Assembly: GCF_000520995.1 (NCBI RefSeq)
Contig: NZ_JACA01000007.1
Coordinates: forward strand, 107,063 to 171,062
Length of the DNA stretch: 64,000 nucleotides
From: Aquimarina macrocephali JAMB N27
Lineage (GTDB): Bacteria; Bacteroidota; Bacteroidia; Flavobacteriales; Flavobacteriaceae
Direction of reading: 5' to 3'
Positions 1-64,000 of this stretch are shown here, in pieces. The notes under the pieces were generated by a model. The model made no database searches, was not told the origin of the DNA, and was given only the letters and a program-made list of their open reading frames with translations. A program made the translations under genes and the position numbers. Position 1 is the first letter of the stretch. Every line of letters starts with the position of its first letter.

Positions 1-47
1 AGGAATGGTTTAGTTTTATTAAATAGAAGGCTATAACGAACCTTTTT

Positions 48-857
48 ATGTTCAAAAAAATAGCAAAACTAGTTTTCAAATTCTTATTATTTCTTTTTTT
101 AACTGCTCTAACTCAAATTGGTGGGGTTATATATATTCTTACAGAAGTACTCGTTAAAAGAAATGTACGAAAATATCGATTTAAAAAATTAGGTATATTT
201 CTTATCACTTATATATTTATAACATTTTTTATTGTTCCATATATCGCTCCATTATTTGGTAGAGAAAAAATAAAAGATACTACACAAATAAAAGCCCACA
301 GTTTCATCACAAAACTTTTGAATAGGAATTATGTACACCCAAGGCTCTATAATGCATTAGAAAAAACCTCAATTTTGGTTCAGCAATCTAATCCAGGAGT
401 TATATTAATATATCTAGATGCAAATTTTCCATTTATAAATGGATTTCCATTACTTCCACATTTAAGTCATAATGATGGAAAAAAAATCGACATCTCATTT
501 ATTTACCAAGATCATAATTATCAGATTACCAATAAAAAACCTTCAATTAGTGGCTATGGGGTATTTGAATCCCCTACTAAACAAGAATATAATCAAACCT
601 TAGTTTGTAAACAAAAAGGAAACTGGCAGTACGATTTTACAAAGTATATAACTTTTGGAACTATAAACAAAGAGCTAAAACTTTCAAAAAAAGCTACAAA
701 AGATTTACTTTTGGCAATCGTAAAACAAAAACAGATAGAGAAGGTCTTTATAGAACCACATCTTAAGAATAGATTAAAGGTACAAAGTGCCAAAATACGA
801 TTTCATGGATGCCAGGCTGTACGGCATGATGATCATATACATATACAATTAAAATAA
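48..857 (+). CDS. membrane-anchored LAS-type metallopeptidase-like protein
   Basis: 269 aa. Two hydrophobic segments lie at about residues 8-30 and 48-70, followed by an exported or soluble domain. The C-terminal half carries an LSHNDGKKID motif (His141, Asp148) and ends in DDHIHI (His263 and His265). This is the H-x6-D ... H-x-H zinc-ligand layout of LAS peptidases such as MepA murein endopeptidase and VanX-type D,D-peptidases. The motifs are seen directly; peptidoglycan cleavage is inferred from the family. The esterase gene starts 4 bp after the stop, so the two are probably co-transcribed. Confidence 0.6.
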   Translation: MFKKIAKLVFKFLLFLFLTALTQIGGVIYILTEVLVKRNVRKYRFKKLGIFLITYIFITFFIVPYIAPLFGREKIKDTTQIKAHSFITKLLNRNYVHPRLYNALEKTSILVQQSNPGVILIYLDANFPFINGFPLLPHLSHNDGKKIDISFIYQDHNYQITNKKPSISGYGVFESPTKQEYNQTLVCKQKGNWQYDFTKYITFGTINKELKLSKKATKDLLLAIVKQKQIEKVFIEPHLKNRLKVQSAKIRFHGCQAVRHDDHIHIQLK

Positions 858-861
858 AACT

Positions 862-1521
862 ATGCAAGCCAAAACATTATCACTACACCATATCATCAAA
901 GAACCAGCAATAAAAAAAGAAAAAACTCCTGTTCTATTCATGTTTCATGGGTATGGTAGTGATGAAAATGATCTTTTTTCTTTTGCCACAGAATTACAAG
1001 AGGAGTTATTCATTATTTCGGTACGGGCACCATATCCTATGCAACCATACGGTAATGCGTGGTACGCAATCTACTTTGATGACAATCAAGGAAAATTTAG
1101 TGATGATACACAGGCTATCGAATCCAGAGATAAAATTGCTGGTTTCATTGATGAAGCTATAAATGCTTATGATTTGGATAAAGATAATGTTACTCTTCTT
1201 GGATTTAGTCAGGGAACTATCCTTAGTTATGCAGTTGCACTCTCCTACCCTCAAAAGGTAAAAAATGTGATTGCACTAAGTGGATATATAAATGAAGATA
1301 TCTTAGCCGATAATTACAAGACAAATAACTTTTCTAAGCTTAACCTATATTGTTCTCATGGTAGTGTTGATCAAGTAATTCCTGTGGATTGGGCACGTAA
1401 AGCTCCTATGCTACTTTCAGAACTTGGTATAACAAGTCCATTAAATGAATTTCCGGTAGGTCATGGTGTGGCGCCACAGAATTTTTATCAATTTAAAGAA
1501 TGGTTGAGTACTCGTATTTAG
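862..1521 (+). CDS. alpha/beta-hydrolase, phospholipase/carboxylesterase family
   Basis: 219 aa, the usual length for the Abhydrolase_2 carboxylesterase family. The oxyanion region HGYGSDEND is at about residue 29, the nucleophile elbow GFSQG puts Ser116 in place, and Asp170 (GSVDQVIP) and His201 (GHGVAP) complete the triad. No signal peptide, so it is probably cytoplasmic and acts on short acyl esters or lysophospholipids; the substrate is not determined by sequence. It follows the metallopeptidase-like gene by 4 bp. Confidence 0.85.
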   Translation: MQAKTLSLHHIIKEPAIKKEKTPVLFMFHGYGSDENDLFSFATELQEELFIISVRAPYPMQPYGNAWYAIYFDDNQGKFSDDTQAIESRDKIAGFIDEAINAYDLDKDNVTLLGFSQGTILSYAVALSYPQKVKNVIALSGYINEDILADNYKTNNFSKLNLYCSHGSVDQVIPVDWARKAPMLLSELGITSPLNEFPVGHGVAPQNFYQFKEWLSTRI

Positions 1522-1523
1522 CA

Positions 1524-1870
1524 TTAGAATTTAAGTGTAATTTTATGCCAAATATCAGTATTTTTATAACTTATAGAAAAGTCGTAGTAATCAACAATTC
1601 TATATACTAATGACAAACCAAGACCACTAGAATCAGGTCTGTTTCCAGATTTCTTAAAACGTCCAAACAATTCTTCTTCTGGTATCTCTAATGGTTCGGT
1701 TCTCCTGTGTTTTTAATCTCAAAATACTCATTGGTAAGTGTCATTACTAGTTTTCCAGATTCTATATTATGTTTTATGGCATTACTAATCAAATTATTAA
1801 ACAATACATAAGCCATTGTTTCATTAATCTCTATCACTGGGTTTTCTTTTAAATCATTAGTTATATAAAC
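1524..1870 (-). pseudogene. decayed sensor histidine kinase, C-terminal ATPase remnant
   Basis: Read on the minus strand this encodes the end of a HATPase_c domain: the N box (LFNNLISNAIKH), an NTGEP segment, then EELFGRFKKSG and the G2 box SSGLGLSLVYRIVDYY, ending at TAA. The frame breaks after NTGEP, where GAACC is present twice in tandem; removing one copy restores PLEIPEEELF. The dimerisation and sensor parts upstream are gone. It is a relic of a two-component kinase. Confidence 0.75.
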
Positions 1871-2579
1871 GTAACAAAATCACTATTTATATAATATTAT
1901 CAAATTCTTATGCAAGTTATTTGAAATCACCTTTGTATAATATCAAACAATGAACGTATAAGTATAAAAGTGCAATAAAACACCTATAAATGTTACATTT
2001 TAAGTATAAGCAATTATTTAATTTCGACATCAAAATAAAATATAAACTTTAATCGTATTCCTTACAAACAATAAAGCATATGTAAAAAAAATACTTTCTC
2101 TTAAAACCAAACTCAACACATGTTACACTTACAAAAAGCAATTCATAACCATATAGCTAAGCTTGCCACTATACAACTATCTATTATTGAAGCTATAAAA
2201 AACTACTATAGCATTCATCTCATTAAAGATAAAATCATCATAAAGATTACGGTTCGAAAAAAACCTTATCCTTATCTATACCAATCAATGACTCATTGTC
2301 AGAAATAGATAGTGATCAAATTCTTATTAATTACAAAACCATAGACTTAAATAAGGTTTCTATCTAATATGGCTATCTCCTAGCCCTAAAAAAATCCCTG
2401 GAGGATTTGGGGCTAATATTGTAAACACAAAATATCAAATTTGTTGCTGGTGATAACCAAAGTACAATATATGGAGTTTTAAATCTGCTACATTTTTTTA
2501 AACCTAATTCTATGCCTTTCTCTTAAACAAACAACTACATATAATATTAAACATAATCCAACTTAAACTATTCAAAACC
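1871..2579. other. 709-bp gene-poor stretch with possible relic
   Basis: No convincing intact gene. A 62-codon plus-strand reading frame (2120-2308) and a second stretch at about 2430-2526 (AGDNQSTIYGVLNLL, ending in a stop) look like scattered pieces of one decayed gene, perhaps the N-terminal domain of a glycoside hydrolase, but the match is too weak to name. The last 60 bp are A/T-rich and must hold the promoter of the isonitrile operon. Confidence 0.4.
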
Positions 2580-3554
2580 ATGAATTTACTACAAAACGGC
2601 AGTGTTGTTTCTATAAAAAAAGAACAATCTTCTCTAGCCAAAAAAATTTTTAATGTCATAATGAATTATAGTCATTTAAAAGTTTTTGATATTGAAATCA
2701 TTTTTGATGATCCAGATGTAAATGTTGCAGTTCAAAATCACTTGAAAAAAATAAATTCATTTATCCATAAAAATGAACCAATCCGACTAATCTTACCTGC
2801 TTTTCCTGCAAAATCTCCTAACCGGGAAAAAACCTTAGGAATCAAACCCGATTTGGGAGAATTTCTGGGATTAAAACGTCTTAATAAAATATGTTCCCAG
2901 ATTCAACAGATTTATACTCCAGGAGCAAAAGTTGTTATCTGTTCTGACGGAAGAGTCTTTAGTGATATTGTTCAAGTCAACGATGATGATGTTACGACCT
3001 ATTCTGAAGCACTAAACGATATGATTAAACGAGAAAATATAAACTATTTAGAAACCTTCAATTTAGATAACGTCTTTCCAGAACTATCATATGATGAAAT
3101 GAGATATGAATTAAGTAATAATTATGGTGAAAGTATAGAAGAAGTAAAATATAATGTAAAGAATCAAGAATCAGAGAAAAATTTATTTAATGGTTTACAC
3201 AAGTTTGTATATGAAGACATGTCTGTACTAAATAGGGAATTAAGTAAGAATCAATTAAAAAAACAATCAAAAGAAATAGCGTATCAAGTAATTCAAAGAA
3301 GTCATTCCTGGAGCGATCTAGTAGCAAAATTTTTCCCCGAATGCATCAGAATTTCTATCCATCCACAAAAACTAAACACAGGAAAAATAGGTATTCAATT
3401 AGTAAAATGTAATCATAATTGGGGTACTCCTTGGCACAATGTTGTTTTGCTAGATGAAGAAGGTTATAAACTAGTAAAAAACAAAGAGGCAAAAGAAATG
3501 GGAGCAGAATTAATCTCTTCACAAAAAGGGTATTCATTTTATTCAATGGTATAA
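2580..3554 (+). CDS. isnA: isonitrile synthase, PvcA/IsnA (DIT1_PvcA) family
   Basis: 324 aa. It matches the DIT1/PvcA family: LPAFPAKSPN (72-81), GIKPDLGEFLGL (87-98), VVICSDGRVFSDI (118-130) and a C-terminal SIHPQ ... GTPWHNVV region. Family members convert the amino group of L-tyrosine or L-tryptophan to an isonitrile using ribulose-5-phosphate. It is first in a three-gene operon with an IsnB-type oxygenase and a halogenase, as expected for a vinyl-isonitrile pathway. Which amino acid it uses cannot be read from the sequence. The ATG at 2580 gives the usual family length. Confidence 0.88.
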   Translation: MNLLQNGSVVSIKKEQSSLAKKIFNVIMNYSHLKVFDIEIIFDDPDVNVAVQNHLKKINSFIHKNEPIRLILPAFPAKSPNREKTLGIKPDLGEFLGLKRLNKICSQIQQIYTPGAKVVICSDGRVFSDIVQVNDDDVTTYSEALNDMIKRENINYLETFNLDNVFPELSYDEMRYELSNNYGESIEEVKYNVKNQESEKNLFNGLHKFVYEDMSVLNRELSKNQLKKQSKEIAYQVIQRSHSWSDLVAKFFPECIRISIHPQKLNTGKIGIQLVKCNHNWGTPWHNVVLLDEEGYKLVKNKEAKEMGAELISSQKGYSFYSMV

Positions 3555-3589
3555 CAATCTCATTCATTAAGTAAAAAAATTAAAACATT

Positions 3590-4405
3590 ATGGAAACAAA
3601 TAATTTAAATGCATTACCGCAAATAAAAACCAAACCAATATTTCCTTTTGGCACAATTATACAAGCAAATGAAAATGGTCTACTTACTGATTTATCTATA
3701 AAAGATTTGACAGAAATTATACATCAAGAAAAAGTTGTGCTTCTAAAAGGCTTTAAACCTATGGAGTCTAATAATATGCTAAACTATGCAAAACAGTGGG
3801 GAGATCTTCTCGAATGGAATTTTGGGCATATTTTAAATTTAGAAATTAAAGAAAATGCCAATAATTATCTATTCACAAAAGGAAATGTTCCTTTTCATTG
3901 GGATGGAGCATTTGCAAATTCAGTACCATCATTTCTATTTTTTCAATGTTTAAGAGCCAATATTAATACACCTGGTGGAGAAAGTACATTTTGTGATACT
4001 CAAAAAGTATTAGAAAAAGCTAGTCCACAAGAATTAAAATTATGGAAAAGTATTACTATTACTTATAGTACAGATAAAAATGCTCATTACGGTGGTAAAG
4101 TAGTACAGAAACTTGTGCACTATGATGAGCATCTTGGTAAAGATGTAATACGATTCGCAGAACCATTAAATGAAGAAAGTGTACAACTTAACCCTATACA
4201 TATTGAAATCTTAGGGTTTTCTTCAAATGAACAAAATGATTTTTTAAAAAGCTTCATACCCAAATTATATGAATCGGATGTATGTTATCAACATAGATGG
4301 GAAACAGGGGATTATTTACTAATTGATAATTTATCACTATTACACGGAAGAAACCCTTTAAAAGATAATATAGATCGCTATTTACAACGAATACATATTT
4401 TATAA
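3590..4405 (+). CDS. isnB: Fe(II)/2-oxoglutarate oxygenase, PvcB/IsnB (TauD) family
   Basis: 271 aa TauD/TfdA-family enzyme. The iron-binding facial triad is visible as FHWDGAF (His103, Asp105) and LLHGR (His252), with a downstream Arg (263 or 267) suited to bind 2-oxoglutarate. In PvcA/PvcB and IsnA/IsnB systems this partner desaturates and decarboxylates the isonitrile acid to a vinyl isonitrile. It lies 35 bp after the synthase and 21 bp before the halogenase, so the three are one transcription unit. Confidence 0.87.
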   Translation: METNNLNALPQIKTKPIFPFGTIIQANENGLLTDLSIKDLTEIIHQEKVVLLKGFKPMESNNMLNYAKQWGDLLEWNFGHILNLEIKENANNYLFTKGNVPFHWDGAFANSVPSFLFFQCLRANINTPGGESTFCDTQKVLEKASPQELKLWKSITITYSTDKNAHYGGKVVQKLVHYDEHLGKDVIRFAEPLNEESVQLNPIHIEILGFSSNEQNDFLKSFIPKLYESDVCYQHRWETGDYLLIDNLSLLHGRNPLKDNIDRYLQRIHIL

Positions 4406-4426
4406 ACCACAAATAATAGACTAATC

Positions 4427-6211
4427 ATGACACATAAAGAATATGATATTATAATCATGGGAGGAGGCCCCTCTGGATCCATATTGGGTGCTTTACTAAC
4501 CAAAAAAAGTAATCTAAAAGTAGCAATTTTCGAAGAAGATGAATTTCCCCGTGAAAAAATAGGAGAGTCATTTGCTCACCCTATAATTCCTATTTTGGAG
4601 GAGTGTGGAGTACTTCAAAAAGTTTTGGATAGTGGTTGCTGGATTAAAAAGTTTGGAGGAATTTTTGATTGGGATAATAAAACTCCTAAAACTACCTTCT
4701 TTGACATGTTAAACTATGTAGAGGATGGTGTTCATCGTTGGGCCATACATACAGATAGAGCAGAATTCGATAAAATCTTATTGGATCATGCACAATCATC
4801 TGGCGTTGATGTATTTGAAAAAAACAAAATAGAACAATATCGTTATGAGAACAATATCGGAACTGTTACATTAGAATCTGGTCAGGTCGTAAATTGTAAA
4901 ATTTTTGTAGATGCATCCGGCAGAAGAAATACGGTAATCCCGACGACTCGAAAGAGTTATCTTTCAGAGTATAAAAACTTAGCTGTTTGGAATCATTTTG
5001 TTGGAGGAAAACCAGCTCAAACTCTTGATGGGGATTGGAACATCTTTAATAAAAACAATCAATCTCCGGTTGCTTGTTTCGCTTTTGAACATGGTTGGAT
5101 TTGGTATATTCCTATTCCTAAAATGATAAACAACGAAAGAACAATTGTATACTCATTAGGAATCATTACTGATCCAAAATTAATAAAAACGTTAAATAAG
5201 GATTTAAAAGATCCTGAACAATTTTTTGATTTTATAAAAACAGTTCCAAGATTAAAAGATCTTATTAAAGATGCAAAACCTGTAAATGATGAAGTTAAAG
5301 TGCTATCCAACTATTCTATGATTCAGGAAAAATTTTGTGACTTTGATGAAGGCTGGATAATGGTAGGAGATTCTGCTTATTTTGTTGATCCTCTTTTTTC
5401 TTCAGGTGTTGCTTTTGCTGGTGGTATGGCATCAACTGCATCTTTATTAATAAGGTCGACACTAGATGATAAAAATCTTACCGATGAAATGAAAAAAGAT
5501 GTATGGCATGATTATGATGAAGAATGGCATAAGATTGCTCACTCTTTTGCTCTATCTATAGATCAATGGTATCATGCCATAGCTAAATCTAACCCGCAAA
5601 GTATTTTTTGGAATAAAAGGAATGTACTTACTTCTGATCTGGGGATTAAAGATGAAACTTTTCATGCATTGGTAGATACTGCTTTAAATCAAGATCTCTT
5701 AACATTACTAACTTCTGGTTCTTTCAAAAAAGAAGATTTGGATACTGATGGTAGGTTTTTAAAGAGATTATCAGAATTAAATCGATCTGAACCTTCTCCC
5801 TCTGATATAGTATCATTAGATAAAAATGTATATATTAGAGATGGCTTTTCTATTGATGTCCCTGGTTTTAAAGCAAGTATCCCTCCAATGGAGATTCCAG
5901 AAGAACTAAAAAAAGTCATCGCAACATATTGGAAAGATCCAATTAAAAATGCAGATGCAGCTCCTTCAGGAATTGAACATTTAATTCCTTGTTCAAGATT
6001 TACTAAAACAGGACTTGATAAAAATAAAGAAGTTAGATTTGTAGATCAAAGAACAGGAGGTAAAGCACTATTTGATTTATTAAAACAACAGCCTGTTTTA
6101 TATAGTGAATTAATAGACAAAATAAGTATGACACAATTAACTTTACTTAAAAATTTAATATTAGAAGGTATGGTAAATGTGCAAAAAGAATCTCTTATAG
6201 AAATAAAATAA
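4427..6211 (+). CDS. flavin-dependent halogenase with C-terminal extension
   Basis: 594 aa. The FAD-binding GGGPSG is at 12-17, KIGESF at 44-49, a candidate catalytic lysine in IKKFGGIFDW (Lys74/75), the halogenase signature WIWYIP at 224-229, and GDSAYFVDPLFSSGV at 314-328. These fit the PltA/phenol-type subgroup of tryptophan-halogenase-like enzymes. Reduced flavin would have to come from a reductase encoded elsewhere. The last ~90 residues form an extra region that reads like a small winged helix (FDLLKQQPVLYSELIDKI). It is third in the isonitrile operon, which implies halogenation of the aromatic ring of the isonitrile or its precursor. A monooxygenase role is the alternative. Confidence 0.8.
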   Translation: MTHKEYDIIIMGGGPSGSILGALLTKKSNLKVAIFEEDEFPREKIGESFAHPIIPILEECGVLQKVLDSGCWIKKFGGIFDWDNKTPKTTFFDMLNYVEDGVHRWAIHTDRAEFDKILLDHAQSSGVDVFEKNKIEQYRYENNIGTVTLESGQVVNCKIFVDASGRRNTVIPTTRKSYLSEYKNLAVWNHFVGGKPAQTLDGDWNIFNKNNQSPVACFAFEHGWIWYIPIPKMINNERTIVYSLGIITDPKLIKTLNKDLKDPEQFFDFIKTVPRLKDLIKDAKPVNDEVKVLSNYSMIQEKFCDFDEGWIMVGDSAYFVDPLFSSGVAFAGGMASTASLLIRSTLDDKNLTDEMKKDVWHDYDEEWHKIAHSFALSIDQWYHAIAKSNPQSIFWNKRNVLTSDLGIKDETFHALVDTALNQDLLTLLTSGSFKKEDLDTDGRFLKRLSELNRSEPSPSDIVSLDKNVYIRDGFSIDVPGFKASIPPMEIPEELKKVIATYWKDPIKNADAAPSGIEHLIPCSRFTKTGLDKNKEVRFVDQRTGGKALFDLLKQQPVLYSELIDKISMTQLTLLKNLILEGMVNVQKESLIEIK

Positions 6212-6230
6212 TTTTTGATTCAAAATAAAA

Positions 6231-6277
6231 AAGAGTTCACAGAGATAAAAGTATCTATCTCTGGAACTCTTAAAAAA
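6231..6277 (+). terminator. strong rho-independent terminator after halogenase
   Basis: Inverted repeat AAGAGTTC-ACAGAGATA / TATCTCT-GGAACTCTT with a short loop, followed by a run of A on the plus strand. It lies just after the halogenase stop and before the HAD gene, so it closes the three-gene isonitrile operon. Confidence 0.75.
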
Positions 6278-6288
6278 ACAATTGTTGT

Positions 6289-6969
6289 ATGTCAATAAAA
6301 AAGAAATACGATGGGATCATTTTTGATTTAGATGGAACGCTCTTAAATACCTTAGGAATATACACTCATATCATGAATGAGCTTATGAAAAAAAATAATT
6401 TCCCAACTCATACAATAAAAAATTATCGTGAGTTTATTGGGAATGGAACTAAAAATCTTATAATACAATCAATTCCTACAAAAGATAGAAATGAAAAATT
6501 AACAGAAGACTTATTAAGTGAGTTTCGTTTAATGTATGAAAATTTGTATACTCAACATTCTGAAGTATATGTGGGTATTTTGGAGATTTTAGAAGAATTA
6601 CAATCAACTGGAATAAAATTAGCTTTATTATCCAATAAATTTCATGATTTAACATGTAAATGTGCAAATCATTTTTTTCCAAATATCAAATTCGATCATA
6701 TTATAGGTCAATCAGACATACATAAAAAACCAGACCCAAAGGGTATTTTAGATATTTCACATTCTCTCAAAATATCTTTAGATCGATTGGTATTAATTGG
6801 AGACACTGAAGTAGATTTAGTTACTGCCAAAAATGCAGGTATTGATAGCATTGCCATTACCTGGGGGTTTAGAAATGAAGAAAAATTGATACCATTATCT
6901 CCAAACTATATAGTAAGAAACTCTAATGACTTAAAACAACTGTTACTAGATCAATACGTAGTTTTATAA
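6289..6969 (+). CDS. HAD-family hydrolase, phosphoglycolate-phosphatase-like
   Basis: 226 aa. All four HAD motifs are visible: FDLDGT (nucleophile Asp13, acid/base Asp15), ALLSNK, KPDPKG with the conserved Lys, and IGDTEVDL. A helical cap lies between motifs I and II, as in class I phosphatases of the Gph type. Its start sits immediately after the operon terminator, so it may be expressed separately; a link to the isonitrile pathway is only positional. Confidence 0.85.
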   Translation: MSIKKKYDGIIFDLDGTLLNTLGIYTHIMNELMKKNNFPTHTIKNYREFIGNGTKNLIIQSIPTKDRNEKLTEDLLSEFRLMYENLYTQHSEVYVGILEILEELQSTGIKLALLSNKFHDLTCKCANHFFPNIKFDHIIGQSDIHKKPDPKGILDISHSLKISLDRLVLIGDTEVDLVTAKNAGIDSIAITWGFRNEEKLIPLSPNYIVRNSNDLKQLLLDQYVVL

Positions 6970-7035
6970 AAGAAAGATGTTACTCCTTTTTCTCGTAACT
7001 AAATTTTGTAGTAGCATTATTTAAACAAACTCTTT

Positions 7036-7124
7036 ACCTATACTTATCATTAAGTCCTATACCATCGAGTATCTATGGTCTTATTTTTTTCTAATCTTGA
7101 TATACGAGTAATATCTCGTTTGGC
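7036..7124 (-). pseudogene. relic of a YdeI-family gene 3' end
   Basis: About 85 bp closely match the last 28 codons of the intact YdeI-family gene at 47354-47944. The minus strand reads AKRDITRISRLEK, then a frameshift in an A/T run, then KIRP-stop-ILDGIGLNDKYR. It lies directly beyond the distal end of the cassette array, in the same orientation as the intact copy at the proximal end. The two copies therefore bracket the array as direct repeats. Confidence 0.85.
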
Positions 7125-7140
7125 TATCGAGCGTTTTAAT

Positions 7141-7169
7141 TAGTGTGTTATAACTTTTGTTAGCTGTAG
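7141..7169 (-). repeat. terminal half attC-like site (distal array end)
   Basis: Only the right arm is present: GTTAGCTGTAG at 7159. The left arm is replaced by the YdeI relic. The GTTAGC box is complementary to the GCTAAC box at 8699 on the far side of the next two genes. Confidence 0.6.
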
Positions 7170-8101
7170 TTTTTATTTCTTTGATAATATTTCAAAACCC
7201 GCATAGCTCTCAATGTATTCCACCTACTGGGTTTACCAGCTTTTTCCATTACAAAGTGTAACTGGCCAGGATGAGCCGCTTGCATATTCCAAGTGCCATA
7301 TTTATTTCGTTTTTTTTGAATTACTGTAATAGCTTCATCTATTCTTTCATCCCACTTTCTTTCAGCTTTTTGGAAATAATCCAATGCTCTAAGAATATCA
7401 TACTTCCATCTGCTCGGATACGATAATTTCAAAAAGTCCTTGTGAATAATTTTACCTGTTCGGTCAGAAAGGAATAATCTATGAATCAGTATGAATTCTT
7501 CTGCACTTTTGATTGCGCTTGAAATGTCATCTTTTCTGTAAGTGAAACCTGCTTTTTGAAACTCAAGCAGTCCTTCAAGAACTGAGATTGTTGAATGTAA
7601 AGAACTATGACTTGCCCCGCTTCTTGTCGTCCTACAATTGAATCCGCCATCATGCATTATTTCATTGAGAAGACTATCTACAATAGATTCAAGTTCCTTT
7701 TCTGGAACATTGAAATAAGATGCATAATTTAAAAACATACCATTTACACAAACATCACTATGTTGAGAGGTGGATGAACCAAGTTGAATTCCTCCATCTT
7801 TGGCTTTTGATGTGTTTAGAACCTCTTGGATCGGTTCTTTTACTGGTTTGTGATTAGGGCTCAAATTCAAATTTCGAAGGTCGAGAAGAGTATAATGAGT
7901 CGAAATCCATTTAGGTTGATAAAACCCATCTCCCCAATTGCCATTTTGCTTTCGTTTTACTAAGAATTGTTTCCCCCACCCTTCATTTGCAATTCTCTCT
8001 TGTAAATCTTTTTTGTCAGAACCTAACAAATCACGGTGAACCTGATACTGTATTGAAACATCACCATTAAGCAACCATTATATAATTTGTTCTTCGTCCA
8101 T
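7160..8101 (-). pseudogene. prenyltransferase/squalene-cyclase-like repeat protein with an early stop
   Basis: The 304-codon open frame is rich in alpha/alpha-barrel repeat features (GNWGDGFYQPKW, GGFNCR, KYGTWNMQAAHPGQ) typical of the prenyltransferase/squalene-oxidase repeat fold. An ATG at 8101 reads MDEEQII, then TAA at 8080-8078, then WLLNGDVSIQYQ, so the natural start is cut off by one nonsense codon. Translation might restart at TTG 8074. The stop codon lies inside the R box of the array's last site. Substrate and role are unknown. Confidence 0.6.
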
Positions 8102-8155
8102 TTTTAACGTTCCTTAAGGGACATTATTTACACAAGTTAAAGATTAGGGTTTATT

Positions 8156-8659
8156 TTATTCAAATTGATACGGCTCTTCATTGTTCACCATATTTCTAAT
8201 ATTATCCATAACTCTTTTCATATAGATTCTCCAAAACGTTTTTGCAAATATCCAATTGAAGGGATAAAATACAGGATTCTTAGAGTGTAAAAAATAGGTG
8301 TATTCTACTAAAATTTTCCTTTCTTCTAACTTTGTCACTTTCCATTTTCCAACAAATTTGTAAAACCCAAGCATCCAAGATTGAAATTCATCTATTTGTA
8401 TTTTCCAATATTCATTTTCAACTCGTTCAAGTATACTATCTACAGAAGCAAAACCTCCTTTTTGCGTCATTGATTTAGCTACATATATTTTTTTGCTCGC
8501 CCCTACTTTTCCCCAATTTTCATCATTTTTTGTATGGATCACCTTAGGCATAACTCCATATCCAGTATGAACTTTTGTTACATCACATAATATTGGTGTT
8601 TTAAATGCTCTTTCCAAAGTACATTCAAAAATTGAGGATTTCTTTGCTTTAAATTTCAT
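8156..8659 (-). CDS. SRPBCC (START/Bet v1-like) family protein
   Basis: 167 aa without signal peptide. The opening (ECTLERAFKTPI), the WGKVG...KKIYV strand pair, and the long C-terminal helix ending in an Arg-rich MKRVMDNIRNMV segment resemble polyketide-cyclase/SRPBCC proteins that bind small hydrophobic ligands. It shares a cassette with the squalene-cyclase-like gene: the R boxes at 7159 and 8699 pair over GTTAGC. Function unknown. Confidence 0.5.
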   Translation of the reverse strand: MKFKAKKSSIFECTLERAFKTPILCDVTKVHTGYGVMPKVIHTKNDENWGKVGASKKIYVAKSMTQKGGFASVDSILERVENEYWKIQIDEFQSWMLGFYKFVGKWKVTKLEERKILVEYTYFLHSKNPVFYPFNWIFAKTFWRIYMKRVMDNIRNMVNNEEPYQFE

Positions 8660-8698
8660 TTTTTAATTCTGGTTGACTCCTTGTTTTACTTCCTGATC

Positions 8699-8750
8699 GC
8701 TAACATTGAGTATAAGCAGTTGTTTTTAATGTCGTTTATATAGTGTTAGC
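8699..8750 (-). repeat. attC-like site 2 (short form)
   Basis: Arms GCTAACATTGAGTATAA and TTTATATAGTGTTAGC. The interior (TAAGCAGTTGTTTTTAATG) is shared with the site at 12439, marking a short-loop subfamily. Confidence 0.8.
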
Positions 8751-8758
8751 AACAGTTT

Positions 8759-9102
8759 TTATTTCTTTTCTTCTCGCAAGATTTTCTCCATTTTACGACC
8801 CTTTGCTAATTCATCTACCAACTTGTCGAGATATCTTCTTTTTCTGATTAATGGATCATCAATTTCCTCAATTCGATACCTGCAGATCATCCCATTTATC
8901 AGATGGGCATTTGGATTTAACTTTGCCTCCTGAAAGAATATTCTAAATGTTGCCTTGTTGTCAATAATCTCTTGTAATTTATCTGCATCAAAACCGGTTA
9001 GCCATTCTATCACTTGGTGTAGTTCTTCTATTTTTCTCCAATCTATTCAAGTAAAGAGGGTAAATTGAACTAAAAGTCATTTTTGCTATTCGCTCAGCTG
9101 TT
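8759..9102 (-). pseudogene. DUF2200 protein, frameshifted and N-truncated
   Basis: The open part (84 codons from GTG 9013) carries the DUF2200 core: WLTGFD, NPNAHLINGMICRYRIEEI and RRYLDKLVDELAKGRKMEKIL. Upstream, another frame supplies the missing family N-terminus (ERIAKMTFSSIYPLYLNRLE) and then switches to EELHQVIEW. One frameshift near 9030 therefore breaks the gene, and the first few codons are also lost. Confidence 0.7.
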
Positions 9103-9105
9103 ATT

Positions 9106-9552
9106 CTACTTAACGAAATATACTAAAAAAAGTACAAAAGCTAAAAAAATTAGTCCATTCCAGATTGTTCTAACTGCGTGTAAATTTCCCCAGTTTAGTA
9201 AATCTTTTTTAGTTTGGTCAGAATTTGGATCTACATCGTTCTCCATTAACCTTCTGTTTGTTGGCATCATATACTTCAATGTATATGGTCCATTAAGATG
9301 CATTAGCACAGAAATCCCGAACCACCACCAGTTTTTGGTTATTATTGATAAAACCAAAGCTAGTATACTCACCACAATAGACATTGATAAAACAATCTTG
9401 TGAGTTTTATCAAAAAAAGGTTTAAATACTTCTATAGCTGCTGGTCGAGTTATCATCTTTAATATCGGATGAACAATAATTGAAGAGGTTAGAGCTACTC
9501 CAAATTGTGTTCCCATTATTAAAATGATTAGTATAATTAATAAGTCTATCAT
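9106..9552 (-). CDS. DUF1772 (anthrone-oxygenase-like) membrane protein
   Basis: 148 aa with four hydrophobic segments. NGPYTLKYMMPTNRRLM and LLNWGNLHAVRTIWNGLIF are the usual DUF1772 signature. The family is often described as anthrone-oxygenase-like, but its bacterial function is unproved. It lies 21 bp downstream of the ferric-reductase-like gene in a run of four minus-strand genes starting with an AraC regulator. Confidence 0.75.
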   Translation of the reverse strand: MIDLLIILIILIMGTQFGVALTSSIIVHPILKMITRPAAIEVFKPFFDKTHKIVLSMSIVVSILALVLSIITKNWWWFGISVLMHLNGPYTLKYMMPTNRRLMENDVDPNSDQTKKDLLNWGNLHAVRTIWNGLIFLAFVLFLVYFVK

Positions 9553-9573
9553 AATATTAGTGTTTTATATTTG

Positions 9574-10884
9574 TTATCTAAATGCAAATTCTTCGTCATA
9601 AATATATTTCTTCGAAACATTTTTTTGTATTAATTGATTTGTCATATTATCCTTTAAAGATTTAGGACCACAAATTAAATATGCTTTATCTGTATAAGAA
9701 TTTAAATTTAAATTTTCTACTGTTAAATGGCCTGATTTTTTTGAACTCCATATCACAAATTCAAAATTCGGATTATCGTTTGAAATAGTTTCTAATTCTT
9801 CCTTGTAAACTGCCTCCTTTTCATTGTAAACACACCAAAACAGTTTTATTTTATTTGGATGTAAATCTTTAGAAAGTGACAAGAAAGGCGTAATTCCAAT
9901 ACCACCAGCAATCCATATTTGATCTTGCTCCTTGACATATTTTGAAGAAAAATGACCATAAGGACCCTCTACTAAAACTTGTTCTCCAATAGATAATTTT
10001 TCATTAATATCATTGGTGTAATCTCCAAGGCCTTTGATTATAATTCTTAACTCATTGTCATAAGGGTGACTACTAATAGTAAATGGATGTTGCTCTTTCT
10101 TACTAATACTTGGAAAGTTGAAAAAAGCAAATTGACCCGCAGAATACTCTAATTTATCAGCCTTGGTTTTCATTATAATCTCTGTTATTCCATGACCTAA
10201 ATTTTGAACAGTTTTAATTGTATACTTCAATTTCTTATTAAAAAGATTAAAGAGGAAAGCTCTATAAAACCATGCAGCAATACCTATAAATGACATTCCA
10301 AAAACATAAACTCTCGTAATTGGCAATTCCTTTATAAGGCTGTTCACCATTAAACCATGAATTACAGCAAGAACATAGAAAGATCCCATTAGTTTATGGA
10401 TGTTTATCCATTTATGATAAGGGATTTTTCTTTTGAAAAAAGGGACAGCCGAAAGTATAACGCCAAGTATAATTAAAATGAAAGCATAAAAGCCTAATGG
10501 TTTTCCAGGATTAAATTCTACTAAATCCCTTGGAACTACTATGAAATGTAGCAGTAATAAGACAACGGCTATCACACCAGAGCGTCTATGAATGAGATAC
10601 ATTTTATCTAATCCTCCAAATAATTTTTCTACCCATTTTGCCCGAGTTGCCATTAAAAAATTAAAGGCAAAAACTGTAACTACCCAAGATGAAAACACCT
10701 CTCCTAAAATGCGATGTGTGTTTTTCCAAGACTCGTTGGTTAATTCTCCAAAGAGTAAGGTATCTGATGACACTTCCATGAATGAGCCCTTATAAAAGTA
10801 TAAATCTACAGCCCAAAAAATGAAGTGAATGCTAATTATGATAGGAAAATATATTTCCTGTTTGAGCATTTTCATATTTATCAT
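9574..10884 (-). CDS. ferric-reductase-like transmembrane oxidoreductase with FAD/NAD module
   Basis: 436 aa. The N-terminal half has six predicted membrane helices with paired heme-ligand histidines (LIHRRSG, LLLHFIV, HKLMGSF, VIHGLM). The C-terminal half is a ferredoxin-reductase module: HPFTISSHP for FAD, GPYGHF, GGIGITPFLSL for NAD(P)H, and the closing CGP motif (LICGPKSL). It would pass electrons across the inner membrane to iron or another acceptor. It is 9 bp downstream of the lipoprotein gene, hence the same operon. Confidence 0.85.
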   Translation of the reverse strand: MINMKMLKQEIYFPIIISIHFIFWAVDLYFYKGSFMEVSSDTLLFGELTNESWKNTHRILGEVFSSWVVTVFAFNFLMATRAKWVEKLFGGLDKMYLIHRRSGVIAVVLLLLHFIVVPRDLVEFNPGKPLGFYAFILIILGVILSAVPFFKRKIPYHKWINIHKLMGSFYVLAVIHGLMVNSLIKELPITRVYVFGMSFIGIAAWFYRAFLFNLFNKKLKYTIKTVQNLGHGITEIIMKTKADKLEYSAGQFAFFNFPSISKKEQHPFTISSHPYDNELRIIIKGLGDYTNDINEKLSIGEQVLVEGPYGHFSSKYVKEQDQIWIAGGIGITPFLSLSKDLHPNKIKLFWCVYNEKEAVYKEELETISNDNPNFEFVIWSSKKSGHLTVENLNLNSYTDKAYLICGPKSLKDNMTNQLIQKNVSKKYIYDEEFAFR

Positions 10885-10893
10885 GTTTACATA

Positions 10894-11652
10894 TTAGTTT
10901 TGCTCATATTTTCCCATCCAAAATACACCAACTTCATGGATTTTGTATGTGGCAATATTATCTTTAAAAAATGGAAGGGATTCACATATAGCTTTTGCAT
11001 CTGCCTCAGAATTCGCATTAGCATAAAAAACAAAATCAGTTTCATTATTTGCTTTTTGAGTACCCTCAATATCAAAATATACATTCTCTACTTTACCTGA
11101 TTTCCATAACTCTAACATTTTATCGTTTTGTACTTGAGTTAATTCATCTGTTGGTTTGCCAGTTGTTGCCCAAACTGTAACAAAAGATTTTGTCATACCA
11201 CTTTCATGAATAGTTTTATGCTTCCTGTCTAACCATAAAGTGCCAATAGGATATAATTTATATGTTGCAATACCTTTTTTCACAACAGTTAAGTTGTTTA
11301 GAATGATTTCGGCAGATTCGTATGATTCAGCTTTTAAAGAAAAAGAAATATTAGGAAAATATGATAGTTTGCCCACTTTTGGATCACTATCATAATATGT
11401 ATTTTCAACAATGCCTTTTTTCCAAAGTGATGTTAATTCATTGGATATTGTCGTTACATTATCTGAAACTAATTGTTCATCTGTTGTTGTCCAATTCCAT
11501 ACTACAGCATAGTTGTTTTTTCCAATTTCTGAAGTTTGTGTAGATGTTGATTCTACTGTTTCAGATTCGATTTCTTTCTTTGCTTCTTTTTTGGTGTTAT
11601 TACAACCAAAAACAAGAAGACTTAGTGCTAAATAAAAGAATGTGTGTCTCAT
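10894..11652 (-). CDS. lipoprotein with two YCII/EthD-like repeats
   Basis: 252 aa. Signal peptide with lipobox LLVFGC. The mature protein contains two similar ~100-residue units: each starts VWNWTTT or VWATTGKPTDELT, has a KLWKSGKVENVYFD-like strand and ends GIATYKLYPIG or NIATYKIHEVG. This internal duplication resembles dimeric alpha-beta-barrel (YCII/muconolactone-isomerase-like) domains fused in one chain. It lies between an AraC regulator and the reductase, so it may bind a substrate of that membrane redox system (inference). Confidence 0.6.
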   Translation of the reverse strand: MRHTFFYLALSLLVFGCNNTKKEAKKEIESETVESTSTQTSEIGKNNYAVVWNWTTTDEQLVSDNVTTISNELTSLWKKGIVENTYYDSDPKVGKLSYFPNISFSLKAESYESAEIILNNLTVVKKGIATYKLYPIGTLWLDRKHKTIHESGMTKSFVTVWATTGKPTDELTQVQNDKMLELWKSGKVENVYFDIEGTQKANNETDFVFYANANSEADAKAICESLPFFKDNIATYKIHEVGVFWMGKYEQN

Positions 11653-11674
11653 AAGAAATAAATTTTTTACAAAT

Positions 11675-12433
11675 CTATTTCTTCGATATTCTTTTTAATT
11701 GTATAAAACGGTCGTTTTGTTGTTTGTGAAGTGATCTAGGTGTTTCTCCTGTATGTTTTTTAATTTCTCGAATGAAGTGAGGTTGGTCAAAAAATCCTTC
11801 TTCAGGGTAAAATTCACCTTCTCGAATTTGAAGATAAGCTTGGTAACATTTTTGAATATTTAAGTACTTCTTTAAAGAAACACCTACATATTTATTTAAG
11901 TAGCGATTAATCTGTCTATTAGTCCAATATATTTGATTAGACACTTCTATTGCAGGAATACTTCCATTCATTTTATCAAGTAGCTGTGATAGCCTAAGTT
12001 TATTTCCTGGTATTGTTTTTTGTGGTTTAATTGACTGGAGTTCCTTTTGCCACTGCTCAACGATTACTTCAAAACTAGATAAATCAAATTTATCTGCATT
12101 TAAGTAATTTAAATCCAACTGGTATATGTTTTGTATAATTGATGCAACTTCTCTATTTAAAAGAAATTCAGGTGCTAAAATTTTTAGTCTAACACCTACA
12201 GATGTGGCATTTGGTGCGAATGAAAATTCTTTTTCATCTAACCATAAACCAGTCATAAAATAAGAGATGATTTTTTGATTTTTAATCAGCATCACTATTT
12301 TAAAATAACTATCAGGAACAATGGTAGTTTTCTCTACGGTATCTGAATTGTTTTGGTGCATCCAAAAAGAATGAACGAAGTCTTTTAATTCCTCATTTGG
12401 CAGTATCTCTTTGTATGTACTTTTTTCGTTCAT
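11675..12433 (-). CDS. AraC-family transcriptional regulator
   Basis: 252 aa. The N-terminal domain (FVHSFWMHQN, VPDSYFKIV, VGVRLK) is of the AraC-associated ligand-binding type and the last ~100 residues form the double helix-turn-helix, with the second helix region GFFDQPHFIREIKKHTGETPRSL. It is the first gene of the 12.4-9.1 kb operon and probably its activator. Its start lies beside the attC-like site at 12439. Confidence 0.85.
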   Translation of the reverse strand: MNEKSTYKEILPNEELKDFVHSFWMHQNNSDTVEKTTIVPDSYFKIVMLIKNQKIISYFMTGLWLDEKEFSFAPNATSVGVRLKILAPEFLLNREVASIIQNIYQLDLNYLNADKFDLSSFEVIVEQWQKELQSIKPQKTIPGNKLRLSQLLDKMNGSIPAIEVSNQIYWTNRQINRYLNKYVGVSLKKYLNIQKCYQAYLQIREGEFYPEEGFFDQPHFIREIKKHTGETPRSLHKQQNDRFIQLKRISKK

Positions 12434-12438
12434 AATGT

Positions 12439-12494
12439 GTTACAACGATTTGAATAAGCACCTGTTTTAATGTCGTTTATTTTTTTGTTATAAG
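12439..12494 (-). repeat. attC-like site 3 (short form)
   Basis: Arms GTTACAACG and GTTATAAG at 12487. It shares the TAAGCA...GTTTTAATGTCGTTTAT interior with the site at 8699. The stop of the GNAT gene lies inside it. Confidence 0.75.
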
Positions 12495-13004
12495 TTTTTT
12501 GTCACACCAATACCAAGCAACATCTTCACTTCCAGGTTCATAAGGTGCAAATTTATCAAATTCCATCCCAACTTTTTCCATTACTCTTATAGATGCTTTA
12601 TTTTCTTTCATAGCAATTGCTATTATCCGTCCTAATTCGAGTTTATCAAATCCGTATGTCAAAATTGCGTGAGATGCTTCTGTTGCAAAACCCATCCCCC
12701 AATATTTAGATGAGAATCTATAACCAAGATCAATTTCATCAAATTCAGGCAGGTATGCTAAACCAGCCCAGCCAACAAACTGCATTCCATTTTTTAGAAA
12801 GGTAGCCCATCTTCCATATCCATACTTTTTATAGTCGTAAATTCTTGTCTGTATTGCCTGTTCCATTTCTTCTATAGATTCAACCAGAGGTTCTCCCGTA
12901 TACTTTTGTACGTCAGAATTAGAATGCAACTGAAACATTTCCTCTTTATCATCCAAAGTAATTTCCTTTAACAATAATCTTTCTGTTTCTATTAAGGTTT
13001 TCAT
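12477..13004 (-). CDS. GNAT N-acetyltransferase, RimJ/RimL type
   Basis: 175 aa. The opening ETERLLLKEIT, GYRFSSKYWGMGFATEA and the later ELGRIIAIAMKENKASIRVMEKVGM are hallmarks of RimJ/RimL-type GNAT enzymes that use acetyl-CoA; the target amine is unknown. It sits alone in a clean cassette: the box GTTATAAG at 12487 is fully complementary to CTTATAAC at 13012. Acetyltransferases are common integron cargo. Confidence 0.88.
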   Translation of the reverse strand: MKTLIETERLLLKEITLDDKEEMFQLHSNSDVQKYTGEPLVESIEEMEQAIQTRIYDYKKYGYGRWATFLKNGMQFVGWAGLAYLPEFDEIDLGYRFSSKYWGMGFATEASHAILTYGFDKLELGRIIAIAMKENKASIRVMEKVGMEFDKFAPYEPGSEDVAWYWCDKKLITKK

Positions 13005-13011
13005 TTTATTG

Positions 13012-13182
13012 CTTATAACGTTTCATATATGTGCCGTAACAGAGTAAGATATTACCTAGCCTTGACATTATTTATGCATTGATTGCTATGTTTTTTGTTT
13101 TGCAAGCTACGCCATCATAAATATACAAAGACCTTTCGGTTTAGCCTCAATCAGCTATGATCACATATAAGAGGTGTTACCC
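13012..13182 (-). repeat. attC-like site 4
   Basis: Arms CTTATAACGTTTCATATATG and CACATATAAGAGGTGTTACC. The interior belongs to a subfamily also seen at 30618 and 44083 (a ...TTACCT.GC... hairpin start and ...GCTATGATCACATA end). Confidence 0.85.
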
Positions 13183-13238
13183 AAAATTATTTATCCATTC
13201 GACTAAATTCAATTCTTTCTATTTTACAATTCCCTAAG

Positions 13239-13439
13239 TTAGTCCTTGCACTGGTGAGTTTGGTTTGGAGAAATAAACAAGGTCTTCTTTTTTATCCAAT
13301 TCCTATTTGTGTCTTTCCATAAAAATAAATCATTGATACATAGTATTAACTGAATCATTGGATGTTGATGTTCAGAAATACCTGTATTATTACTTCCTAA
13401 GAAAAGAGAAGTTTCTTTCCAGATAATTAAATGATTCAT
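13239..13439 (-). pseudogene. truncated AraC regulator (N-terminal cupin part only)
   Basis: 66 codons with a cupin-like AraC sensor start (GISEHQHPMIQLILCINDLF...SPNQTHQC), then a stop. The DNA-binding half is missing. The R boxes flanking it (GTTACCC at 13176, TTGCCAAC at 13449) do not pair, which supports a deletion that removed the 3' end of the cassette. Confidence 0.55.
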
Positions 13440-13448
13440 TTGTCAATT

Positions 13449-13589
13449 ATTGCCAACGGTCTCGTATAACCACTAGTTACGGGTATAAAGTTAATTAATT
13501 TTCAGATTAAACACTGACTTTAGTAATTCTGAGTGGATTCAGACATAGTCGAATCCGCCGTAATTGCAGTTATACATTGTTCGTAGTAG
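13449..13589 (-). repeat. attC-like site 5
   Basis: Arms TTGCCAACGGTCTCGTATAA and TTATACATTGTTCGTAG, with an inner stem CTAGTTACGG / CCGTAATTGCAG. The DoxX stop codon lies inside. Confidence 0.85.
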
Positions 13590-14037
13590 TTTGTGTTTTA
13601 GTTTTCATTTTTCTACCTAATAGTAAGTAATCTAAAGAAAAGTAACCTCCTCCACTTATTAATAAACTGGTGTAGCCAATTAAATAAATAGTACTTTTTT
13701 CTTGAAAAATAAAACCTTTTCCTCCATTAATTATCCAAGTTGCAACAATCATTGTAATAATCAATGGAACACAACTCCACCTTGTAAACAGCCCAATTAT
13801 TAAAAATAAAGAACAAAAGAATTCGGCAAACACAACAAGACTTAAACTTGTGACGATACCCACTCCCAAAGGGTCAGCAAATTCGGAACTAATTTCACTG
13901 AAATTGATAAGTCTTGGATACCCATGTAAATAAATCATAGAAAATGATATCCCAATCCTTAACATAAGTAAACCAAAACTGACACTTATTTCAGAGGTAG
14001 TCCAAATCGATTTGTTCAAAAATGATAGTGATTTCAT
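13570..14037 (-). CDS. DoxX-family membrane protein
   Basis: 155 aa, four transmembrane segments. GLLMLRIGISFSMIYLHGYPRL, FAEFFCSLFLIIGLFTRW and a C-terminal GGGYFSLDYLL match DoxX/DoxD-type proteins linked to redox or sulfur metabolism. It starts 3 bp after the dioxygenase-like gene, so the two are translationally close. Third gene of a three-gene cassette with a LytTR regulator. Confidence 0.85.
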   Translation of the reverse strand: MKSLSFLNKSIWTTSEISVSFGLLMLRIGISFSMIYLHGYPRLINFSEISSEFADPLGVGIVTSLSLVVFAEFFCSLFLIIGLFTRWSCVPLIITMIVATWIINGGKGFIFQEKSTIYLIGYTSLLISGGGYFSLDYLLLGRKMKTKTQTTTNNV

Positions 14038-14040
14038 ACC

Positions 14041-14700
14041 TTAATCTTCAAATTTTTCCAGTATAATATTCCTTGTACCTCTTAAAATATTGTTTTCATC
14101 CTTTGTTAAGGTTACAATGTTGGAGAACCCTCCGTTTCTCTCGATTTTATCTTTATATCCATTCACTCTAGGGTCATCAGAAAACCATAGTCCGGTTAGC
14201 CAATACTCAGGATAGTCAGGGGCTTCAATATTATAATGGATGTGTGCTGGTTCTCCGTCATGACTGTGATAGGGAGCAGGCCGAATAGTCTCAAGTTCAT
14301 ACCTGCCATTTGAATCTGTTTTCATCCATCCTCTCAAGTATCCATGGTATTTACCATTTCCCTTTTCATTTCCTCTTTTGGGATAGACCCCTTTAGTATT
14401 GGTGTGATGAACGTAAACAATAACATCTTTTGCAGGCGTTTTACCATCAGGGAAATATACCGTTCCCGAAATAATAAGCTTGTTTCCTGATTCTCCTTTT
14501 GGAGGGATAATGGTTCTCCAAGAAACATTTTCCGGAACTTCAAAAGTTCCGCACCAGTTACATTTTTTTTGATTGGTGCTTTCTGTGGAAATTTCTGTTT
14601 TTAAATTCTTGTCACGTTTTTTGGGGGATTGTGAACAAGCATTTAGAGTAATGAATAAACCTGCAATGCATAACGCTATTGTGCCTTTCTTATAAATCAT
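14041..14700 (-). CDS. intradiol dioxygenase-like lipoprotein
   Basis: 219 aa with lipobox LFITLNAC. The domain resembles the beta sandwich of intradiol ring-cleavage dioxygenases: GTVYFPDGKTPAKDVIVYVHH, YPKRGNEKG, RGWMKTDSNGRYELETIRPAPY and PAHIHYNI, giving candidate Fe(III) ligands (Tyr and the two His of HIH). Such exported relatives are common in Bacteroidota, and their natural substrates are unclear. Operon with DoxX downstream and LytTR upstream. Confidence 0.8.
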   Translation of the reverse strand: MIYKKGTIALCIAGLFITLNACSQSPKKRDKNLKTEISTESTNQKKCNWCGTFEVPENVSWRTIIPPKGESGNKLIISGTVYFPDGKTPAKDVIVYVHHTNTKGVYPKRGNEKGNGKYHGYLRGWMKTDSNGRYELETIRPAPYHSHDGEPAHIHYNIEAPDYPEYWLTGLWFSDDPRVNGYKDKIERNGGFSNIVTLTKDENNILRGTRNIILEKFED

Positions 14701-14795
14701 TGTTTTAAATTTTATTGAACATCAAAAGTCCAAAAAATCTAATGTATTGAAAAGGCAACCACCTGTAAATAGGCTTACTGGAGTGGTTTTAGAAC

Positions 14796-15617
14796 TTAGT
14801 GGTTTAATAGTTCACTCCAATTTTGACGATAGTGTCTGCTGAACCTTATGGATTGGCCATTGGATAAAACACCATCATAATCACCATTCTTTCTTGATTT
14901 TAATTCTGTTATGTGGTTTTTATTGATAATTACTGAACGATGAACTCTTAAAAAGGTTTGAGGGTCTAATAAGTCTCCTAGTTTTTTTAAACTCTCATCA
15001 TGCAAAATTTTTTGACCAGTTGTATGTATCATTGTATAGGGTCTGTCTGTTTCAATAAATAGGATTGTAAAAATGTCAATCTTTACTCTACGAATACCAT
15101 TTTTAACAGTAATGGTCTTATTGGTCTTTTGATTTTGGAAGTTTTTGTTTAACTGTTTTTTTCTTTTAAGATAGTCAAAAACAAAAGGACTAAATAAATA
15201 GACAATAATTGTTATATGTAATTGATTTGAGACTACATTTTTAAGTATTGTTAAAAAACGGTGAGGTACAGAATAGATAAGATTACTTCCTAAAATAAAA
15301 ATTGAAGTAAAAATAAATATATGTAGTACACTAAATATAAATCCAGTACTTAAAGAGTAAAGTACTTTGCTAGTTAGGGATTTGAATTGAACTTTATTGT
15401 AAAAGAAATTTGCAATTTTTATAAATGGAATAAATAAAAGCCAATAAATATTATAGAGCATAGTATCAGTCCAATAAAAACCAGTAGGTTTAATTTTGGA
15501 GAAAACGTAGTCCTGAAAAATTGCTAACCCATAAAGTACAACACAAAATACAACCAATGTTCCAAAATTTGGATGTAGGAGTTTGTTTATTGTTTTATTA
15601 AGTTTTTGTTTTATCAC
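14796..15617 (-). CDS. LytTR-family DNA-binding membrane regulator
   Basis: 273 aa. About four transmembrane helices in the first 150 residues, then a LytTR domain (IDIFTILFIETDRPYTMIH, LDPQTFLRVHRSVIINKNHI). No receiver domain, so it senses via the membrane part. It is the first gene of its cassette and probably regulates the dioxygenase/DoxX pair below. Confidence 0.85.
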   Translation of the reverse strand: MIKQKLNKTINKLLHPNFGTLVVFCVVLYGLAIFQDYVFSKIKPTGFYWTDTMLYNIYWLLFIPFIKIANFFYNKVQFKSLTSKVLYSLSTGFIFSVLHIFIFTSIFILGSNLIYSVPHRFLTILKNVVSNQLHITIIVYLFSPFVFDYLKRKKQLNKNFQNQKTNKTITVKNGIRRVKIDIFTILFIETDRPYTMIHTTGQKILHDESLKKLGDLLDPQTFLRVHRSVIINKNHITELKSRKNGDYDGVLSNGQSIRFSRHYRQNWSELLNH

Positions 15618-15632
15618 CTCTTTTTGAGAGTT

Positions 15633-15766
15633 ACTACCAACGTGTTTGTATATGGAAAGTTGCGTGTTTGTGTGCGAAGAATTTCCTTCGGAAATTCACA
15701 CGTAGCAAACGTACAACGACCTTTGCTTAATTCTAACTCCTGCAATTTTTTATACTGTATTGGCAA
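15633..15766 (-). repeat. attC-like site 6
   Basis: Arms ACTACCAACGTGTTTGTATA and TATACTGTATTGGCAAC, with an internal hairpin GAATTTCC-TTC-GGAAATTC. The left box pairs across the three-gene cassette with GTTCGTAGTAG at 13579 (10 of 11 including one wobble). Confidence 0.82.
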
Positions 15767-15773
15767 CTGGTTT

Positions 15774-16169
15774 TTATTTTATTTTAACTGAACCTGAACA
15801 AACATCTCCTTCCTCAACTCCAATTAACCAAACTTTTAATTTTTCAATTCGCTCTTCAGTCAGTTCTTTCAAAAAATAAGAAACGCACATTGGGTAAACA
15901 CTTCCATACTCGGTTTGTTTATTTTTAACAGGGAATTTCATTTCCAATTCAGCATCTCTGTAAGAAATCCAAATTCTTTGTGTTTTTTTAAGTCGGTCAA
16001 TAAAAATTGTGTCAGATTTATATTCTGTCAGTATATTTTGATAAACTTCATTAAGTTCTATATCCGCTTTTTGATATTCGTTATTCGCATCTTTATTCAT
16101 TTCCGATTGAGTCTGCGAAAAACAAGTCAATTTAAAAGTCAAAAATAATATTAAAAATAATCGGTTCAT
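15774..16169 (-). CDS. exported DUF1311/LprI-like protein
   Basis: 131 aa with signal peptide. The mature chain has the DUF1311 pattern: ANNEYQKADIELNEVYQ, FIDRLKKTQRIWISYRDAELEM and two cysteines (CVSYF, GDVCSG). Family members include the lysozyme-inhibitor-like LprI. It sits alone in a cassette with perfectly complementary 9-nt ends (ATTGGCAAC at 15758, GTTGCCAAT at 16196), both with A/T in place of the usual G/C at the outer position. Confidence 0.75.
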   Translation of the reverse strand: MNRLFLILFLTFKLTCFSQTQSEMNKDANNEYQKADIELNEVYQNILTEYKSDTIFIDRLKKTQRIWISYRDAELEMKFPVKNKQTEYGSVYPMCVSYFLKELTEERIEKLKVWLIGVEEGDVCSGSVKIK

Positions 16170-16195
16170 TTTTCAGTGTTTTGTTTCTTTAGCTT

Positions 16196-16392
16196 GTTGC
16201 CAATGCTTCGAGTAAGAAATGTAGGGCAATTGATAAGCGATACAATTCGGATTGGTACTAAGCCAAATATAAATATTTTGCTTTTATCTTTTTCTCATAA
16301 ACGTCAAATTTTATATTTGGCGACTTTACAAATAACATAGACCTTTGGATTAAGCACAAAAAACTTATGTTTTCTTATACATTGTTGGCAAC
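16196..16392 (-). repeat. attC-like site 7 (long)
   Basis: Arms GTTGCCAATGCTTCGAGTAA and TTATACATTGTTGGCAAC. The interior holds the hairpin CCAAATATAAA / TTTATATTTGGCG. Nearly the same interior occurs in sites 18097 and 40599 (GTAAGAAATGTAGGGCAATT core). Confidence 0.88.
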
Positions 16393-16453
16393 TTGCTTTT
16401 AAGTTCTGCTTGGTTTTAGTCTATTGATTTAACTTGTCTATTTAAGCTAAATA

Positions 16454-17932
16454 TTAATTCTTTTCAGCCTTTTTCTTTCTAATTACTATTATGACCAAAA
16501 TAAGCAAGAGCAAACAAAATAGAATGAAACTATCCCCAATCATAGAATATATTGTCTTCGTTCCTTTTGTCGGTAGTTGTGTTATCAGTACTTTATCATT
16601 ATCGGTAAAATGATCCATTTCACTAATCACTTTTCCTGTATAATCTGTGCCAATTGATAGACCAAGACTAGTTTGACGAATAAAATTAAAACCTTGCTCA
16701 ATCGCTCTAAATTTTGACATATCTGTATGAATTGGGTCAATTTCTTTCCAATCATTGCTTGGGGCTAACAGAATGTCAGAGCCCTTCGCCTCTTTTAAAT
16801 AATTTGGAAAATCCATATCGAAGCATATTGCCCCTGCAATAGTTCCGTACTCAGTTTCTATTTTTTGGATTCCAGTAGCTTTATTATTGCTAATTGAGGT
16901 CTCTGCACCAGGAACTGAAATACCTTTCCAATAATCAATGACTTTTTTTCCGTCGTTGTCGAATAAAACAAATTTATTTTCAAGAAATTTAGTATTTAAA
17001 GGGTCGATTACTGCTACTCCTAAACCCAAATAGAAGTTTTGCTTTAACGCTACTTGGCTTGCTTTTTCATAAAGCTCCTTTTCATCTTCTTTTAATATTA
17101 TACTATTGCCTTCTGCCCAAAAAACTATTTTTGCTCCAGCTTCTGCCTCTTTAACACTTCTATCAAATAAATTTTGATTCAATTTAGATGTGTTTTTTCT
17201 AGTTTCTACTTTAACATCATTTTCAGTTTCTTTGTTGTTTAATCCTTGAATATCAACCAAAACTTTAAGACTATCTAATGCAGAAATAGAAGCTATTCTA
17301 ATAGTTTCAGAATTGGGTTTTTGAAATTGCACACGATAACCACCATAAATGAATGTTAAACCTAAAACTATACTATAAATAAGTGCTCCTTTTTTTACAT
17401 TTCTCCAGTCATTTCTTTGCTCATAAACCCAATTACTAACAGAGGCAAACCAAGTAATTAAAAATGTAATATAACCCATCCCAAAAACAGAAATAGATTG
17501 TAATAGAACATTTTGTGTTTGCTGTGAATATGCGAAATGACCCCAAGTGCCATATTGATTAAATAGGTGATAAACATATTCAATTAAAACAACTGAACAT
17601 GGAAATATTAAGGTGCTTAAAAAGGATTTTCTTTTTTTTGAAAAAAATGAATCAATTAAATATGGTAATGAAGCAAGCAAACCAAAAATTGTAGAAATAA
17701 TAATAGAGACAATAAGAGGTAAAAAAGGGACGACATCAAAGCCAATAAAATAACCTACTGTTATTACCAAGAAGGCTAGTAAAAACCCTTGCCATCTCTT
17801 TAATTTCCGAACAGCAAAAAGAAGCATTGCTATAAAAATCCAAATGGCAAAGAAGACAGCATATTGTCCGTTAGAAAATACAGAGAATAATAATAAGATT
17901 GATACGAATGTTATTTTTCTAGTAAGTTTCAT
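16454..17932 (-). CDS. apolipoprotein N-acyltransferase-like membrane protein (Lnt/CN-hydrolase)
   Basis: 492 aa. About seven transmembrane helices in the first 200 residues (including YGTWGHFAYSQQ, typical of Lnt), then a carbon-nitrogen hydrolase domain with the Glu (VFWAEGNSI), Lys (DYWKGISVPGAE) and Cys (GAICFDMDFPNYL) catalytic elements, and a final membrane helix. This is the Lnt layout, which adds the third acyl chain to lipoproteins. As a cassette gene it is probably an accessory copy; its housekeeping counterpart is not in the window. Confidence 0.82.
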   Translation of the reverse strand: MKLTRKITFVSILLLFSVFSNGQYAVFFAIWIFIAMLLFAVRKLKRWQGFLLAFLVITVGYFIGFDVVPFLPLIVSIIISTIFGLLASLPYLIDSFFSKKRKSFLSTLIFPCSVVLIEYVYHLFNQYGTWGHFAYSQQTQNVLLQSISVFGMGYITFLITWFASVSNWVYEQRNDWRNVKKGALIYSIVLGLTFIYGGYRVQFQKPNSETIRIASISALDSLKVLVDIQGLNNKETENDVKVETRKNTSKLNQNLFDRSVKEAEAGAKIVFWAEGNSIILKEDEKELYEKASQVALKQNFYLGLGVAVIDPLNTKFLENKFVLFDNDGKKVIDYWKGISVPGAETSISNNKATGIQKIETEYGTIAGAICFDMDFPNYLKEAKGSDILLAPSNDWKEIDPIHTDMSKFRAIEQGFNFIRQTSLGLSIGTDYTGKVISEMDHFTDNDKVLITQLPTKGTKTIYSMIGDSFILFCLLLLILVIIVIRKKKAEKN

Positions 17933-18096
17933 TTTTCTATTTATTAAATTAATATTGGTGCAATATCAATTTAATCTCTCCAACCAAGTAGTTGTTTTTG
18001 CTGAAGTATCGTTTGGCTTAGTTGAATTGTAAAATGTACATCTTGATTTTATTTATTACCTTCATTTTAATCTTAGTTCGGATATTTCTTTAGCTT
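17933..18096. other. gene start region, nothing recognised
   Basis: AT-rich sequence upstream of the Lnt-like gene, before the attC-like site at 18097. I see no gene or clear motif. Confidence 0.4.
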
Positions 18097-18252
18097 GCTG
18101 CTAACGTTTCGTGTAAGAAATGTAGGGCAGTTGATAAGCCATACAATTCGGGTTGGTACTAAGTCAAATATGAATATTAGGTGACTTTACAAATAACACA
18201 GACCTTTGGATTAAACACAAAAACCTATCTTTTCTTACATATTGTTATTTTC
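18097..18252 (-). repeat. attC-like site 8
   Basis: Arms GCTGCTAACGTTTCGTGTAA and TTACATATTGTTATTTTC. The interior is nearly identical to site 16196 but lacks the AT-rich hairpin insert. This is the last complete site before the non-cassette block. Confidence 0.85.
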
Positions 18253-18475
18253 TGTAGCAACACGTAAAGAGTAAGCAATTAATTTTTTGAGTCTGTCTTT
18301 TATCTGATTGAGTAAAGCTCACCGTAACAGTCACGTCAGAGTCAAGTGCGTCTTCGCGTACCAGCTAGAAAACCTGTTGTAATGAAAAGCTTTAGTTATT
18401 GATTAAAAAATAGTATTCTAAAGTGTCATATTTTGAAAACTATGGTAACTAAAATAGTAAAGACAAGCTTTAACA
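18253..18475. promoter_or_regulatory. upstream region of the sigma-factor operon
   Basis: 223 bp without a gene. A possible -7 element, TATTTTG at about 18431 (TCATATTTTGA), lies 40 bp upstream of the sigma factor start with a TTG about 20 bp earlier. The match to TAnnTTTG is imperfect. Confidence 0.3.
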
Positions 18476-18982
18476 ATGAGAAAAGAACGTGAAACTATAT
18501 TTCTTAATGCCTTAGAAGAAAATCAGGAGAAACTATTCAGAATTTGCTCGATTTATTCAAAAGACCATGAGGACGCTAAAGACCTTTTTCAAGAGGTTTT
18601 GGTTCATGTTTGGAGGTCGATGGCTACCTTTAAAGGTAATTCATCTCTTAGTACATGGATGTTCAGAATAGCCTTAAACGTTTGCCTTCGTTTTAAATCC
18701 AAACACACTAAAAACCAAAATAGATTTATTAGACTAGATAGTATAACTATTGAAAATTTTAGTTCGGAAGAAAGGATCGGAGGCGAGAATGAAAAATTAA
18801 TTAGTCTAAGAAAATGTGTAAAAAAATTGAGTGAAGGTGATAAGGCGATTGTTGCGCTTTACCTGGAAGGATTAGCCTATAGGGAAATTTCTAGTATTCT
18901 AGGCCTGTCCGAAAATAACATAGCCGTAAAGGTTAAGCGAATAAAATCAAAATTATTGAACTGTATAAATGAAATATTATGA
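18476..18982 (+). CDS. ECF-type RNA polymerase sigma factor
   Basis: 168 aa. Region 2 (YSKDHEDAKDLFQEVLVHVWRSM, then STWMFRIALN) and region 4 (GDKAIVALYLEGLAYREIS...SENNIAVKVKRIK) are complete. It is on the plus strand, unlike the cassette genes, and its TGA overlaps the ATG of the next gene (ATGA), so the two are coupled. The partner is probably a membrane regulator of this sigma factor. Confidence 0.9.
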   Translation: MRKERETIFLNALEENQEKLFRICSIYSKDHEDAKDLFQEVLVHVWRSMATFKGNSSLSTWMFRIALNVCLRFKSKHTKNQNRFIRLDSITIENFSSEERIGGENEKLISLRKCVKKLSEGDKAIVALYLEGLAYREISSILGLSENNIAVKVKRIKSKLLNCINEIL

Positions 18983-19569
18983 TAGAAGATGAATTAATTA
19001 GTATCTGGCAATCGTCTAGCAATCAGGAACGTTTAAAATTTGAAAAATCTAAATTGATGCTAGAATTACAATCAAGTTTAGGACGCTTACACCGTTGGTG
19101 GAAGTATATAGAACGGGTAAATATTATTTCTGCGTTGATAACTATTCTGGCATTTATGTTCATTGTTTATTGGGCTCCTTATATTTCTATGAAAATTGCT
19201 TCGGTACTCGTCATAGTGTGGTCAATATATGTGGGAATTCGAATGTCCGGAGTAAAAAAACTCAAGCCAAGTGATCTTGAAGAAAATTACCTGCAATACT
19301 TAGAAAAGACCAAAGTCTACCTTCTAGCCCAAAAGAAAATGCTTGAAACTTCGTTGAATTGGTCTATTTTGACTATTTACCTCATAGTTCCTTTGTTTTT
19401 TGTTGGTATTTGGGAGAAACCTTTAGCACGATATATAGGGGTCGGAGCATTTTTGGCTTTGGTCGGAGTAGGAATTTATGAATACTATTTGAGCAAAAGA
19501 AGAGTAAAAAATGAAATTATACCAAGAATTAATAGAATTGATGAATTGATTGAAAGTTTAGAAGAATAA
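18979..19569 (+). CDS. membrane protein coupled to the sigma factor
   Basis: 196 aa. A short cytoplasmic N-terminus (ELISIWQSSSNQERLKFEKSKL) is followed by two pairs of transmembrane helices and a charged tail. It lacks the usual zinc anti-sigma motif, but the overlap with an ECF sigma gene and the N-terminal position of a soluble segment before the membrane suggest an anti-sigma-like or signalling role. That is inference from context only. Confidence 0.6.
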   Translation: MIEDELISIWQSSSNQERLKFEKSKLMLELQSSLGRLHRWWKYIERVNIISALITILAFMFIVYWAPYISMKIASVLVIVWSIYVGIRMSGVKKLKPSDLEENYLQYLEKTKVYLLAQKKMLETSLNWSILTIYLIVPLFFVGIWEKPLARYIGVGAFLALVGVGIYEYYLSKRRVKNEIIPRINRIDELIESLEE

Positions 19570-19602
19570 TTCAAACATATGATTCTAGTCATTGAAACAT
19601 AA

Positions 19603-19640
19603 TATTTGAATATTAAAACTGTAATTTCAGATTACAGTTT
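19603..19640. terminator. bidirectional terminator
   Basis: AAACTGTAAT-TTC-AGATTACAGTTTTA hairpin with A and T runs on either side. It lies between the convergent membrane protein gene and the esterase gene. Confidence 0.7.
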
Positions 19641-20851
19641 TATTTAGTTAGTTTTTTGAGTTTTTCTAGAGCGTCTGTATTGCCATCTATCTCAATAGCT
19701 TTTTTGTAATACTCAACAGTGGCTTTCTTCTTTTTCTCTTTGAAGTAAAAATCTCCCATCGCCACATAGCTTCTAGATTGGTCTGGATAAAAGTGAAGAT
19801 TTACATCAAGATAAGCTTTTGCTTTTTCAGGTAGCTTATGTACATCTAAAATAAAGAATGCTACCTCATTTACAAATTCCCATTCTGGTTTCATATCACG
19901 TTTAAAATGTGTACTCAAGGTTTTAAAATGAGTATAGTAAGGTTCTGTAAGTTCTTTTGCGCTATATCCTTTAGGGGTATTGAAAAGCCATCTTGCTTTA
20001 AATTTATACCAACTAAATAAGTTTTTTATGCCAGAATACATTGAAGGAATGATCAGACTCCTGTGATCATCATCGGGATAATACTCCCAAGTAGTATCAA
20101 GGTGTTGTTTGTTTTCTACCAAGATATCGTGAAAATTAAGATTGGCTCTTAAATGTTCGGTATGTCTATCATTCATCCTTCTTACTCTTACGGTATCTAC
20201 CGAAGTGCTATTTGCGACAGCAACGTGAAGTGATTTGTTTTGATAGTTATTTTTTTGGAGTAGTTCTTCAGATGTATCTACAAATGTTTGATCATCCCAG
20301 GAAACGGCTGGATCAATAGCTAGATACTTATCAAAAACACGTGGATGAGATACATAGGTGTTTACTACAAAAAGACCCGCAAGAGAATGTCCTACGATAG
20401 TACTCATTTCATCCACAGGATATTTATTTTTAAGATATGGAGCTAGCTCACACTCCATAAAGTCTATAAAATTTTCATACCCTCCTGAATTTTCAAATGG
20501 CTCTCCGGGAGAAGCTGGGACAGCAGTAGGAGTAAAATCTCTAATTCTATCTGTATTTGGAATCCCTACAACAATGGTCTGTGGCATATCCCATTTTTCT
20601 AGATGGCTTACAATACCTGCAATTGGTGAAAATTGCTCTGGAGCGTCTAAAATATATAATACAGGGTATTTTTCACCTTCTTTACCTTCAACTGGAAGAT
20701 GCACCCATATCTCTCGATGTTCTTTAAGGGTTTCTGAGTAAATAGAATCTACCGTGGCGATGATAATTTCTTTCTTTCCGTTTTTAGAAAATTGTGCATT
20801 GATCTGAAAATGTATGCTTATAATGACAACTACTAGTAGTATGTTTTTCAT
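19640..20851 (-). CDS. exported esterase (Fes/IroE-type alpha/beta hydrolase) with TPR tail
   Basis: 403 aa with a signal peptide ending INAQ. The hydrolase region contains YPVLYILDAPEQF, the nucleophile motif GHSLAGLF, an Asp region (AIDPAVSW) and a His in DDDHRS, as in the putative esterase family related to enterochelin esterases. The last ~100 residues form tetratricopeptide-like helices (YVAMGDFYFKEKKKKATVEYYKKAIEI). Exported, substrate unknown. Confidence 0.8.
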   Translation of the reverse strand: MKNILLVVVIISIHFQINAQFSKNGKKEIIIATVDSIYSETLKEHREIWVHLPVEGKEGEKYPVLYILDAPEQFSPIAGIVSHLEKWDMPQTIVVGIPNTDRIRDFTPTAVPASPGEPFENSGGYENFIDFMECELAPYLKNKYPVDEMSTIVGHSLAGLFVVNTYVSHPRVFDKYLAIDPAVSWDDQTFVDTSEELLQKNNYQNKSLHVAVANSTSVDTVRVRRMNDRHTEHLRANLNFHDILVENKQHLDTTWEYYPDDDHRSLIIPSMYSGIKNLFSWYKFKARWLFNTPKGYSAKELTEPYYTHFKTLSTHFKRDMKPEWEFVNEVAFFILDVHKLPEKAKAYLDVNLHFYPDQSRSYVAMGDFYFKEKKKKATVEYYKKAIEIDGNTDALEKLKKLTK

Positions 20852-20974
20852 TTAAAAGTGATTTTATGATGATTATTTGACAGGCTTATCACAATGTAAA
20901 AGTACATTCAAAAAACCTTCAAACCGCTAAAAAATATGGGTTTGGTACGAAAAGTTATCTATTAGGGACGAAAA

Positions 20975-21709
20975 TTATAAAGTTAAAATAACCTCTTTAT
21001 AATTTTTAGAAACAACTACTTCCATTTGGGTAACATAAATCGTATTTTGATTTTTCCAAGATTTAAAATGAGAAGGATTTATAAAGTGAGAACGATGCAC
21101 TTGTATTAAAGAAGGAACAGTTTGATGAATTTTTTTTAGAGAAGATCGTATAAGTTTTGAACTCAAAGCATTATTATCTAAAAAGAAAATCTCAACATAG
21201 TTTTGCGAACTCGAGACAGATATTAAATCTGATGGATATAGTTTGAGTATGTCTAACTTATTATCACCTTTTATAGTGAGCATGGTTTCTTTAGGAGGAA
21301 TGAGTTTTACAACATATATTCTAGCGAGTATTAGGATAGGAATTAAGACAATAGAGGTCTTTGCCATTAAAAATGAGAAGTAAGAAAAGTTGTAAGCAGA
21401 GTTTACAAAATCGCTTTTAGAGTATGCATACAATACAATGGTAAAAAACAGACAGTAACATACTATGGTTATAATCTCAAAAGTTATATTCCATCTTAAA
21501 ATCTTTTGATACAACTTATTTTGTATGACAGCTACAATAGCATAACATAAGAAGCTAAACATACCAAACCCAATACTTATAGGAACCCATTCATAATCTA
21601 ATATAGCATCGTCAAAGGGTCTAATAAAAAAACCAAAACAAAAAATCCAAAAACCTATAAATAGCCCAACAAATAGGTGATGTTTTATGGATGGATTAAG
21701 TTTATTCAT
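20975..21709 (-). CDS. LytTR-family membrane regulator
   Basis: 244 aa. Four transmembrane helices, then a LytTR DNA-binding domain (KLYPSDLISVSSSQNYVEIFF, SLIQVHRSHFINPSHF). Same architecture as the regulator at 14796 but a different protein. It lies upstream of the esterase gene with a 123-bp gap and is the last gene of the non-cassette block. Confidence 0.85.
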   Translation of the reverse strand: MNKLNPSIKHHLFVGLFIGFWIFCFGFFIRPFDDAILDYEWVPISIGFGMFSFLCYAIVAVIQNKLYQKILRWNITFEIITIVCYCLFFTIVLYAYSKSDFVNSAYNFSYFSFLMAKTSIVLIPILILARIYVVKLIPPKETMLTIKGDNKLDILKLYPSDLISVSSSQNYVEIFFLDNNALSSKLIRSSLKKIHQTVPSLIQVHRSHFINPSHFKSWKNQNTIYVTQMEVVVSKNYKEVILTL

Positions 21710-21756
21710 TTATTAATAGTATTTGGTTTTTCAAATTAAATTTTGTTTTAACTCTC

Positions 21757-21792
21757 TGTCACAATAAATTATAGCCATTGTTGTGTTTAGTG
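21757..21792 (-). repeat. half attC-like site where the array resumes
   Basis: Only a right arm: CACAATAAATTATAGCCATT then GTTGTGTTTAGTG. It is similar to the right arm at 39560-39590. The box pairs with TTAAGCACAAC at 22306 across the next gene. No left arm before the LytTR gene. Confidence 0.7.
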
Positions 21793-21797
21793 TTTTT

Positions 21798-22289
21798 TTA
21801 TTGAGAATTTTTAAAAGTGTCCTCAAAATATTTTGTCCATTTTCCGTCAACTAATTGTTCTCCATATTCTCGAAAACCGCCGTCTAATGTTCTATTGAAA
21901 ATAAATCGATTTTTTTCATTACTCCACACTATTAATTGTCCATTTTTATACTCTGCAGGATATCTAGAAACCCCTCTTTTAGAAAAAGCATAATAGTAGT
22001 ATTTATTGTCTTTTTCATCATAATAAATTATTGTGTGCAACTGCAATAATTCGGTGTTCAACTCAATAACCAAAATGCTCTTGTCTATGTCATAGGTGAT
22101 TTTTTGGTATGCCGAACCTTGTTTGGAAACCATACCTTTTTCATAAACTTTCGACGTTCCAATCCATTCACCAACCATAAAGTTTAATAATTCCATTTTC
22201 TCTTGTTTTTCATTTTGGCTAAAAACAGAATTAGTTAGTAAAAGAAAGGCAATGAGATAATAGTATTTAGTAATTATTCTATAGTTCAT
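21798..22289 (-). CDS. exported beta-barrel-like protein of unknown function
   Basis: 163 aa with signal peptide from ATG 22289 (MNYRIITKYYYL...NSVFSQ). A longer in-frame start at 22352 would run through the attC-like site and is rejected. The mature part (FMVGEWIGTSKVYEKG, ILVIELNTEL, KYYYYAFSKRG) resembles lipocalin/DUF1579-like ligand-binding barrels. It is a cassette with ends pairing 9 of 10. Confidence 0.65.
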   Translation of the reverse strand: MNYRIITKYYYLIAFLLLTNSVFSQNEKQEKMELLNFMVGEWIGTSKVYEKGMVSKQGSAYQKITYDIDKSILVIELNTELLQLHTIIYYDEKDNKYYYYAFSKRGVSRYPAEYKNGQLIVWSNEKNRFIFNRTLDGGFREYGEQLVDGKWTKYFEDTFKNSQ

Positions 22290-22305
22290 ATTTGTTAGTT
22301 TAATA

Positions 22306-22444
22306 TTAAGCACAACTGTATTGTATATGAAATGGCGATTCTTTAAAAACACAAATCTTTCATCTGTGATTGCTTTTTTATAGTATGGAAGAACTCAAAG
22401 ATAGCCAAATATTGAGCATTTTTTATATATTCTGTTGTGCTTAG
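22306..22444 (-). repeat. attC-like site 10
   Basis: Arms TTAAGCACAACTGTATTGTA and TATATATTCTGTTGTGCTTA. Here the two boxes also match each other almost perfectly. Confidence 0.85.
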
Positions 22445-22500
22445 TTTTTCAATTTAATACTGTGTCTATATAAACATGTTGGAATAAGAGTAGAAGCTAA

Positions 22501-23307
22501 TCATTTTCTTAACACATAATGATAATAAACCATCTTACCATTACTCAATTCCTTATGGATGTTCGAACCCTTTACTCCTGCAAAATCATTCAGCGGCTTT
22601 TTTAACCAACCCTTTACCATATTTTGAAAGAATTCTAACTTGAATTCATGAAATGCATCCATTGCATTGACCACTTCCTTCGAGATCAATTCCTTTTTGA
22701 GTACTTCAAATCCTGCATCATTGAAAGTCTTATCAAGTTCTTCAATTTTTTCTGAGGGACGTAGATCTGCAAACAAAAAATACCCGCCAGGACGAAGCAC
22801 TCTGTTTACTTGCTCCACAAACTTTTTCATGGACCCATAGCAATGTGACGATTCGACATTCACAATCACATCTACACTTTCATTCCCCAACGATAAGTTT
22901 TCTGCATCACCATGAATAAAGGTTAATCCTTCCACCGAATGATGTTTGTTACAGAATTTGATTGCGTTTTTAGAGTAATCAATTCCAATCATCGTCTTTG
23001 GTTTAAGATATCGTTTGATGTACGACGAACCTCCCCCACGTCCACTACCAACTTCTAATACGTCTTTATCAACAAGGTCTATAGCTGTTGCCACATGGTG
23101 GTATAGCTGAATCATATACCGGTCACGTTCTTCTTCCTCTTTCAGTGAGATTCCAATAGGTTCATTGCAAGATTCGTATCCGTAGTTCATATAAGTCCAC
23201 TCCTCTGTTGGATACTTCTTTGACAGATACTCATATAGTTTTTTCCAGACCGTTCGCTTCAGTTGTGGAGAAATTTTAAGAAAGAAAGCAAAAATATTGG
23301 TTAGCAT
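22501..23307 (-). CDS. class I SAM-dependent methyltransferase
   Basis: 268 aa. The SAM-binding motif I is VLEVGSGRGGGSSYIKRYL, the acidic end of strand 2 is IGIDYS, followed by IHGDAENLSLGNESVDVIVNVESS and FADLRP. This arrangement resembles the small-molecule methyltransferases related to phthiotriol/sterol methyltransferases. Substrate unknown. Single-gene cassette: GTTGTGCTTAG at 22434 pairs with TTAAGTACAAC at 23397, with two T-G wobbles on the plus strand. Confidence 0.85.
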   Translation of the reverse strand: MLTNIFAFFLKISPQLKRTVWKKLYEYLSKKYPTEEWTYMNYGYESCNEPIGISLKEEEERDRYMIQLYHHVATAIDLVDKDVLEVGSGRGGGSSYIKRYLKPKTMIGIDYSKNAIKFCNKHHSVEGLTFIHGDAENLSLGNESVDVIVNVESSHCYGSMKKFVEQVNRVLRPGGYFLFADLRPSEKIEELDKTFNDAGFEVLKKELISKEVVNAMDAFHEFKLEFFQNMVKGWLKKPLNDFAGVKGSNIHKELSNGKMVYYHYVLRK

Positions 23308-23396
23308 AGGTTAGCAATATATTGAAAATGGAACGTACTAAGTTAGAAATATTTTATATCAAAGTAGCTACAAAAAAGGTTATTCATCATGTTAGA

Positions 23397-23423
23397 TTAA
23401 GTACAACGTTTTGTTACTAATCC
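23397..23423 (-). repeat. collapsed attC-like site
   Basis: TTAAGTACAAC-GTTTT-GTTACTAATCC: both R boxes are present, but the body between them is reduced to about 5 nt. It is either a deletion product or a minimal junction. Confidence 0.55.
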
Positions 23424-23785
23424 ATTTTATTTATATGTGCAAGTGCAATTCCTATTACAATCCCAGGGATAATTAGAGCCATTATATTCCAAACGCCCAT
23501 TGCTAATAAAACTATCTGATTCAAAGCAACAAATCCAGTGTACATATATGCTGCCCATTTTTTCATTTTCCAAAGTCCAAGCATACAAACTAATCCGATT
23601 ACTGCTGATAGACCCAAGTAAGGTGGGTACCAACTACCTACTTGTCCAGCAATGTCAGAAAAAATCATTGGGATAGTAAAAGCCGCTCCAATAAAACCAA
23701 GTACACAAATTACTGTAATTGCAGTTGGTCTTTTTTTGTTATTTCCAGCTTCGTTCGTTTGATCTAAAATTTCTTGTTGTCCCAT
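23417..23785 (-). CDS. small four-helix membrane protein, unknown function
   Basis: 122 aa from ATG 23785 (MGQQEILDQTNEAG). Upstream non-ATG starts fall in the neighbouring attC-like site. Four transmembrane segments separated by short loops (WYPPYLGLSAVIGLVCMLGL, KMKKWAAYMYTGF). No family recognised. Typical cassette cargo in size and type. Confidence 0.65.
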   Translation of the reverse strand: MGQQEILDQTNEAGNNKKRPTAITVICVLGFIGAAFTIPMIFSDIAGQVGSWYPPYLGLSAVIGLVCMLGLWKMKKWAAYMYTGFVALNQIVLLAMGVWNIMALIIPGIVIGIALAHINKMD

Positions 23786-23827
23786 ATTTTCTGTCTTTTT
23801 ATAGATTAATAGTTTGTGTTGAATTAC

Positions 23828-24020
23828 TGCCAACGTTAAATATATGGCAAGTTGGGCAGAAAATAAGCGATTACTTTCAGTTTAACCACAAGCCAAAACT
23901 TTTTATCTTGTTTTATTTTTTCATTTTTAAAACCAAATCAAAAGATTTGGTTTTAAAAATAGACAACAACCTTTCGATTAAGCGCTAATTGCTCTATTTA
24001 CTATATATAGTTTTGTCTAC
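23828..24020 (-). repeat. attC-like site 12 (long)
   Basis: Arms TGCCAACGTTAAATATATGG and TATATATAGTTTTGTCTAC. The interior hairpin AACCAAATC-AAAA-GATTTGGTT. The region GAAAATAAGCGATTACTTTC is shared with the site at 42083. Confidence 0.82.
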
Positions 24021-24024
24021 TTTT

Positions 24025-24537
24025 TTATGTTGATGAGTCCGTCCAAGTAATCATTTTCCACTGTCCGTCAATTTTTTCGAATTCAAAATTATTATGAATT
24101 CCATTGTCTATTCCACGGAGTTCGATTCTCGCTTTAGAACCGTCTAAAATGACTTTTTGAGTGTATTTGTCATATTCTCTAGTTTCAAAAGATTTGTCGT
24201 AAGTCAGATCCATTTTTTCATAATCCTTAAGCTCTATTATTCTAGGCTCAACATCTGACATCTCTCCATTCATTTCCATTATTTTTAAAGGGAAATCTAT
24301 TCGACTTATTTGAAAAGTAGAATCTTTATTGAAAAACTTAAAGAAGGTTTTAAATTCAGAGTCTACATTACTAGGGATTTCTATTTTTTCCTTAATCTTT
24401 TCAACAACTTCAGGTTTCAGTTCCGATTCAGATTCAGGTTCAGATTTTACTTCTTGTTTGCAGCTAACTATAGTTAAAACTATTAATAAGTATGTTGTAA
24501 TGATAATATTTTCATTTGATCTAATTGTAGATAACAT
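24025..24537 (-). CDS. lipoprotein of unknown function
   Basis: 170 aa. Lipobox TIVSC after a hydrophobic N-terminus, then a Glu-rich spacer (EPESESELKPE) typical of surface or periplasmic lipoproteins. The mature domain ends with GQWKMITWTDSS, reminiscent of DUF4348-type proteins, but I do not claim the family. The start codon falls within the left arm of the next attC-like site. Confidence 0.65.
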   Translation of the reverse strand: MLSTIRSNENIIITTYLLIVLTIVSCKQEVKSEPESESELKPEVVEKIKEKIEIPSNVDSEFKTFFKFFNKDSTFQISRIDFPLKIMEMNGEMSDVEPRIIELKDYEKMDLTYDKSFETREYDKYTQKVILDGSKARIELRGIDNGIHNNFEFEKIDGQWKMITWTDSST

Positions 24538-24663
24538 GTTTGTATAAGATTAGTTATGTGTTTAAGCAACTAAATTAGCAAATACAAACCGAATAGAAAA
24601 TCCATGAGAATTTTCGTAAATAGGCTTACACTAGCAATGAATTATACATGTTGTTAGCAAACG
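24527..24663 (-). repeat. attC-like site 13
   Basis: Left box GTAGATAACAT pairs with the box at 24009 across the lipoprotein gene (GTAGA conserved). Right arm AATTATACATGTTGTTAGC. The interior ACCGAATAGAAAATCC...GATTTTC is a subfamily shared with 35232 and 43104. Confidence 0.82.
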
Positions 24664-24694
24664 TTACTTAATTCTTGTTTTAGTGTCTAAAGTA

Positions 24695-25015
24695 CTACCA
24701 ATATGCGATATATGACCATAAAGGAAAAAACACCAGAATTAAAAGTAAAATTGAGAGCGCAATACCAAATAATCCAATCTTATTTCCGATTCTATAGGAC
24801 TTAATTCCTAGAATAGAGCCAAGCAATGAAATTCCAATAGCGATGCTTCTATCTATCCATTTATTCATAACGACACTTGGAACAACACCGCCATCAGCTT
24901 CAAATTTTGCAGCAACCTCAATATAAACTTGAGAGAACTGATAATTAATCCAAACGATAAAGCAAATTCCGATTAATGCAAGAATAACTGATCCAATTCC
25001 GTATTTCATTTTCAA
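24695..25015 (-). CDS. small membrane protein, unknown function
   Basis: 106 aa with three hydrophobic segments (GIGSVILALIGICFIVWI, AIGISLLGSILG, IALSILLLILVFFPLW). An exported loop holds FEADGGVVPSVVMNKWIDR. No family recognised. Single-gene cassette with weakly pairing ends. Confidence 0.65.
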   Translation of the reverse strand: MKMKYGIGSVILALIGICFIVWINYQFSQVYIEVAAKFEADGGVVPSVVMNKWIDRSIAIGISLLGSILGIKSYRIGNKIGLFGIALSILLLILVFFPLWSYIAYW

Positions 25016-25028
25016 TGTTTGTTAAAGG

Positions 25029-25132
25029 TTGTTACCGAACGTTTTCTATTCCAACTTTTATCTTTTCAATCCAATTCTTGTCATTTGATTAAACAATAAT
25101 CGCCCTATTTGCTATATATAGTGTTGTAGCAC
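25029..25132 (-). repeat. attC-like site 14
   Basis: Left GTTACCGAACGTTTTCTATT; right TATATATAGTGTTGTAGCAC. The left arm is degenerate. The right box is perfectly complementary over 10 nt to GTGCTACAAC at 25728. Confidence 0.75.
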
Positions 25133-25723
25133 GTTAATTTTTATTCTTATACAGTTCAGTGCTTTTAAGAATTTCTTTCCTCCAGCCTCCGTTTGATCAT
25201 CAATAAAACCTTTCAATTCAGGGTAATTTTCCGAAATCCAGCTTAAAAGTTCGTTTCTATTTTTTCCCCAAGTCTCTTCGTCAAAATTCAGGTACTCCGT
25301 TTCTATTGTAGTGATTTTTTCATTTTCAAACTTCAGAATCTCATTTGTCAAAAAAGGCTTTTGCATAAAAAAAAGAATTCTATTGTCAATTTTTGAAACC
25401 TTCGCTTTGACAATTCCGTTTTCCAAATTCATTTCGAGCACTTTATAAGTTGGTTCAAAAACTGAATCCCATTTTAGCCATTTCTCCATATAATCATTTT
25501 TCGAATACCTCACTTCATATTTGTATTTCGGTATTTTGGTTATAAGGCTGTCGCTTAATAAATCTTTCATTTCGGAACTATTCGATTTGTCAAGTGCCAC
25601 AAAATATTTTTCAGCAACTTCAAGTTTGTCATTTGTCTTTTCAGAGTTTTTACAACTAGTAAATCCGATTAGAAATGTAAGAAAAATTATTAAAATTCGA
25701 TTCATTTTGATGTGGTTGGTCAT
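25112..25723 (-). CDS. lipoprotein of unknown function (SnoaL/DUF4440-like size)
   Basis: 203 aa. Lipobox LIGFTSC (the start may be ATG 25723 or 25705). VAEKYFVALDKSNSSEMKDLLSDSL resembles the opening of NTF2/SnoaL-like domains. The last codons (NVLQHYI) read into the attC-like site. Cassette ends GTTGTAGCAC / GTGCTACAAC are a perfect 10-nt pair, one of the clearest units of the array. Confidence 0.7.
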   Translation of the reverse strand: MTNHIKMNRILIIFLTFLIGFTSCKNSEKTNDKLEVAEKYFVALDKSNSSEMKDLLSDSLITKIPKYKYEVRYSKNDYMEKWLKWDSVFEPTYKVLEMNLENGIVKAKVSKIDNRILFFMQKPFLTNEILKFENEKITTIETEYLNFDEETWGKNRNELLSWISENYPELKGFIDDQTEAGGKKFLKALNCIRIKINVLQHYI

Positions 25724-25727
25724 AATG

Positions 25728-25860
25728 TGCTACAACGTGTTCGTGTATGGTCAGTTGCGTAAAAGTACACGCTTTATTTTCCGCAGTAATATAATAAAAA
25801 GTACGCAAAGATCGTCGTCCTAGCCAGCTATAGCAATTAGTTATACACGTTGTTGTGTGC
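25728..25860 (-). repeat. attC-like site 15
   Basis: Arms GTGCTACAACGTGTTCGTGT and TTATACACGTTGTTGTGTGC. The boxes differ from each other but pair perfectly with the neighbours across the flanking genes (25123 and 26888). Confidence 0.92.
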
Positions 25861-25868
25861 TGTTTGGT

Positions 25869-26783
25869 TTATCTAGCAAAATTTCCAGTATCAATCCATT
25901 CTGCTGATATTATACACCAAAAATCACTTGCGAGTTTTTGTTTTACGTATTCGTATGGAATATATCCATATCCATTATCACCCCAAGCTACTCCCCAAGA
26001 ATTTCTGATTATTAATGCTCCTTTTTTTCTTTTTTTATCAATAGGGTTTATTATTACCAAATCATCATCGTACCCAACAACCATAACTGCGTGTCCGCCT
26101 AGTACAGATTCAGTTTCACCTGGAAAAGGAATTTTTCCATTGTTTGAAGTCTTTGGATCGTCGAGAGAAGTATAGCAAGTAAATCCCATCATGGAAGGAA
26201 TTCCAATAGCCAATTGGTTTTTAATATTAATGAGAGTTTGATTACCACTTGAACCTAAAGGGTCTAATCTGTAGTATGTAAGTGCTTGGAAGTTTTGACC
26301 ATATGAATATATAAATGCTGATGGTTCTTTATCGAACTTATCTATTTCATATGGATAACTACTTGATGGAGGCACACCAAATAGAGCTAGTGAGCCCATT
26401 GCAGTTCTCAAATATCCACCAGTATCTCCATTCCAATTTAAAATGTTTCGAGTTGTTTTGTAAACAAATAATTCTGACCCATCTATATATTTGTTGAATG
26501 CTCTTTTCTGAAAATACTCATACATTCCTACTGCTGCAAACGCTGTACAAGTGCCTATGTTTTCTTGATTTTTGATTGGTGAACACCAGTTTCTATTGTC
26601 TACTTTTTTTTCTAATTGTTCTTCTGCGTTATTTGCTATCCCTGTTTTCTTTAAAAGCTCTTTTACAGATTTGGTTGGATCTGGTTTTAAGGGGTTTCTT
26701 AGGATAGTTGAAGTATTTGGGTCGTAGTCTCGAATATCTGGATAGTCTTTTATCCATCCTAGATTTTTTTTAGATTGTTTCAT
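25869..26783 (-). CDS. papain-family (C1) cysteine protease
   Basis: 304 aa. The catalytic set is complete: oxyanion Gln73 and Cys79 in NQENIGTCTAFA, His in GGHAVMVVGYDDD and Asn in IRNSWGVAWGDNGYGY. The N-terminal segment (GWIKDYPDIRDYDPN) is the short pro-region usual in bacterial C1A relatives. No clear signal peptide. A protease within a cassette is unusual; target unknown. Ends GTTGTGTGC and GCACACAAC pair perfectly. Confidence 0.9.
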   Translation of the reverse strand: MKQSKKNLGWIKDYPDIRDYDPNTSTILRNPLKPDPTKSVKELLKKTGIANNAEEQLEKKVDNRNWCSPIKNQENIGTCTAFAAVGMYEYFQKRAFNKYIDGSELFVYKTTRNILNWNGDTGGYLRTAMGSLALFGVPPSSSYPYEIDKFDKEPSAFIYSYGQNFQALTYYRLDPLGSSGNQTLINIKNQLAIGIPSMMGFTCYTSLDDPKTSNNGKIPFPGETESVLGGHAVMVVGYDDDLVIINPIDKKRKKGALIIRNSWGVAWGDNGYGYIPYEYVKQKLASDFWCIISAEWIDTGNFAR

Positions 26784-26887
26784 TATTTTAAAGGTTAAAA
26801 TGATAAAACAATATTAGTATCAAGTTTCGTTAGTTTCAATACTCGATAGCAGGTATATTTTAGTTTAAAATGACCAAGGATAAAATT
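26784..26887. other. upstream region of the protease gene, nothing recognised
   Basis: AT-rich stretch between the protease start and the attC-like site at 26888, long enough for a promoter of its own. No confident -7 box seen. Confidence 0.35.
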
Positions 26888-27084
26888 GCACACAACGTTT
26901 AGCTATTCGTAGTGCGGTAGCAAAAAATCACTGGTTTTCGAACTATCACTTAGCCAAAGTTTATGTTTTATATTTATTTTTTCTAAAATACTAAGTTTAA
27001 ATCTTTGATGACAAACCAAATAGACAAAAACCTCTCGATCTAGCACTTATTAGCTATGTTTTATACACGTTGTTTCCAGTAGTG
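26888..27084 (-). repeat. attC-like site 16 (long)
   Basis: Arms GCACACAACGTTTAGCTATT and TTATACACGTTGTTTCCAGT. The interior includes CTTAGCCAAAGTTTATG...TAAATCTTTGATGACAAACC and the recurrent ACCTCTCGATCTAGC. Confidence 0.85.
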
Positions 27085-27087
27085 TAT

Positions 27088-27888
27088 TTATATTTCTGGT
27101 ATTAACAACACTAAAAAATCAATTACAAGAGATACAATTTCTCCTTCTTTGCCAATTCCCCAATATGATGGATACATTCCGTCTCCGTATCCTGAATGAA
27201 ACATAGTAATATTTAATTCCGAGTTGGGAAGTTGAAAGTTTATCCAATCTCCATAATCAGTTGGATCATTTTGGTCCTTTGCATTTTTCTTAAATTCTGC
27301 AGCAAAAAAATCGTCATAAATATTTCCTTTGGGATTAGCTTTAATAAAATCTGTTTCAAATTTTTGATATTCTTTTCCAGATTGGAAGTCATAAAATCCG
27401 CCTAATCCAGCATCAACAGGAAATCCGAAATAGTCGGCTTCGTCTGTCAATTCGTTAATGTCATCTTCTGTTCGCAAAGCCATAACCCATTTTTCGGCTT
27501 TCTTGTCACTAAATTCAAGTTTTGCGACAGCATATCTATCTCCAGATTCTTTTGTTTTGGCTACATAAATTTTGATTGGATATTTACCTGGTTTAACTGT
27601 TTTTGTTAAAGGTTTTGTTTCGGAATAAACTAACGGGTCGCAAACCACAATTTGTCCGCTTGGAACATTTAACATTCCAATTTCAAGTAATTCAATTAGG
27701 GTTTCCTCAACTTCTTTATTGTCAAAAATCAGATTATAATCAGCGTGTGAAAGTACTTCAGTTTTCTTTTCATTTTTTTTCTTAAACAGTCCAAACATTT
27801 CTTTTTCTTTTTGCGATTCAGGTTTTTCGTTTGATAAATTACAAGACAAAAAGTTTAGAATTATTCCGAATATTAATAGCTTTCTCAA
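27088..27888 (-). CDS. DUF4241 lipoprotein
   Basis: 266 aa. Lipobox LNFLSC. The DUF4241 signature is clear: VPSGQIVVCDPLVY, KPGKYPIKIYVAK, DYFGFPVDAGLGGFYD and FHSGYGDGMYPSYWGI. The family's role is unknown; members often occur in polymorphic-toxin immunity or housekeeping settings. The ends pair 9 of 10 (TACTGG conserved). Confidence 0.82.
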   Translation of the reverse strand: MRKLLIFGIILNFLSCNLSNEKPESQKEKEMFGLFKKKNEKKTEVLSHADYNLIFDNKEVEETLIELLEIGMLNVPSGQIVVCDPLVYSETKPLTKTVKPGKYPIKIYVAKTKESGDRYAVAKLEFSDKKAEKWVMALRTEDDINELTDEADYFGFPVDAGLGGFYDFQSGKEYQKFETDFIKANPKGNIYDDFFAAEFKKNAKDQNDPTDYGDWINFQLPNSELNITMFHSGYGDGMYPSYWGIGKEGEIVSLVIDFLVLLIPEI

Positions 27889-27898
27889 TGTCTCTCAA

Positions 27899-28035
27899 AT
27901 TACTGGTAACGTTTCGTCTGTGAGTAGTAATGGATTTCTGCTCACTAACTTTTCAGTTTTGCACTGACCTTTGTTATATGTTTATATTTTGTGTTATCAC
28001 TTAAATCACTATTACTTATGCACATTGTTAGCTGC
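27899..28035 (-). repeat. attC-like site 17
   Basis: Arms ATTACTGGTAACGTTTCGTC and ACTTATGCACATTGTTAGC, inner stem AGTAGTAATGG / CACTATTACTT. Confidence 0.82.
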
Positions 28036-28070
28036 TAGCATTTTTAATATCTGATTAGGATAATCTATAG

Positions 28071-28973
28071 TTACTCATCTATGAAATAATCCCAAGCTGC
28101 TTTAGAAATATCAGATATTATTTTCTCGTTAGTTTCAAAATCTTCTACTGATTCAGTGACAAAAACGCTTATAGTAAAGTATTCTCCATTAGGTAGAAAA
28201 ACAATTCCGATATTATTTACTGCGGCAGTTATACCTGTTTCTTTATGTTTTCCCGACCAGCCAGTTTTATGCGCAACTATAGTCTCTTTAGGCAATTGTC
28301 CCCTTAGTCTGTTTTTCCCTGTTTTGGTTCCTTTCATTATATTCCATATGAAATCATAGCTTTTTTTGGAAAGTAAACCATTTTTGTTTTCATAAAATGT
28401 TGCCAGTATCTTGTTAGCTTCTTTTGGTATTGTCCAATTTAGAAATTGTGAATCCCAATTATTTTGCATGGTTTCTTCATTTATCTTAACAGCAAAATCC
28501 TTAAAACCGAGACTCGAAAAATGATTTTCAACAACCTGTGGCTCTCCAAGAAGTTTTAACAAAACATCACAACCAACATTATCACTTAAAGCAACAGTAT
28601 ACTTTATGATTTCCGCTATAGTAAGTTTGCCACCTTCTGGATACTTTCTTCGAATTGGACTCCATAGTCCTGGTAACAACTCACTTTTCTTAATGTCTAT
28701 TTTTTGGTTTAGAGAAAGGTTGCCTTTATCTATTTCAGATAAAATTGTCAATGCAATTGGAAATTTGAATACGCTTTGCATTGGAAAGTGTCTTTGACCA
28801 TTGATACTTAGAGTATCTTTAACCTTAATACCATTAATTGCGACTCCAACAATTGCTTTTTTAGTATTTATAATACTGTCAATTTTCTGTCTTAATGTTT
28901 CAATTTCTTGAGAATATCCTTTTGAGAAAGTTATTAAAAAGATTAAGAATATAATGGGCGTTTTTTTAAACAT
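28071..28973 (-). CDS. class A beta-lactamase (A2-like subgroup)
   Basis: 300 aa with signal peptide ending KGYSQ. Active-site motifs: SVFK (Ser67, Lys70), SDN (130-132), the omega loop with NEETMQNN (Glu166/167, Asn171/172) and KTG (236-238). The longer loops and overall pattern fit the CfxA/PER/VEB-type A2 branch common in Bacteroidota. Periplasmic beta-lactam hydrolysis is inferred; spectrum cannot be read. It is cassette cargo, ends partly paired (9 of 13). Confidence 0.9.
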   Translation of the reverse strand: MFKKTPIIFLIFLITFSKGYSQEIETLRQKIDSIINTKKAIVGVAINGIKVKDTLSINGQRHFPMQSVFKFPIALTILSEIDKGNLSLNQKIDIKKSELLPGLWSPIRRKYPEGGKLTIAEIIKYTVALSDNVGCDVLLKLLGEPQVVENHFSSLGFKDFAVKINEETMQNNWDSQFLNWTIPKEANKILATFYENKNGLLSKKSYDFIWNIMKGTKTGKNRLRGQLPKETIVAHKTGWSGKHKETGITAAVNNIGIVFLPNGEYFTISVFVTESVEDFETNEKIISDISKAAWDYFIDE

Positions 28974-28985
28974 AATTTTTATTTT

Positions 28986-29148
28986 GCCTGCTGGTAACGT
29001 GTTCGTATATAGAAATTTGCGTGTTTGTGTATGAGTAGTATCGAATTTTTTGCCACTACTTTTCGTAGAGTAATTTACAAAATAAAAAAGAATAGCGATT
29101 TGAATTAAAGCTCAAGTCGCTATTGCTTATACACGTTGTTGCGAGTAG
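28986..29148 (-). repeat. attC-like site 18
   Basis: Arms CTGGTAACGTGTTCGTATAT and CTTATACACGTTGTTGCGAG, inner stem GAAATTTGCG / CGCTATTGC. The right box GTTGCGAGTA pairs with TACTCACAAC at 30619. Confidence 0.85.
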
Positions 29149-29151
29149 TTT

Positions 29152-29952
29152 TTACTTCAATTTTTCTAATAAAAGTTCAGCAACTAATTCGGAAGATGCA
29201 GGATTTTGCCCAGTTATTAATAAACCATCTTCAACAGCATAAGGGTTCCAATCTGCTTTTTTAGAGTAAATTCCACCATTACTTTTTAACATGTCTTCTA
29301 CTAAAAATGGAACAACAGAAGTTAGTTGAACAGCTTCTTCTTCTCCGTTTGTAAATCCAGTTACTTTTTTCCCATTAACCAAAGATGTCCCATTTGTATT
29401 TTTTGTGTGTTTAAAAATAGCAGGAGCGTGGCAAACGGCTGCAACAGGTTTATTGTTTTTATAAAAATCTTCTATTAAGGCAATTGAATTTTTATCTTCA
29501 GCTAAATCCCATAATGGTCCGTGTCCTCCTGGATAAAATACAGCTTCATAATCTACTTGATTTACAGTTTCCAACTTTATTGTTTTAGACAATACTTCTT
29601 GCGTTTCTGTATCTTTATTAAATCTTATTGTTGCTGGAGTTTGGAAATCTGGTTCATTACTTTTTGGGTCAATTGGAGGTTGTCCTCCTTTTGGAGATGC
29701 TAAAGTAATTTCAATTCCTTTATCTTTTAATAAGTAATAAGGTGCTGCAAATTCTTCAATCCAAAAACCGGTTTTGAGTCTAGTGTCTCCTAAATCTTCG
29801 TGGCTTGTTAATACAAATAATACTTTTTTCATTGTTTTGCTTTTTTCTGTGTCAGTACTTAATTTTTGTCCATTAGAATTAGTTTCTTTTGTGTTATTAC
29901 CACAAGAAGAAAATAAAGCTAAAGCGATTACAATTGTTGTCATTCTTTTCAT
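29152..29952 (-). CDS. DJ-1/PfpI-family lipoprotein
   Basis: 266 aa. Lipobox FSSC at about residue 17. The DJ-1/PfpI domain has the nucleophile elbow AAVCHAPAIF (Cys), an acid (FYPGGHGPLWDL) and the Hsp31-type GFTNGEE. Related proteins act as glyoxalases, chaperones or amidases; the exported form is of unknown role. TAATTTTG upstream of the start on the minus strand fits a -7 box. It shares a cassette with the Crp regulator upstream. Confidence 0.82.
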   Translation of the reverse strand: MKRMTTIVIALALFSSCGNNTKETNSNGQKLSTDTEKSKTMKKVLFVLTSHEDLGDTRLKTGFWIEEFAAPYYLLKDKGIEITLASPKGGQPPIDPKSNEPDFQTPATIRFNKDTETQEVLSKTIKLETVNQVDYEAVFYPGGHGPLWDLAEDKNSIALIEDFYKNNKPVAAVCHAPAIFKHTKNTNGTSLVNGKKVTGFTNGEEEAVQLTSVVPFLVEDMLKSNGGIYSKKADWNPYAVEDGLLITGQNPASSELVAELLLEKLK

Positions 29953-30027
29953 TTGAGAATGTTTGTATTTTAAAGGGACAAAATTATCGTCAAATTAAGT
30001 ATTGAAAATTGATGTATGGTAATAAAA

Positions 30028-30612
30028 TCAATTATGAGATATTTCTTTTCTAATTCTACTTAAGCTTTCTGTAGTAATTCCTAGATAAGAAGCTATATGG
30101 TAATTTTTTACAGTCTGTTCAATATTTGGGTAAGTGCTTATAAAAGAAACGTATCTTTCTTTAGCTGATTGAGCTAAACCTGCTAATATTCTGTTTTGAA
30201 AGCTAGCAAAAGCTCTTTCCATTTTTTTTCTAAAAAAAGTTTCTAATTGTGGAATCTCTACAAATAAATCGTCCATACTTTTTTTGGAAATTCTATACAA
30301 AGTTGCTTCCTGAATAGTCTCAATATGCATAATTGCTTTGGATGCTGTGAAGAATGCTGTATAATCACTTATCCACCAATCATTAATAGCGAATTGCAAA
30401 GTATGTTCTTTACCAGATTTGTCAATAAAGTAAGTCCTTAAGCATCCATTGTAAACATAATATTGACTGATAACTTTATCGTCTGCTTTTAATATTGTTG
30501 CACCTTTTTTTAAATTGAGTTTTTCAAGTTTATTTTCAATAAGATTTTCTTCTTTTTTTGAAAAAGAGATGTCTTTAAAAATTTCTGATATTATTGAGTT
30601 TTCGATGTTCAT
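30028..30612 (-). CDS. Crp/Fnr-family transcriptional regulator
   Basis: 194 aa. N-terminal cyclic-nucleotide-binding-like domain (LKKGATILKADDKVISQYYVYNGCLR) and a C-terminal winged helix with NYHIASYLGITTESLSRIRKEI. No iron-sulfur cysteine cluster. It lies immediately upstream of the DJ-1-like gene in the same cassette, so that gene is a probable target. Confidence 0.86.
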   Translation of the reverse strand: MNIENSIISEIFKDISFSKKEENLIENKLEKLNLKKGATILKADDKVISQYYVYNGCLRTYFIDKSGKEHTLQFAINDWWISDYTAFFTASKAIMHIETIQEATLYRISKKSMDDLFVEIPQLETFFRKKMERAFASFQNRILAGLAQSAKERYVSFISTYPNIEQTVKNYHIASYLGITTESLSRIRKEISHN

Positions 30613-30617
30613 TTAAA

Positions 30618-30797
30618 TTACTCACAACGTTTAATATATGTGTCGTAGCAAGGCAAAATGTTACCTTGCTTTTCGATTTATTTTGCGCATTGGTTGCTAA
30701 CTTTTACTTTTGGCAAGCATTGCGCCTAACCAAAAATACAACAACCATTCAATTCATCACTTAGTTGCTATGAGCACATATATGTTGTTGTAGCTAG
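30618..30797 (-). repeat. attC-like site 19
   Basis: Arms TTACTCACAACGTTTAATAT and ACATATATGTTGTTGTAGC. Interior of the GGCAAAATGTTACCTTGC subfamily shared with 13012 and 44083. Confidence 0.88.
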
Positions 30798-31291
30798 TTA
30801 TTTTTGTTTATATGGATAATTTTCGGGTCATTTCCATCTTTATCTCGCTTAGAACGTCCAAATAATCCGATTGTAATATCGTCTGGAGAGCTGGTATTTA
30901 ATTCGTCAGGATGAACATAAGTGTACATTCCATATCCGTGTCCTGAAACAACCCAACCTTTCGTTTGATTAAGAGATATTACATTAAAATCACCGGCAGG
31001 TCCGCCAGCGTTAACTGGTCCAAATTCTTTCATTAACTCAATTGCTTTGACTTCGGTATTTTTAACTTTATTAGTGTCATCAAAAATAATGTAAGTCCCA
31101 TTTTCAAATAATACCCAATCTTCAAATTTAGGATTTATAGCAAGCCTAACATTATCAAGTAATGATTTGGGTTCGTTTTCAGAGATATCCATTTCTATTT
31201 TCAGGTTTTCGGTTTGTTTTTTATTCTTTCCGCAACCAATAACAAGGCAGGATATTAATATTAAATTTAAAATTCTAGATATCATTTTCAA
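30794..31291 (-). CDS. lipoprotein of unknown function
   Basis: 165 aa. Lipobox LVIGC. The mature chain (FEDWVLFENGTYIIFDD, GPVNAGGPAGDFNVISLNQTKGWVVSGHG) is compact with repeated glycine turns; no family recognised. The final segment GLFGRSKRDKDGNDPKI is polar. Single-gene cassette whose ends share TAGCTAC. Confidence 0.65.
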   Translation of the reverse strand: MKMISRILNLILISCLVIGCGKNKKQTENLKIEMDISENEPKSLLDNVRLAINPKFEDWVLFENGTYIIFDDTNKVKNTEVKAIELMKEFGPVNAGGPAGDFNVISLNQTKGWVVSGHGYGMYTYVHPDELNTSSPDDITIGLFGRSKRDKDGNDPKIIHINKNN

Positions 31292-31432
31292 TTAGCTACC
31301 ATTTTTGTATAAGGTTAGTTGCGTGTTTTAAGAAACTGATTTACTAAATAAAATACGAACCAAGAAAGTTCGTTTGGACTTTCGTAAATAAGTAATTTGC
31401 TAGCAATTAATTTTATACGGTGTTGGCTACAG
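31292..31432 (-). repeat. attC-like site 20
   Basis: Left TTAGCTACCATTTTTGTATA (AAC degenerate to CAT), right TTATACGGTGTTGGCTACAG. Interior with GAACCAAGAAAGTTC hairpin and GACTTTCGTAAATAAG. Confidence 0.8.
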
Positions 31433-31888
31433 TTTTTTATCAGCCATAATTTTATATTCATATCTATTTCCGAATAACCAACTCCATTTCCTTCTGTAAT
31501 ATGGATCTTTCATCTTGATTATCCGTTTTCCTTTCTCCGTAATTGGATAAACCCTTTTTCCTTCTATTTCAAATATCCGAGTATTCAATATTTTTGGTGT
31601 TTTCGCAATACTATCTCTTATACTCATACTTGTTGGTTTCCACATCCAAATATAAAAATCAAAAATCAGTTTGTTTTTTTCTATTTTATATCCTCCATAT
31701 TCACTCCAACTTAAATCATATTCATTAGTCCATTTGAAAGTTTTGTCAGGATACATTTCAAAAGACTCTAAAAGAAAAGTTTCTCTTAAATGTCCTTTTA
31801 ATTTAATAGTATCTTGTCCATAAAAATCTCCATAGTTTAAAATTAAAATCAGAGTTAAAATGTTTAGTATGTTTTTCGGTTTTTTCAA
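31427..31888 (-). CDS. exported protein of unknown function
   Basis: 153 aa, signal peptide (NILTLILILNYGDFYG). Many aromatic residues (FKWTNEYDLSWSEYGGYKI, FYIWMWKP) suggest a lipocalin-like barrel; no family claimed. Single-gene cassette with ends GTTGGCTACA / TGTTGCCAAC pairing 9 of 10. Confidence 0.65.
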   Translation of the reverse strand: MKKPKNILNILTLILILNYGDFYGQDTIKLKGHLRETFLLESFEMYPDKTFKWTNEYDLSWSEYGGYKIEKNKLIFDFYIWMWKPTSMSIRDSIAKTPKILNTRIFEIEGKRVYPITEKGKRIIKMKDPYYRRKWSWLFGNRYEYKIMADKKL

Positions 31889-31890
31889 AT

Positions 31891-32027
31891 TGTTGCCAAC
31901 GGTTTTGTATATGAAAAGTAGCAGATTTGTATGCGACTATTTTCAGTTTAAAACAAAGATAGCAGAAAAGAAATAAACTATAAATTTGGCTCTTAACTGC
32001 TATTTTTCATATCCGGTGTTGGCAACA
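31891..32027 (-). repeat. attC-like site 21 (best-preserved palindrome)
   Basis: Left TGTTGCCAAC-GGTTTTGT-ATATGAAAAGTAGCAG, right CTGCTATTTTTCATAT-CCGGT-GTTGGCAAC. The 8-nt against 5-nt spacer asymmetry is clear. Confidence 0.93.
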
Positions 32028-32031
32028 GTAA

Positions 32032-32484
32032 TTATTTATTCGCTATATAATTTCCGGGTGTAAATCCAAAAGTTTTCATCAACCTATTCCAAGTATTACT
32101 TTGAGATATTGCCAATGTTAAAAAACATATTTCTTCTTTAGAAAAGAAACTCAATAATGAATTATATATATCATCTGGTATTGGTTTGCGTTCTAATTTG
32201 GTAAGTGCATCTGTAAAATATAGTGTTGCCCTTTCTTTATCTGAAAAGTAAGGTGTTTCTTCCCAAACACATAAAGAGGATAGTCGTAGATCAGATTCAT
32301 CTAAATGCTTTAGCTCTTTGTGATGCATATCCACACAATAGGCACAGCCATTTCTTTGAGCAGTCCTTAATCTGATTATTTCTATTAGTTTTCTATCCAA
32401 AGAAGAATTAATAATTGAGTCTTCAATAATTCTTAAATTTTCGAACATTCCATTTGGGATGTCTTGATATGTAATTCGTTCCAT
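32032..32484 (-). CDS. AhpD/carboxymuconolactone-decarboxylase-family protein
   Basis: 150 aa. The redox motif NGCAYCVDMHH (Cys47, Cys50, His54) is that of AhpD-like alkylhydroperoxidases. LLSFFSKEEICFLTLAISQSN.W.R forms the usual C-terminal helix pair. Antioxidant role inferred. Upstream lie a -7 box and a 14-bp palindrome, and then a broken Crp gene whose intact paralogue is at 38867. Confidence 0.85.
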   Translation of the reverse strand: MERITYQDIPNGMFENLRIIEDSIINSSLDRKLIEIIRLRTAQRNGCAYCVDMHHKELKHLDESDLRLSSLCVWEETPYFSDKERATLYFTDALTKLERKPIPDDIYNSLLSFFSKEEICFLTLAISQSNTWNRLMKTFGFTPGNYIANK

Positions 32485-32513
32485 AATTATAATGTTTTAA
32501 TTAATTTATGAAA

Positions 32514-32558
32514 CAAATTTACGGTGTGTCTGTCTTATAAAAATTAAGATGTCTTAAG
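32514..32558 (-). promoter_or_regulatory. promoter of ahpD-like gene with Crp-type operator
   Basis: Minus-strand -7 box TAAATTTG (32521-32514) lies 22 bp downstream of the palindrome CTTAAGACATCTTAA (32558-32544). The same pair with identical 22-bp spacing precedes the DoxX gene at 38779. A palindrome centre near -41 suits class II activation. Confidence 0.65.
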
Positions 32559-32662
32559 AAGTGAAATGCATTTAGTTTTTTCTCAATTCACCTAAATAAT
32601 CAGGTGTGATTTCTAAATAGGAGGCTATGGATATATTGAGGAACTCTTTGGGTAAAATTAGA
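32537..32662 (-). pseudogene. relic of a Crp/Fnr regulator 3' end
   Basis: About 120 bp match the 3' end and downstream region of the intact Crp gene at 38867-39433 (AATTCACCTAAATAATCAGG against AATTCACTTAAGTATTCAGG; GAGGAACTCTTTG is identical). Only the last ~30 codons, including the end of the helix-turn-helix, remain. Confidence 0.82.
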
Positions 32663-32669
32663 CCATTTT

Positions 32670-32737
32670 GCATATACATCTAAACCTTTAGGTTTGAGAA
32701 CTATTTACACTATTTTTTATATATGTTGTTGTAATAC
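32670..32737 (-). repeat. degenerate attC-like site
   Basis: Clear right arm TTTATATATGTTGTTGTAAT. The left arm is reduced to TTTGCATATACATC next to the Crp relic. Confidence 0.5.
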
Positions 32738-33182
32738 ATTATTCTCCAGTATGGTTTTTTCGATCAATTCATTTTGCCTCTTGCTTTGAACGTGTTTTGA
32801 ATCTTCAATTAGTTTTGCACTTTTCAAAATTGGGAATATCTTTTTCGCTCTTTTAATCATTTTATTTCCAGGAAAAAGTATGTCATTTTTTCCAGCAAAT
32901 AATGTTATGGGAATTTTTATTGAATTAGATTTTATCTCATTTATTACAGGTGCAGGTGTAAAATCCATTTTGAAATGTAAGAATACTTTTGATAAGTATT
33001 TGACTGCAAATTCGTCACATTCGGTAAAAACTTCAGATAAAAATTTTTCAACATATTTTACTTTCTCCGTTTTTTTTTGTCGGTAACGATTCCGAAAAAC
33101 CAAATTCCCCTCCAATGACCCAGTTGAAATGAATTAATCCGAGTCCAATTAATATTATGTTTATTAAGATTGATAAAATCAT
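32717..33182 (-). pseudogene. chimera of a DUF3995 start and an alpha/beta-hydrolase end
   Basis: From ATG 33182 the minus strand reads a DUF3995-like membrane start (LIGLGLIHFNWVIGGEFGF, SLPTKKNGE) and then TGA. In the next frame the remainder (LSKVFLHFKMDFTPAPVI, LFAGKNDILFPG with the Asp, SKHVQS with the His) is the C-terminal third of an alpha/beta hydrolase without its nucleophile. Two unrelated gene pieces are joined near 33090. The R boxes on either side do not pair. Confidence 0.6.
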
Positions 33183-33208
33183 AATTTTCAGTTTGTTGAT
33201 TTTTAATT

Positions 33209-33308
33209 GGTGCTAATGTTTATGTATATGGATCGTATCGTAAAAATATACCTTAATATCTATTAGTCACTTACCTAGTTGTGAGGTGAATAAATTTTGT
33301 CACACGTT
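33209..33308 (-). repeat. attC-like site 23
   Basis: Left GGTGCTAATGTTTATGTATA, right AAATTTTGTCACACGTT. The right box pairs with GTGTGGCAA at 33826 across the flavodoxin-like gene. Confidence 0.65.
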
Positions 33309-33309
33309 T

Positions 33310-33801
33310 TTATTTTCCAACTTGATTGATAAATTCATCTAATTCCAGTTGGTTTATCTCTCCTGCGATTGTGTGTAAACTTCCGAGATATTTCATTCCT
33401 AAATAATCTGCGGTTTCAGAAAACGGAAGCCAAAAAATATGACCTAAATTATTTCCTACTGAACAACTAATTGCAGCCATGTTTTTCCCACGTAATTTTC
33501 GCCCAAGGTCTTTTTCAATTTCTAATAAATCAGTTATTCTGTCAAAAAATACTTTCATAATTCCGCTCATTGAATACCAATAAACAGGTGTTGCAAAAAT
33601 CAGAGTATCATATTTATCAATAATTTTTCGCATTAGCATGAGGTAATCATCATTTTCATAATTATGCTTATAATCGTAAAATCCGATATTATAATCGTTC
33701 AAGTCTATCAAATCCCAGTTTGATTTTTTTATCAGTTCATTCGTCAGAGCTTTAGTATCTCCATCATTTCTTGAACTTCCTGTAATTATGATATTTTTCA
33801 T
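33310..33801 (-). CDS. NAD(P)H-dependent FMN reductase / flavodoxin-fold protein
   Basis: 163 aa. GSSRNDGDTKALTNELI binds the FMN phosphate, TLIFATPVYWYSMSGIMKVFFDRI is the second flavin loop, and the C-terminal AAISCSVGNN completes the flavodoxin fold. It resembles NADPH:FMN/quinone reductases of the MdaB/WrbA superfamily. Single-gene cassette. Confidence 0.87.
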   Translation of the reverse strand: MKNIIITGSSRNDGDTKALTNELIKKSNWDLIDLNDYNIGFYDYKHNYENDDYLMLMRKIIDKYDTLIFATPVYWYSMSGIMKVFFDRITDLLEIEKDLGRKLRGKNMAAISCSVGNNLGHIFWLPFSETADYLGMKYLGSLHTIAGEINQLELDEFINQVGK

Positions 33802-33823
33802 TAAGCGTTTCGTTTTTCCTCAA

Positions 33824-33965
33824 ATGTGTGGCAACGGTCTAGTATAATAATAGTTGCCGATTTTTATGCACTAACTTTTCGGTTTAATACAGACCTTTTT
33901 TATATTTACTTACTTTCGTTTTAGCGATTAAACCGCTATTATTTTTATACATCTTCCTTCACGCC
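33824..33965 (-). repeat. attC-like site 24
   Basis: Left ATGTGTGGCAACGGTCTAGT, right TTATTTTTATACATCTTCC. The stop codon of the glycosyltransferase lies inside its right end. Confidence 0.8.
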
Positions 33966-35212
33966 ATTATAAATTCGTATAACTCTTCTTTTAGATTTTC
34001 ACTATTCATTTTGTGAGATATTTTTTCTGCTTTTGATTTATATGATTCTTTAGTAACTAAATCTATTAATAAAGGTTCTATTGTCTTTATTGAAAGTTTT
34101 CCAATTGAGGGTCCTTTGGGTCCTGCACCAATACTTTTAATCATAGAGTTCCAACCAAATTGGTCAATTATATGCGGAATAATAAGTGTGGCACAACCAT
34201 TTTTTAGTCCCATATGTGTTGTTCCCGATCCTCCGTGATGAATAACTCCATAAGTTCTTTTAAAAATCCACTCGTAAGGAATAGAAGTCACAAAATGAAA
34301 TAGTTCGTTATTGGCAAACTCGCTCAATTTTATAATTCCACCTGATGCTGTATTTATAACTGTTGGTATTTGTAATTTATTCAGCGTTTTTAATAGCAAA
34401 CGAGAGGTTTTTTCAGGGTTTGGATTCACCATACTACCAAATGACAAAAAAACAACTCTTTTATTGTTTGCTAAAAAGGCAATAAGTTCTTTTTCAGGTT
34501 TCCAGTCCACTTTTTTGTCCTGCTTGTGATAACCTAATATTTGAACATTGGAAGGCCAATCTTTTGGATTTAAAAATAGTGTGGGAGAAATTGTGAATAT
34601 TAAATTTTCTGCAAATAATGCTTTTTTAATTTTTCTTTTGCTTAAAGAAATTTTTTCGGGAATATTATTGGAGGCATCTTTAATCATTTTTACTAAACCA
34701 AAAATTGCCAACCGATAAGTTAATCGGTTAATTAGTTTGCCGTAATTTCCATTGAAACCGATATGGGCATTACCTTCGACATAATGTATAACGTAAGGTA
34801 CTGGACTAATCATTACGGATTTCATTGAATTTTCAATACTCCAAATCAACGGATAGTTACATTTTGAATTATAGATAATTCTATAAGGTTTTTCTTTTTC
34901 TATAATTTCATATTGTTGCTTTACAAGAAGTTTATTGACATATTTACCTTTTTTGTATAAATTATATAAAGCTTTGATTTTTGAATTCAGTCTCATTTTT
35001 CCGCCCATCATTATTTTTCCATCTTCACTTTCTATCAGTTCTATGAATTTTGGGCTTAACGGAAAAAATTTAAATTCATTTGAAACTAATTTTGAATGCT
35101 GTTCTGGAAAGGAAAATATTATTTCGTGACCCTTTTTATACAGTAGCTGTCCAATCGCTAAAAAAGGTTCTATATCACCACGTGTTCCTATAGAAATTAG
35201 AAGTATTTTCAT
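33959..35212 (-). CDS. GT1-family glycosyltransferase (UGT/MGT-like)
   Basis: 417 aa. It opens with LLISIGTRGDIEPFLAIG, the acceptor-domain signature of GT28/GT1 macrolide- and sterol-type glucosyltransferases. The C-terminal domain has VVFLSFGSM and GVIHHGGSGTTHMGLKNG, which binds the nucleotide sugar. Acceptors are usually hydrophobic small molecules. At 1.25 kb it is a large single-gene cassette. Confidence 0.88.
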   Translation of the reverse strand: MKILLISIGTRGDIEPFLAIGQLLYKKGHEIIFSFPEQHSKLVSNEFKFFPLSPKFIELIESEDGKIMMGGKMRLNSKIKALYNLYKKGKYVNKLLVKQQYEIIEKEKPYRIIYNSKCNYPLIWSIENSMKSVMISPVPYVIHYVEGNAHIGFNGNYGKLINRLTYRLAIFGLVKMIKDASNNIPEKISLSKRKIKKALFAENLIFTISPTLFLNPKDWPSNVQILGYHKQDKKVDWKPEKELIAFLANNKRVVFLSFGSMVNPNPEKTSRLLLKTLNKLQIPTVINTASGGIIKLSEFANNELFHFVTSIPYEWIFKRTYGVIHHGGSGTTHMGLKNGCATLIIPHIIDQFGWNSMIKSIGAGPKGPSIGKLSIKTIEPLLIDLVTKESYKSKAEKISHKMNSENLKEELYEFIMA

Positions 35213-35231
35213 ATTGTCTAATTGTTTTTTC

Positions 35232-35373
35232 GCATGAGTTACAGCGTATTTGTATATTGTTTGTTGCGTAGTTAAGTAAGGAATTTAGCAAATAAAAACC
35301 GAATAGAAAATCCACAAGGATTTTCATAACTAGGCTAGCACTAGCAATAAATTATATACGGTGTTACTACACG
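35232..35373 (-). repeat. attC-like site 25
   Basis: Left GCATGAGTTACAGCGTATTT, right ATTATATACGGTGTTACTAC. The interior is almost the same as the site at 24527 (ACCGAATAGAAAATCCAC, TAGGCTAGCACTAGCAAT). Confidence 0.85.
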
Positions 35374-35381
35374 TTTTTTTT

Positions 35382-36401
35382 CTATTTTATTATTAATTTT
35401 TTAAAGCCTTTAGTGATGTATGTTTTCGTTTCTCCCAAAGAGTCTGAATAAACCAAATAAGCATCTATTTTCTCTAATTCAGACAGCAACTTTTTTGATT
35501 TCTCAATTCCCATAGCCATAAATGCAGTTGCATAACCATCAGCTTTGGCACAAGTGTTTGCAATTACATACGAACTTAAAACATCACTTTGTTCTGCTTT
35601 TCCGTTTAGTGGATTTATTGTATGAACATATCTTTTCTTAGTGATAGAATCAATTCTATATTTTCTGAAATTTCCAGAACCAGCTATTGATTTGTTTATT
35701 AGTTTTAATCTAGCTCTGACTGTTCTATTATTAATTTTAGATTCAATACTTTCAATTCCAATTGTCCAATTATCATTATAATTTAAGTTTTTTCCAATTA
35801 CTCTAATTTCCCCACCAAGTTCTACTCTTAGATTCTCAATACCTTCATTTGCAATTGATTCAACAATTTTATCTATTGTATAGCCTTTTGCAATTGAATT
35901 AAAGTCAAGATAAATTTTAGGATTTTCTTTAACAATTTTACCATTGTCTAATAGCTTAACTTTATTGAAACCAACATAATTCATCATAGAATCTAATTTA
36001 TAATCAGTAATTAACTTAAGAGGTTAAGTATCTCCAAATCCATATGCATTTCTTAATGTTCCAACAGTTGGGTCAAAAAATCCTTTTGATTTTGTATATA
36101 AATCTTTTGAAAGTTTAAATACTTCTTGAAAAAGAATATCTGTATTGATATTTGAATTTCCTTCGTTGATTTAGGATATATCACTATTAGGTATATAAGT
36201 GCTCAAAGATTTATTCATTGAATAAATGACAGAGTCAATCCCTTTTTTGATTTTCGGATTATCATTACTACTATAATATTCTATTTTGTAAGAAGTTCCG
36301 ATGGCTAATCCTTGTAGGACAATTGATTTTTGCTTATTTGTTTCACATCCTAAAAGAATTGTAGTAAGTATAAAAAGTGAAAATAATTTTAAAATATTCA
36401 T
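35382..36401 (-). pseudogene. apbE: ApbE-type FAD:protein FMN transferase with two nonsense codons
   Basis: In one frame from ATG 36401 the chain reads a lipoprotein signal (LTTILLGC), GTSYKIEYYSS, PNSDIS-stop-INEG, FFDPTVGTLRNAYGFGDT-stop-PLKL, then FNSIAKGYTIDKI, LRVELGGEIRVIG, VHTINPLNGK and a C-terminal half. Only two TAA codons (36172-36170 and 36027-36025) break the frame, each where AAA (Lys) would fit. ApbE attaches FMN to Rnf/Nqr-type proteins. Probably inactive. The cassette ends pair 9 of 11, with two G-T wobbles. Confidence 0.82.
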
Positions 36402-36422
36402 TCTGTTTTAGGTTTTGTCAAA

Positions 36423-36487
36423 TGTGTGGTAACTAATGTATATGATGCACTCTTTCAAAATGGCATTAGATACTTGTTGGTAGTAAC
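36423..36487 (-). repeat. attC-like site 26 (short form, 65 bp)
   Basis: Left TGTGTGGTAACTAATGTATA, right GGCATTAGATACTTGTTGG. It is close in size to a classical attC. Confidence 0.75.
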
Positions 36488-36543
36488 TCATATTCTATAC
36501 TTCAAGTTTGTGTTAATTTATGAGACAAATAGCTTTTAGTGTG

Positions 36544-36957
36544 CTATGTATCTTTTACCGTGTTGTGTTTTCGTTTTTTGTCTTTACGTAGAATTATCCA
36601 AGTTAAAATTGAAAAAAATAACGTCAATAGAGCAAAAAATTTCTCAAAATAGGTTTTAGCAAAAATATTTCCGACAGTATTCAATACAAATAAGACAAAG
36701 AAAATCCATAAAGTAATATTCACAATTTTCATTGATATAAACTCTCTTAAATACTTTCCTTTGATCAAAAGGATCGAAAATAAAAACAGATTGATTATGA
36801 TTGAAATAGTTTCAAAAACATACATATCAGAATCATTTTTCAATCTTCCTCCCCAAGAAATTTCATAGGGAACTATTTTTATCATAATACATAAGTGAAA
36901 AAGTATTACCGCTACCAATAGATAGAGCATAATTTTAATTGCAGATTTTGGATTCAA
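36544..36957 (-). CDS. small membrane protein, unknown function
   Basis: 137 aa, four hydrophobic segments (IMLYLLVAVILFHLCIMI, IIINLFLFSILLI, LWIFFVLFVLNTVGNI, ALLTLFFSILTWIIL). No family recognised. First reading of a long multi-gene unit (36.48-39.46 kb). Confidence 0.65.
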   Translation of the reverse strand: MNPKSAIKIMLYLLVAVILFHLCIMIKIVPYEISWGGRLKNDSDMYVFETISIIINLFLFSILLIKGKYLREFISMKIVNITLWIFFVLFVLNTVGNIFAKTYFEKFFALLTLFFSILTWIILRKDKKRKHNTVKDT

Positions 36958-37013
36958 TTTTTGTGTTATTTAAAAATAAATTATACTCTGTCGTACATAA
37001 TATCCTGTCCGTA

Positions 37014-37745
37014 TTAACTAATTAACTCCATAATCATCTTTCGTCCCTGCATATCTACTTCTTGTCTAATTATTTGTCTATTATTAATATCAATATAAAA
37101 TGTCATAATGGCTTTATTGTCCGAAATGTCATCAGTCACTTTCACTATCCATACACCTCTATCTCCATTTCCAGGCAATTTACCTTTTTTAACATTTTTA
37201 ATAAAGGCTTTTATTACTCCTGTTTTAGCACTCGGGTTATAATCAAAAATTGAAATAGTTTTGTGGTATTCGTTATTTAAAGGCAGCCACCTAATCAATT
37301 GCGGATAGATATTGCTATCGAAATAACTACCAGATGTAGTTTCTGCTATTTCGCTTTTAGTATTTGTCTTTTTGTCAAAATAATAACCAGTTACTTTTTT
37401 ATCAAAATTAAGTACCATATCCCTTTGTTGATTATATGAAGAATGGTAAATAGGTTTAAGATTATTTATATGAGCAAGAGTTGTGTCAACCCATTTTGTT
37501 TGTGCTTGATTCATTTTAACAGAGGTTATTATTAAAACGTTATTTTTAATTCTTTTTATCTCTGTTTTAATTTTTCCTATTTCTATTTTTGAAGTGTCTA
37601 TTTCCATAAACCATGTCATTTCATAATTCTCATTTTTGATTAATTTTGAATCAAAAGAATTGTTTACTGGTGTGATCGTAGAATCTTGTGCAAATGAACT
37701 CAAAGAGATAAATACTAAAAGGACTACTAAAAGAATATTTTTCAT
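37014..37745 (-). CDS. exported DUF3108-like protein
   Basis: 243 aa with signal peptide ending SSFAQ. The mature part (NYEMTWFMEIDTSKIEIG, TLAHINNLKPIYHSSYN, RDMVLNFDKKVTGYYFDKKT) follows the DUF3108 pattern of outer-envelope lipid-binding-like barrels. Function unknown. Confidence 0.65.
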   Translation of the reverse strand: MKNILLVVLLVFISLSSFAQDSTITPVNNSFDSKLIKNENYEMTWFMEIDTSKIEIGKIKTEIKRIKNNVLIITSVKMNQAQTKWVDTTLAHINNLKPIYHSSYNQQRDMVLNFDKKVTGYYFDKKTNTKSEIAETTSGSYFDSNIYPQLIRWLPLNNEYHKTISIFDYNPSAKTGVIKAFIKNVKKGKLPGNGDRGVWIVKVTDDISDNKAIMTFYIDINNRQIIRQEVDMQGRKMIMELIS

Positions 37746-37846
37746 AAATTATTATTTTTTGTGTTAGATACGATTGGAATAAGAATAAAATTCATCTATA
37801 ATTTACATTGTTTGAACCTTTATATTTATCAATCTAAAAGGACTTA

Positions 37847-38283
37847 TTATTTAGATTTTGCATATTCTGGTAAAGGTCCCCAAGTCTTAATTCCTATTTT
37901 TTTTAAAGTATCTTCAGAATCCCAGTATTCATTATAACGAATAATCTTACCATCAGATAGACGTACTTTAAAAAAAGCAACGAATGGCCAATCTACAGTT
38001 ATATTGTTTTCTCGCCAAGTAAATTTTAAACGAGAATGTATAGCAAAACAATCTTCACCATGTAAATAAGGACCCTCAACATAGTTGCACCCCAAGCTGT
38101 GGTTTCAGATAATAAATGAACATAATAGGATTCAATCGTATTTTTACCTTTTAATAAAGGATATCGTGGATCATAGAAAGTGGCATCTTTAGAAAACAAG
38201 TTAGTAAGTTGTTCGACATCTTCTTTATGAAAGCCTGAAATCCAAGTTTCGATAACCTGTTTTGAAATTTTTTGTATCATCAT
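37847..38283 (-). pseudogene. SnoaL/NTF2-like protein, frameshifted
   Basis: From ATG 38283 the chain reads VIETWISGFHKEDVEQLTNL, FSKDATFYDPRYPLLKG, SYYVHLLSETTAWG. The frame then shifts by one at a G run near 38095 into GCNYVEGPYLHGEDCFAIHS, WPFVAFFKVRLSDGKIIRYN, EYWDSEDTL. Both halves together make a complete SnoaL-like domain. A sequencing error in the GGGG run is possible; otherwise the gene is newly broken. Confidence 0.75.
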
Positions 38284-38361
38284 ATTTTATTTTAATTGTT
38301 TAAAACGAAGCAAATGTTTGAATTTCACATTCTCGTATCATTGAAATTTTCTGCTTGTATT

Positions 38362-38410
38362 GCGTTTCAAACATTCCATTTGGGATGTCTTGATAGGTAA
38401 TTCACTCCAT
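38362..38410 (-). pseudogene. relic of an AhpD-like gene 5' end
   Basis: From ATG 38410 the minus strand reads ME-stop-ITYQDIPNGMFE, matching the first codons of the intact gene at 32484 (MERITYQDIPNGMFE) with Arg3 changed to TGA. Homology ends after ~15 codons. The mirror image of the Crp relic at 32537. Confidence 0.82.
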
Positions 38411-38428
38411 AATGTGTATTGTTAATGA

Positions 38429-38779
38429 TTATAATTCAATAAATTTTGGGTTTCTTAGATAGAAAACAAGCCAAACTAAAATTAGGACTATAGCAGGCAT
38501 ATATATTGGAATAGACCAAATCATATGCGTTACAATTGCACCACCCATATATGAACTTAGCAATAGAGTACCATATTTATTTGTTTTTGGAATTAAGAAA
38601 AGAAAAGCTATTACAATCTCGCCAATAGCAATTACAATTCTCCAATCGGCTAACTGCATTTGGTTCATCTGCTCGGGTTGAAATAACTTTGCTCCGGCAC
38701 TACCTAGGTATAGGATTAATAAGAGCCCAGCAAGTATCCAAGCAATAATTTTTTTCGTTTTTGAAATTTCGCTGCTCAT
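38429..38779 (-). CDS. DoxX-like membrane protein
   Basis: 116 aa, four transmembrane segments. GLLLILYLGSAGAKLFQPEQ, WRIVIAIGEIVIAFLFLIPKT and GTLLLSSYMGGAIVTHMIW match DoxX-like small integral membrane proteins. It lies between the Crp regulator and the ahpD relic, behind a Crp-type operator and -7 box. Confidence 0.82.
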   Translation of the reverse strand: MSSEISKTKKIIAWILAGLLLILYLGSAGAKLFQPEQMNQMQLADWRIVIAIGEIVIAFLFLIPKTNKYGTLLLSSYMGGAIVTHMIWSIPIYMPAIVLILVWLVFYLRNPKFIEL

Positions 38780-38808
38780 AACAATTGATGTTTAAAAGTT
38801 TATGACTA

Positions 38809-38853
38809 CAAAACTATATAACACAGCTTCTTTAAAAATTAAGGTATCTTAAG
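38809..38853 (-). promoter_or_regulatory. promoter of the DoxX-like gene with Crp-type operator
   Basis: Minus-strand -7 box TAGTTTTG (38816-38809), 22 bp downstream of the palindrome CTTAAGATACCTTAA (38853-38839). The same palindrome type and spacing precede the ahpD-like gene, so the Crp protein of this locus probably controls both. Confidence 0.65.
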
Positions 38854-38866
38854 AAATAGATAAAAC

Positions 38867-39433
38867 TTACTTTTTTCTTAATTCACTTAAGTATTCAGGT
38901 GTAATTTCTAGGTAAGATGCAATCATATACTGAGGAACTCTTTGAGAAAAACTTGGAAAGTGTCTAATTAAATGCGTGTATCTGTCCTTACTATTCATTT
39001 GTAAATAAATGTCACTTCTACGTTGAATAGCAATTAACATGTTTTCTGTAATCATTCTGAAAAATCTTTCAAGTTTTGGAATAGATTTAAATAGCCTTTC
39101 TAATTCTACTTTGTCAACTATTAGAACTGTAGTTTTTTCAATTGCTTGAATGGATAAGTAAGAAGGAATATTTTTTATATAGCTTTCCATATTAGTTACC
39201 CACCAATTTTCAAGAGCAAATTGAGTTATTTTTTCATTCCCTTTATCGTCGATATAAAAAGAGCGAACTAATCCATTTATTATGAAATAATTGCTTTTAC
39301 ATATTTGCCCTTCACAAAGAATGTAATCTTTCTTTTGAAATGTCTTTGGTATTAATTTAGAATAAATCTTATCTATTTCGGTGTCACTAAATTCAACATA
39401 TCGATTGAAATATGTTTTGATTTGTTCTTTCAT
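38867..39433 (-). CDS. Crp/Fnr-family transcriptional regulator
   Basis: 188 aa from ATG 39433 (MKEQIKTYFNRYVEF). A longer frame to 39493 would translate the attC-like site and is rejected. The N-terminal effector domain has FQKKDYILCEGQICKSNYFIINGL; the C-terminal helix-turn-helix has QYMIASYLEITPEYLSELRKK. It is upstream of the DoxX-like gene and is the intact version of the relic at 32537. Confidence 0.87.
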   Translation of the reverse strand: MKEQIKTYFNRYVEFSDTEIDKIYSKLIPKTFQKKDYILCEGQICKSNYFIINGLVRSFYIDDKGNEKITQFALENWWVTNMESYIKNIPSYLSIQAIEKTTVLIVDKVELERLFKSIPKLERFFRMITENMLIAIQRRSDIYLQMNSKDRYTHLIRHFPSFSQRVPQYMIASYLEITPEYLSELRKK

Positions 39434-39451
39434 TTTGAGTGATTTCCTATA

Positions 39452-39590
39452 TTGTTGCCAACGGTCTCGGCTATGATTTCGTTGTGGAATCATCCGCAGG
39501 ATTATTCCACCGAAATCCAGCCATTTGATTTATACTTTTACTTTGGTGTAGCACAAAACCACAATGAATTATAGCCATTGTTGTAGTGCG
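39452..39590 (-). repeat. attC-like site 27
   Basis: Left TTGTTGCCAACGGTCTCGGC, right AATTATAGCCATTGTTGTAG, with an inner hairpin GGAATCATCCGCAGGATTATTCC. The left box pairs with GTTGGTAGTAA at 36476 only if G-T wobbles are allowed. Confidence 0.85.
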
Positions 39591-39596
39591 TTTTTT

Positions 39597-40580
39597 TTAT
39601 TCATCAGGTAATAGGTCAGATGTAAATCCACTATTTTTTTCCCATTCCCTAACTCTTTTCATTTTCTTTTTTTCAATAAATTTTCCAGTCCAAGGGTCGA
39701 ATGAGTAAACATTATATTTATATACAATCCTTGAACGTCCTTTATCTTTAATGTCCTTTATTTCATTTGTAAATTCAGTTATATAATACTTAAACTGTCC
39801 GTTATAAAATTCAGCTTTTTTGAATTTTTCCCATTTTAAAAATTCCGATACTTTTTCTAAATTATTTACTAGTAAACCTTTTGTTTTTGCAATTTCAATC
39901 GCTTTGTTTTTATCAATTTGGAATGTTTTATTATTGGATTTCACGTTTTCAAATCCGTAATTATTCCAGAACCCTTCGTTAGGAATATATTCTCCTTTTT
40001 CGTCCAGTTCAATTCCAATCATTTCGTCATACCATTCTGAGGTATTTAATTTTACTTGGTATCTAAATAAAAATTTTGTTGGTTTTCTTTCAATGGGTTC
40101 AGTCCAACTTCCGACATATCCATCTGTGTCATATGCATAACAATTAAAATCAAAACGAACGTAATTTTCGAAAAACTCTTTACTATATGTATTTATTATT
40201 AGATTATCTGCTTTGGTTTTCATTTGTTCAAGAAGTTCGTGAAATGGAAATAAAGTTTTGTTTACTTCACAAACTGCATTATCGTAATCTCTTGTGAACA
40301 TTAATTGTCTGTTAAAATTGTATTCTTTCCAAATCCCAATTCTCTTTCCATCCTTTATCGACCAACCTTCAGTATTTAGTCGAGTAGTGTCTTTGATAAA
40401 ATGAACACTATACCACTCTAAATCCTTGAATTTATATGTTTCGGTATAGGTTTTATAAACGGAATTCTTAATGATTCTAATATGACTCGAATCAGTTTCT
40501 ATTTTCTTTTCATTGAACTGTCCAAAAACAGAAAATCCAGACAGGAATAAAAAAGTTAAAATTAGAAATTTCATTTTCAA
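39597..40580 (-). CDS. exported protein of unknown function
   Basis: 327 aa, signal peptide (LILTFLFLSGFSVFGQ). An MORN-like opening (WSIKDGKRIGIWKEYN) is followed by a domain with RFDFNCYAYDTDGYVGSWT and, near the end, YNVYSFDPWTGKFIEKKKMKR. No family recognised. Single-gene cassette with partly paired ends. Confidence 0.65.
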   Translation of the reverse strand: MKMKFLILTFLFLSGFSVFGQFNEKKIETDSSHIRIIKNSVYKTYTETYKFKDLEWYSVHFIKDTTRLNTEGWSIKDGKRIGIWKEYNFNRQLMFTRDYDNAVCEVNKTLFPFHELLEQMKTKADNLIINTYSKEFFENYVRFDFNCYAYDTDGYVGSWTEPIERKPTKFLFRYQVKLNTSEWYDEMIGIELDEKGEYIPNEGFWNNYGFENVKSNNKTFQIDKNKAIEIAKTKGLLVNNLEKVSEFLKWEKFKKAEFYNGQFKYYITEFTNEIKDIKDKGRSRIVYKYNVYSFDPWTGKFIEKKKMKRVREWEKNSGFTSDLLPDE

Positions 40581-40598
40581 TGAGTGTTTTTTTTAATG

Positions 40599-40798
40599 TT
40601 TGCCAACGTCTCGTATAAGAAACGTAGGGTAATTAATAAGCACTTTCGTTTCGGTTTATTACTTAGCTAAATATAAATATTTTGTTTTTATCTTTTTCTT
40701 CTATAAACGCCAAATTTATATTTGGTGACCTCGTAAAAACACACAAACCTTTAAGAAAACCCATATTAGCTATGTTTTATATACGGTATTACAGCCAG
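40599..40798 (-). repeat. attC-like site 28 (long)
   Basis: Left TTTGCCAACGTCTCGTATAA, right TTATATACGGTATTACAGCC. Interior of the GTAAGAAATGTAGGG / CCAAATTTATATTTGG subfamily (with 16196 and 18097). Confidence 0.88.
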
Positions 40799-40830
40799 TT
40801 TTTATTTTGAATCTTAGCTGTTACTTAATT

Positions 40831-42045
40831 CTAATTTAACTGTAAAGCAACATTCCATAAATCAAAATCACTACTGTAATATTGAAGTGAATTACCACAG
40901 TGAACAATTACAGTTTCTTTTTCGGGAATGATGTAGATGTTCTGTCCAAGATTACCATTTGCATAGAAATGATAAGTACCGTCTTTATTTACGTGACCCC
41001 ACCATTGATAATTGTAGTAAATTCTTTTGTCACTTCTTCCAAACCATTTTGGATAAATATCACGAGGAATGGATTTATTTTCTTGGGTAGACTTTAATAC
41101 CCAGTCCTTTGATACAATTTGATTGCCATTCCAATGGCCTTCATTGAGCATGAGCTGACCAAAACGAGCATAATCAATTGCTCTAGCAATCAAACGACTT
41201 GGCATATATTCAAAATTAGACTCTTCACTATCTATAGAAAAAAGCGCATCATACTCCATTATTTTTGACCATAATTTTTGTTCCAGATAATTGGAAGCAG
41301 TTAAACTGGTGGCTCTTTCAAGAATCAATCCTAAATAGCTTGTATTGTAATTAGAATATTGAAAATCTTTTCCTGGTTCGGATGAAATATCAACATTTTC
41401 AAGTAACAACTTCCGAATATTTGGGTGATAATAACCAACAGCTTCATCGTGCCAAGGTGAATGAATGCTAGTGAAGGGTATAAGACTTGTGTTGTACTCA
41501 AGCCCAGAACGCATTTCAAGTAAATGTTTGATGGTTATTTTTTTGAAGCTTGAATCTCGTTCTAAAAGTTCAGGAATATAATTTGTTATTGGGTCATTTA
41601 CACTTTTTATAAAGCCATCATCAATAGCAGTTCCAATTAAAAACGATATAAACGACTTTGCCATAGATTGAGAATGGAAATAAGAATCTCTACTAAAGCC
41701 ATTAAAATATTTCTCATAAATGATTGTATCTTTTTTTATAACAATAAGAGCGGTTGTTTGAGACTCGATTGCCCAATCTTTAAAGCTATTAAATCCAGTT
41801 TTAGTTACGAGTTCTTCAAATAATGACTCTATATACTTCTCTTTTGGTTTTGAAATAAATGTATTAGTATGCTCTGCTCCTTGAATCCTATGATTTTTAA
41901 AGTTTTTATAATCATAAACATCAGCCACATTCATTGTTATAAGCCTATAAACATAGGTAGGTGTATATTGAATAGAAAGAAGTATCAAAAGGAATAGAAC
42001 AAATGACAGTACTGTAAGAAATGTGATTTTTAGTTTTTTTCTCAT
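40831..42045 (-). CDS. serine hydrolase, class C beta-lactamase / NylB-like family
   Basis: 404 aa. An N-terminal membrane anchor is followed by a penicillin-binding fold with SMAKSF (SxxK), the YSN motif (FQYSNYNTSYLG) and a late HCG (VIVHCGNS) in the KTG position. This set matches 6-aminohexanoate-dimer hydrolase/esterase-type relatives more than true AmpC. Exported. Ends ATTACAGCCAG / TTGGCTGTAAC pair 9 of 11. Confidence 0.85.
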   Translation of the reverse strand: MRKKLKITFLTVLSFVLFLLILLSIQYTPTYVYRLITMNVADVYDYKNFKNHRIQGAEHTNTFISKPKEKYIESLFEELVTKTGFNSFKDWAIESQTTALIVIKKDTIIYEKYFNGFSRDSYFHSQSMAKSFISFLIGTAIDDGFIKSVNDPITNYIPELLERDSSFKKITIKHLLEMRSGLEYNTSLIPFTSIHSPWHDEAVGYYHPNIRKLLLENVDISSEPGKDFQYSNYNTSYLGLILERATSLTASNYLEQKLWSKIMEYDALFSIDSEESNFEYMPSRLIARAIDYARFGQLMLNEGHWNGNQIVSKDWVLKSTQENKSIPRDIYPKWFGRSDKRIYYNYQWWGHVNKDGTYHFYANGNLGQNIYIIPEKETVIVHCGNSLQYYSSDFDLWNVALQLN

Positions 42046-42082
42046 TTAATGTTTTTGATTATTTGTAGAATGTTTTGGATAA

Positions 42083-42290
42083 TTGGCTGTAACGGCTCAG
42101 TATATGAAAAGTAGCTCTGAAAATAAGCGATAACTTTTCGGATTAAACACAAGCCGAATTTTTAAATTTTACTATTTATCTTTTTACTTGGAAATCGTCA
42201 AATTTAAAAATTTGGCGACTTTCCAAAAATGCCTAAGCCTTTGTGTTAGCAATAACTTGCGCTATTTTTTATATACATTGTTACCCATAG
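42083..42290 (-). repeat. attC-like site 29 (208 bp, the longest)
   Basis: Left TTGGCTGTAACGGCTCAGTA, right TATATACATTGTTACCCATA. Interior GAAAATAAGCGATAACTTTT as in 23828, with the hairpin CAAATTTAAA-AATTTGGCG. Confidence 0.9.
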
Positions 42291-43088
42291 TTATTTTACC
42301 ACGAACTCTTTATTTATCGACTTTTCAAATAACTGTTCTATTTCTCTTTTAGTCAGCTTTTTCATAAATTCAACATCATCTTCGTCAATTCCGCTGTAAA
42401 ACATAACTCCAGTTCCTTGTACTTTAAAATCAAGAATACTATCAAGAGAAACTTTAGTTTTAGTACTGTCAATTTTTCTCAAAGATATTTTTGTCCATAT
42501 CTCAGCTTTTTTATTCTCCAAATTAATCATAAATGACCCAATTGGAACAATACTATCGTGATAAATCCTTAATTCCTTTTTTACAGTTTCTAAATCGTAA
42601 TTCAAGATTGTTTCAAAATCGGATTTTAAGTTCAGTTCTTCGATGTGAGAAGCTAAGGTTGTTGCGATAAAACTGAAACTACAAATAGTTATAATTATTG
42701 GCTTAAATATTCTCTTAGGTTCTTTTACACTTATCAAACTCGAATTCCAATAACGAAATGAAGCTAGCAAAATTGGCAAAGCAATTAAATCCCAATAATC
42801 TACCGTTCGGTCAATTCCGATTCCGTACGAGTGAGCAAAGTCAAACATTGGTTGCGAAAATTCAGATTTCCAAAACACAAATAAAATTCCACTTAATATA
42901 TAAATAGGCTTTATTTTTTTTGGAAAGAAACAACTAAAGAAATAAGGAAAAGCAAATAATCCAGCAAAGTCTGACAGTTTTCCAGTCAGATAATTATGGT
43001 ATTCAAATTTCAGATACAAATCATTAATCAACAATAGAAAAATTGAGACAAGAAATAAAATTCGGTAAAGGTGTTTTTCTTTAGTCAC
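42291..43088 (-). CDS. membrane protein of unknown function
   Basis: 265 aa with at least four hydrophobic segments in the first half (FLVSIFLLLINDLYLKFEY, LSDFAGLFAFPYFFSCFF, PIYILSGILFVFWK) and a soluble C-terminal half. The stop lies directly at the attC box. The segment SYGIGIDRTVDYWDLIALP is notable. No family recognised. Ends GTTACCCATAG / TTATGGGTAAC pair 10 of 11. Confidence 0.65.
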   Translation of the reverse strand: MTKEKHLYRILFLVSIFLLLINDLYLKFEYHNYLTGKLSDFAGLFAFPYFFSCFFPKKIKPIYILSGILFVFWKSEFSQPMFDFAHSYGIGIDRTVDYWDLIALPILLASFRYWNSSLISVKEPKRIFKPIIITICSFSFIATTLASHIEELNLKSDFETILNYDLETVKKELRIYHDSIVPIGSFMINLENKKAEIWTKISLRKIDSTKTKVSLDSILDFKVQGTGVMFYSGIDEDDVEFMKKLTKREIEQLFEKSINKEFVVK

Positions 43089-43103
43089 GATGCTTTTTCA
43101 TAA

Positions 43104-43245
43104 TTATGGGTAACGTGTTTGTGTATGGTTAGTGGCGTGTTTAAGTATCTAATTTAAAAAATATAAACTGAATAGAAAATCCGCGAGGATTTTCGTAAGT
43201 AAGCGATGATAGCCAGCCATTAATTTTACACGGTGTTCTACGCAG
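43104..43245 (-). repeat. attC-like site 30
   Basis: Left TTATGGGTAACGTGTTTGTG, right TTTTACACGGTGTTCTACGC. Interior ACTGAATAGAAAATCCGCGA subfamily with 24527 and 35232. The two boxes do not resemble each other. Confidence 0.9.
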
Positions 43246-43248
43246 TTT

Positions 43249-43833
43249 TTATTCAGATTTTAATTCCGTTTCTATTATTTCTTCGTCTATGATTTTTTCG
43301 ATTTCGACACCATAAATATTATCTATGTTTTCTGGATGTAAACCTTTCATAGTTTTAAAATAGTCAGCCATAAATCTATTTAAGTCAACTAAACCATTAG
43401 TAAAATAATGAACTTTAATTCCTTTGTGCGAAACCTGAAGAGTTCCATAATCTTTTTCTTCAGACTTTTGTCTCTCTACATTCCGTTTAAAGAATTCCTC
43501 AATTTTCCATATTGAATCGGTTTTTGGTATTTTATTTTCATAAACCAATTTCCATTCGGGATTTTCGTTAAAAGTTTCTTCGTTAAATTCAGTTCGTATT
43601 TTAATTGAATCAGATTTTTTTGTTATTTCAATGCGTTCAACTGCTTGATAGGTGCAAACAGAATGGTCAAACCAAATTTTGATTGTATCTAATTCAGTCA
43701 TTTTATTCTTAAAATCGGTTAATTCAGTTTTTATATTAAAATCAGATTTTGCAAATTCCGATTTCTGTTCAGTTTCATTTTTGCAAGAAACTAATATTAT
43801 AATCAGAAAGATGATAGTTATCTTACTTTTCAT
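43249..43833 (-). CDS. lipoprotein of unknown function
   Basis: 194 aa. Lipobox IILVSC. Mature protein with paired strands (IKIRTEFNEETF, DYGTLQVSHKGIKVHYF) and an acidic tail. It overlaps the start region of the membrane gene 43823-44062 by 11 bp, so the two are coupled in one cassette. Confidence 0.66.
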   Translation of the reverse strand: MKSKITIIFLIIILVSCKNETEQKSEFAKSDFNIKTELTDFKNKMTELDTIKIWFDHSVCTYQAVERIEITKKSDSIKIRTEFNEETFNENPEWKLVYENKIPKTDSIWKIEEFFKRNVERQKSEEKDYGTLQVSHKGIKVHYFTNGLVDLNRFMADYFKTMKGLHPENIDNIYGVEIEKIIDEEIIETELKSE

Positions 43834-44062
43834 TTAGTTTGGTTTTAAAAATTCCGAAAACCCATTTTAGATTTACAAAAATCAAAATCAGTAAAATTAT
43901 TCCGATAATTACAAATTCATTTGTCGGTAAGTTTTTAAAAGACGGACGTTGTATTTTCTCGATTAATGCAATTGAATATGCAAATATTAAAATACCTGTC
44001 AGAAGTACAAGAATTGATTTTCCTATAAACTTAATTGTATTCAAAATATGATGTTTATTCAT
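43823..44062 (-). CDS. small two-helix membrane protein
   Basis: 79 aa with two transmembrane segments (ILVLLTGILIFAYSIALI, EFVIIGIILLILIFVNL). Upstream partner of the lipoprotein at 43249. No family recognised. Ends GTTCTACGCAG / TTGCGAAGAAC pair 9 of 11. Confidence 0.6.
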   Translation of the reverse strand: MNKHHILNTIKFIGKSILVLLTGILIFAYSIALIEKIQRPSFKNLPTNEFVIIGIILLILIFVNLKWVFGIFKTKLNEK

Positions 44063-44082
44063 TCGTTTGTTGGTTGGTAAAA

Positions 44083-44259
44083 TTGCGAAGAACGTTATAA
44101 GTATGTGTAGTAGCAGAGCAAAATGTTACCTTGCCATCGACTTTTTCTGCGTTGATTTTATAATTTTCTCATCATAAAATCTTGGCGCCATAGCAAATAT
44201 AAAAGAATCTTTGGGTAATCACTTAACTGCTATGATCACATACTTGGTGTTGTGTACAG
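44083..44259 (-). repeat. attC-like site 31
   Basis: Left TTGCGAAGAACGTTATAAGT, right ACATACTTGGTGTTGTGTAC. Interior AGCAAAATGTTACCTTGC subfamily with 13012 and 30618. Confidence 0.88.
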
Positions 44260-44264
44260 TTCTT

Positions 44265-44798
44265 TTATATTTCTCGTATTACTTTTCCGTTCTCAAATTC
44301 AAATTCGAGTCTTATTTTTTTGTCATTTAATTTTGGTAATCTTTTAATAGATTTCGCGTCATCAATTCCGAAAAACTCATCGTCTATTTCAAAATCATAT
44401 TCCGTTTTTCCAATTTCACGTTCGAATATCCAATAATTCCTTAATATGGATATATATGGCATCGCAATTACACTTTTCGAAGTTTCACGAATATGAATTT
44501 CATTATCAATTTTCACTGAATTTTCATTCACTATTGCAAATCCAATGGTTGTTAAAAAAGGAATCATCATGGGTAATAGACTCAGTCCAATTATAACAAT
44601 CAGAATACCTCCATAAATTTTCGCCCACTTTTTTCTAATAAATTTAAAAACGATATAGAAAGTACTAAGAAACCAAACCCAGAGAATAATTCGATCTATT
44701 AAATTTCCAATAAAGGAAATATCTAAAGTTAAATAAAGAATTAAATCAATTAACATCAATGCTGTGATTCCAATGTATATTTTTATTTCTTTATTCAT
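44265..44798 (-). CDS. membrane protein of unknown function
   Basis: 177 aa from ATG 44798 (MNKEIKIYIGITALMLID); a longer frame to 44825 enters the attC-like site. Three hydrophobic segments, then a soluble tail (EREIGKTEYDFEIDDEFFGI). No family recognised. Ends GTTGTGTACAG / TTGTACACAAC pair 10 of 11. Confidence 0.66.
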   Translation of the reverse strand: MNKEIKIYIGITALMLIDLILYLTLDISFIGNLIDRIILWVWFLSTFYIVFKFIRKKWAKIYGGILIVIIGLSLLPMMIPFLTTIGFAIVNENSVKIDNEIHIRETSKSVIAMPYISILRNYWIFEREIGKTEYDFEIDDEFFGIDDAKSIKRLPKLNDKKIRLEFEFENGKVIREI

Positions 44799-44817
44799 TT
44801 TACAATAAACTTCATAA

Positions 44818-44892
44818 TTGTACACAACGTTTTATGTATGAGGCGGAATGCCACCTTTTAGGGCATCATGATTTCATACATTGTGTTATATG
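44818..44892 (-). repeat. attC-like site 32 (75 bp, classical size)
   Basis: TTGTACACAAC-GTTTT-ATGTATGAGGCGGAATGCC ... GGGCATCATGATTTCATACAT-TGT-GTTATATG. A 5-nt spacer on one arm and 3 nt on the other. Confidence 0.92.
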
Positions 44893-46076
44893 TTTTCTTC
44901 TATTTTTTTAATCAATTCTTCTTTATTCAAACCGACATTTGTATATATTATTTCACCACTTTTCTTTATTAAGAAGAATGTTGGAGCAGCATACACTCCA
45001 TAATCTTTGGCTGTCTCACTCCCCATATATAAGGTCTGATACCTAATGTTCTGCTCTTTTATATATTTGCCTAACCCTTCATCACTTGATAGAGTGAACT
45101 CTATTCCATATGCTGCAAAACCTTTTTCACCATATTTATGTTGTATTTCATTAATAATAGGAATGGCTTTCACACACGGAAGGCAACCAGGATACCAAAA
45201 TTCCAATAGAATTAGATTTTTATCCAGTTTAGAAAAGGAAATTGAATCCCCTTTAATATTTGGTAAAGTCCAATTCTTGGCTAACTGACCAATTTTGGTA
45301 GAGTTTTTATTACGTCTTCTTTTATTATAATCACTTTGAGATAAAGTCAGGTATCCTTTTGAAAATATTTTATAGTTCCAAATAGAATCATTTCTCTTTG
45401 ACGGAATTTTTATATTTTTCAATGTTGTCGCAGTATATCCAGCTTTTTGAGGGTACGTAGTTTTGATTTGAATTGGGAGATATTCATTTTTTGATATTGC
45501 AATAGTATATTCTAAAACATAATTTTCTATATCAGTATTAACTAAAATTGCTTCCATACCAATATATCTATTTGGGATAGAGAATTTAAATTTATAACAT
45601 TCGATATTATTTATTAAAGTGTCTGGTTTGTGTTCAGAGATAATGGTTGTATCAACAAGTAACTTAGGTAATAATTTTTTAATTTCAAAAATAGAATGCG
45701 ACATTGAATATGAATTAGTGACATCATATTTTTTTGGTTGCCCATTATATATGACAGTTTTTCTCTCAGGATCAGTTTTAAATTCTGTCACTCCGTCAAA
45801 AACTCTTTCTCCATATACCCCATTAAAATGATATTTTGTACCGATCAAAGTATCTCTACTTGAAAAGTCAAAATAAGCATTAGCACTATCAACTCGGTTA
45901 TTAGAAGGAAGTTTCGTTGAAACCATTTTTCTTGTCCATTGATATTCGATAGTTTCTAATGAATTTATTTTTGTAATTGTTTTGTTTAAAATTTCTGTAT
46001 CCGTTTTTTTACAACTCAAAATCAAGAAACTAAGCGAAGTCAACATAAAAACCTTTTCAAGCAGTGTTTTTTTCAT
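44886..46076 (-). CDS. TlpA-type thioredoxin-like lipoprotein
   Basis: 396 aa from ATG 46076 (MKKTLLEKVFML); a longer frame to 46196 runs through the attC-like site. Lipobox FLILSC, then a ~250-residue N-terminal domain and a C-terminal TlpA/ResA thioredoxin fold with WYPGCLPCVK (CxxC) and the cis-Pro stretch YAAPTFFLI. It is a periplasmic thiol-disulfide or thiol-peroxidase-like protein. Cassette ends GTTATATGT / ACATATAAC are a perfect 9-nt pair. Confidence 0.84.
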   Translation of the reverse strand: MKKTLLEKVFMLTSLSFLILSCKKTDTEILNKTITKINSLETIEYQWTRKMVSTKLPSNNRVDSANAYFDFSSRDTLIGTKYHFNGVYGERVFDGVTEFKTDPERKTVIYNGQPKKYDVTNSYSMSHSIFEIKKLLPKLLVDTTIISEHKPDTLINNIECYKFKFSIPNRYIGMEAILVNTDIENYVLEYTIAISKNEYLPIQIKTTYPQKAGYTATTLKNIKIPSKRNDSIWNYKIFSKGYLTLSQSDYNKRRRNKNSTKIGQLAKNWTLPNIKGDSISFSKLDKNLILLEFWYPGCLPCVKAIPIINEIQHKYGEKGFAAYGIEFTLSSDEGLGKYIKEQNIRYQTLYMGSETAKDYGVYAAPTFFLIKKSGEIIYTNVGLNKEELIKKIEENI

Positions 46077-46089
46077 AATATTTGCGATT

Positions 46090-46163
46090 ACATATAACGT
46101 CTCTTGTATGATGCGTTTGCATCCCGAAGGGTGCATATGCATTATACAAATTGTTAGCATTAG
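46090..46163 (-). repeat. attC-like site 33 (74 bp, classical size)
   Basis: ACATATAAC-GTCTC-TTGTATGATGC...GCATTATACAA-ATT-GTTAGCATTAG, with the terminal hairpin TTGCATCCCGAAGGGTGCA. One extrahelical base in the left stem. Confidence 0.94.
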
Positions 46164-46167
46164 TTTT

Positions 46168-47028
46168 TTAGCATCCCATTGGAATTTCAAACTCAATAAT
46201 TTTTTCGGTAATCTGATCGTTTTTATTAGTCAGGATAACTTTTAAAAATATTTTGCTCATTGAAACTCCACTTGGGTATTCATTTGCTGTTTTAATGTTT
46301 TTTATCAACTTAGACCATTTTTCTCCGCAAAATTCATCAACTGCACTTTTAAGTTCATTGATTTTTACAGGAATAAACTTCTCCCAATCTTTCGTTGAAT
46401 ATTTAAAGGTTTTAAATGAATTTTTGATTTTATTATATGGTAGTTTTTTCCACTCAGAGTAGAAATGTTTCCATTCCGTGAGGTCACAATGAGGACCTTC
46501 ATCCATTATCGTAATACTATTCTCATAGCGTTGAAAAACTTCTATTTTCTTATATTTTTTCTGAATGATTTTGAGGAATTTGTTTTCAGGTGTTCCAGAT
46601 AAATCTAAACTTACTTTAGCCGTATCCTTTTGAACTTTTGATAATACTGTTAAATCTCCCATTAGCCCAATATTATCTAATTCTAAGATAAAATCATTAA
46701 ACTTTATTTCTACCCGTTCTTTTAGAACCTTATCTATTAGAAAACCACTAAAGACATAGCCACTAGTAACTTTACTATTTACAATCCCTTGAACTTTTAG
46801 CCACGAACCGTTTATTTTTTCTCCATTATCAACTATGAAAAATTTAATGTTGGTTTTTTCTTGAACTTTAATTTTCTCAGCATATTTAAATTTGCCTAAT
46901 CTTTTAGATTTTTTATTAGGTTCTTCTCTAATTATTAAACCATTGTCCGCATTAACATATAATATTTCTTGTCCATAAGAAATATTATATGTTAAAATTA
47001 ATAGTATGCTTAATATTACTTTATTCAT
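46168..47028 (-). CDS. exported SH3b-domain protein
   Basis: 286 aa, signal peptide ending YNISYGQ. The region after it (ILYVNADNGLIIREEPNKKS, GKFKYAEKIKVQEK) is a bacterial SH3-type domain that usually binds cell wall or partners. The rest is unrecognised. Its ATG overlaps the stop of the upstream small lipoprotein (ATGA), so both are one two-gene cassette. Confidence 0.75.
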   Translation of the reverse strand: MNKVILSILLILTYNISYGQEILYVNADNGLIIREEPNKKSKRLGKFKYAEKIKVQEKTNIKFFIVDNGEKINGSWLKVQGIVNSKVTSGYVFSGFLIDKVLKERVEIKFNDFILELDNIGLMGDLTVLSKVQKDTAKVSLDLSGTPENKFLKIIQKKYKKIEVFQRYENSITIMDEGPHCDLTEWKHFYSEWKKLPYNKIKNSFKTFKYSTKDWEKFIPVKINELKSAVDEFCGEKWSKLIKNIKTANEYPSGVSMSKIFLKVILTNKNDQITEKIIEFEIPMGC

Positions 47029-47306
47029 TTTTGATAATAAGTACCTGTTTCGTTTGATTTTAAATCCCTAATTACGATTTTTCTACTTGTAAAGCCAAAA
47101 ACACTTTCTTCTTGACTAATTAATAATGCTTTTGGTATATCTTTTAGATATAAAGTATCATTGACCAGATTGTATCTTTCAAAACTTATTACATCTCCAA
47201 TATGATATCCGTCACCATATTTCCACCAACCTTCTTTTAGTTCTTTATTACTTAAACAAGAAGTCAGAAATATTAATGTCAATATGCAGATGAGTTTTTT
47301 TATCAA
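47025..47306 (-). CDS. small lipoprotein of unknown function
   Basis: 93 aa. Lipobox LIFLTSC. Short polar mature part (EGWWKYGDGYHIGDVISFE). It is translationally coupled to the SH3b protein. This is the first gene of the array in reading direction, just after the terminal half site. Confidence 0.65.
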   Translation of the reverse strand: MIKKLICILTLIFLTSCLSNKELKEGWWKYGDGYHIGDVISFERYNLVNDTLYLKDIPKALLISQEESVFGFTSRKIVIRDLKSNETGTYYQK

Positions 47307-47318
47307 TCTATTTATGTA

Positions 47319-47353
47319 TTAATGCTAACGTTTATATAAGAATAATATTAATT
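47319..47353 (-). repeat. terminal half site at the proximal array end (attI-like)
   Basis: TTAATGCTAACG at 47319 pairs 10 of 11 with GTTAGCATTAG at 46153. After the G the sequence runs AT-rich into the YdeI gene's stop, with no inner stem. This single-box form is what an attI or insertion point would look like. Confidence 0.55.
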
Positions 47354-47944
47354 TTATCGATACTTATCATTCAACCCAATACCATCGAGTATCATTGGGC
47401 TTATTTTTTCTAATCTCGATATACGAGTAGCTTCTCGTTTTGCAGTAGTAATATATTCTGCGTATTCTTTTTGTTTGAAAGGAGTTAGTTGTTCAAAAGA
47501 TTTTTTTAAATTATCATTAGCATTCAGTGCAGTTAATAATTCAGAAGGAATCTCGATTGTTTTTGACCTTTCTGGTTTGATTTCTTTACCTTCTTTTTGG
47601 TTTCTAATCGCCTCTTTTACATACTGAAGTATTAATTTTTTGTCTATCTCATCAGTAGTATTAAATCTCCATTGTCGTAAACCTTTGGTTTTTCCTTCTT
47701 GAGCATTTAACAACTTCTTTGCCTTATCTTCTAAAAACACCCCTTGATAAAACCAAATCCCTACATAGGACTTAAATGCTCCTATTCCTATTACATTTTT
47801 TCCATTAATAGTATAAACCGGAATCCCCCATTTTATAGTCTCTTCCATTTCTGTAGTAAGCATTATTGATCTTAAGATTTCTAATGCTTCTTTCCATTCT
47901 TCTTTCTTTGAAATAAATTCTTCGACTGATTTATTTTTTTGCAT
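47354..47944 (-). CDS. YdeI/OmpD-associated (DUF1801-type) family protein
   Basis: 196 aa. ETIKWGIPVYTINGKNVIGI, KSYVGIWFYQGVFLED, KGLRQWRFNTTDEID and the C-terminal FKQKEYAEYITTAKR...RISRLEKISPMIL are typical of the YdeI family, whose role is uncertain. The 3' end is duplicated as a relic at 7036-7124, beyond the other end of the cassette array. Confidence 0.85.
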   Translation of the reverse strand: MQKNKSVEEFISKKEEWKEALEILRSIMLTTEMEETIKWGIPVYTINGKNVIGIGAFKSYVGIWFYQGVFLEDKAKKLLNAQEGKTKGLRQWRFNTTDEIDKKLILQYVKEAIRNQKEGKEIKPERSKTIEIPSELLTALNANDNLKKSFEQLTPFKQKEYAEYITTAKREATRISRLEKISPMILDGIGLNDKYR

Positions 47945-48001
47945 AACTCCAGGTATTAAATTTATACGTTTCAGAACACTACTAAATTATAGATATAACC
48001 C

Positions 48002-48186
48002 GTTGTGCATTTAGGAAGATTATTACAAAAAAAGCGTCAATTCGAGTGTTTTGTCGTAATGGAATGGAGACAAAATGTATCGAGAATAGCTTTTTAAAGC
48101 TAAAATCCTATTCTCGATACACTTCTCCTAAAGTCGAATCACTCGAATTGACGGATTATAGTTAAAAAAATATCTAAATGCACAAC
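48002..48186. repeat. nested palindromic element (REP/MITE-like)
   Basis: Three perfect inverted-repeat pairs nest in 185 bp: GTTGTGCATTTAG / CTAAATGCACAAC at the ends, CGTCAATTCGAGTG / CACTCGAATTGACG inside, and TGTATCGAGAATAG / CTATTCTCGATACA at the centre. No coding content. The outermost pair begins GTT and ends AAC, as cassette boxes do. Confidence 0.85.
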
Positions 48187-48209
48187 AAGTAGATATAGTA
48201 TCCTTTTTC

Positions 48210-48755
48210 TTATACTCTTTCTAGTTTATGGTAAGGTTCTTCGGGTAATAAAATTTCAATTTCGTCTCCAACAGATATTTCTCCACCTTCTACCACCACT
48301 CCCATAATACCGGCTTTTCTTATTAAATCCCCATTCTCATCAGTATCCAAAACAGCTTTCATCAATCCTTCTTTTATAGAATTTAATTGATTACAAGGAT
48401 TTCTTAAACCGGTTATTCTAATTTTCACTTTCTCACCAAGCTTCAGAATAGTACTCTTAGGAAGGCCTAATAAATCTACCCCGATAGTAGTAATATTCTC
48501 TCCCATCTCTCCATTTTTGATATAAAACCCTTTCTGCTTCAATTCCTCAAATAGTTCAGAATGAATCAGGTGTACTTGTCTTAAATTTGGTTGGGTAGGA
48601 TCTTTTAATACTCTAGATCTATGTTTTACTGTTTTTCCCATATGGGCATCTCCTTTAATGCCCAATCCTTTGATAAGAGTTATATGCTCGCAACTAAATT
48701 TAGTAAAAGTGTGAGATTGACTCTTGCTTACACCTAGTATCTTTCCTTTCCTCAT
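48210..48755 (-). CDS. MOSC-domain protein
   Basis: 181 aa. It has the MOSC pattern KGDAHMGKTVKHR, RQVHLIHSELFEELK, NGEMGENITTIGVDLLGLP and LRNPCNQLNSI with the conserved Cys. MOSC domains transfer sulfur in molybdenum-cofactor chemistry or detoxify N-hydroxylated compounds. Standalone gene. Confidence 0.88.
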   Translation of the reverse strand: MRKGKILGVSKSQSHTFTKFSCEHITLIKGLGIKGDAHMGKTVKHRSRVLKDPTQPNLRQVHLIHSELFEELKQKGFYIKNGEMGENITTIGVDLLGLPKSTILKLGEKVKIRITGLRNPCNQLNSIKEGLMKAVLDTDENGDLIRKAGIMGVVVEGGEISVGDEIEILLPEEPYHKLERV

Positions 48756-48779
48756 TTAGTATATAATACGCCAATATTC

Positions 48780-49175
48780 TTATTTTCTTTTCAACGTAGA
48801 AAAAGCTAAGACATCTTTTCCATCTATAATATAATAGCTAAAACTAATATGATTTTCATCCACTTTGGTTATGATTACGGTTCCTTCTTTTATACAGCTA
48901 TTGGTGTTCTCTAAAATTAATTCATTAAAAGTAGCACGATTATATGAATACTCGACCAGTTCCCATTGTCCAGAACATTCTAAACTTGGATATTTTATCT
49001 CAAATGATTGTCGGTAAATATCGATCTCTAAATTAATAGACCAGGTATTATTATCTTCTAAATCTAATTGACACCCTACTCCTTCCCACTGGCCATCAAG
49101 CCAAACTATATCATCGGTTTTACATCCAACTAAAATTAAGGCAATAAAAAAAAACAGTATACTCTTGATTTTCAT
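48780..49175 (-). CDS. lipoprotein of unknown function
   Basis: 131 aa from ATG 49175 (MKIKSILFFFIALILVGC), which gives a proper lipobox; the longer frame has an improbable extension. The mature domain (WLDGQWEGVGCQLDLEDNNTW, SFSYYIIDGKDVLAFSTL) looks like a small lipocalin-type barrel. No family claimed. Confidence 0.68.
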   Translation of the reverse strand: MKIKSILFFFIALILVGCKTDDIVWLDGQWEGVGCQLDLEDNNTWSINLEIDIYRQSFEIKYPSLECSGQWELVEYSYNRATFNELILENTNSCIKEGTVIITKVDENHISFSYYIIDGKDVLAFSTLKRK

Positions 49176-49309
49176 ATTTTTTTGCATTAAAAACCTTAGA
49201 ATTTTGATGCAAATCCAAAGAAATACCAATCGCAATTTATAATACTAAATTACCCGTATTTATTTTCTTTTAATTCTTAATCGATTAAAGGTTTTAAGAC
49301 ATACAATAT

Positions 49310-51736
49310 CTATATTTTTAGATTCTTTTGCAAAGAAATATCCACGTTTTTAGTTTCTTTAGAATTCCAATTAAGGCTTACTTTCAGCTTTTTATCTTTT
49401 TCATCCCAATCAAACAAAGTAGAACTTCCCTTTATTGTTATAGATTTTGGTTCAGTTTTAATATTATGAATAATCAAAGTCACTTTTCTGTCACTTGATG
49501 TGTAATTGGCTCCTTTTTCTGCTGATAATGTTACAGATAATTTTTCAGGAGTCGTTTTACTATCAAATTTTAATATTTCATACTTTCCATTTTCAAAAGC
49601 ATTAGGCGTTTTACCATCATCATCATACAGTTTACCATAACTTGTCTTCACTTGATCATCATGATAATAATGTAGTGTTATATCTTTGGTCGTATACATT
49701 TCTGTGGTTTGTACAGGTTTTACCATAGGAATAAATGCTCCTGCTTTTACAAATACAGGAATGTGATCTTCTACTATTTCAACTGTTTTAAATGTTCCTC
49801 CTTCAAATTTTTGTCCGGTAAAGAAGTCGTACCAATTAGTTCCATTTGGAAACGGAATATCCATAGATGCAATACCTGGTTGTACTATGGGTGATACCAG
49901 AAAATGGTCTCCCCACATATAGGCAAAACTTATTTCGGATAATTCTTTATTATCTGTACTTTCAAAAAACAAAGGGCGCATTAATGGTAATCCCATTTGA
50001 TTATTATCAAAAGCAATGGTGTAATTATAAGGTAGTAAGCTATATCTAAGTTCGATACTTTTCTTGGCTAAAGCTTTTGTCTTTATATCATGAAAAACAG
50101 GTTCTGGTGCAATCTGTTCCTGAGCATGTGGTCTGAATATTGGTTGAAACACTCCATATTGTAACCAGCGAGTATACAATTCTGAATCAAAAACCTCACC
50201 GCCAGCAAATCCTCCCAGGTCAGAATGCATATACCCTAATCCCTGCATCCCCATCTGCAATGCTATTTCTGTTTGGGATTGCAAACCACCCCAGCTTCTA
50301 CTTACATCGCCAGACCATGGGATCATTCCAAATCGTTGAGATCCAGAATATCCCGAACGCATTAATATAAATGGACGTTGATCAGGGAAATCTCTTTGGT
50401 ACCCTTCCTGTACCAATCGCGCCCAATCATGTCCATAAATATTATGAACCTCATCTGCACTTCCTGTAGCATGCTGTAATTCTGAAGGATGCACTTCGGG
50501 TTCTCCTAAATCACCCCACCAACCTGCTACTCCATAATCGCGAGTATATGTAGCATAAATATCCCAAAACCATTCTTTTCCTTCAGGATTATAAATATCT
50601 ATAATTCCGGTATTTCCAAAATAAAAATCATATTGAAATGGATTCCCTTTCATATCTTTTCCTAAGACACCTCTCTTCACGGCATCATCCCATTTTTTTG
50701 AAGTCGTTAATACAAAAGGCTCTGTAATCAATATTGTTTTGATTCCCTGATCTTTAAAATCATTTATCATCTGTTTTGGATTTGGAAATGAGTCTTTCAA
50801 AAACTCAAAATTCCCCATATGTCCCTTGATCTCTTTTCCAAACCAATAAATATCCAGAATCACTGCATCTAGTGGTATACTATCTGCTTTAAATCTAGCT
50901 ATAGTTTCTTTGGTTTCTTTTTCAGAATGATACCCGAAACGACTCGCAAAATTTCCAAATGCCCAACGAGGAGGCAATGGTTGTTTTCCTGTGAGGTTGG
51001 TATATTGATCTATTAGGTCTTTCCAATCATCCCCTGCAACTACCTGATATGTTTTTCTTCCGTTAATGGTTTCATATTGTAGTGTATTATCTTTTTTACT
51101 ATCTATATCTAAAAATCCAATCGGAGCATTATCAAAATGAACAGCATATATTTTAGAAGAAAGCACCAAAGGCATTGTAAAATTCATTAATTCAGAATAA
51201 TTTTCATACCCATAATGAGCTCTATTGTATAACTGAAGTCTTTTACCTCTACGATTCATCCCTACCACTCGAGATCCAGCTCCGTAAATCACTTCACTTT
51301 TATCCAGGTTAAAATCTAAAATTTCGGTAGAATCTGTTTTTATATATCCCCCTTTTTCAGAAATCAGCTTCTTTCCCTTATACGTATATGAAATATGAAA
51401 AGGTTCTTTGGTGATATGAACATCAATCCCATTGGTATGTATAGTCAATACACTATCATTTTCTAATACCTGTATTTTTGTAGCAATAGAGTTTAAGATT
51501 ACAGCATGAGATTGTGAATCAAATGTTTCCCCTGTTGGTATAAATGAGGTTTCTATAATTTTATCAGAATAAGGTTTAATTATATATTTTCCATTATCCT
51601 TAAACACCTCGATATGAGTGTCTTTTTTTTTGAAGCCTTGATTTGGGCCTTCGTACTTCTTTTTACAAGAAGTTGTCGTGAGTATAAGTGCTACAAATAC
51701 TAGAAAAAAGGTAAACTTAGAATTCATATTCAACAT
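49310..51736 (-). CDS. GH31-family glycoside hydrolase lipoprotein (alpha-glucosidase/alpha-xylosidase type)
   Basis: 808 aa, lipobox TTTSC at residues 20-24, so outer-envelope anchored. Order: N-terminal beta-sandwich, then the barrel with LDIYWFG (295-300), nucleophile Asp409 in GWWGDLGEPE and acid/base Asp477 in MIPWSGDVSRSW, followed by beta-rich C-terminal domains. It removes alpha-linked glucose or xylose from oligosaccharides; exact linkage unknown. No polysaccharide utilisation genes directly beside it. Confidence 0.9.
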   Translation of the reverse strand: MLNMNSKFTFFLVFVALILTTTSCKKKYEGPNQGFKKKDTHIEVFKDNGKYIIKPYSDKIIETSFIPTGETFDSQSHAVILNSIATKIQVLENDSVLTIHTNGIDVHITKEPFHISYTYKGKKLISEKGGYIKTDSTEILDFNLDKSEVIYGAGSRVVGMNRRGKRLQLYNRAHYGYENYSELMNFTMPLVLSSKIYAVHFDNAPIGFLDIDSKKDNTLQYETINGRKTYQVVAGDDWKDLIDQYTNLTGKQPLPPRWAFGNFASRFGYHSEKETKETIARFKADSIPLDAVILDIYWFGKEIKGHMGNFEFLKDSFPNPKQMINDFKDQGIKTILITEPFVLTTSKKWDDAVKRGVLGKDMKGNPFQYDFYFGNTGIIDIYNPEGKEWFWDIYATYTRDYGVAGWWGDLGEPEVHPSELQHATGSADEVHNIYGHDWARLVQEGYQRDFPDQRPFILMRSGYSGSQRFGMIPWSGDVSRSWGGLQSQTEIALQMGMQGLGYMHSDLGGFAGGEVFDSELYTRWLQYGVFQPIFRPHAQEQIAPEPVFHDIKTKALAKKSIELRYSLLPYNYTIAFDNNQMGLPLMRPLFFESTDNKELSEISFAYMWGDHFLVSPIVQPGIASMDIPFPNGTNWYDFFTGQKFEGGTFKTVEIVEDHIPVFVKAGAFIPMVKPVQTTEMYTTKDITLHYYHDDQVKTSYGKLYDDDGKTPNAFENGKYEILKFDSKTTPEKLSVTLSAEKGANYTSSDRKVTLIIHNIKTEPKSITIKGSSTLFDWDEKDKKLKVSLNWNSKETKNVDISLQKNLKI

Positions 51737-52089
51737 GTATTTTTATCAATAGATAGTACTCAAATATAACGGAATCCCAATAGAATAAGGATATAACGAT
51801 AGCTGCACGAGAAGAATTATTGATTTTTCAGTAAAACTCAATTTACTTAATAAGAATCACAAAAAATCACTACAACGTTTTCGTGAAAATTTCTAGTACA
51901 AATCAGGCTTCTAAATAAGTTCATCATAAAGTGCTGCATATTGGGTAACAAAACTTTGCTGAAGCCGATATTACAAGTAAAAAAAGCATTTCATTACGGT
52001 AAATTCAGAAAAATAAAAATAGATAACAGACATAATCATTTATTTAAGAATGATAAACAATCAGGTAATATACGCGATGTAAATTTAGG
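51737..52089. other. divergent intergenic region
   Basis: 353 bp between the GH31 gene and the phytase/GDPD gene, which diverge. It must hold two promoters, but I see no confident TAnnTTTG box or repeat. Confidence 0.4.
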
Positions 52090-54996
52090 GTGTCATTAAC
52101 CAAGCAAATCTTAAATGTACAACACGCCATGAAACGTCATTACTTAATCATTTCTAAAATAAAACACTGTATACTTATAAGTATACTATGTATGGGGCTA
52201 TTTACATTACAAGCTCAAAAATTGACTTCAAAAGATGAATCTATAGAGAAATCTAAATTCGATCTTCCTACCGATAACCATTTTAATAGAAAAACATACC
52301 TAAAAGGAACTGGTAAGTCCTTCATAAACTTTGGAGATATATTGATATCCAGAGCAGTTCTAACAGCTGCCAGCTTCTCCAATGGACCCACCTCAGGACA
52401 ATACATCAACCAAGGATTAATCAATCAACAACCAGTTCCTTTTTATAATAAACAGCCAATACAAGGGTTTTCTTCAATTTTAAACAACTACGACGGAACC
52501 TTCACCGTATTATCTGATAATGGTTTTGGGAGTATCGAAAACTCATCAGATTATAATCTTCGCCTGTATAGAATTAAGCCAAATTTCAAAAGCATTATTG
52601 GTTGGGGTAATGGATCTATTGATATATTAAATTATATCGAATTGCGAGATCCTAATGGTTTGATTCCTTTTGCCATTACAAATCATTTTAGTGATTCGAG
52701 AGTTCTTACCGGAGCGGATTTTGATATAGAATCTATACAAAGAACTGCTAACGGTGATTATTGGATTGGTGATGAATTTGGACCTTTCTTATTACATTTT
52801 GATAAGAATGGTGTTTTAATGGATTCTCCGGTCCCACTACCTGATTTTGAAACCCCTGGGATAGAACTTCGTGCACCACAGAATCCATATAGCGAGGAGT
52901 ATAGTGCCCTACGGATAATGAATGCTATGCGGTCACATGCAAAAGCATATGGAAGCAAATCTCCGGTAATGTCTCCATGGTATGTGATGCTTGATGATCA
53001 AAATACCAATACGGTAGTAGAAAGCAGAAAAAACCCTCCTTCTACCCTAGCCGCTGCATCGAGCGAATTATTTAATGTCTCTTCTTTAAATCGTGCAGGT
53101 CACCAAGTAGTTGTATATACGGTAAATGATCTTGAAAACATAAACCTGCTTTTGGATCTTGGTGTACAGGGAATTATCTCTGATCGTCCTGATGTATTAT
53201 TAGAAGCTCTTCAAAACTTTGATAAAAATAAAGATGGTCAACCCGATTTTATGACTTCTGAAGGGTTGATCAATATCAATTTATTTGATGCACAAGGTCA
53301 TAGAGGTGCCAGAAACTTACGCCCAGAGAATACATTACCCGCTATAGAGGCAGCATTGGATTTTCTGATGCCAACTATAGAAACTGATTGCGGCATTACT
53401 CTGGATAGAATTCCTGTTTTGGATCATGATCCGCATATCGAAGCTTCAAAAGCACGTAAAGCAGATGGTACACCCTATGAGTTTAAAGATGAAGTTCTTG
53501 TTAAAGATCTCTCCTTAGATCAAATTCAAAATATATTTATTGCTGATAAAATCTTAAATGGAAGGCCTTCTCAAACTAATGATCTCTCTTTATCACCGGT
53601 TGCTGTAGCTTTTGCAAAACAGAATAGGTTTATAGATCCTTATATTATGCCTTCTTTACAACAGCTATTCGATTTTGTGAATTTTTATACATCATACTAC
53701 CAAAACGGACCTGGGGCTTCAGATCCCGAGGCAGTGAAACGTTGGAAGAATGCATCCAAGGTTCGTTTTAATATTGAAACCAAAATTAATCCTAGGACGG
53801 ATATCGATGATCGTGGGGATGTTTTTGCAAATAGAACAGTAGATCCTAAAACTTTTACAACAGCTGTGGCCGATGTAATCGTTGCAAATAATCTTACGGA
53901 TCGGGCAGATATTCAAAGTTTTGATTTCAGGACACTTCTTATTGCTCATAAAAAATACCCAGAGATACGAACAATATGTTTATTTGGTGATTTTCCAAAA
54001 GTAGGTAATGCAGGAGATGGAACCAATTTACAAGATCAAAATGGGAAAAATACTCCATGGCTAGCGGGACTATATTGGCCATATAGAAATACAAAATTAG
54101 ACACTCCTTTTCGGGTAAAAGGAAGTGGAGGCTTTGAAGGAATGGCATTAAGCACCGATAAAAAAACGCTATTGCCCTTATTAGAAAAACCTCTTAAAGG
54201 TTCTGATACTAATAATTTGCTGATTCATGAATTCGATTTAGAAAGTAAATCATATACAGGTAAAAGGTTTGAATATCCTCTTGATAAGAAAGCTAGTGCA
54301 ATAGGAGATTTTATCATGTTTAACTCAAAAAGAGGACTAATCATAGAGCGTGATGGCTCTCAAGGAGATATAAATGGTTATAAAGCAATTTATGAGGTTG
54401 AATTAGATAAAGACAAAACATTGATAGAAAAACGACTAAATGTTGATCTTCTTAAAATCAATGATATTCGTAGAATTTCTGAACCAGGATTAGAAGGTGA
54501 TATAGGAATAGGAAAAGATTTTGCATTTCCATTTGTTACAATAGAAAGCGTAGTTGTATTTAATCCTTTTTTAATTGGTGTACTCAATGATAATAACTAC
54601 CCTTTTAGTGTAGGTCGCCATATAGGTATGGGACTACCTGATGATAATGAGTTTATACTTTTATGGTTAGATCAACCATTAGGAAGACAATGGGACGAAA
54701 TAAAGTCTAACAAAAACAATACAACCGCCAATACTATTAAAGTATATCCAAATACATTTAGAAATGAGGTTACTTTTTTCAATACCATAAAAAAAGAAAA
54801 TACTGTATCTATTGATATTTATGACATACATGGCAACCTTATTAGAGAATTAGTAGATCAACAGCAAAATGATGAAGGCTTTACATATACCTGGAATGGT
54901 ACATCAAAAAATGGTTTTGAAGTTTCTAAAGGAATCTATATCGCTGTAATCGAGATCGATGGAGAGTTTATCAAAAAGAAACTCTTAAAAAAATAA
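52090..54996 (+). CDS. type IX-secreted phytase-like / GDPD fusion
   Basis: 968 aa with signal peptide (a start at 52129, MKRHYLIISKIK, is also plausible). Order: phytase-like esterase part 1 (GFSSILNNYDGTFTVLSDNGF, ANGDYWIGDEFGPFLLHFD), a GDPD-type end motif (VVVYTVNDL...IISDRPD, ~340-365), a DKNKDGQPDF turn, GDPD start with GHRGARNLRPENT (His404) and VLDHDP, IQSFDFRTLL, then phytase-like part 2 (GGFEGMALSTDKKT), and a type IX sorting domain (IKVYPNTFRNEVTFF ... KKKLLKK). It probably releases phosphate from glycerophosphodiesters outside the cell. Confidence 0.82.
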   Translation: MSLTKQILNVQHAMKRHYLIISKIKHCILISILCMGLFTLQAQKLTSKDESIEKSKFDLPTDNHFNRKTYLKGTGKSFINFGDILISRAVLTAASFSNGPTSGQYINQGLINQQPVPFYNKQPIQGFSSILNNYDGTFTVLSDNGFGSIENSSDYNLRLYRIKPNFKSIIGWGNGSIDILNYIELRDPNGLIPFAITNHFSDSRVLTGADFDIESIQRTANGDYWIGDEFGPFLLHFDKNGVLMDSPVPLPDFETPGIELRAPQNPYSEEYSALRIMNAMRSHAKAYGSKSPVMSPWYVMLDDQNTNTVVESRKNPPSTLAAASSELFNVSSLNRAGHQVVVYTVNDLENINLLLDLGVQGIISDRPDVLLEALQNFDKNKDGQPDFMTSEGLININLFDAQGHRGARNLRPENTLPAIEAALDFLMPTIETDCGITLDRIPVLDHDPHIEASKARKADGTPYEFKDEVLVKDLSLDQIQNIFIADKILNGRPSQTNDLSLSPVAVAFAKQNRFIDPYIMPSLQQLFDFVNFYTSYYQNGPGASDPEAVKRWKNASKVRFNIETKINPRTDIDDRGDVFANRTVDPKTFTTAVADVIVANNLTDRADIQSFDFRTLLIAHKKYPEIRTICLFGDFPKVGNAGDGTNLQDQNGKNTPWLAGLYWPYRNTKLDTPFRVKGSGGFEGMALSTDKKTLLPLLEKPLKGSDTNNLLIHEFDLESKSYTGKRFEYPLDKKASAIGDFIMFNSKRGLIIERDGSQGDINGYKAIYEVELDKDKTLIEKRLNVDLLKINDIRRISEPGLEGDIGIGKDFAFPFVTIESVVVFNPFLIGVLNDNNYPFSVGRHIGMGLPDDNEFILLWLDQPLGRQWDEIKSNKNNTTANTIKVYPNTFRNEVTFFNTIKKENTVSIDIYDIHGNLIRELVDQQQNDEGFTYTWNGTSKNGFEVSKGIYIAVIEIDGEFIKKKLLKK

Positions 54997-55037
54997 TATC
55001 GCATACTAACTTCACATCACTTAATAAATTAACTAAA

Positions 55038-55071
55038 CAGAAAAACCACCTACACCGGTGGTTTTTTTAGA
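55038..55071. terminator. rho-independent terminator
   Basis: AAAAACCACC-TACACC-GGTGGTTTTTTT. It ends the phytase/GDPD transcript before the TonB receptor gene. Confidence 0.8.
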
Positions 55072-55262
55072 TAGTATGCTTTTTTGCTTAATAACCACAG
55101 TAATAACAAGACTTTAATAGTTTATATGTAAAGCGAAAATTAAATATTTTGTTATCCATGCAACCCTTGGTTTTCTGAATTGTCTATGAAATACAAAATC
55201 ATTAATACGTAATTATTTTTTTAACAACTCAATCAAATCAAAAGTTATAAAACAAAACCAAT

Positions 55263-57677
55263 ATGCATCGACATTTTAAATTTAGAAATCTAAAAAAAAG
55301 GACGCAGCAATTAATAATGTGCTGTTTGACTATATTTTTTGTTAGTACCAGTGCGATGGCACAAGACAACTATACAATAAGTGGTACGATTAAAGATAAT
55401 AATAATGGGGAGACACTTTTTGGCGCTTCCGTTTTTTTGAAGGGTACTTCTATTGGTGTTATCACTAATGAGTATGGTTTTTATTCTATTACCGCTCCAA
55501 AAGGAAACTACACACTTATTGCCTCCTATGTAGGGTATGCAGATATTAATAAAGAAGTAATACTTGATAAAAATCAAAAGATAGATTTTGATATTATTGA
55601 ATCTTCTACAGAATTAGATGAAGTAATTATTAAAAGTGAAGAGACAGAGCGTGTAAGTCTTAGAAAACCCGAAATGAGTGTCTCTAAGCTAAACATCAAG
55701 ACTGTAAAGCAAATGCCCGTAGTATTAGGAGAAGTAGATATTATAAAATCTATTCAAATGCTGCCAGGTGTAACCAATAATGGTGAAGGCTCTAGTGGGT
55801 TTCATGTAAGAGGAGGAGCCGCGGATCAAAATTTAGTATTACTCGATGAAGCTATAATTTATAATACCTCTCATTTATTAGGCTTCTTTTCTGTTTTTAA
55901 TGCAGATGCTATTAAAGATATTAAATTATATAAAGGAGGGATTCCTGCTCGTTTTGGTGGTAGAACTTCTTCTGTCCTGGATGTTCGTCAAAAGGATGGA
56001 AACAATAAGAGATTTAGTCTTACCGGGGGAATTGGTGTAATTTCTAGCCGATTAGCCGCCGAAGGTCCTTTATTTAGTGATAAAGGTTCTTTTTTGGTTG
56101 CAGGTAGAGGTTCATATGTCGATCTTATCTTAAAAGCAGCTGGAGAGAAAAATACCGTTGGGTTTTATGATGTAAACCTTAAAACCAATTATAAATTAAA
56201 CGAAAATAATAAATTATACTTATCTGGATATTATGGTAGAGATACCTTTAAATTTGGAAATAATTTCAAAACCAGCTACGGAAACCTATCAGGAAATTTA
56301 AGATGGAACCATATCTTTAATGATAAATTATTTTCGAACTTATCTCTTATCTATAGTAAATACGATTATGATTTAGATATTGCTATCGAGCAATTCGAAT
56401 GGATTTCGTCAATCAATAACTACAATGCCAAATATGATCTTAAATATTATGCGAGTGATAAATTTAAATTAGACTTTGGGATTAGCGGTATCTATTATGA
56501 TTTTGACCCAGGGCAAGTGCAGCCAACATCAGAATCTTCTTCGATAAACCCTTTATCTCTGGATCGAAAAAAAGCTTTGGAAAGTGGTGTATATGTAAAT
56601 GCAGAGCATAAACTTACCGATAAGCTAACAGTACAATATGGTGTTAGATATAGTGCTTTTAGTCGTTTAGGTGGGCAAGCTTTGAAAAATTATGCTAATG
56701 ACCAACCTGTTGTTTATAATAGTACTTTAGGTTTTTATGAACGAGGTGTCGAAATAGGAGAAACCGATTATAAGAAAAGTGAAACAATCAAAAGTTTTGG
56801 AAACTTTGAACCCAGAGCATCCTTAGCATATCAATTAAATGATGTCTCTTCTATTAAAATGGGATACTCAAGAGCAGCGCAATATATCCATTTATTATCC
56901 AATACTACTTCTGTTACACCATTAGATGTTTGGACACCAAGTGGAAAATATATAAAACCACAACTATCAGATCAATATGCATTAGGGTATTTCAGAAACT
57001 TTAAAGATAAGATGTACTCTTTGGAAGCAGAAGTTTATTATAAAACCACTGATAATCGAATAGATTATATTGATGGGTCTGATTTAATAGGAAACAACAC
57101 TATTGAAACCGAAATATTGAATGGAGAATCCAGAGCTTACGGATTGGAATTTTTGGCACGTAAAAATGAAGGTAAATTAACAGGATGGGTTTCTTATACC
57201 TTATCAAAATCAGAACAAAGAAGTCTTGGCGGTAATGCAGGAGGGCCAGGAATCAATAATGGAGATTGGTATAATACGGCATATGACAGAACACATGATA
57301 TTTCGGTAACAGGTTCTTATAAACTAACTGATAAATGGAGTTTTGGAGCTAATCTGGTTTTTCAAACCGGAAGACCTGTAACCTATCCTAATGGTCAATA
57401 CGAATATGAAGGATTGTCTATAGCCAGCTTTTCTGATAGAAATTCTGATAGATTACCCTCTTATCACAGACTTGATATCTCTGCAACATACAGACCCAAT
57501 AGAAAACCAAACAGGAGATGGAAAGGAGAATGGATCTTTGGAATATACAATGTATATAATCAGAAAAATGCAGCTTCAATATCCTTTGGTCAAAATGTAG
57601 AAACAGGAGCAAATGAAGCCACGAGAACAGCAATTTTTGGTATAGTACCATCGGTAATCTATAACTTCAAATTTTAA
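55263..57677 (+). CDS. TonB-dependent outer-membrane receptor with carboxypeptidase-regulatory domain
   Basis: 804 aa. Signal peptide (CLTIFFVSTSAMAQ), CarboxypepD_reg-like domain (ISGTIKDNNNGETLFGASVF), plug domain (MLPGVTNNGEGSSGFHVRGG, ADQNLVLLDE) and a beta barrel ending in the aromatic VIYNFKF. It imports or exports a substrate across the outer membrane with the DUF4249 lipoprotein 14 bp downstream, a standard flavobacterial pair. Ligand unknown; iron or metal complexes are typical. Confidence 0.9.
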   Translation: MHRHFKFRNLKKRTQQLIMCCLTIFFVSTSAMAQDNYTISGTIKDNNNGETLFGASVFLKGTSIGVITNEYGFYSITAPKGNYTLIASYVGYADINKEVILDKNQKIDFDIIESSTELDEVIIKSEETERVSLRKPEMSVSKLNIKTVKQMPVVLGEVDIIKSIQMLPGVTNNGEGSSGFHVRGGAADQNLVLLDEAIIYNTSHLLGFFSVFNADAIKDIKLYKGGIPARFGGRTSSVLDVRQKDGNNKRFSLTGGIGVISSRLAAEGPLFSDKGSFLVAGRGSYVDLILKAAGEKNTVGFYDVNLKTNYKLNENNKLYLSGYYGRDTFKFGNNFKTSYGNLSGNLRWNHIFNDKLFSNLSLIYSKYDYDLDIAIEQFEWISSINNYNAKYDLKYYASDKFKLDFGISGIYYDFDPGQVQPTSESSSINPLSLDRKKALESGVYVNAEHKLTDKLTVQYGVRYSAFSRLGGQALKNYANDQPVVYNSTLGFYERGVEIGETDYKKSETIKSFGNFEPRASLAYQLNDVSSIKMGYSRAAQYIHLLSNTTSVTPLDVWTPSGKYIKPQLSDQYALGYFRNFKDKMYSLEAEVYYKTTDNRIDYIDGSDLIGNNTIETEILNGESRAYGLEFLARKNEGKLTGWVSYTLSKSEQRSLGGNAGGPGINNGDWYNTAYDRTHDISVTGSYKLTDKWSFGANLVFQTGRPVTYPNGQYEYEGLSIASFSDRNSDRLPSYHRLDISATYRPNRKPNRRWKGEWIFGIYNVYNQKNAASISFGQNVETGANEATRTAIFGIVPSVIYNFKF

Positions 57678-57691
57678 AAAAATATAAACAT

Positions 57692-58534
57692 ATGAAAGCT
57701 TATTTTAAAATAATAATATTCCTTTTTACTATCGTCTTTACCTCTTGTGAAGATGTAATAGATGTGGATCTACAAACAGCTCCTGCCCGATTAACTATTG
57801 AAGCCTCATTAGATTGGGAGAAAGGTACTACGGGAAATAATCAAACTATAAAATTAAGTACATCTACTCCATACTTTAATACAACCTCTAATACAGGTGT
57901 TACTGGTGCTTCAGTTAAAGTAACTAATGACTCTAGCGGGGTAGAGTTTATTTTTACTGATCAAAATAATGGAGAATATACAACTACAGAATTTGTACCT
58001 GTACTTAATCAATCCTATACGCTAGAGGTGATCTATAACGGAGAAAATTATTCTGCCAAAGAAACATTAATGCCTGTTGTTGATATTAAAGAAGTTAATC
58101 AATCAACTGAAGATGGTTTTGATGATGAAGTTCTGGAGGTTAACCTTAAATTCGATGATCCAAAAGATGAAGATAACTATTACCTTTTCAGATTTAAAGA
58201 AGTGGGTGATCTCCTAGCAGAATTTGAAGATTTTGACGATGAATTTGCAAATGGTAATGAAATTAGCTGGTATTATGAAAAAGAAGAAGATACCGAAACC
58301 AAAACTGAAGAATTTAAACCTGGAGATGTTGTAAACATTGATTTATACGGTATTTCTGAGGGATATTATAACTATATAAGAATACTCATCGAGCAATCTG
58401 AAGGTGTCGGTCTTTTTAGCGCAACTCCAGTTGCTTTAAAAGGAAATTGTATTAATCTGGATAATGCCAGCAATTATGCCAATGGTTATTTTAGAGTAAC
58501 ACAAGTATCACGAAGAACGTATACTTTTAATTAA
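57692..58534 (+). CDS. DUF4249 lipoprotein, TonB receptor partner
   Basis: 280 aa. Lipobox VFTSC, then EDVIDVDLQTAPARLTIEA, the standard DUF4249 start. These lipoproteins sit with the TonB receptors of the same operon and probably help ligand capture at the surface. Ends before a terminator. Confidence 0.88.
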   Translation: MKAYFKIIIFLFTIVFTSCEDVIDVDLQTAPARLTIEASLDWEKGTTGNNQTIKLSTSTPYFNTTSNTGVTGASVKVTNDSSGVEFIFTDQNNGEYTTTEFVPVLNQSYTLEVIYNGENYSAKETLMPVVDIKEVNQSTEDGFDDEVLEVNLKFDDPKDEDNYYLFRFKEVGDLLAEFEDFDDEFANGNEISWYYEKEEDTETKTEEFKPGDVVNIDLYGISEGYYNYIRILIEQSEGVGLFSATPVALKGNCINLDNASNYANGYFRVTQVSRRTYTFN

Positions 58535-58539
58535 TGATA

Positions 58540-58586
58540 AACTTAATAAAGGCCAGGTGATATACTCCTGGCCTTTATTAAATTAA
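58540..58586. terminator. bidirectional terminator
   Basis: AATAAAGGCCAGG-TGATATACT-CCTGGCCTTTATT, flanked by A and T runs. It lies between the DUF4249 gene and the convergent 58595 gene. Confidence 0.85.
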
Positions 58587-58594
58587 ATATTCTT

Positions 58595-59092
58595 CTAGTC
58601 TTTTGGATACAAAAATGATTTTTCAACTTCAAAATCTATCACACCACCTTCTTTCACTTCATAAATAATAAAAAGCTCTCCCCAATACACACCATCAGTA
58701 AAATCAGCTATAATCCATTTGTGATTTAGTAATCTTACTTTATTAATACTCATATTACCTTCCATCCCTACAAATGGGATTAATGGATTATCCTTTCCTG
58801 CCTTATTTTGCCCAATAATCTGGTCACTTATCGTTAAAGCTAATTTATTGGCATCATACCCCATTTCTTCAAAGTAACTTACTGCATCCTCATTACTTTC
58901 TAAAGTAAAATAGGTAATATCCATATTAGCACTAATCAGTGAATCAATGGTTGCTTCTTTTGTTGTAATTTTGGTTTTTAAGTTCTCTATTTTTGTATCA
59001 TAGGATTCTTTTGCTTTTTTGGCATTCATAAACTGAAAAAGAATAAATAATGCTGCAAAAATGAATAGATATAAAAAGATCTTATTTTTCAT
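58595..59092 (-). CDS. membrane-anchored protein with coiled coil
   Basis: 165 aa. One N-terminal transmembrane segment, then a coiled-coil stretch (KIENLKTKITTKEATIDSLI) and a compact domain (YFTLESNEDAVSYFEEMGYD). No family recognised. It starts 3 bp after the stop of the MBL-fold gene and is probably co-transcribed with it. Confidence 0.7.
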   Translation of the reverse strand: MKNKIFLYLFIFAALFILFQFMNAKKAKESYDTKIENLKTKITTKEATIDSLISANMDITYFTLESNEDAVSYFEEMGYDANKLALTISDQIIGQNKAGKDNPLIPFVGMEGNMSINKVRLLNHKWIIADFTDGVYWGELFIIYEVKEGGVIDFEVEKSFLYPKD

Positions 59093-59095
59093 ATT

Positions 59096-59857
59096 CTAGA
59101 TAGTTATTTTTAAATTATCGTAAGCTATATATACATTTTTAGGTAATGATCTCTCTACTTCGGCATGAAACCCTAACATATGGCTTATATGAGTAAGATA
59201 TGCCTTTTCTGGTTGTATTTCTTCAATAAATTCGAGAGCTTCTTCCAAATTAAAGTGCGAGTGATGGGGTTCTATTCTTAGTGCATTAATCACTAAAACT
59301 TTAACTCCTTTTAATTTTAATCTTTCCTCTTCTTCCACCGTTTTCACATCTGTTAGATATGCAAAATCTTTAAATCGAAATCCAAAAACCTGCAAACGGT
59401 TATGAAACGTATTTATAGGAATAATATCCAGATTACCCAATTGAAAAGGTTGATTAGTAAGTTCATTTTCAATAACACTTGGCGCTCCGGGATATTTATT
59501 TTCTGAAGAAAAAATATACTCAAACCTCGTTCTTAGTGCTTGTAAAACTCTTTTATGCGCATAGATAGGAATATCGCCCTGCCTGAAAAAAAATGGCCGT
59601 ATATCATCTAATCCCATAGTATGATCTGCGTGTTCATGAGTAAAGACTACTCCATCAATTCGGGATACCTGATTCGAGAGCATTTGCTGTCTAAAATCTG
59701 GTCCACAATCCACAACGTACTGGTAATCATCCCAAGATACAAGTATAGAAACACGAAGTCGCTTATCTCTTGGATCGTCACTTAAACAAACAGGGTGAGT
59801 GCTTCCTATAATCGGAATCCCCTGTGATGTACCTGTACCAAGAAAAGTTACTTCCAT
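59096..59857 (-). CDS. MBL-fold metallohydrolase (PhnP/RNase Z-like)
   Basis: 253 aa. FLGTGTSQGIP opens the fold and the metal-binding motif HEHADH (His74, His76, Asp78, His79) is complete, with later His in FHNRLQ and LTHISHMLGFHAE. This matches PhnP-type phosphodiesterases, which often cleave cyclic phosphate esters. Cytoplasmic. Confidence 0.87.
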   Translation of the reverse strand: MEVTFLGTGTSQGIPIIGSTHPVCLSDDPRDKRLRVSILVSWDDYQYVVDCGPDFRQQMLSNQVSRIDGVVFTHEHADHTMGLDDIRPFFFRQGDIPIYAHKRVLQALRTRFEYIFSSENKYPGAPSVIENELTNQPFQLGNLDIIPINTFHNRLQVFGFRFKDFAYLTDVKTVEEEERLKLKGVKVLVINALRIEPHHSHFNLEEALEFIEEIQPEKAYLTHISHMLGFHAEVERSLPKNVYIAYDNLKITI

Positions 59858-60024
59858 ACTTTAATAAACTAGAGCAAATGTACTTATATTTTTTTGGTCA
59901 AAAATCACATATTCACCATAAATAATACTTAAAATATTAGGGAATATAGAAATTTACATTCAAACCTTTTTTAATACTCATTGTATTATTACCTTTACGG
60001 TAAACAAAAAAAGCCCTTTTTACT

Positions 60025-61473
60025 ATGCCTATTAAGATAATGGGAGATAAAGAATTTGAATCTGTCCCTTCAATAAAGAGTAAAGCTTTGCGTATTAACC
60101 TGAACCAAAACATCTATGGTACTTTTGCAGAAATAGGTGCGGGTCAGGAAACTGCTCGGAATTTTTTTAGAGCAGGCGGAGCCTCTGGTACCATTGCAAA
60201 AGCAATGAGTGCATATGATAAAGATTTTAGTGATGCTATTTATGGTATCGAAAACGATAAACGTTATGTTACCGAAGCAAGATTAAAAAAAATGCTTAGG
60301 CATGAAGTTGGTCTTATAGAAGAAAGAATTACCAGAGAGAAACATCCTAATAAGCTGTTTTTTAGTTATGCAAATACTGTAGCAACAATTGATTTTGCTA
60401 AGAAATATAAAGGTCATGGTTGGGTAGGCATTCGATATCAAACAACACCAAATGAAGATTATAATGAAATTTTGCTCCATATTCGGTTTCATGAAAATGA
60501 TGCCCGATTACAGCAAATGACATTAGGAATATTAGGCGTTAACCTTATTTATGGGGCATATTACAAATACGATAATCCAAAAAAATTATTGAGATATCTG
60601 TATGATCATTTGGATAAAGATCAAATAGAGATTGACACTATTAACTTTTCTGGACCACGATTTACAAAAGTAGATAATCGATTGATGAGTCTACAATTGG
60701 TTAAGAATGGAATGACCGAAGCGGTAATGTTTGGACCCGACGGACATAATATTTTACCTGCCGCAATATTATATAAGAAAAACATATTGGCACTGCGTGG
60801 GAGTTTTAGACCCGTGACTAAGGTTAATATGGATATCTATAAAAAATCACTCAATATGTTCTTGAGTGAAAATAAAGTAAATAAAGACAAAACCGTAGTC
60901 ATCTTTGAGGTAACACTATCGAACTTAAGGGCAGAAGGTGAAATCGACGAAGAAGATTTTATGGCTAGAGCCAGGTTACTTTGTTCTCTAGGGCAAACGG
61001 TAATGATTTCTAATTTTAAAGAATATTACAAAGTAGTTGAGTATTTCTCTAATTACACCAAAGAACGTATGGCACTTTCTATGGGGGTTAATAATTTGGT
61101 AGATATTTTTGATGAAAAATACTACAGACATCTTAGTGGAGGTATTCTGGAAGCTTTTGGTAAACTATTCTTTAAAGATTTAAAAGTATACTTATACCCA
61201 TTAAAAAATCATAAAACAGGAGAGATAACCACTAGTGATACTCTTAAAGTACACCCAAGAATGAAAGAGCTTTATAAGTTCTTTAAGTATAATGGAAAGC
61301 TACAGGATATTACGGATTATGATCCTTCTATTATGAATATTTTCTCAAGAGAAGTATTACAAAAAATTCAAGAGGGAGAATCTGGATGGGAAGATCAATT
61401 GCCGGACCTTATTCCCGAAATGATAAAAGCCAATAACTTTTTTGGATATAAAACAATAGAAACTGTAAAGTAA
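60025..61473 (+). CDS. conserved protein of unknown function (482 aa)
   Basis: 482 aa, no signal peptide. Distinct stretches are NQNIYGTFAEIGAGQETARN, FFRAGGASGTIAKAMSAYDK, GWVGIRYQT, DTINFSGPRF, FGPDGHNILPAAILYKK and a basic C-terminal domain. Homologues of this size occur in many Bacteroidota and are sometimes named as TonB-related or nicotinate adenylyltransferase-like; I see no motif that supports either. Treat as unknown cytoplasmic protein. Confidence 0.7.
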   Translation: MPIKIMGDKEFESVPSIKSKALRINLNQNIYGTFAEIGAGQETARNFFRAGGASGTIAKAMSAYDKDFSDAIYGIENDKRYVTEARLKKMLRHEVGLIEERITREKHPNKLFFSYANTVATIDFAKKYKGHGWVGIRYQTTPNEDYNEILLHIRFHENDARLQQMTLGILGVNLIYGAYYKYDNPKKLLRYLYDHLDKDQIEIDTINFSGPRFTKVDNRLMSLQLVKNGMTEAVMFGPDGHNILPAAILYKKNILALRGSFRPVTKVNMDIYKKSLNMFLSENKVNKDKTVVIFEVTLSNLRAEGEIDEEDFMARARLLCSLGQTVMISNFKEYYKVVEYFSNYTKERMALSMGVNNLVDIFDEKYYRHLSGGILEAFGKLFFKDLKVYLYPLKNHKTGEITTSDTLKVHPRMKELYKFFKYNGKLQDITDYDPSIMNIFSREVLQKIQEGESGWEDQLPDLIPEMIKANNFFGYKTIETVK

Positions 61474-61486
61474 ATTACAGGTACAA

Positions 61487-61540
61487 AATGTATTAAAAAA
61501 GCAGTATAGTTATTTACTATACTGCTTTTTTAATACATAG
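61487..61540. terminator. bidirectional terminator
   Basis: GTATTAAAAAAGCAGTATAG-TTATTTA-CTATACTGCTTTTTTAATAC, a nearly perfect hairpin between convergent genes. Confidence 0.85.
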
Positions 61541-61551
61541 TATTCCTACGT

Positions 61552-62001
61552 CTACAAAATTTGTGCAGCGTGATCTTTGGTTTTCACTTTTGCAATAACT
61601 TCAGAAATTATTCCTTTTTCATCAATGACAAAAGTAGTACGATGAATTCCATCATATTCTCTACCCATAAATTTCTTTGGGCCCCACACTCCAAATGCTT
61701 CAATTACTGCTTTATCCTCATCTGCTAATAACGGGTAAGGCAGTTCGTATTTATTTTTGAAATTTTGCTGTCGTTTGGCGCTATCAGCACTTACTCCAAT
61801 AATTTCATAACCCTGTGCCAGAAAAGTCTGGTAATTATCTCTTAGATTACAGGCTTCTGTTGTGCATCCAGGAGTACTAGCTTTAGGGTAGAAAAAAACA
61901 ACAAGTTTTTTTCCTTGATAGTCGCCTAAAGTAATTGTATTTCCATCCTGATCTAGTGCCGAAAAGTTAGGGGCCTTATCCCCTGCTTTTAATGTTGTCA
62001 T
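61552..62001 (-). CDS. bcp: thiol peroxidase, peroxiredoxin Bcp/PrxQ type
   Basis: 149 aa. FFYPKASTPGCTTEACNLRD contains the peroxidatic Cys46 and resolving Cys51 with the spacing of PrxQ/Bcp proteins. KAGDKAPNFSALDQDG is the usual start. It reduces hydroperoxides using thioredoxin in the cytoplasm. Confidence 0.92.
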   Translation of the reverse strand: MTTLKAGDKAPNFSALDQDGNTITLGDYQGKKLVVFFYPKASTPGCTTEACNLRDNYQTFLAQGYEIIGVSADSAKRQQNFKNKYELPYPLLADEDKAVIEAFGVWGPKKFMGREYDGIHRTTFVIDEKGIISEVIAKVKTKDHAAQIL

Positions 62002-62267
62002 TGTATATGATTTGAATGTAGTTTATAATATCTGTGTAACTAAATATCCTAGTTTGTATGTAATAAACAATAAGATTCAACTTATCTATTACTTATTTTT
62101 GTATAGTAGGGCAAGTTATAAAATTTCAAAAAAATAGAATTAGATTTACCTTAATACTTCAGAAATAAATTTGATATCTAAATCTTTACTTCTATTACCT
62201 GGCACAACCTTTTTGTTGCGTTCAGATATTTATGTATTCTTGCATATAAATAAATGTTATTTGATAT

Positions 62268-64000
62268 ATGTCGCCGTTTGTGTTTCTAAATATTCATAAA
62301 AAAATACTTCTATTCGCTGTTTTTATCTATATAAATATATTTAGTACTCTTGCGCAAAGCCAGGTCAAAATAGATTCTTTATTACAACTACTTAAAACCG
62401 AAATCACAGATAAAGAAAAAGTAGATATCTACAATAGTATAGCTTTTCAATATTCTTCTACAGATTCTACTAAAACCTTTAGCTATGCAAATCAAGCGAT
62501 TAATCTTTCTAAACAATTAAATTATATTGAAGGAATTTCTGATGCGCATTATAATATAAATCAGGCTATTATAAAATTAGAACACTCGGATAAAGAATTT
62601 AATATATATCAAAAAACAAAATATGCAAATGGCAGAGCCAAAGCGTATAATGATCTAGCACTTACATATAAAAAGAAAGGTGAGTATGCTATGGCAATAG
62701 AGCACTTTACAAAAGTATTAAAAATAGAAGATTCTCTAGGGAATAAAAAAGACATAGCTTTCTGTTATAGCAATATTGGACAAGCACATGCCAGATTGGG
62801 AAATTACACCAAAGCATTAGATTATAATTTTAAAGCATTAGAGTTATTTAAAGAACTAAATAACAAGAATGGGCTCTTTACCGGATACAACAATATGGGA
62901 ATAATCAATGTGTATCAAAGTAATTATTCCTCTGCATTAGAATATTTTATAAAAGCTTCTAAAATCAATGATGAAATAGGCAGTAAAAGAAAAACTATTG
63001 TTTCTCTTAGCAATATTGGGTTTATTTATGAAACTTTAGGAGATTACGACTTAGCGTTAGAATATTATTTTAAATCCTTGAAAATTAGCGAAAGCACTAA
63101 AAATCAATCAAGTATACCTGTAGATTATTTAAATATTGGAAATATTTATTTTGAACAAGGAGACAATACCAAAGCTATAGCATATTCTTTTAAATCCTTG
63201 AAAATTTCCAAAAATCTAAATATTAAAGGCATCATGATATCTAATTATTGCTTAATAGGTGAAATATATCTCAATCAAAAAAAATATAAAGAAGCGCTGA
63301 AGTACTTAAAAAATGGATTGTCATTAAGTCAAGAAATTGGAGAGCAATCTTCATCTACTATCGTAATGAATACCATAGGTGAAATTGAATTCGAATTAAA
63401 AAATTATCAGCAGGCCAAAGAATACCTTATCAAAAGTATTACTATTGGTCAGGAGATTGGTTTTTCTACCTCTGTAAAAAGTGCTTTATATGGCTTAGTA
63501 AAAGTAGAGAAAGCATTGGGTAATCATAAAGCTGCTCTCGAATCTTATGAACGATATCATGCCATTTATGACTCAATCTTAGGAAAAGAGAAATCAAAAC
63601 AATTATCACAATTACAAGTACAGTATGAAACTGAGAAAAAAGAGCAGGAAATCAAGAGTTTGGCTCAACAAGCCTCTATCCAGTCTTTAGAATTAAAACA
63701 AGCTAATTTTAATAAAACTATTTTTGGGGTTATTAGTGTTATTTTGCTACTTGTCGGATTGGTGCTCTATTTAGTAAACCGACAAAAAAGATTAGCACTA
63801 AAACAAAGAGCACAGGACATAGAACAAAACCTACTGCGTGTACAAATGAATCCGCACTTTATTTTTAATGCCATGACTTCTATACAGGATTATATGAATC
63901 AGGGAGATGCAAAAAAAGCAAGTTTATATCTGGTAAAGTTCTCAAAACTGATCAGACAAGTGTTAGATAACTCAAGAAGTGAGTTTATTAGCCTGGATCA
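62268..64000 (+). CDS. TPR-containing sensor histidine kinase, LytS type (partial)
   Basis: The reading frame opens at ATG 62268 (MSPFVFLNIHKK, signal peptide to FSTLAQ) and is still open at the window end. About seven tetratricopeptide units (ALDYNFKALELFKELNNKNG and similar), a transmembrane segment near 63720-63780, then the LytS-family His_kinase box MNPHFIFNAMTSIQDYM with the phosphorylated His. It senses an envelope signal through the TPR part and pairs with a LytTR response regulator, which would lie outside the window. Confidence 0.86.
   Translation, partial: MSPFVFLNIHKKILLFAVFIYINIFSTLAQSQVKIDSLLQLLKTEITDKEKVDIYNSIAFQYSSTDSTKTFSYANQAINLSKQLNYIEGISDAHYNINQAIIKLEHSDKEFNIYQKTKYANGRAKAYNDLALTYKKKGEYAMAIEHFTKVLKIEDSLGNKKDIAFCYSNIGQAHARLGNYTKALDYNFKALELFKELNNKNGLFTGYNNMGIINVYQSNYSSALEYFIKASKINDEIGSKRKTIVSLSNIGFIYETLGDYDLALEYYFKSLKISESTKNQSSIPVDYLNIGNIYFEQGDNTKAIAYSFKSLKISKNLNIKGIMISNYCLIGEIYLNQKKYKEALKYLKNGLSLSQEIGEQSSSTIVMNTIGEIEFELKNYQQAKEYLIKSITIGQEIGFSTSVKSALYGLVKVEKALGNHKAALESYERYHAIYDSILGKEKSKQLSQLQVQYETEKKEQEIKSLAQQASIQSLELKQANFNKTIFGVISVILLLVGLVLYLVNRQKRLALKQRAQDIEQNLLRVQMNPHFIFNAMTSIQDYMNQGDAKKASLYLVKFSKLIRQVLDNSRSEFISLD

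What the first reader, a model, noticed from the sequence alone, without database searches (positions are those of the whole stretch)
7141..47353. Large integron-like gene cassette array in a flavobacterial chromosome
Seen: about 40 kb in which nearly all genes are on the minus strand, separated by about 29 complete and several partial palindromes of 52-208 bp. All share outer boxes ending AAC and starting GTT, a spacer, and a long inner stem with a variable top. Known: attC sites of integrons have this R''-L''...L'-R' form and cassette genes point the same way. Inference: this is a superintegron-type array, or a cluster of attC sites without integrase, in Bacteroidota, where such arrays are not, to my knowledge, a standard feature. 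The boxes depart from the GTTRRRY consensus, so consensus-based searches may miss them.
Basis: partly seen in the sequence, partly recalled or inferred. Interest (0 to 1): 0.95.

Follow-up and report, generated by a model that had tools for sequence, protein, structure and literature searches.

The report
Flavobacterial integron with unusual integrase
A 40-kb stretch of a marine flavobacterium's chromosome is a row of gene cassettes whose two ends carry matching private tags and whose content differs, cassette by cassette, from a close relative; it is likely moved by an integrase that lacks the extra domain of known integron integrases, which would make it a separate branch of integrons.

Summary
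Between 7.1 and 47.3 kb, 47 of 49 genes lie on the minus strand, separated by attC-like palindromes. A covariance model trained on relatives' sites finds 26 sites here, all minus (22 at E<=0.01), against one weak hit in 219 kb of other chromosome. The variable outer boxes pair across each gene, not within each palindrome, as expected of units that circularise (0 of 20,000 permutations, here and in relatives, where 36 of 54 cassettes have perfect 6-bp tags). A strain with 95-98% identical flanks (Aquimarina sp. Aq78) has a 9-kb array, most breaks lying at site cores. In relatives, 49 of 49 sites beside a conserved 376-aa tyrosine recombinase lie downstream on its strand, after an attI-like palindrome usually ending ATTGTT. 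The window array has no integrase; this genome's copy ends contig C11. That enzyme falls outside the IntI clade, lacks about 42 residues that IntI have there, and misses the integron-integrase cut-off; no IntI over the cut-off was found in 110 genomes (own and relatives). Only 13 of 93 relatives' sites fit GTTRRRY. Activity is untested. Best filed as a new variant of the integron.

The parts
7143..47338 (-). cassette array (cluster of attC-like sites without an adjacent integrase)
   Evidence: 47 of 49 genes minus; right edge 47338, left edge near 7075-7143
8693..8756 (-). attC-like site a (short form)
   Evidence: R2 33.7 bits
12435..12498 (-). attC-like site b (short form)
   Evidence: R2 27.0 bits
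13008..13187 (-). attC-like site c
   Evidence: R2 25.7 bits
13446..13590 (-). attC-like site c2
   Evidence: R2 46.0 bits
15630..15770 (-). attC-like site d
   Evidence: R2 28.7 bits
16193..16395 (-). attC-like site e
   Evidence: R2 14.9 bits, E 0.53; located by hand
18094..18255 (-). attC-like site f
   Evidence: R2 51.1 bits
22305..22445 (-). attC-like site g
   Evidence: R2 20.3 bits, E 0.03
23823..24023 (-). attC-like site g2
   Evidence: R2 27.8 bits
24524..24664 (-). attC-like site i
   Evidence: R2 36.4 bits
25029..25134 (-). attC-like site j, degenerate
   Evidence: by hand; not found by R1 or R2
25725..25863 (-). attC-like site k
   Evidence: R2 54.4 bits
26885..27083 (-). attC-like site l
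   Evidence: R2 14.2 bits, E 0.8; by hand
27899..28038 (-). attC-like site m
   Evidence: R2 33.7 bits; junction site in Aq78
28987..29149 (-). attC-like site n
   Evidence: R2 36.4 bits
30617..30798 (-). attC-like site o
   Evidence: R2 49.3 bits
31289..31433 (-). attC-like site p (left core degenerate, ACC)
   Evidence: R2 38.0 bits
31889..32029 (-). attC-like site q, the most symmetric
   Evidence: R2 52.2 bits; fold z -4.05
33206..33266 (-). attC-like site r, weak or partial
   Evidence: R2 17.0 bits, E 0.17
33824..33965 (-). attC-like site s, right box degenerate
   Evidence: R1 E 2.8; by hand
35234..35374 (-). attC-like site t (left core degenerate, AGC)
   Evidence: R2 37.8 bits
36422..36573 (-). 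attC-like site u, doubtful right half
   Evidence: by hand; not found by R1 or R2
39451..39591 (-). attC-like site v
   Evidence: R2 54.3 bits; R1 E 4e-6 though not in its training set
40596..40799 (-). attC-like site w
   Evidence: R2 29.9 bits
42082..42291 (-). attC-like site x
   Evidence: R2 47.7 bits
43103..43246 (-). attC-like site y
   Evidence: R2 57.5 bits
44082..44260 (-). attC-like site z
   Evidence: R2 38.6 bits
44817..44896 (-). attC-like site aa (short top)
   Evidence: R2 44.3 bits
46087..46164 (-). attC-like site cc (short top)
   Evidence: R2 83.1 bits, best in window
47318..47341 (-). half site at the right array edge; its tag pairs with site cc across the genes between
   Evidence: relatives' chromosome homology begins here
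28071..28973 (-). cassette gene, class A beta-lactamase-like (PF13354)
   Evidence: cassette also found in four relatives (Aq78, G044, G002, G001), each match ending within 18 bp of the cores
42291..43088 (-). cassette gene without Pfam match; example of paired end tags
18476..19569 (+). the only plus-strand genes counted in the array (sigma-70 factor and an unknown)
47354..47944 (-). DUF1801/OmdA gene, first conserved chromosomal gene right of the array
49310..51736 (-). GH31 gene; next to integrase plus array in two relatives

Best explanation
The region is a cluster of same-strand gene cassettes separated by attC-like palindromes, and its cassettes are predicted to be cut out as circles and inserted at the core AA^C/G^TT by a tyrosine recombinase encoded elsewhere in the genome. 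Shown: most cassettes carry one private tag, as an inverted repeat at their two ends; relatives' sites keep an invariant AAC/GTT core and a covarying inner stem; two close strains differ by cassettes, with most breaks at cores; in relatives the recombinase gene lies directly upstream of the array on the same strand, with a palindrome usually ending ATTGTT between its stop codon and the first cassette. Inferred: the folded bottom strand is the substrate (two nearly fixed A.C mismatches of the top strand are G.T wobbles on the bottom strand, which folds better in 60 of 61 relatives' sites); the recombinase joins attC to attC and attC to attI. Inferred: the window locus once held the integrase, as in two relatives, and is now an integrase-less, partly decayed array that the integrase at the end of contig C11 could still serve in trans. 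The enzyme is more likely a sister of IntI than a member.
For: Model R2: 26 minus-strand sites in the window, one weak hit in 219 kb control. Covariation in 62 relatives' sites: 88.0% of cells paired, 63.4% in shuffles; score 0.527 against 0.125; core pairs invariant in 62 of 62 (the alignment was fitted to the model, but slid controls give 25-37% paired). Tags across cassettes: window 124 matches, 0 of 20,000 permutations, maximum 99 (sites placed by hand); relatives, with coordinates set by the models, 4.83 of 6 against 2.23 for all pairs and 2.27 within a site, 36 of 54 perfect, 0 of 20,000. Cassette turnover against Aq78 at the same locus; 42 of 70 ends of matching segments within 30 bp of a core, 8.4% expected, and 32 of 46 without the 12 rows that only mark the array edge. 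Integrase next to array: 49 of 49 sites downstream and on its strand, in 17 of 23 loci; 5 of the other 6 loci end within 810 bp of the gene. attI: this genome's copy and Aq78's agree (one difference) through ATTGTT and then differ, likewise two copies in one genome; 17 of 21 loci examined have ATTGTT, the other four a GTT after the palindrome. Catalytic R, K, HxxR, H, Y conserved in 45 sequences. Strand preference.
Against: No recombination has been observed, and no circle seen. Presence is not strictly coupled at the thresholds used: some genomes have sites but no integrase at 1e-30 (for example G002, G004, G037, G040, G045, G056) and some have integrase but no site under strict filters (for example G028, G051, G053). 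Locus L230, with a partial integrase, has no site in about 10 kb. In the window the bottom-strand preference is weak (16 of 24 unequal cases, sign p 0.08). Junctions J1 and J2 against Aq78 are not clean core-to-core joins but look like collapsed sites, and two other match ends in the array are far from any core. 18 of 54 neighbouring pairs in relatives lack a perfect tag, eight with 0 or 1 match of 6; four of those eight have gaps over 2 kb, where a site may have been missed, two have gaps under 850 bp. Single sites also occur away from clusters (18 of 150 listed). NCBI already names many of these enzymes 'site-specific tyrosine recombinase/integron integrase', so the enzyme family is not unseen.
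Confidence: 0.88

Rival explanations
1. An ordinary integron array made by a canonical IntI that was lost or lies in an unassembled part.
For: Canonical IntI genes occur in 105 of 395 sampled Bacteroidota genomes; sites share the AAC crossover.
Against: 0 of 110 genomes (own and relatives) have an IntI over the cut-off, none in the own genome; in relatives a different recombinase sits at the head of the arrays; boxes mostly do not fit GTTRRRY.
Confidence: 0.04
2. Palindromic terminators or REP/MITE-like repeats scattered between ordinary genes.
For: Hairpins lie between genes; MITE-like palindromes exist in bacteria (recalled).
Against: Neither predicts private tags shared by the two ends of one gene unit, strand uniformity 108 of 108, an integrase at the head, or match ends at cores.
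Confidence: 0.03
3. Each gene is a small transposable unit with its own terminal inverted repeats, moved by another enzyme, and the arrays are tandem insertions into each other.
For: Formally the tags are inverted repeats around one gene.
Against: Units sit head to tail in one orientation with a shared kind of inner palindrome, and begin at one point behind one recombinase gene. I did not search for target-site duplications.
Confidence: 0.05

Closest known systems
Sedentary chromosomal integrons and CALINs (IntI type, e.g. Vibrio superintegron; partly recalled)
   Same: One-orientation cassettes, palindromic sites with AAC/GTT core, cassette ends complementary, attI beside the integrase gene, integrase-less arrays elsewhere in the genome
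   Different: Integrase outside the IntI clade without the additional domain, with an extra N-terminal domain; integrase gene upstream and on the cassettes' strand; R boxes private to each cassette; two A.C/G.T positions and no consistent bulged base in the stem
Integron integrase IntI (TIGR02249; IntI1; IntI4, PDB 2a3v)
   Different: 31% identity to IntI1; median 64 against 106 residues between the catalytic-Lys and HxxR motifs; 181-203 bits against a cut-off of 265
XerA/XerC/XerD recombinases (NF040815)
   Same: Best curated family match, 218-230 bits around the 220 cut-off; closest solved sequences
   Different: About 90-100 extra N-terminal residues; gene heads a cassette array and is followed by an attI-like site
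Integron of Salinibacter ruber M1 (PMC9024848, passages seen)
   Same: Reported complete integron in Bacteroidetes
   Different: Found by IntegronFinder; not compared here

Membership tests
Integron | Array of gene cassettes in one orientation separated by recombination sites | tested here: met
   47 of 49 genes minus; 26 of 27 R2 matches minus and in the array
Integron | attC: conserved palindromic fold with AAC crossover | tested here: met
   Core invariant in 62 of 62 relatives' sites, covarying stem; definition from PMC4792948, passages
Integron | R box GTTRRRY consensus | tested here: not met
Integron | Cassette ends complementary, so that the circle rebuilds one attC | tested here: met
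Integron | attI next to the integrase gene, insertion at G^TT | tested here: met
   By comparison only:
Integron | Cassette gain and loss between strains | tested here: met
Integron | Bottom-strand extrahelical bases | tested here: inconclusive
   No bulge shared by most of 62 sites in the stem columns looked at; two A.C/G.T positions instead
Integron | Integrase-catalysed attC x attI recombination | not testable with these tools
   Needs experiment
IntI integrase | Additional domain (I2/IntI patch) | tested here: not met
   Absent in the five new rows shown in the alignment; median 64 against 106 residues in 39 of 41 new and 29 of 29 IntI sequences
IntI integrase | TIGR02249 score at or above 265 bits | tested here: not met
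   181-203 bits in 7 enzymes; 0 of 110 genomes over the cut-off
IntI integrase | Falls inside the IntI clade | tested here: not met
   17 new and 12 IntI rows form two separate clades, 99/99 and 100/100
XerA/NF040815 | Score at or above 220 bits | tested here: inconclusive
   217.8 to 230.5 bits in 7 enzymes
Tyrosine recombinase | R, K, HxxR, H/W, Y catalytic residues | tested here: met
   Invariant or nearly invariant columns of 45 sequences

The most novel reading that the evidence does not exclude
A second, separately evolved class of integron, at home in Flavobacteriia: a Xer-derived recombinase with a new N-terminal domain and no I2 insertion recombines single-stranded hairpins whose strand is marked by G.T wobbles instead of extrahelical bases, and builds genome-wide cassette arrays with private end tags that present integron searches overlook.
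Probability: 0.5. Interest if true: 0.92.

Novelty: new variant of a known kind. Interest (0 to 1): 0.86.

Why it matters
Integron integrases are said to need their I2 insertion to accommodate the extrahelical bases of folded attC sites (PMC4792948, passages). Arrays with nearly every other hallmark of an integron, headed by an enzyme without that insertion, would make it directly testable whether I2 is needed or only one solution. Practically, integron surveys based on IntI profiles and one attC model would probably undercount cassettes in an abundant group of marine bacteria. The tags also give a simple read-out of which DNA ends belonged to one circle.

Tried and rejected
Pure palindrome scanning did not separate real from shuffled sequence and was dropped; sequence plus structure was needed. 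Rfam has no matching family at gathering threshold. Model R1 cuts many sites short, so counts use R2; R2's 62 training sites were picked with R1. Sites u and j are kept in the parts though no model finds them; rows a, b, g2, j, s, u and the half site bb were left out of the training set A2. I had noticed the tag pairing while placing the window sites by hand, so the window test may be slightly favoured; the test in relatives uses model coordinates. For it I entered 95 of the 129 matches listed by hand; two failed the AAC/GTT check, leaving 93. Integrase sequences: 41 of 52 loci of the new family and 29 of 30 IntI loci gave a usable frame; one of 18 names intended for the tree was absent, so 17 were used. 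One search measured 39 of 41 new, 29 of 29 IntI and 5 of 9 other sequences; one new sequence gave 131, taken as a motif misread but not looked at. The N-terminal domain (about residues 1-95) was hardly tested by the fold comparison and was not predicted alone, so nothing is said about its fold. Loci L230 and L231 were not examined for attI. Paper searches that listed no report of integrons in Flavobacteriia, judged by titles and abstracts; no preprints are held, so this is weak.
Full report
What is there. The window lies in a 6.06-Mb draft genome. Between about 7.1 and 47.3 kb, 47 of the 49 genes I counted are on the minus strand. They are mostly unrelated, accessory-looking genes: GNAT, DoxX, LytTR, CN-hydrolase, papain-like peptidase, DUF4241, a class A beta-lactamase-like protein, DJ-1, cNMP-binding, FMN reductase, glycosyltransferase, ApbE. 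Of 44 proteins of the array that I scanned (5 short ones were not), 14 had no Pfam match at 1e-3.

The sites. Read in gene orientation a site is ACT-xxxxxx-AAC, a short spacer, a stem, a variable top of any length, the other stem arm, a longer spacer, GTT-yyyyyy-AAT. R2 recovers 26 sites here on one strand and one weak match in 219 kb of control stretches. In the whole genome it gives 39 matches at E<=0.05, with only 150 of 5172 candidates scored: 18 in this array, 13 on contigs C39, C40 and C84, and 8 on six-plus other contigs, some single. In the 62 training sites AAC and GTT are invariant, and 16 of 17 inner-stem pairs show changes on both sides. The 5' spacer is 3 nt in all 62, the 3' spacer 5 or 6.

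Circular units. The six bases beyond AAC/GTT vary from cassette to cassette. As a rule they do not pair within a palindrome but pair across the gene: the box that opens a cassette is the reverse complement of the box that closes it. In the window the sum of matches is 124 where 20,000 permutations reach at most 99. In 54 neighbouring pairs from relatives the mean is 4.83 of 6, against 2.23 for all pairs, 2.27 within sites and 2.20 for the opposite pairing; 36 are perfect. Of the eight pairs with 0 or 1 match, four span more than 2 kb, where a site was probably missed. This is what is expected if each unit is a circle carrying one complete site that opens at AA^C.

Turnover. Aq78 shares both flanks at 95-98% identity, but its array is about 9 kb. 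It keeps window segments 12475-13029, 15759-16386, 18163-23414 and 27908-29003 in order, lacks the rest, and has sequence between 127.3 and 125.8 kb of its contig that the window lacks. The join 23414/27908 is at an AAC core, with the tag of one cassette followed by the inner arm of site m. Joins J1 and J2 are less clean and look like collapsed sites. Against all relatives' loci held, 42 of 70 ends of matching segments of 350 bp or more fall within 30 bp of a core, where 8.4% is expected; leaving out 12 rows that only mark the right array edge, 32 of 46. Rows are not all independent, as some loci overlap.

The integrase. The window array has none beside it. Of 16 phage-integrase matches in the genome, one 376-aa enzyme lies in the last 1.2 kb of contig C11, followed by a palindrome, CATTGTT and the contig end. 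Its relatives head arrays: in 23 named loci, 49 of 49 R2 matches are downstream on its strand, in 17 loci. In five genomes of one or two contigs, 157 R2 matches were found and 150 listed; neighbours within 12 kb agree in strand in 108 of 108 pairs, 18 sites are single, and a cluster stands behind each integrase or integrase remnant in four genomes; in the fifth (G003) one single site lies about 3 kb behind a broken copy. Other clusters have no integrase, so integrase-less arrays occur in most of these genomes. A remnant of a second copy ends contig C52.

attI. After the stop codon comes a near-perfect palindrome of variable sequence, then ATTGTT in 17 of 21 loci and a GTT variant in four; in L232 the ATTGTT lies further off without a clear palindrome. 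This genome and Aq78 agree up to ATTGTT (one difference) and then carry different first cassettes; two copies in G020 do the same.

Strand. Two stem positions are A opposite C on the gene strand in 60 and 49 of 62 relatives' sites (18 and 12 of 21 here). On the other strand these are G.T wobbles. With DNA parameters the bottom strand is more stable in 60 of 61 unequal cases among relatives but only 16 of 24 in the window. I read this as strand choice for the bottom strand, as in known integrons, by a different mark, and as decay of the window's sites. This is inference.

What is known. IntegronFinder 2.0 reported only In0 in Bacteroidetes before and one complete integron in Salinibacter ruber (PMC9024848, passages). 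Two papers list Bacteroidota among integron phyla (PMC8618304, PMC9668308, passages). The taxon-specific attC models of 2021 cover 11 taxa, and the string Bacteroid does not occur in the main text (PMC8352920, passages). Smyshlyaev et al. note that the insertion is not fully conserved in their integron-like subgroup (PMC8138268, passages), so an I2-less member may have been classed there; I could not check. IntI surveys have used the additional domain as the criterion (PMC2426708, passages). NCBI names many of the listed enzymes 'site-specific tyrosine recombinase/integron integrase', most likely by an automatic rule.

Verdict. A genuine integron-type system in Aquimarina and other flavobacteria. 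The window array is an integrase-less cluster of it. What is new is the enzyme, the site family and the layout, not the principle.

Noticed in passing
48002-48186: A large unrelated palindrome (50-nt arms with an inner 24-nt hairpin) between the OmdA and MOSC genes; a different sequence stands at this place in Aq78.
   Followed up: partly
7033-7121 and 47353-47440: An 89-bp direct repeat, 84% identical, at both edges of the array; the right copy is the 3' end of the OmdA gene, so the left copy looks like a duplicated gene end.
   Followed up: partly
18476-19569: A sigma-70 type factor and a downstream gene on the plus strand inside the array; kept in Aq78 at 96% identity, so not a very recent insertion.
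   Followed up: no
L048 7291-9012: Four short ORFs in a row beginning MKxIL..TGVQKLSKxxQQ.IKG (leader-peptide-like) a short way upstream of the integrase at the end of contig C11.
   Followed up: no
21770-21800 and 39560-39590: Similar short motif ATTATAGCCATTGTTGT; the second belongs to site v, the first may be half of a lost site.
   Followed up: no
L041 4056-4094 and L071 2954-2992: Contigs C84 and C51 end in the same site sequence, so the assembly breaks at repeated sites and the arrays of this genome are probably longer than seen.
   Followed up: partly
G196 C3:1893-2405 and G416 C9:167346-167873: 374-aa integron-integrase-like enzymes (141-142 bits) in another genus of the same family; may be further members of this family.
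   Followed up: no
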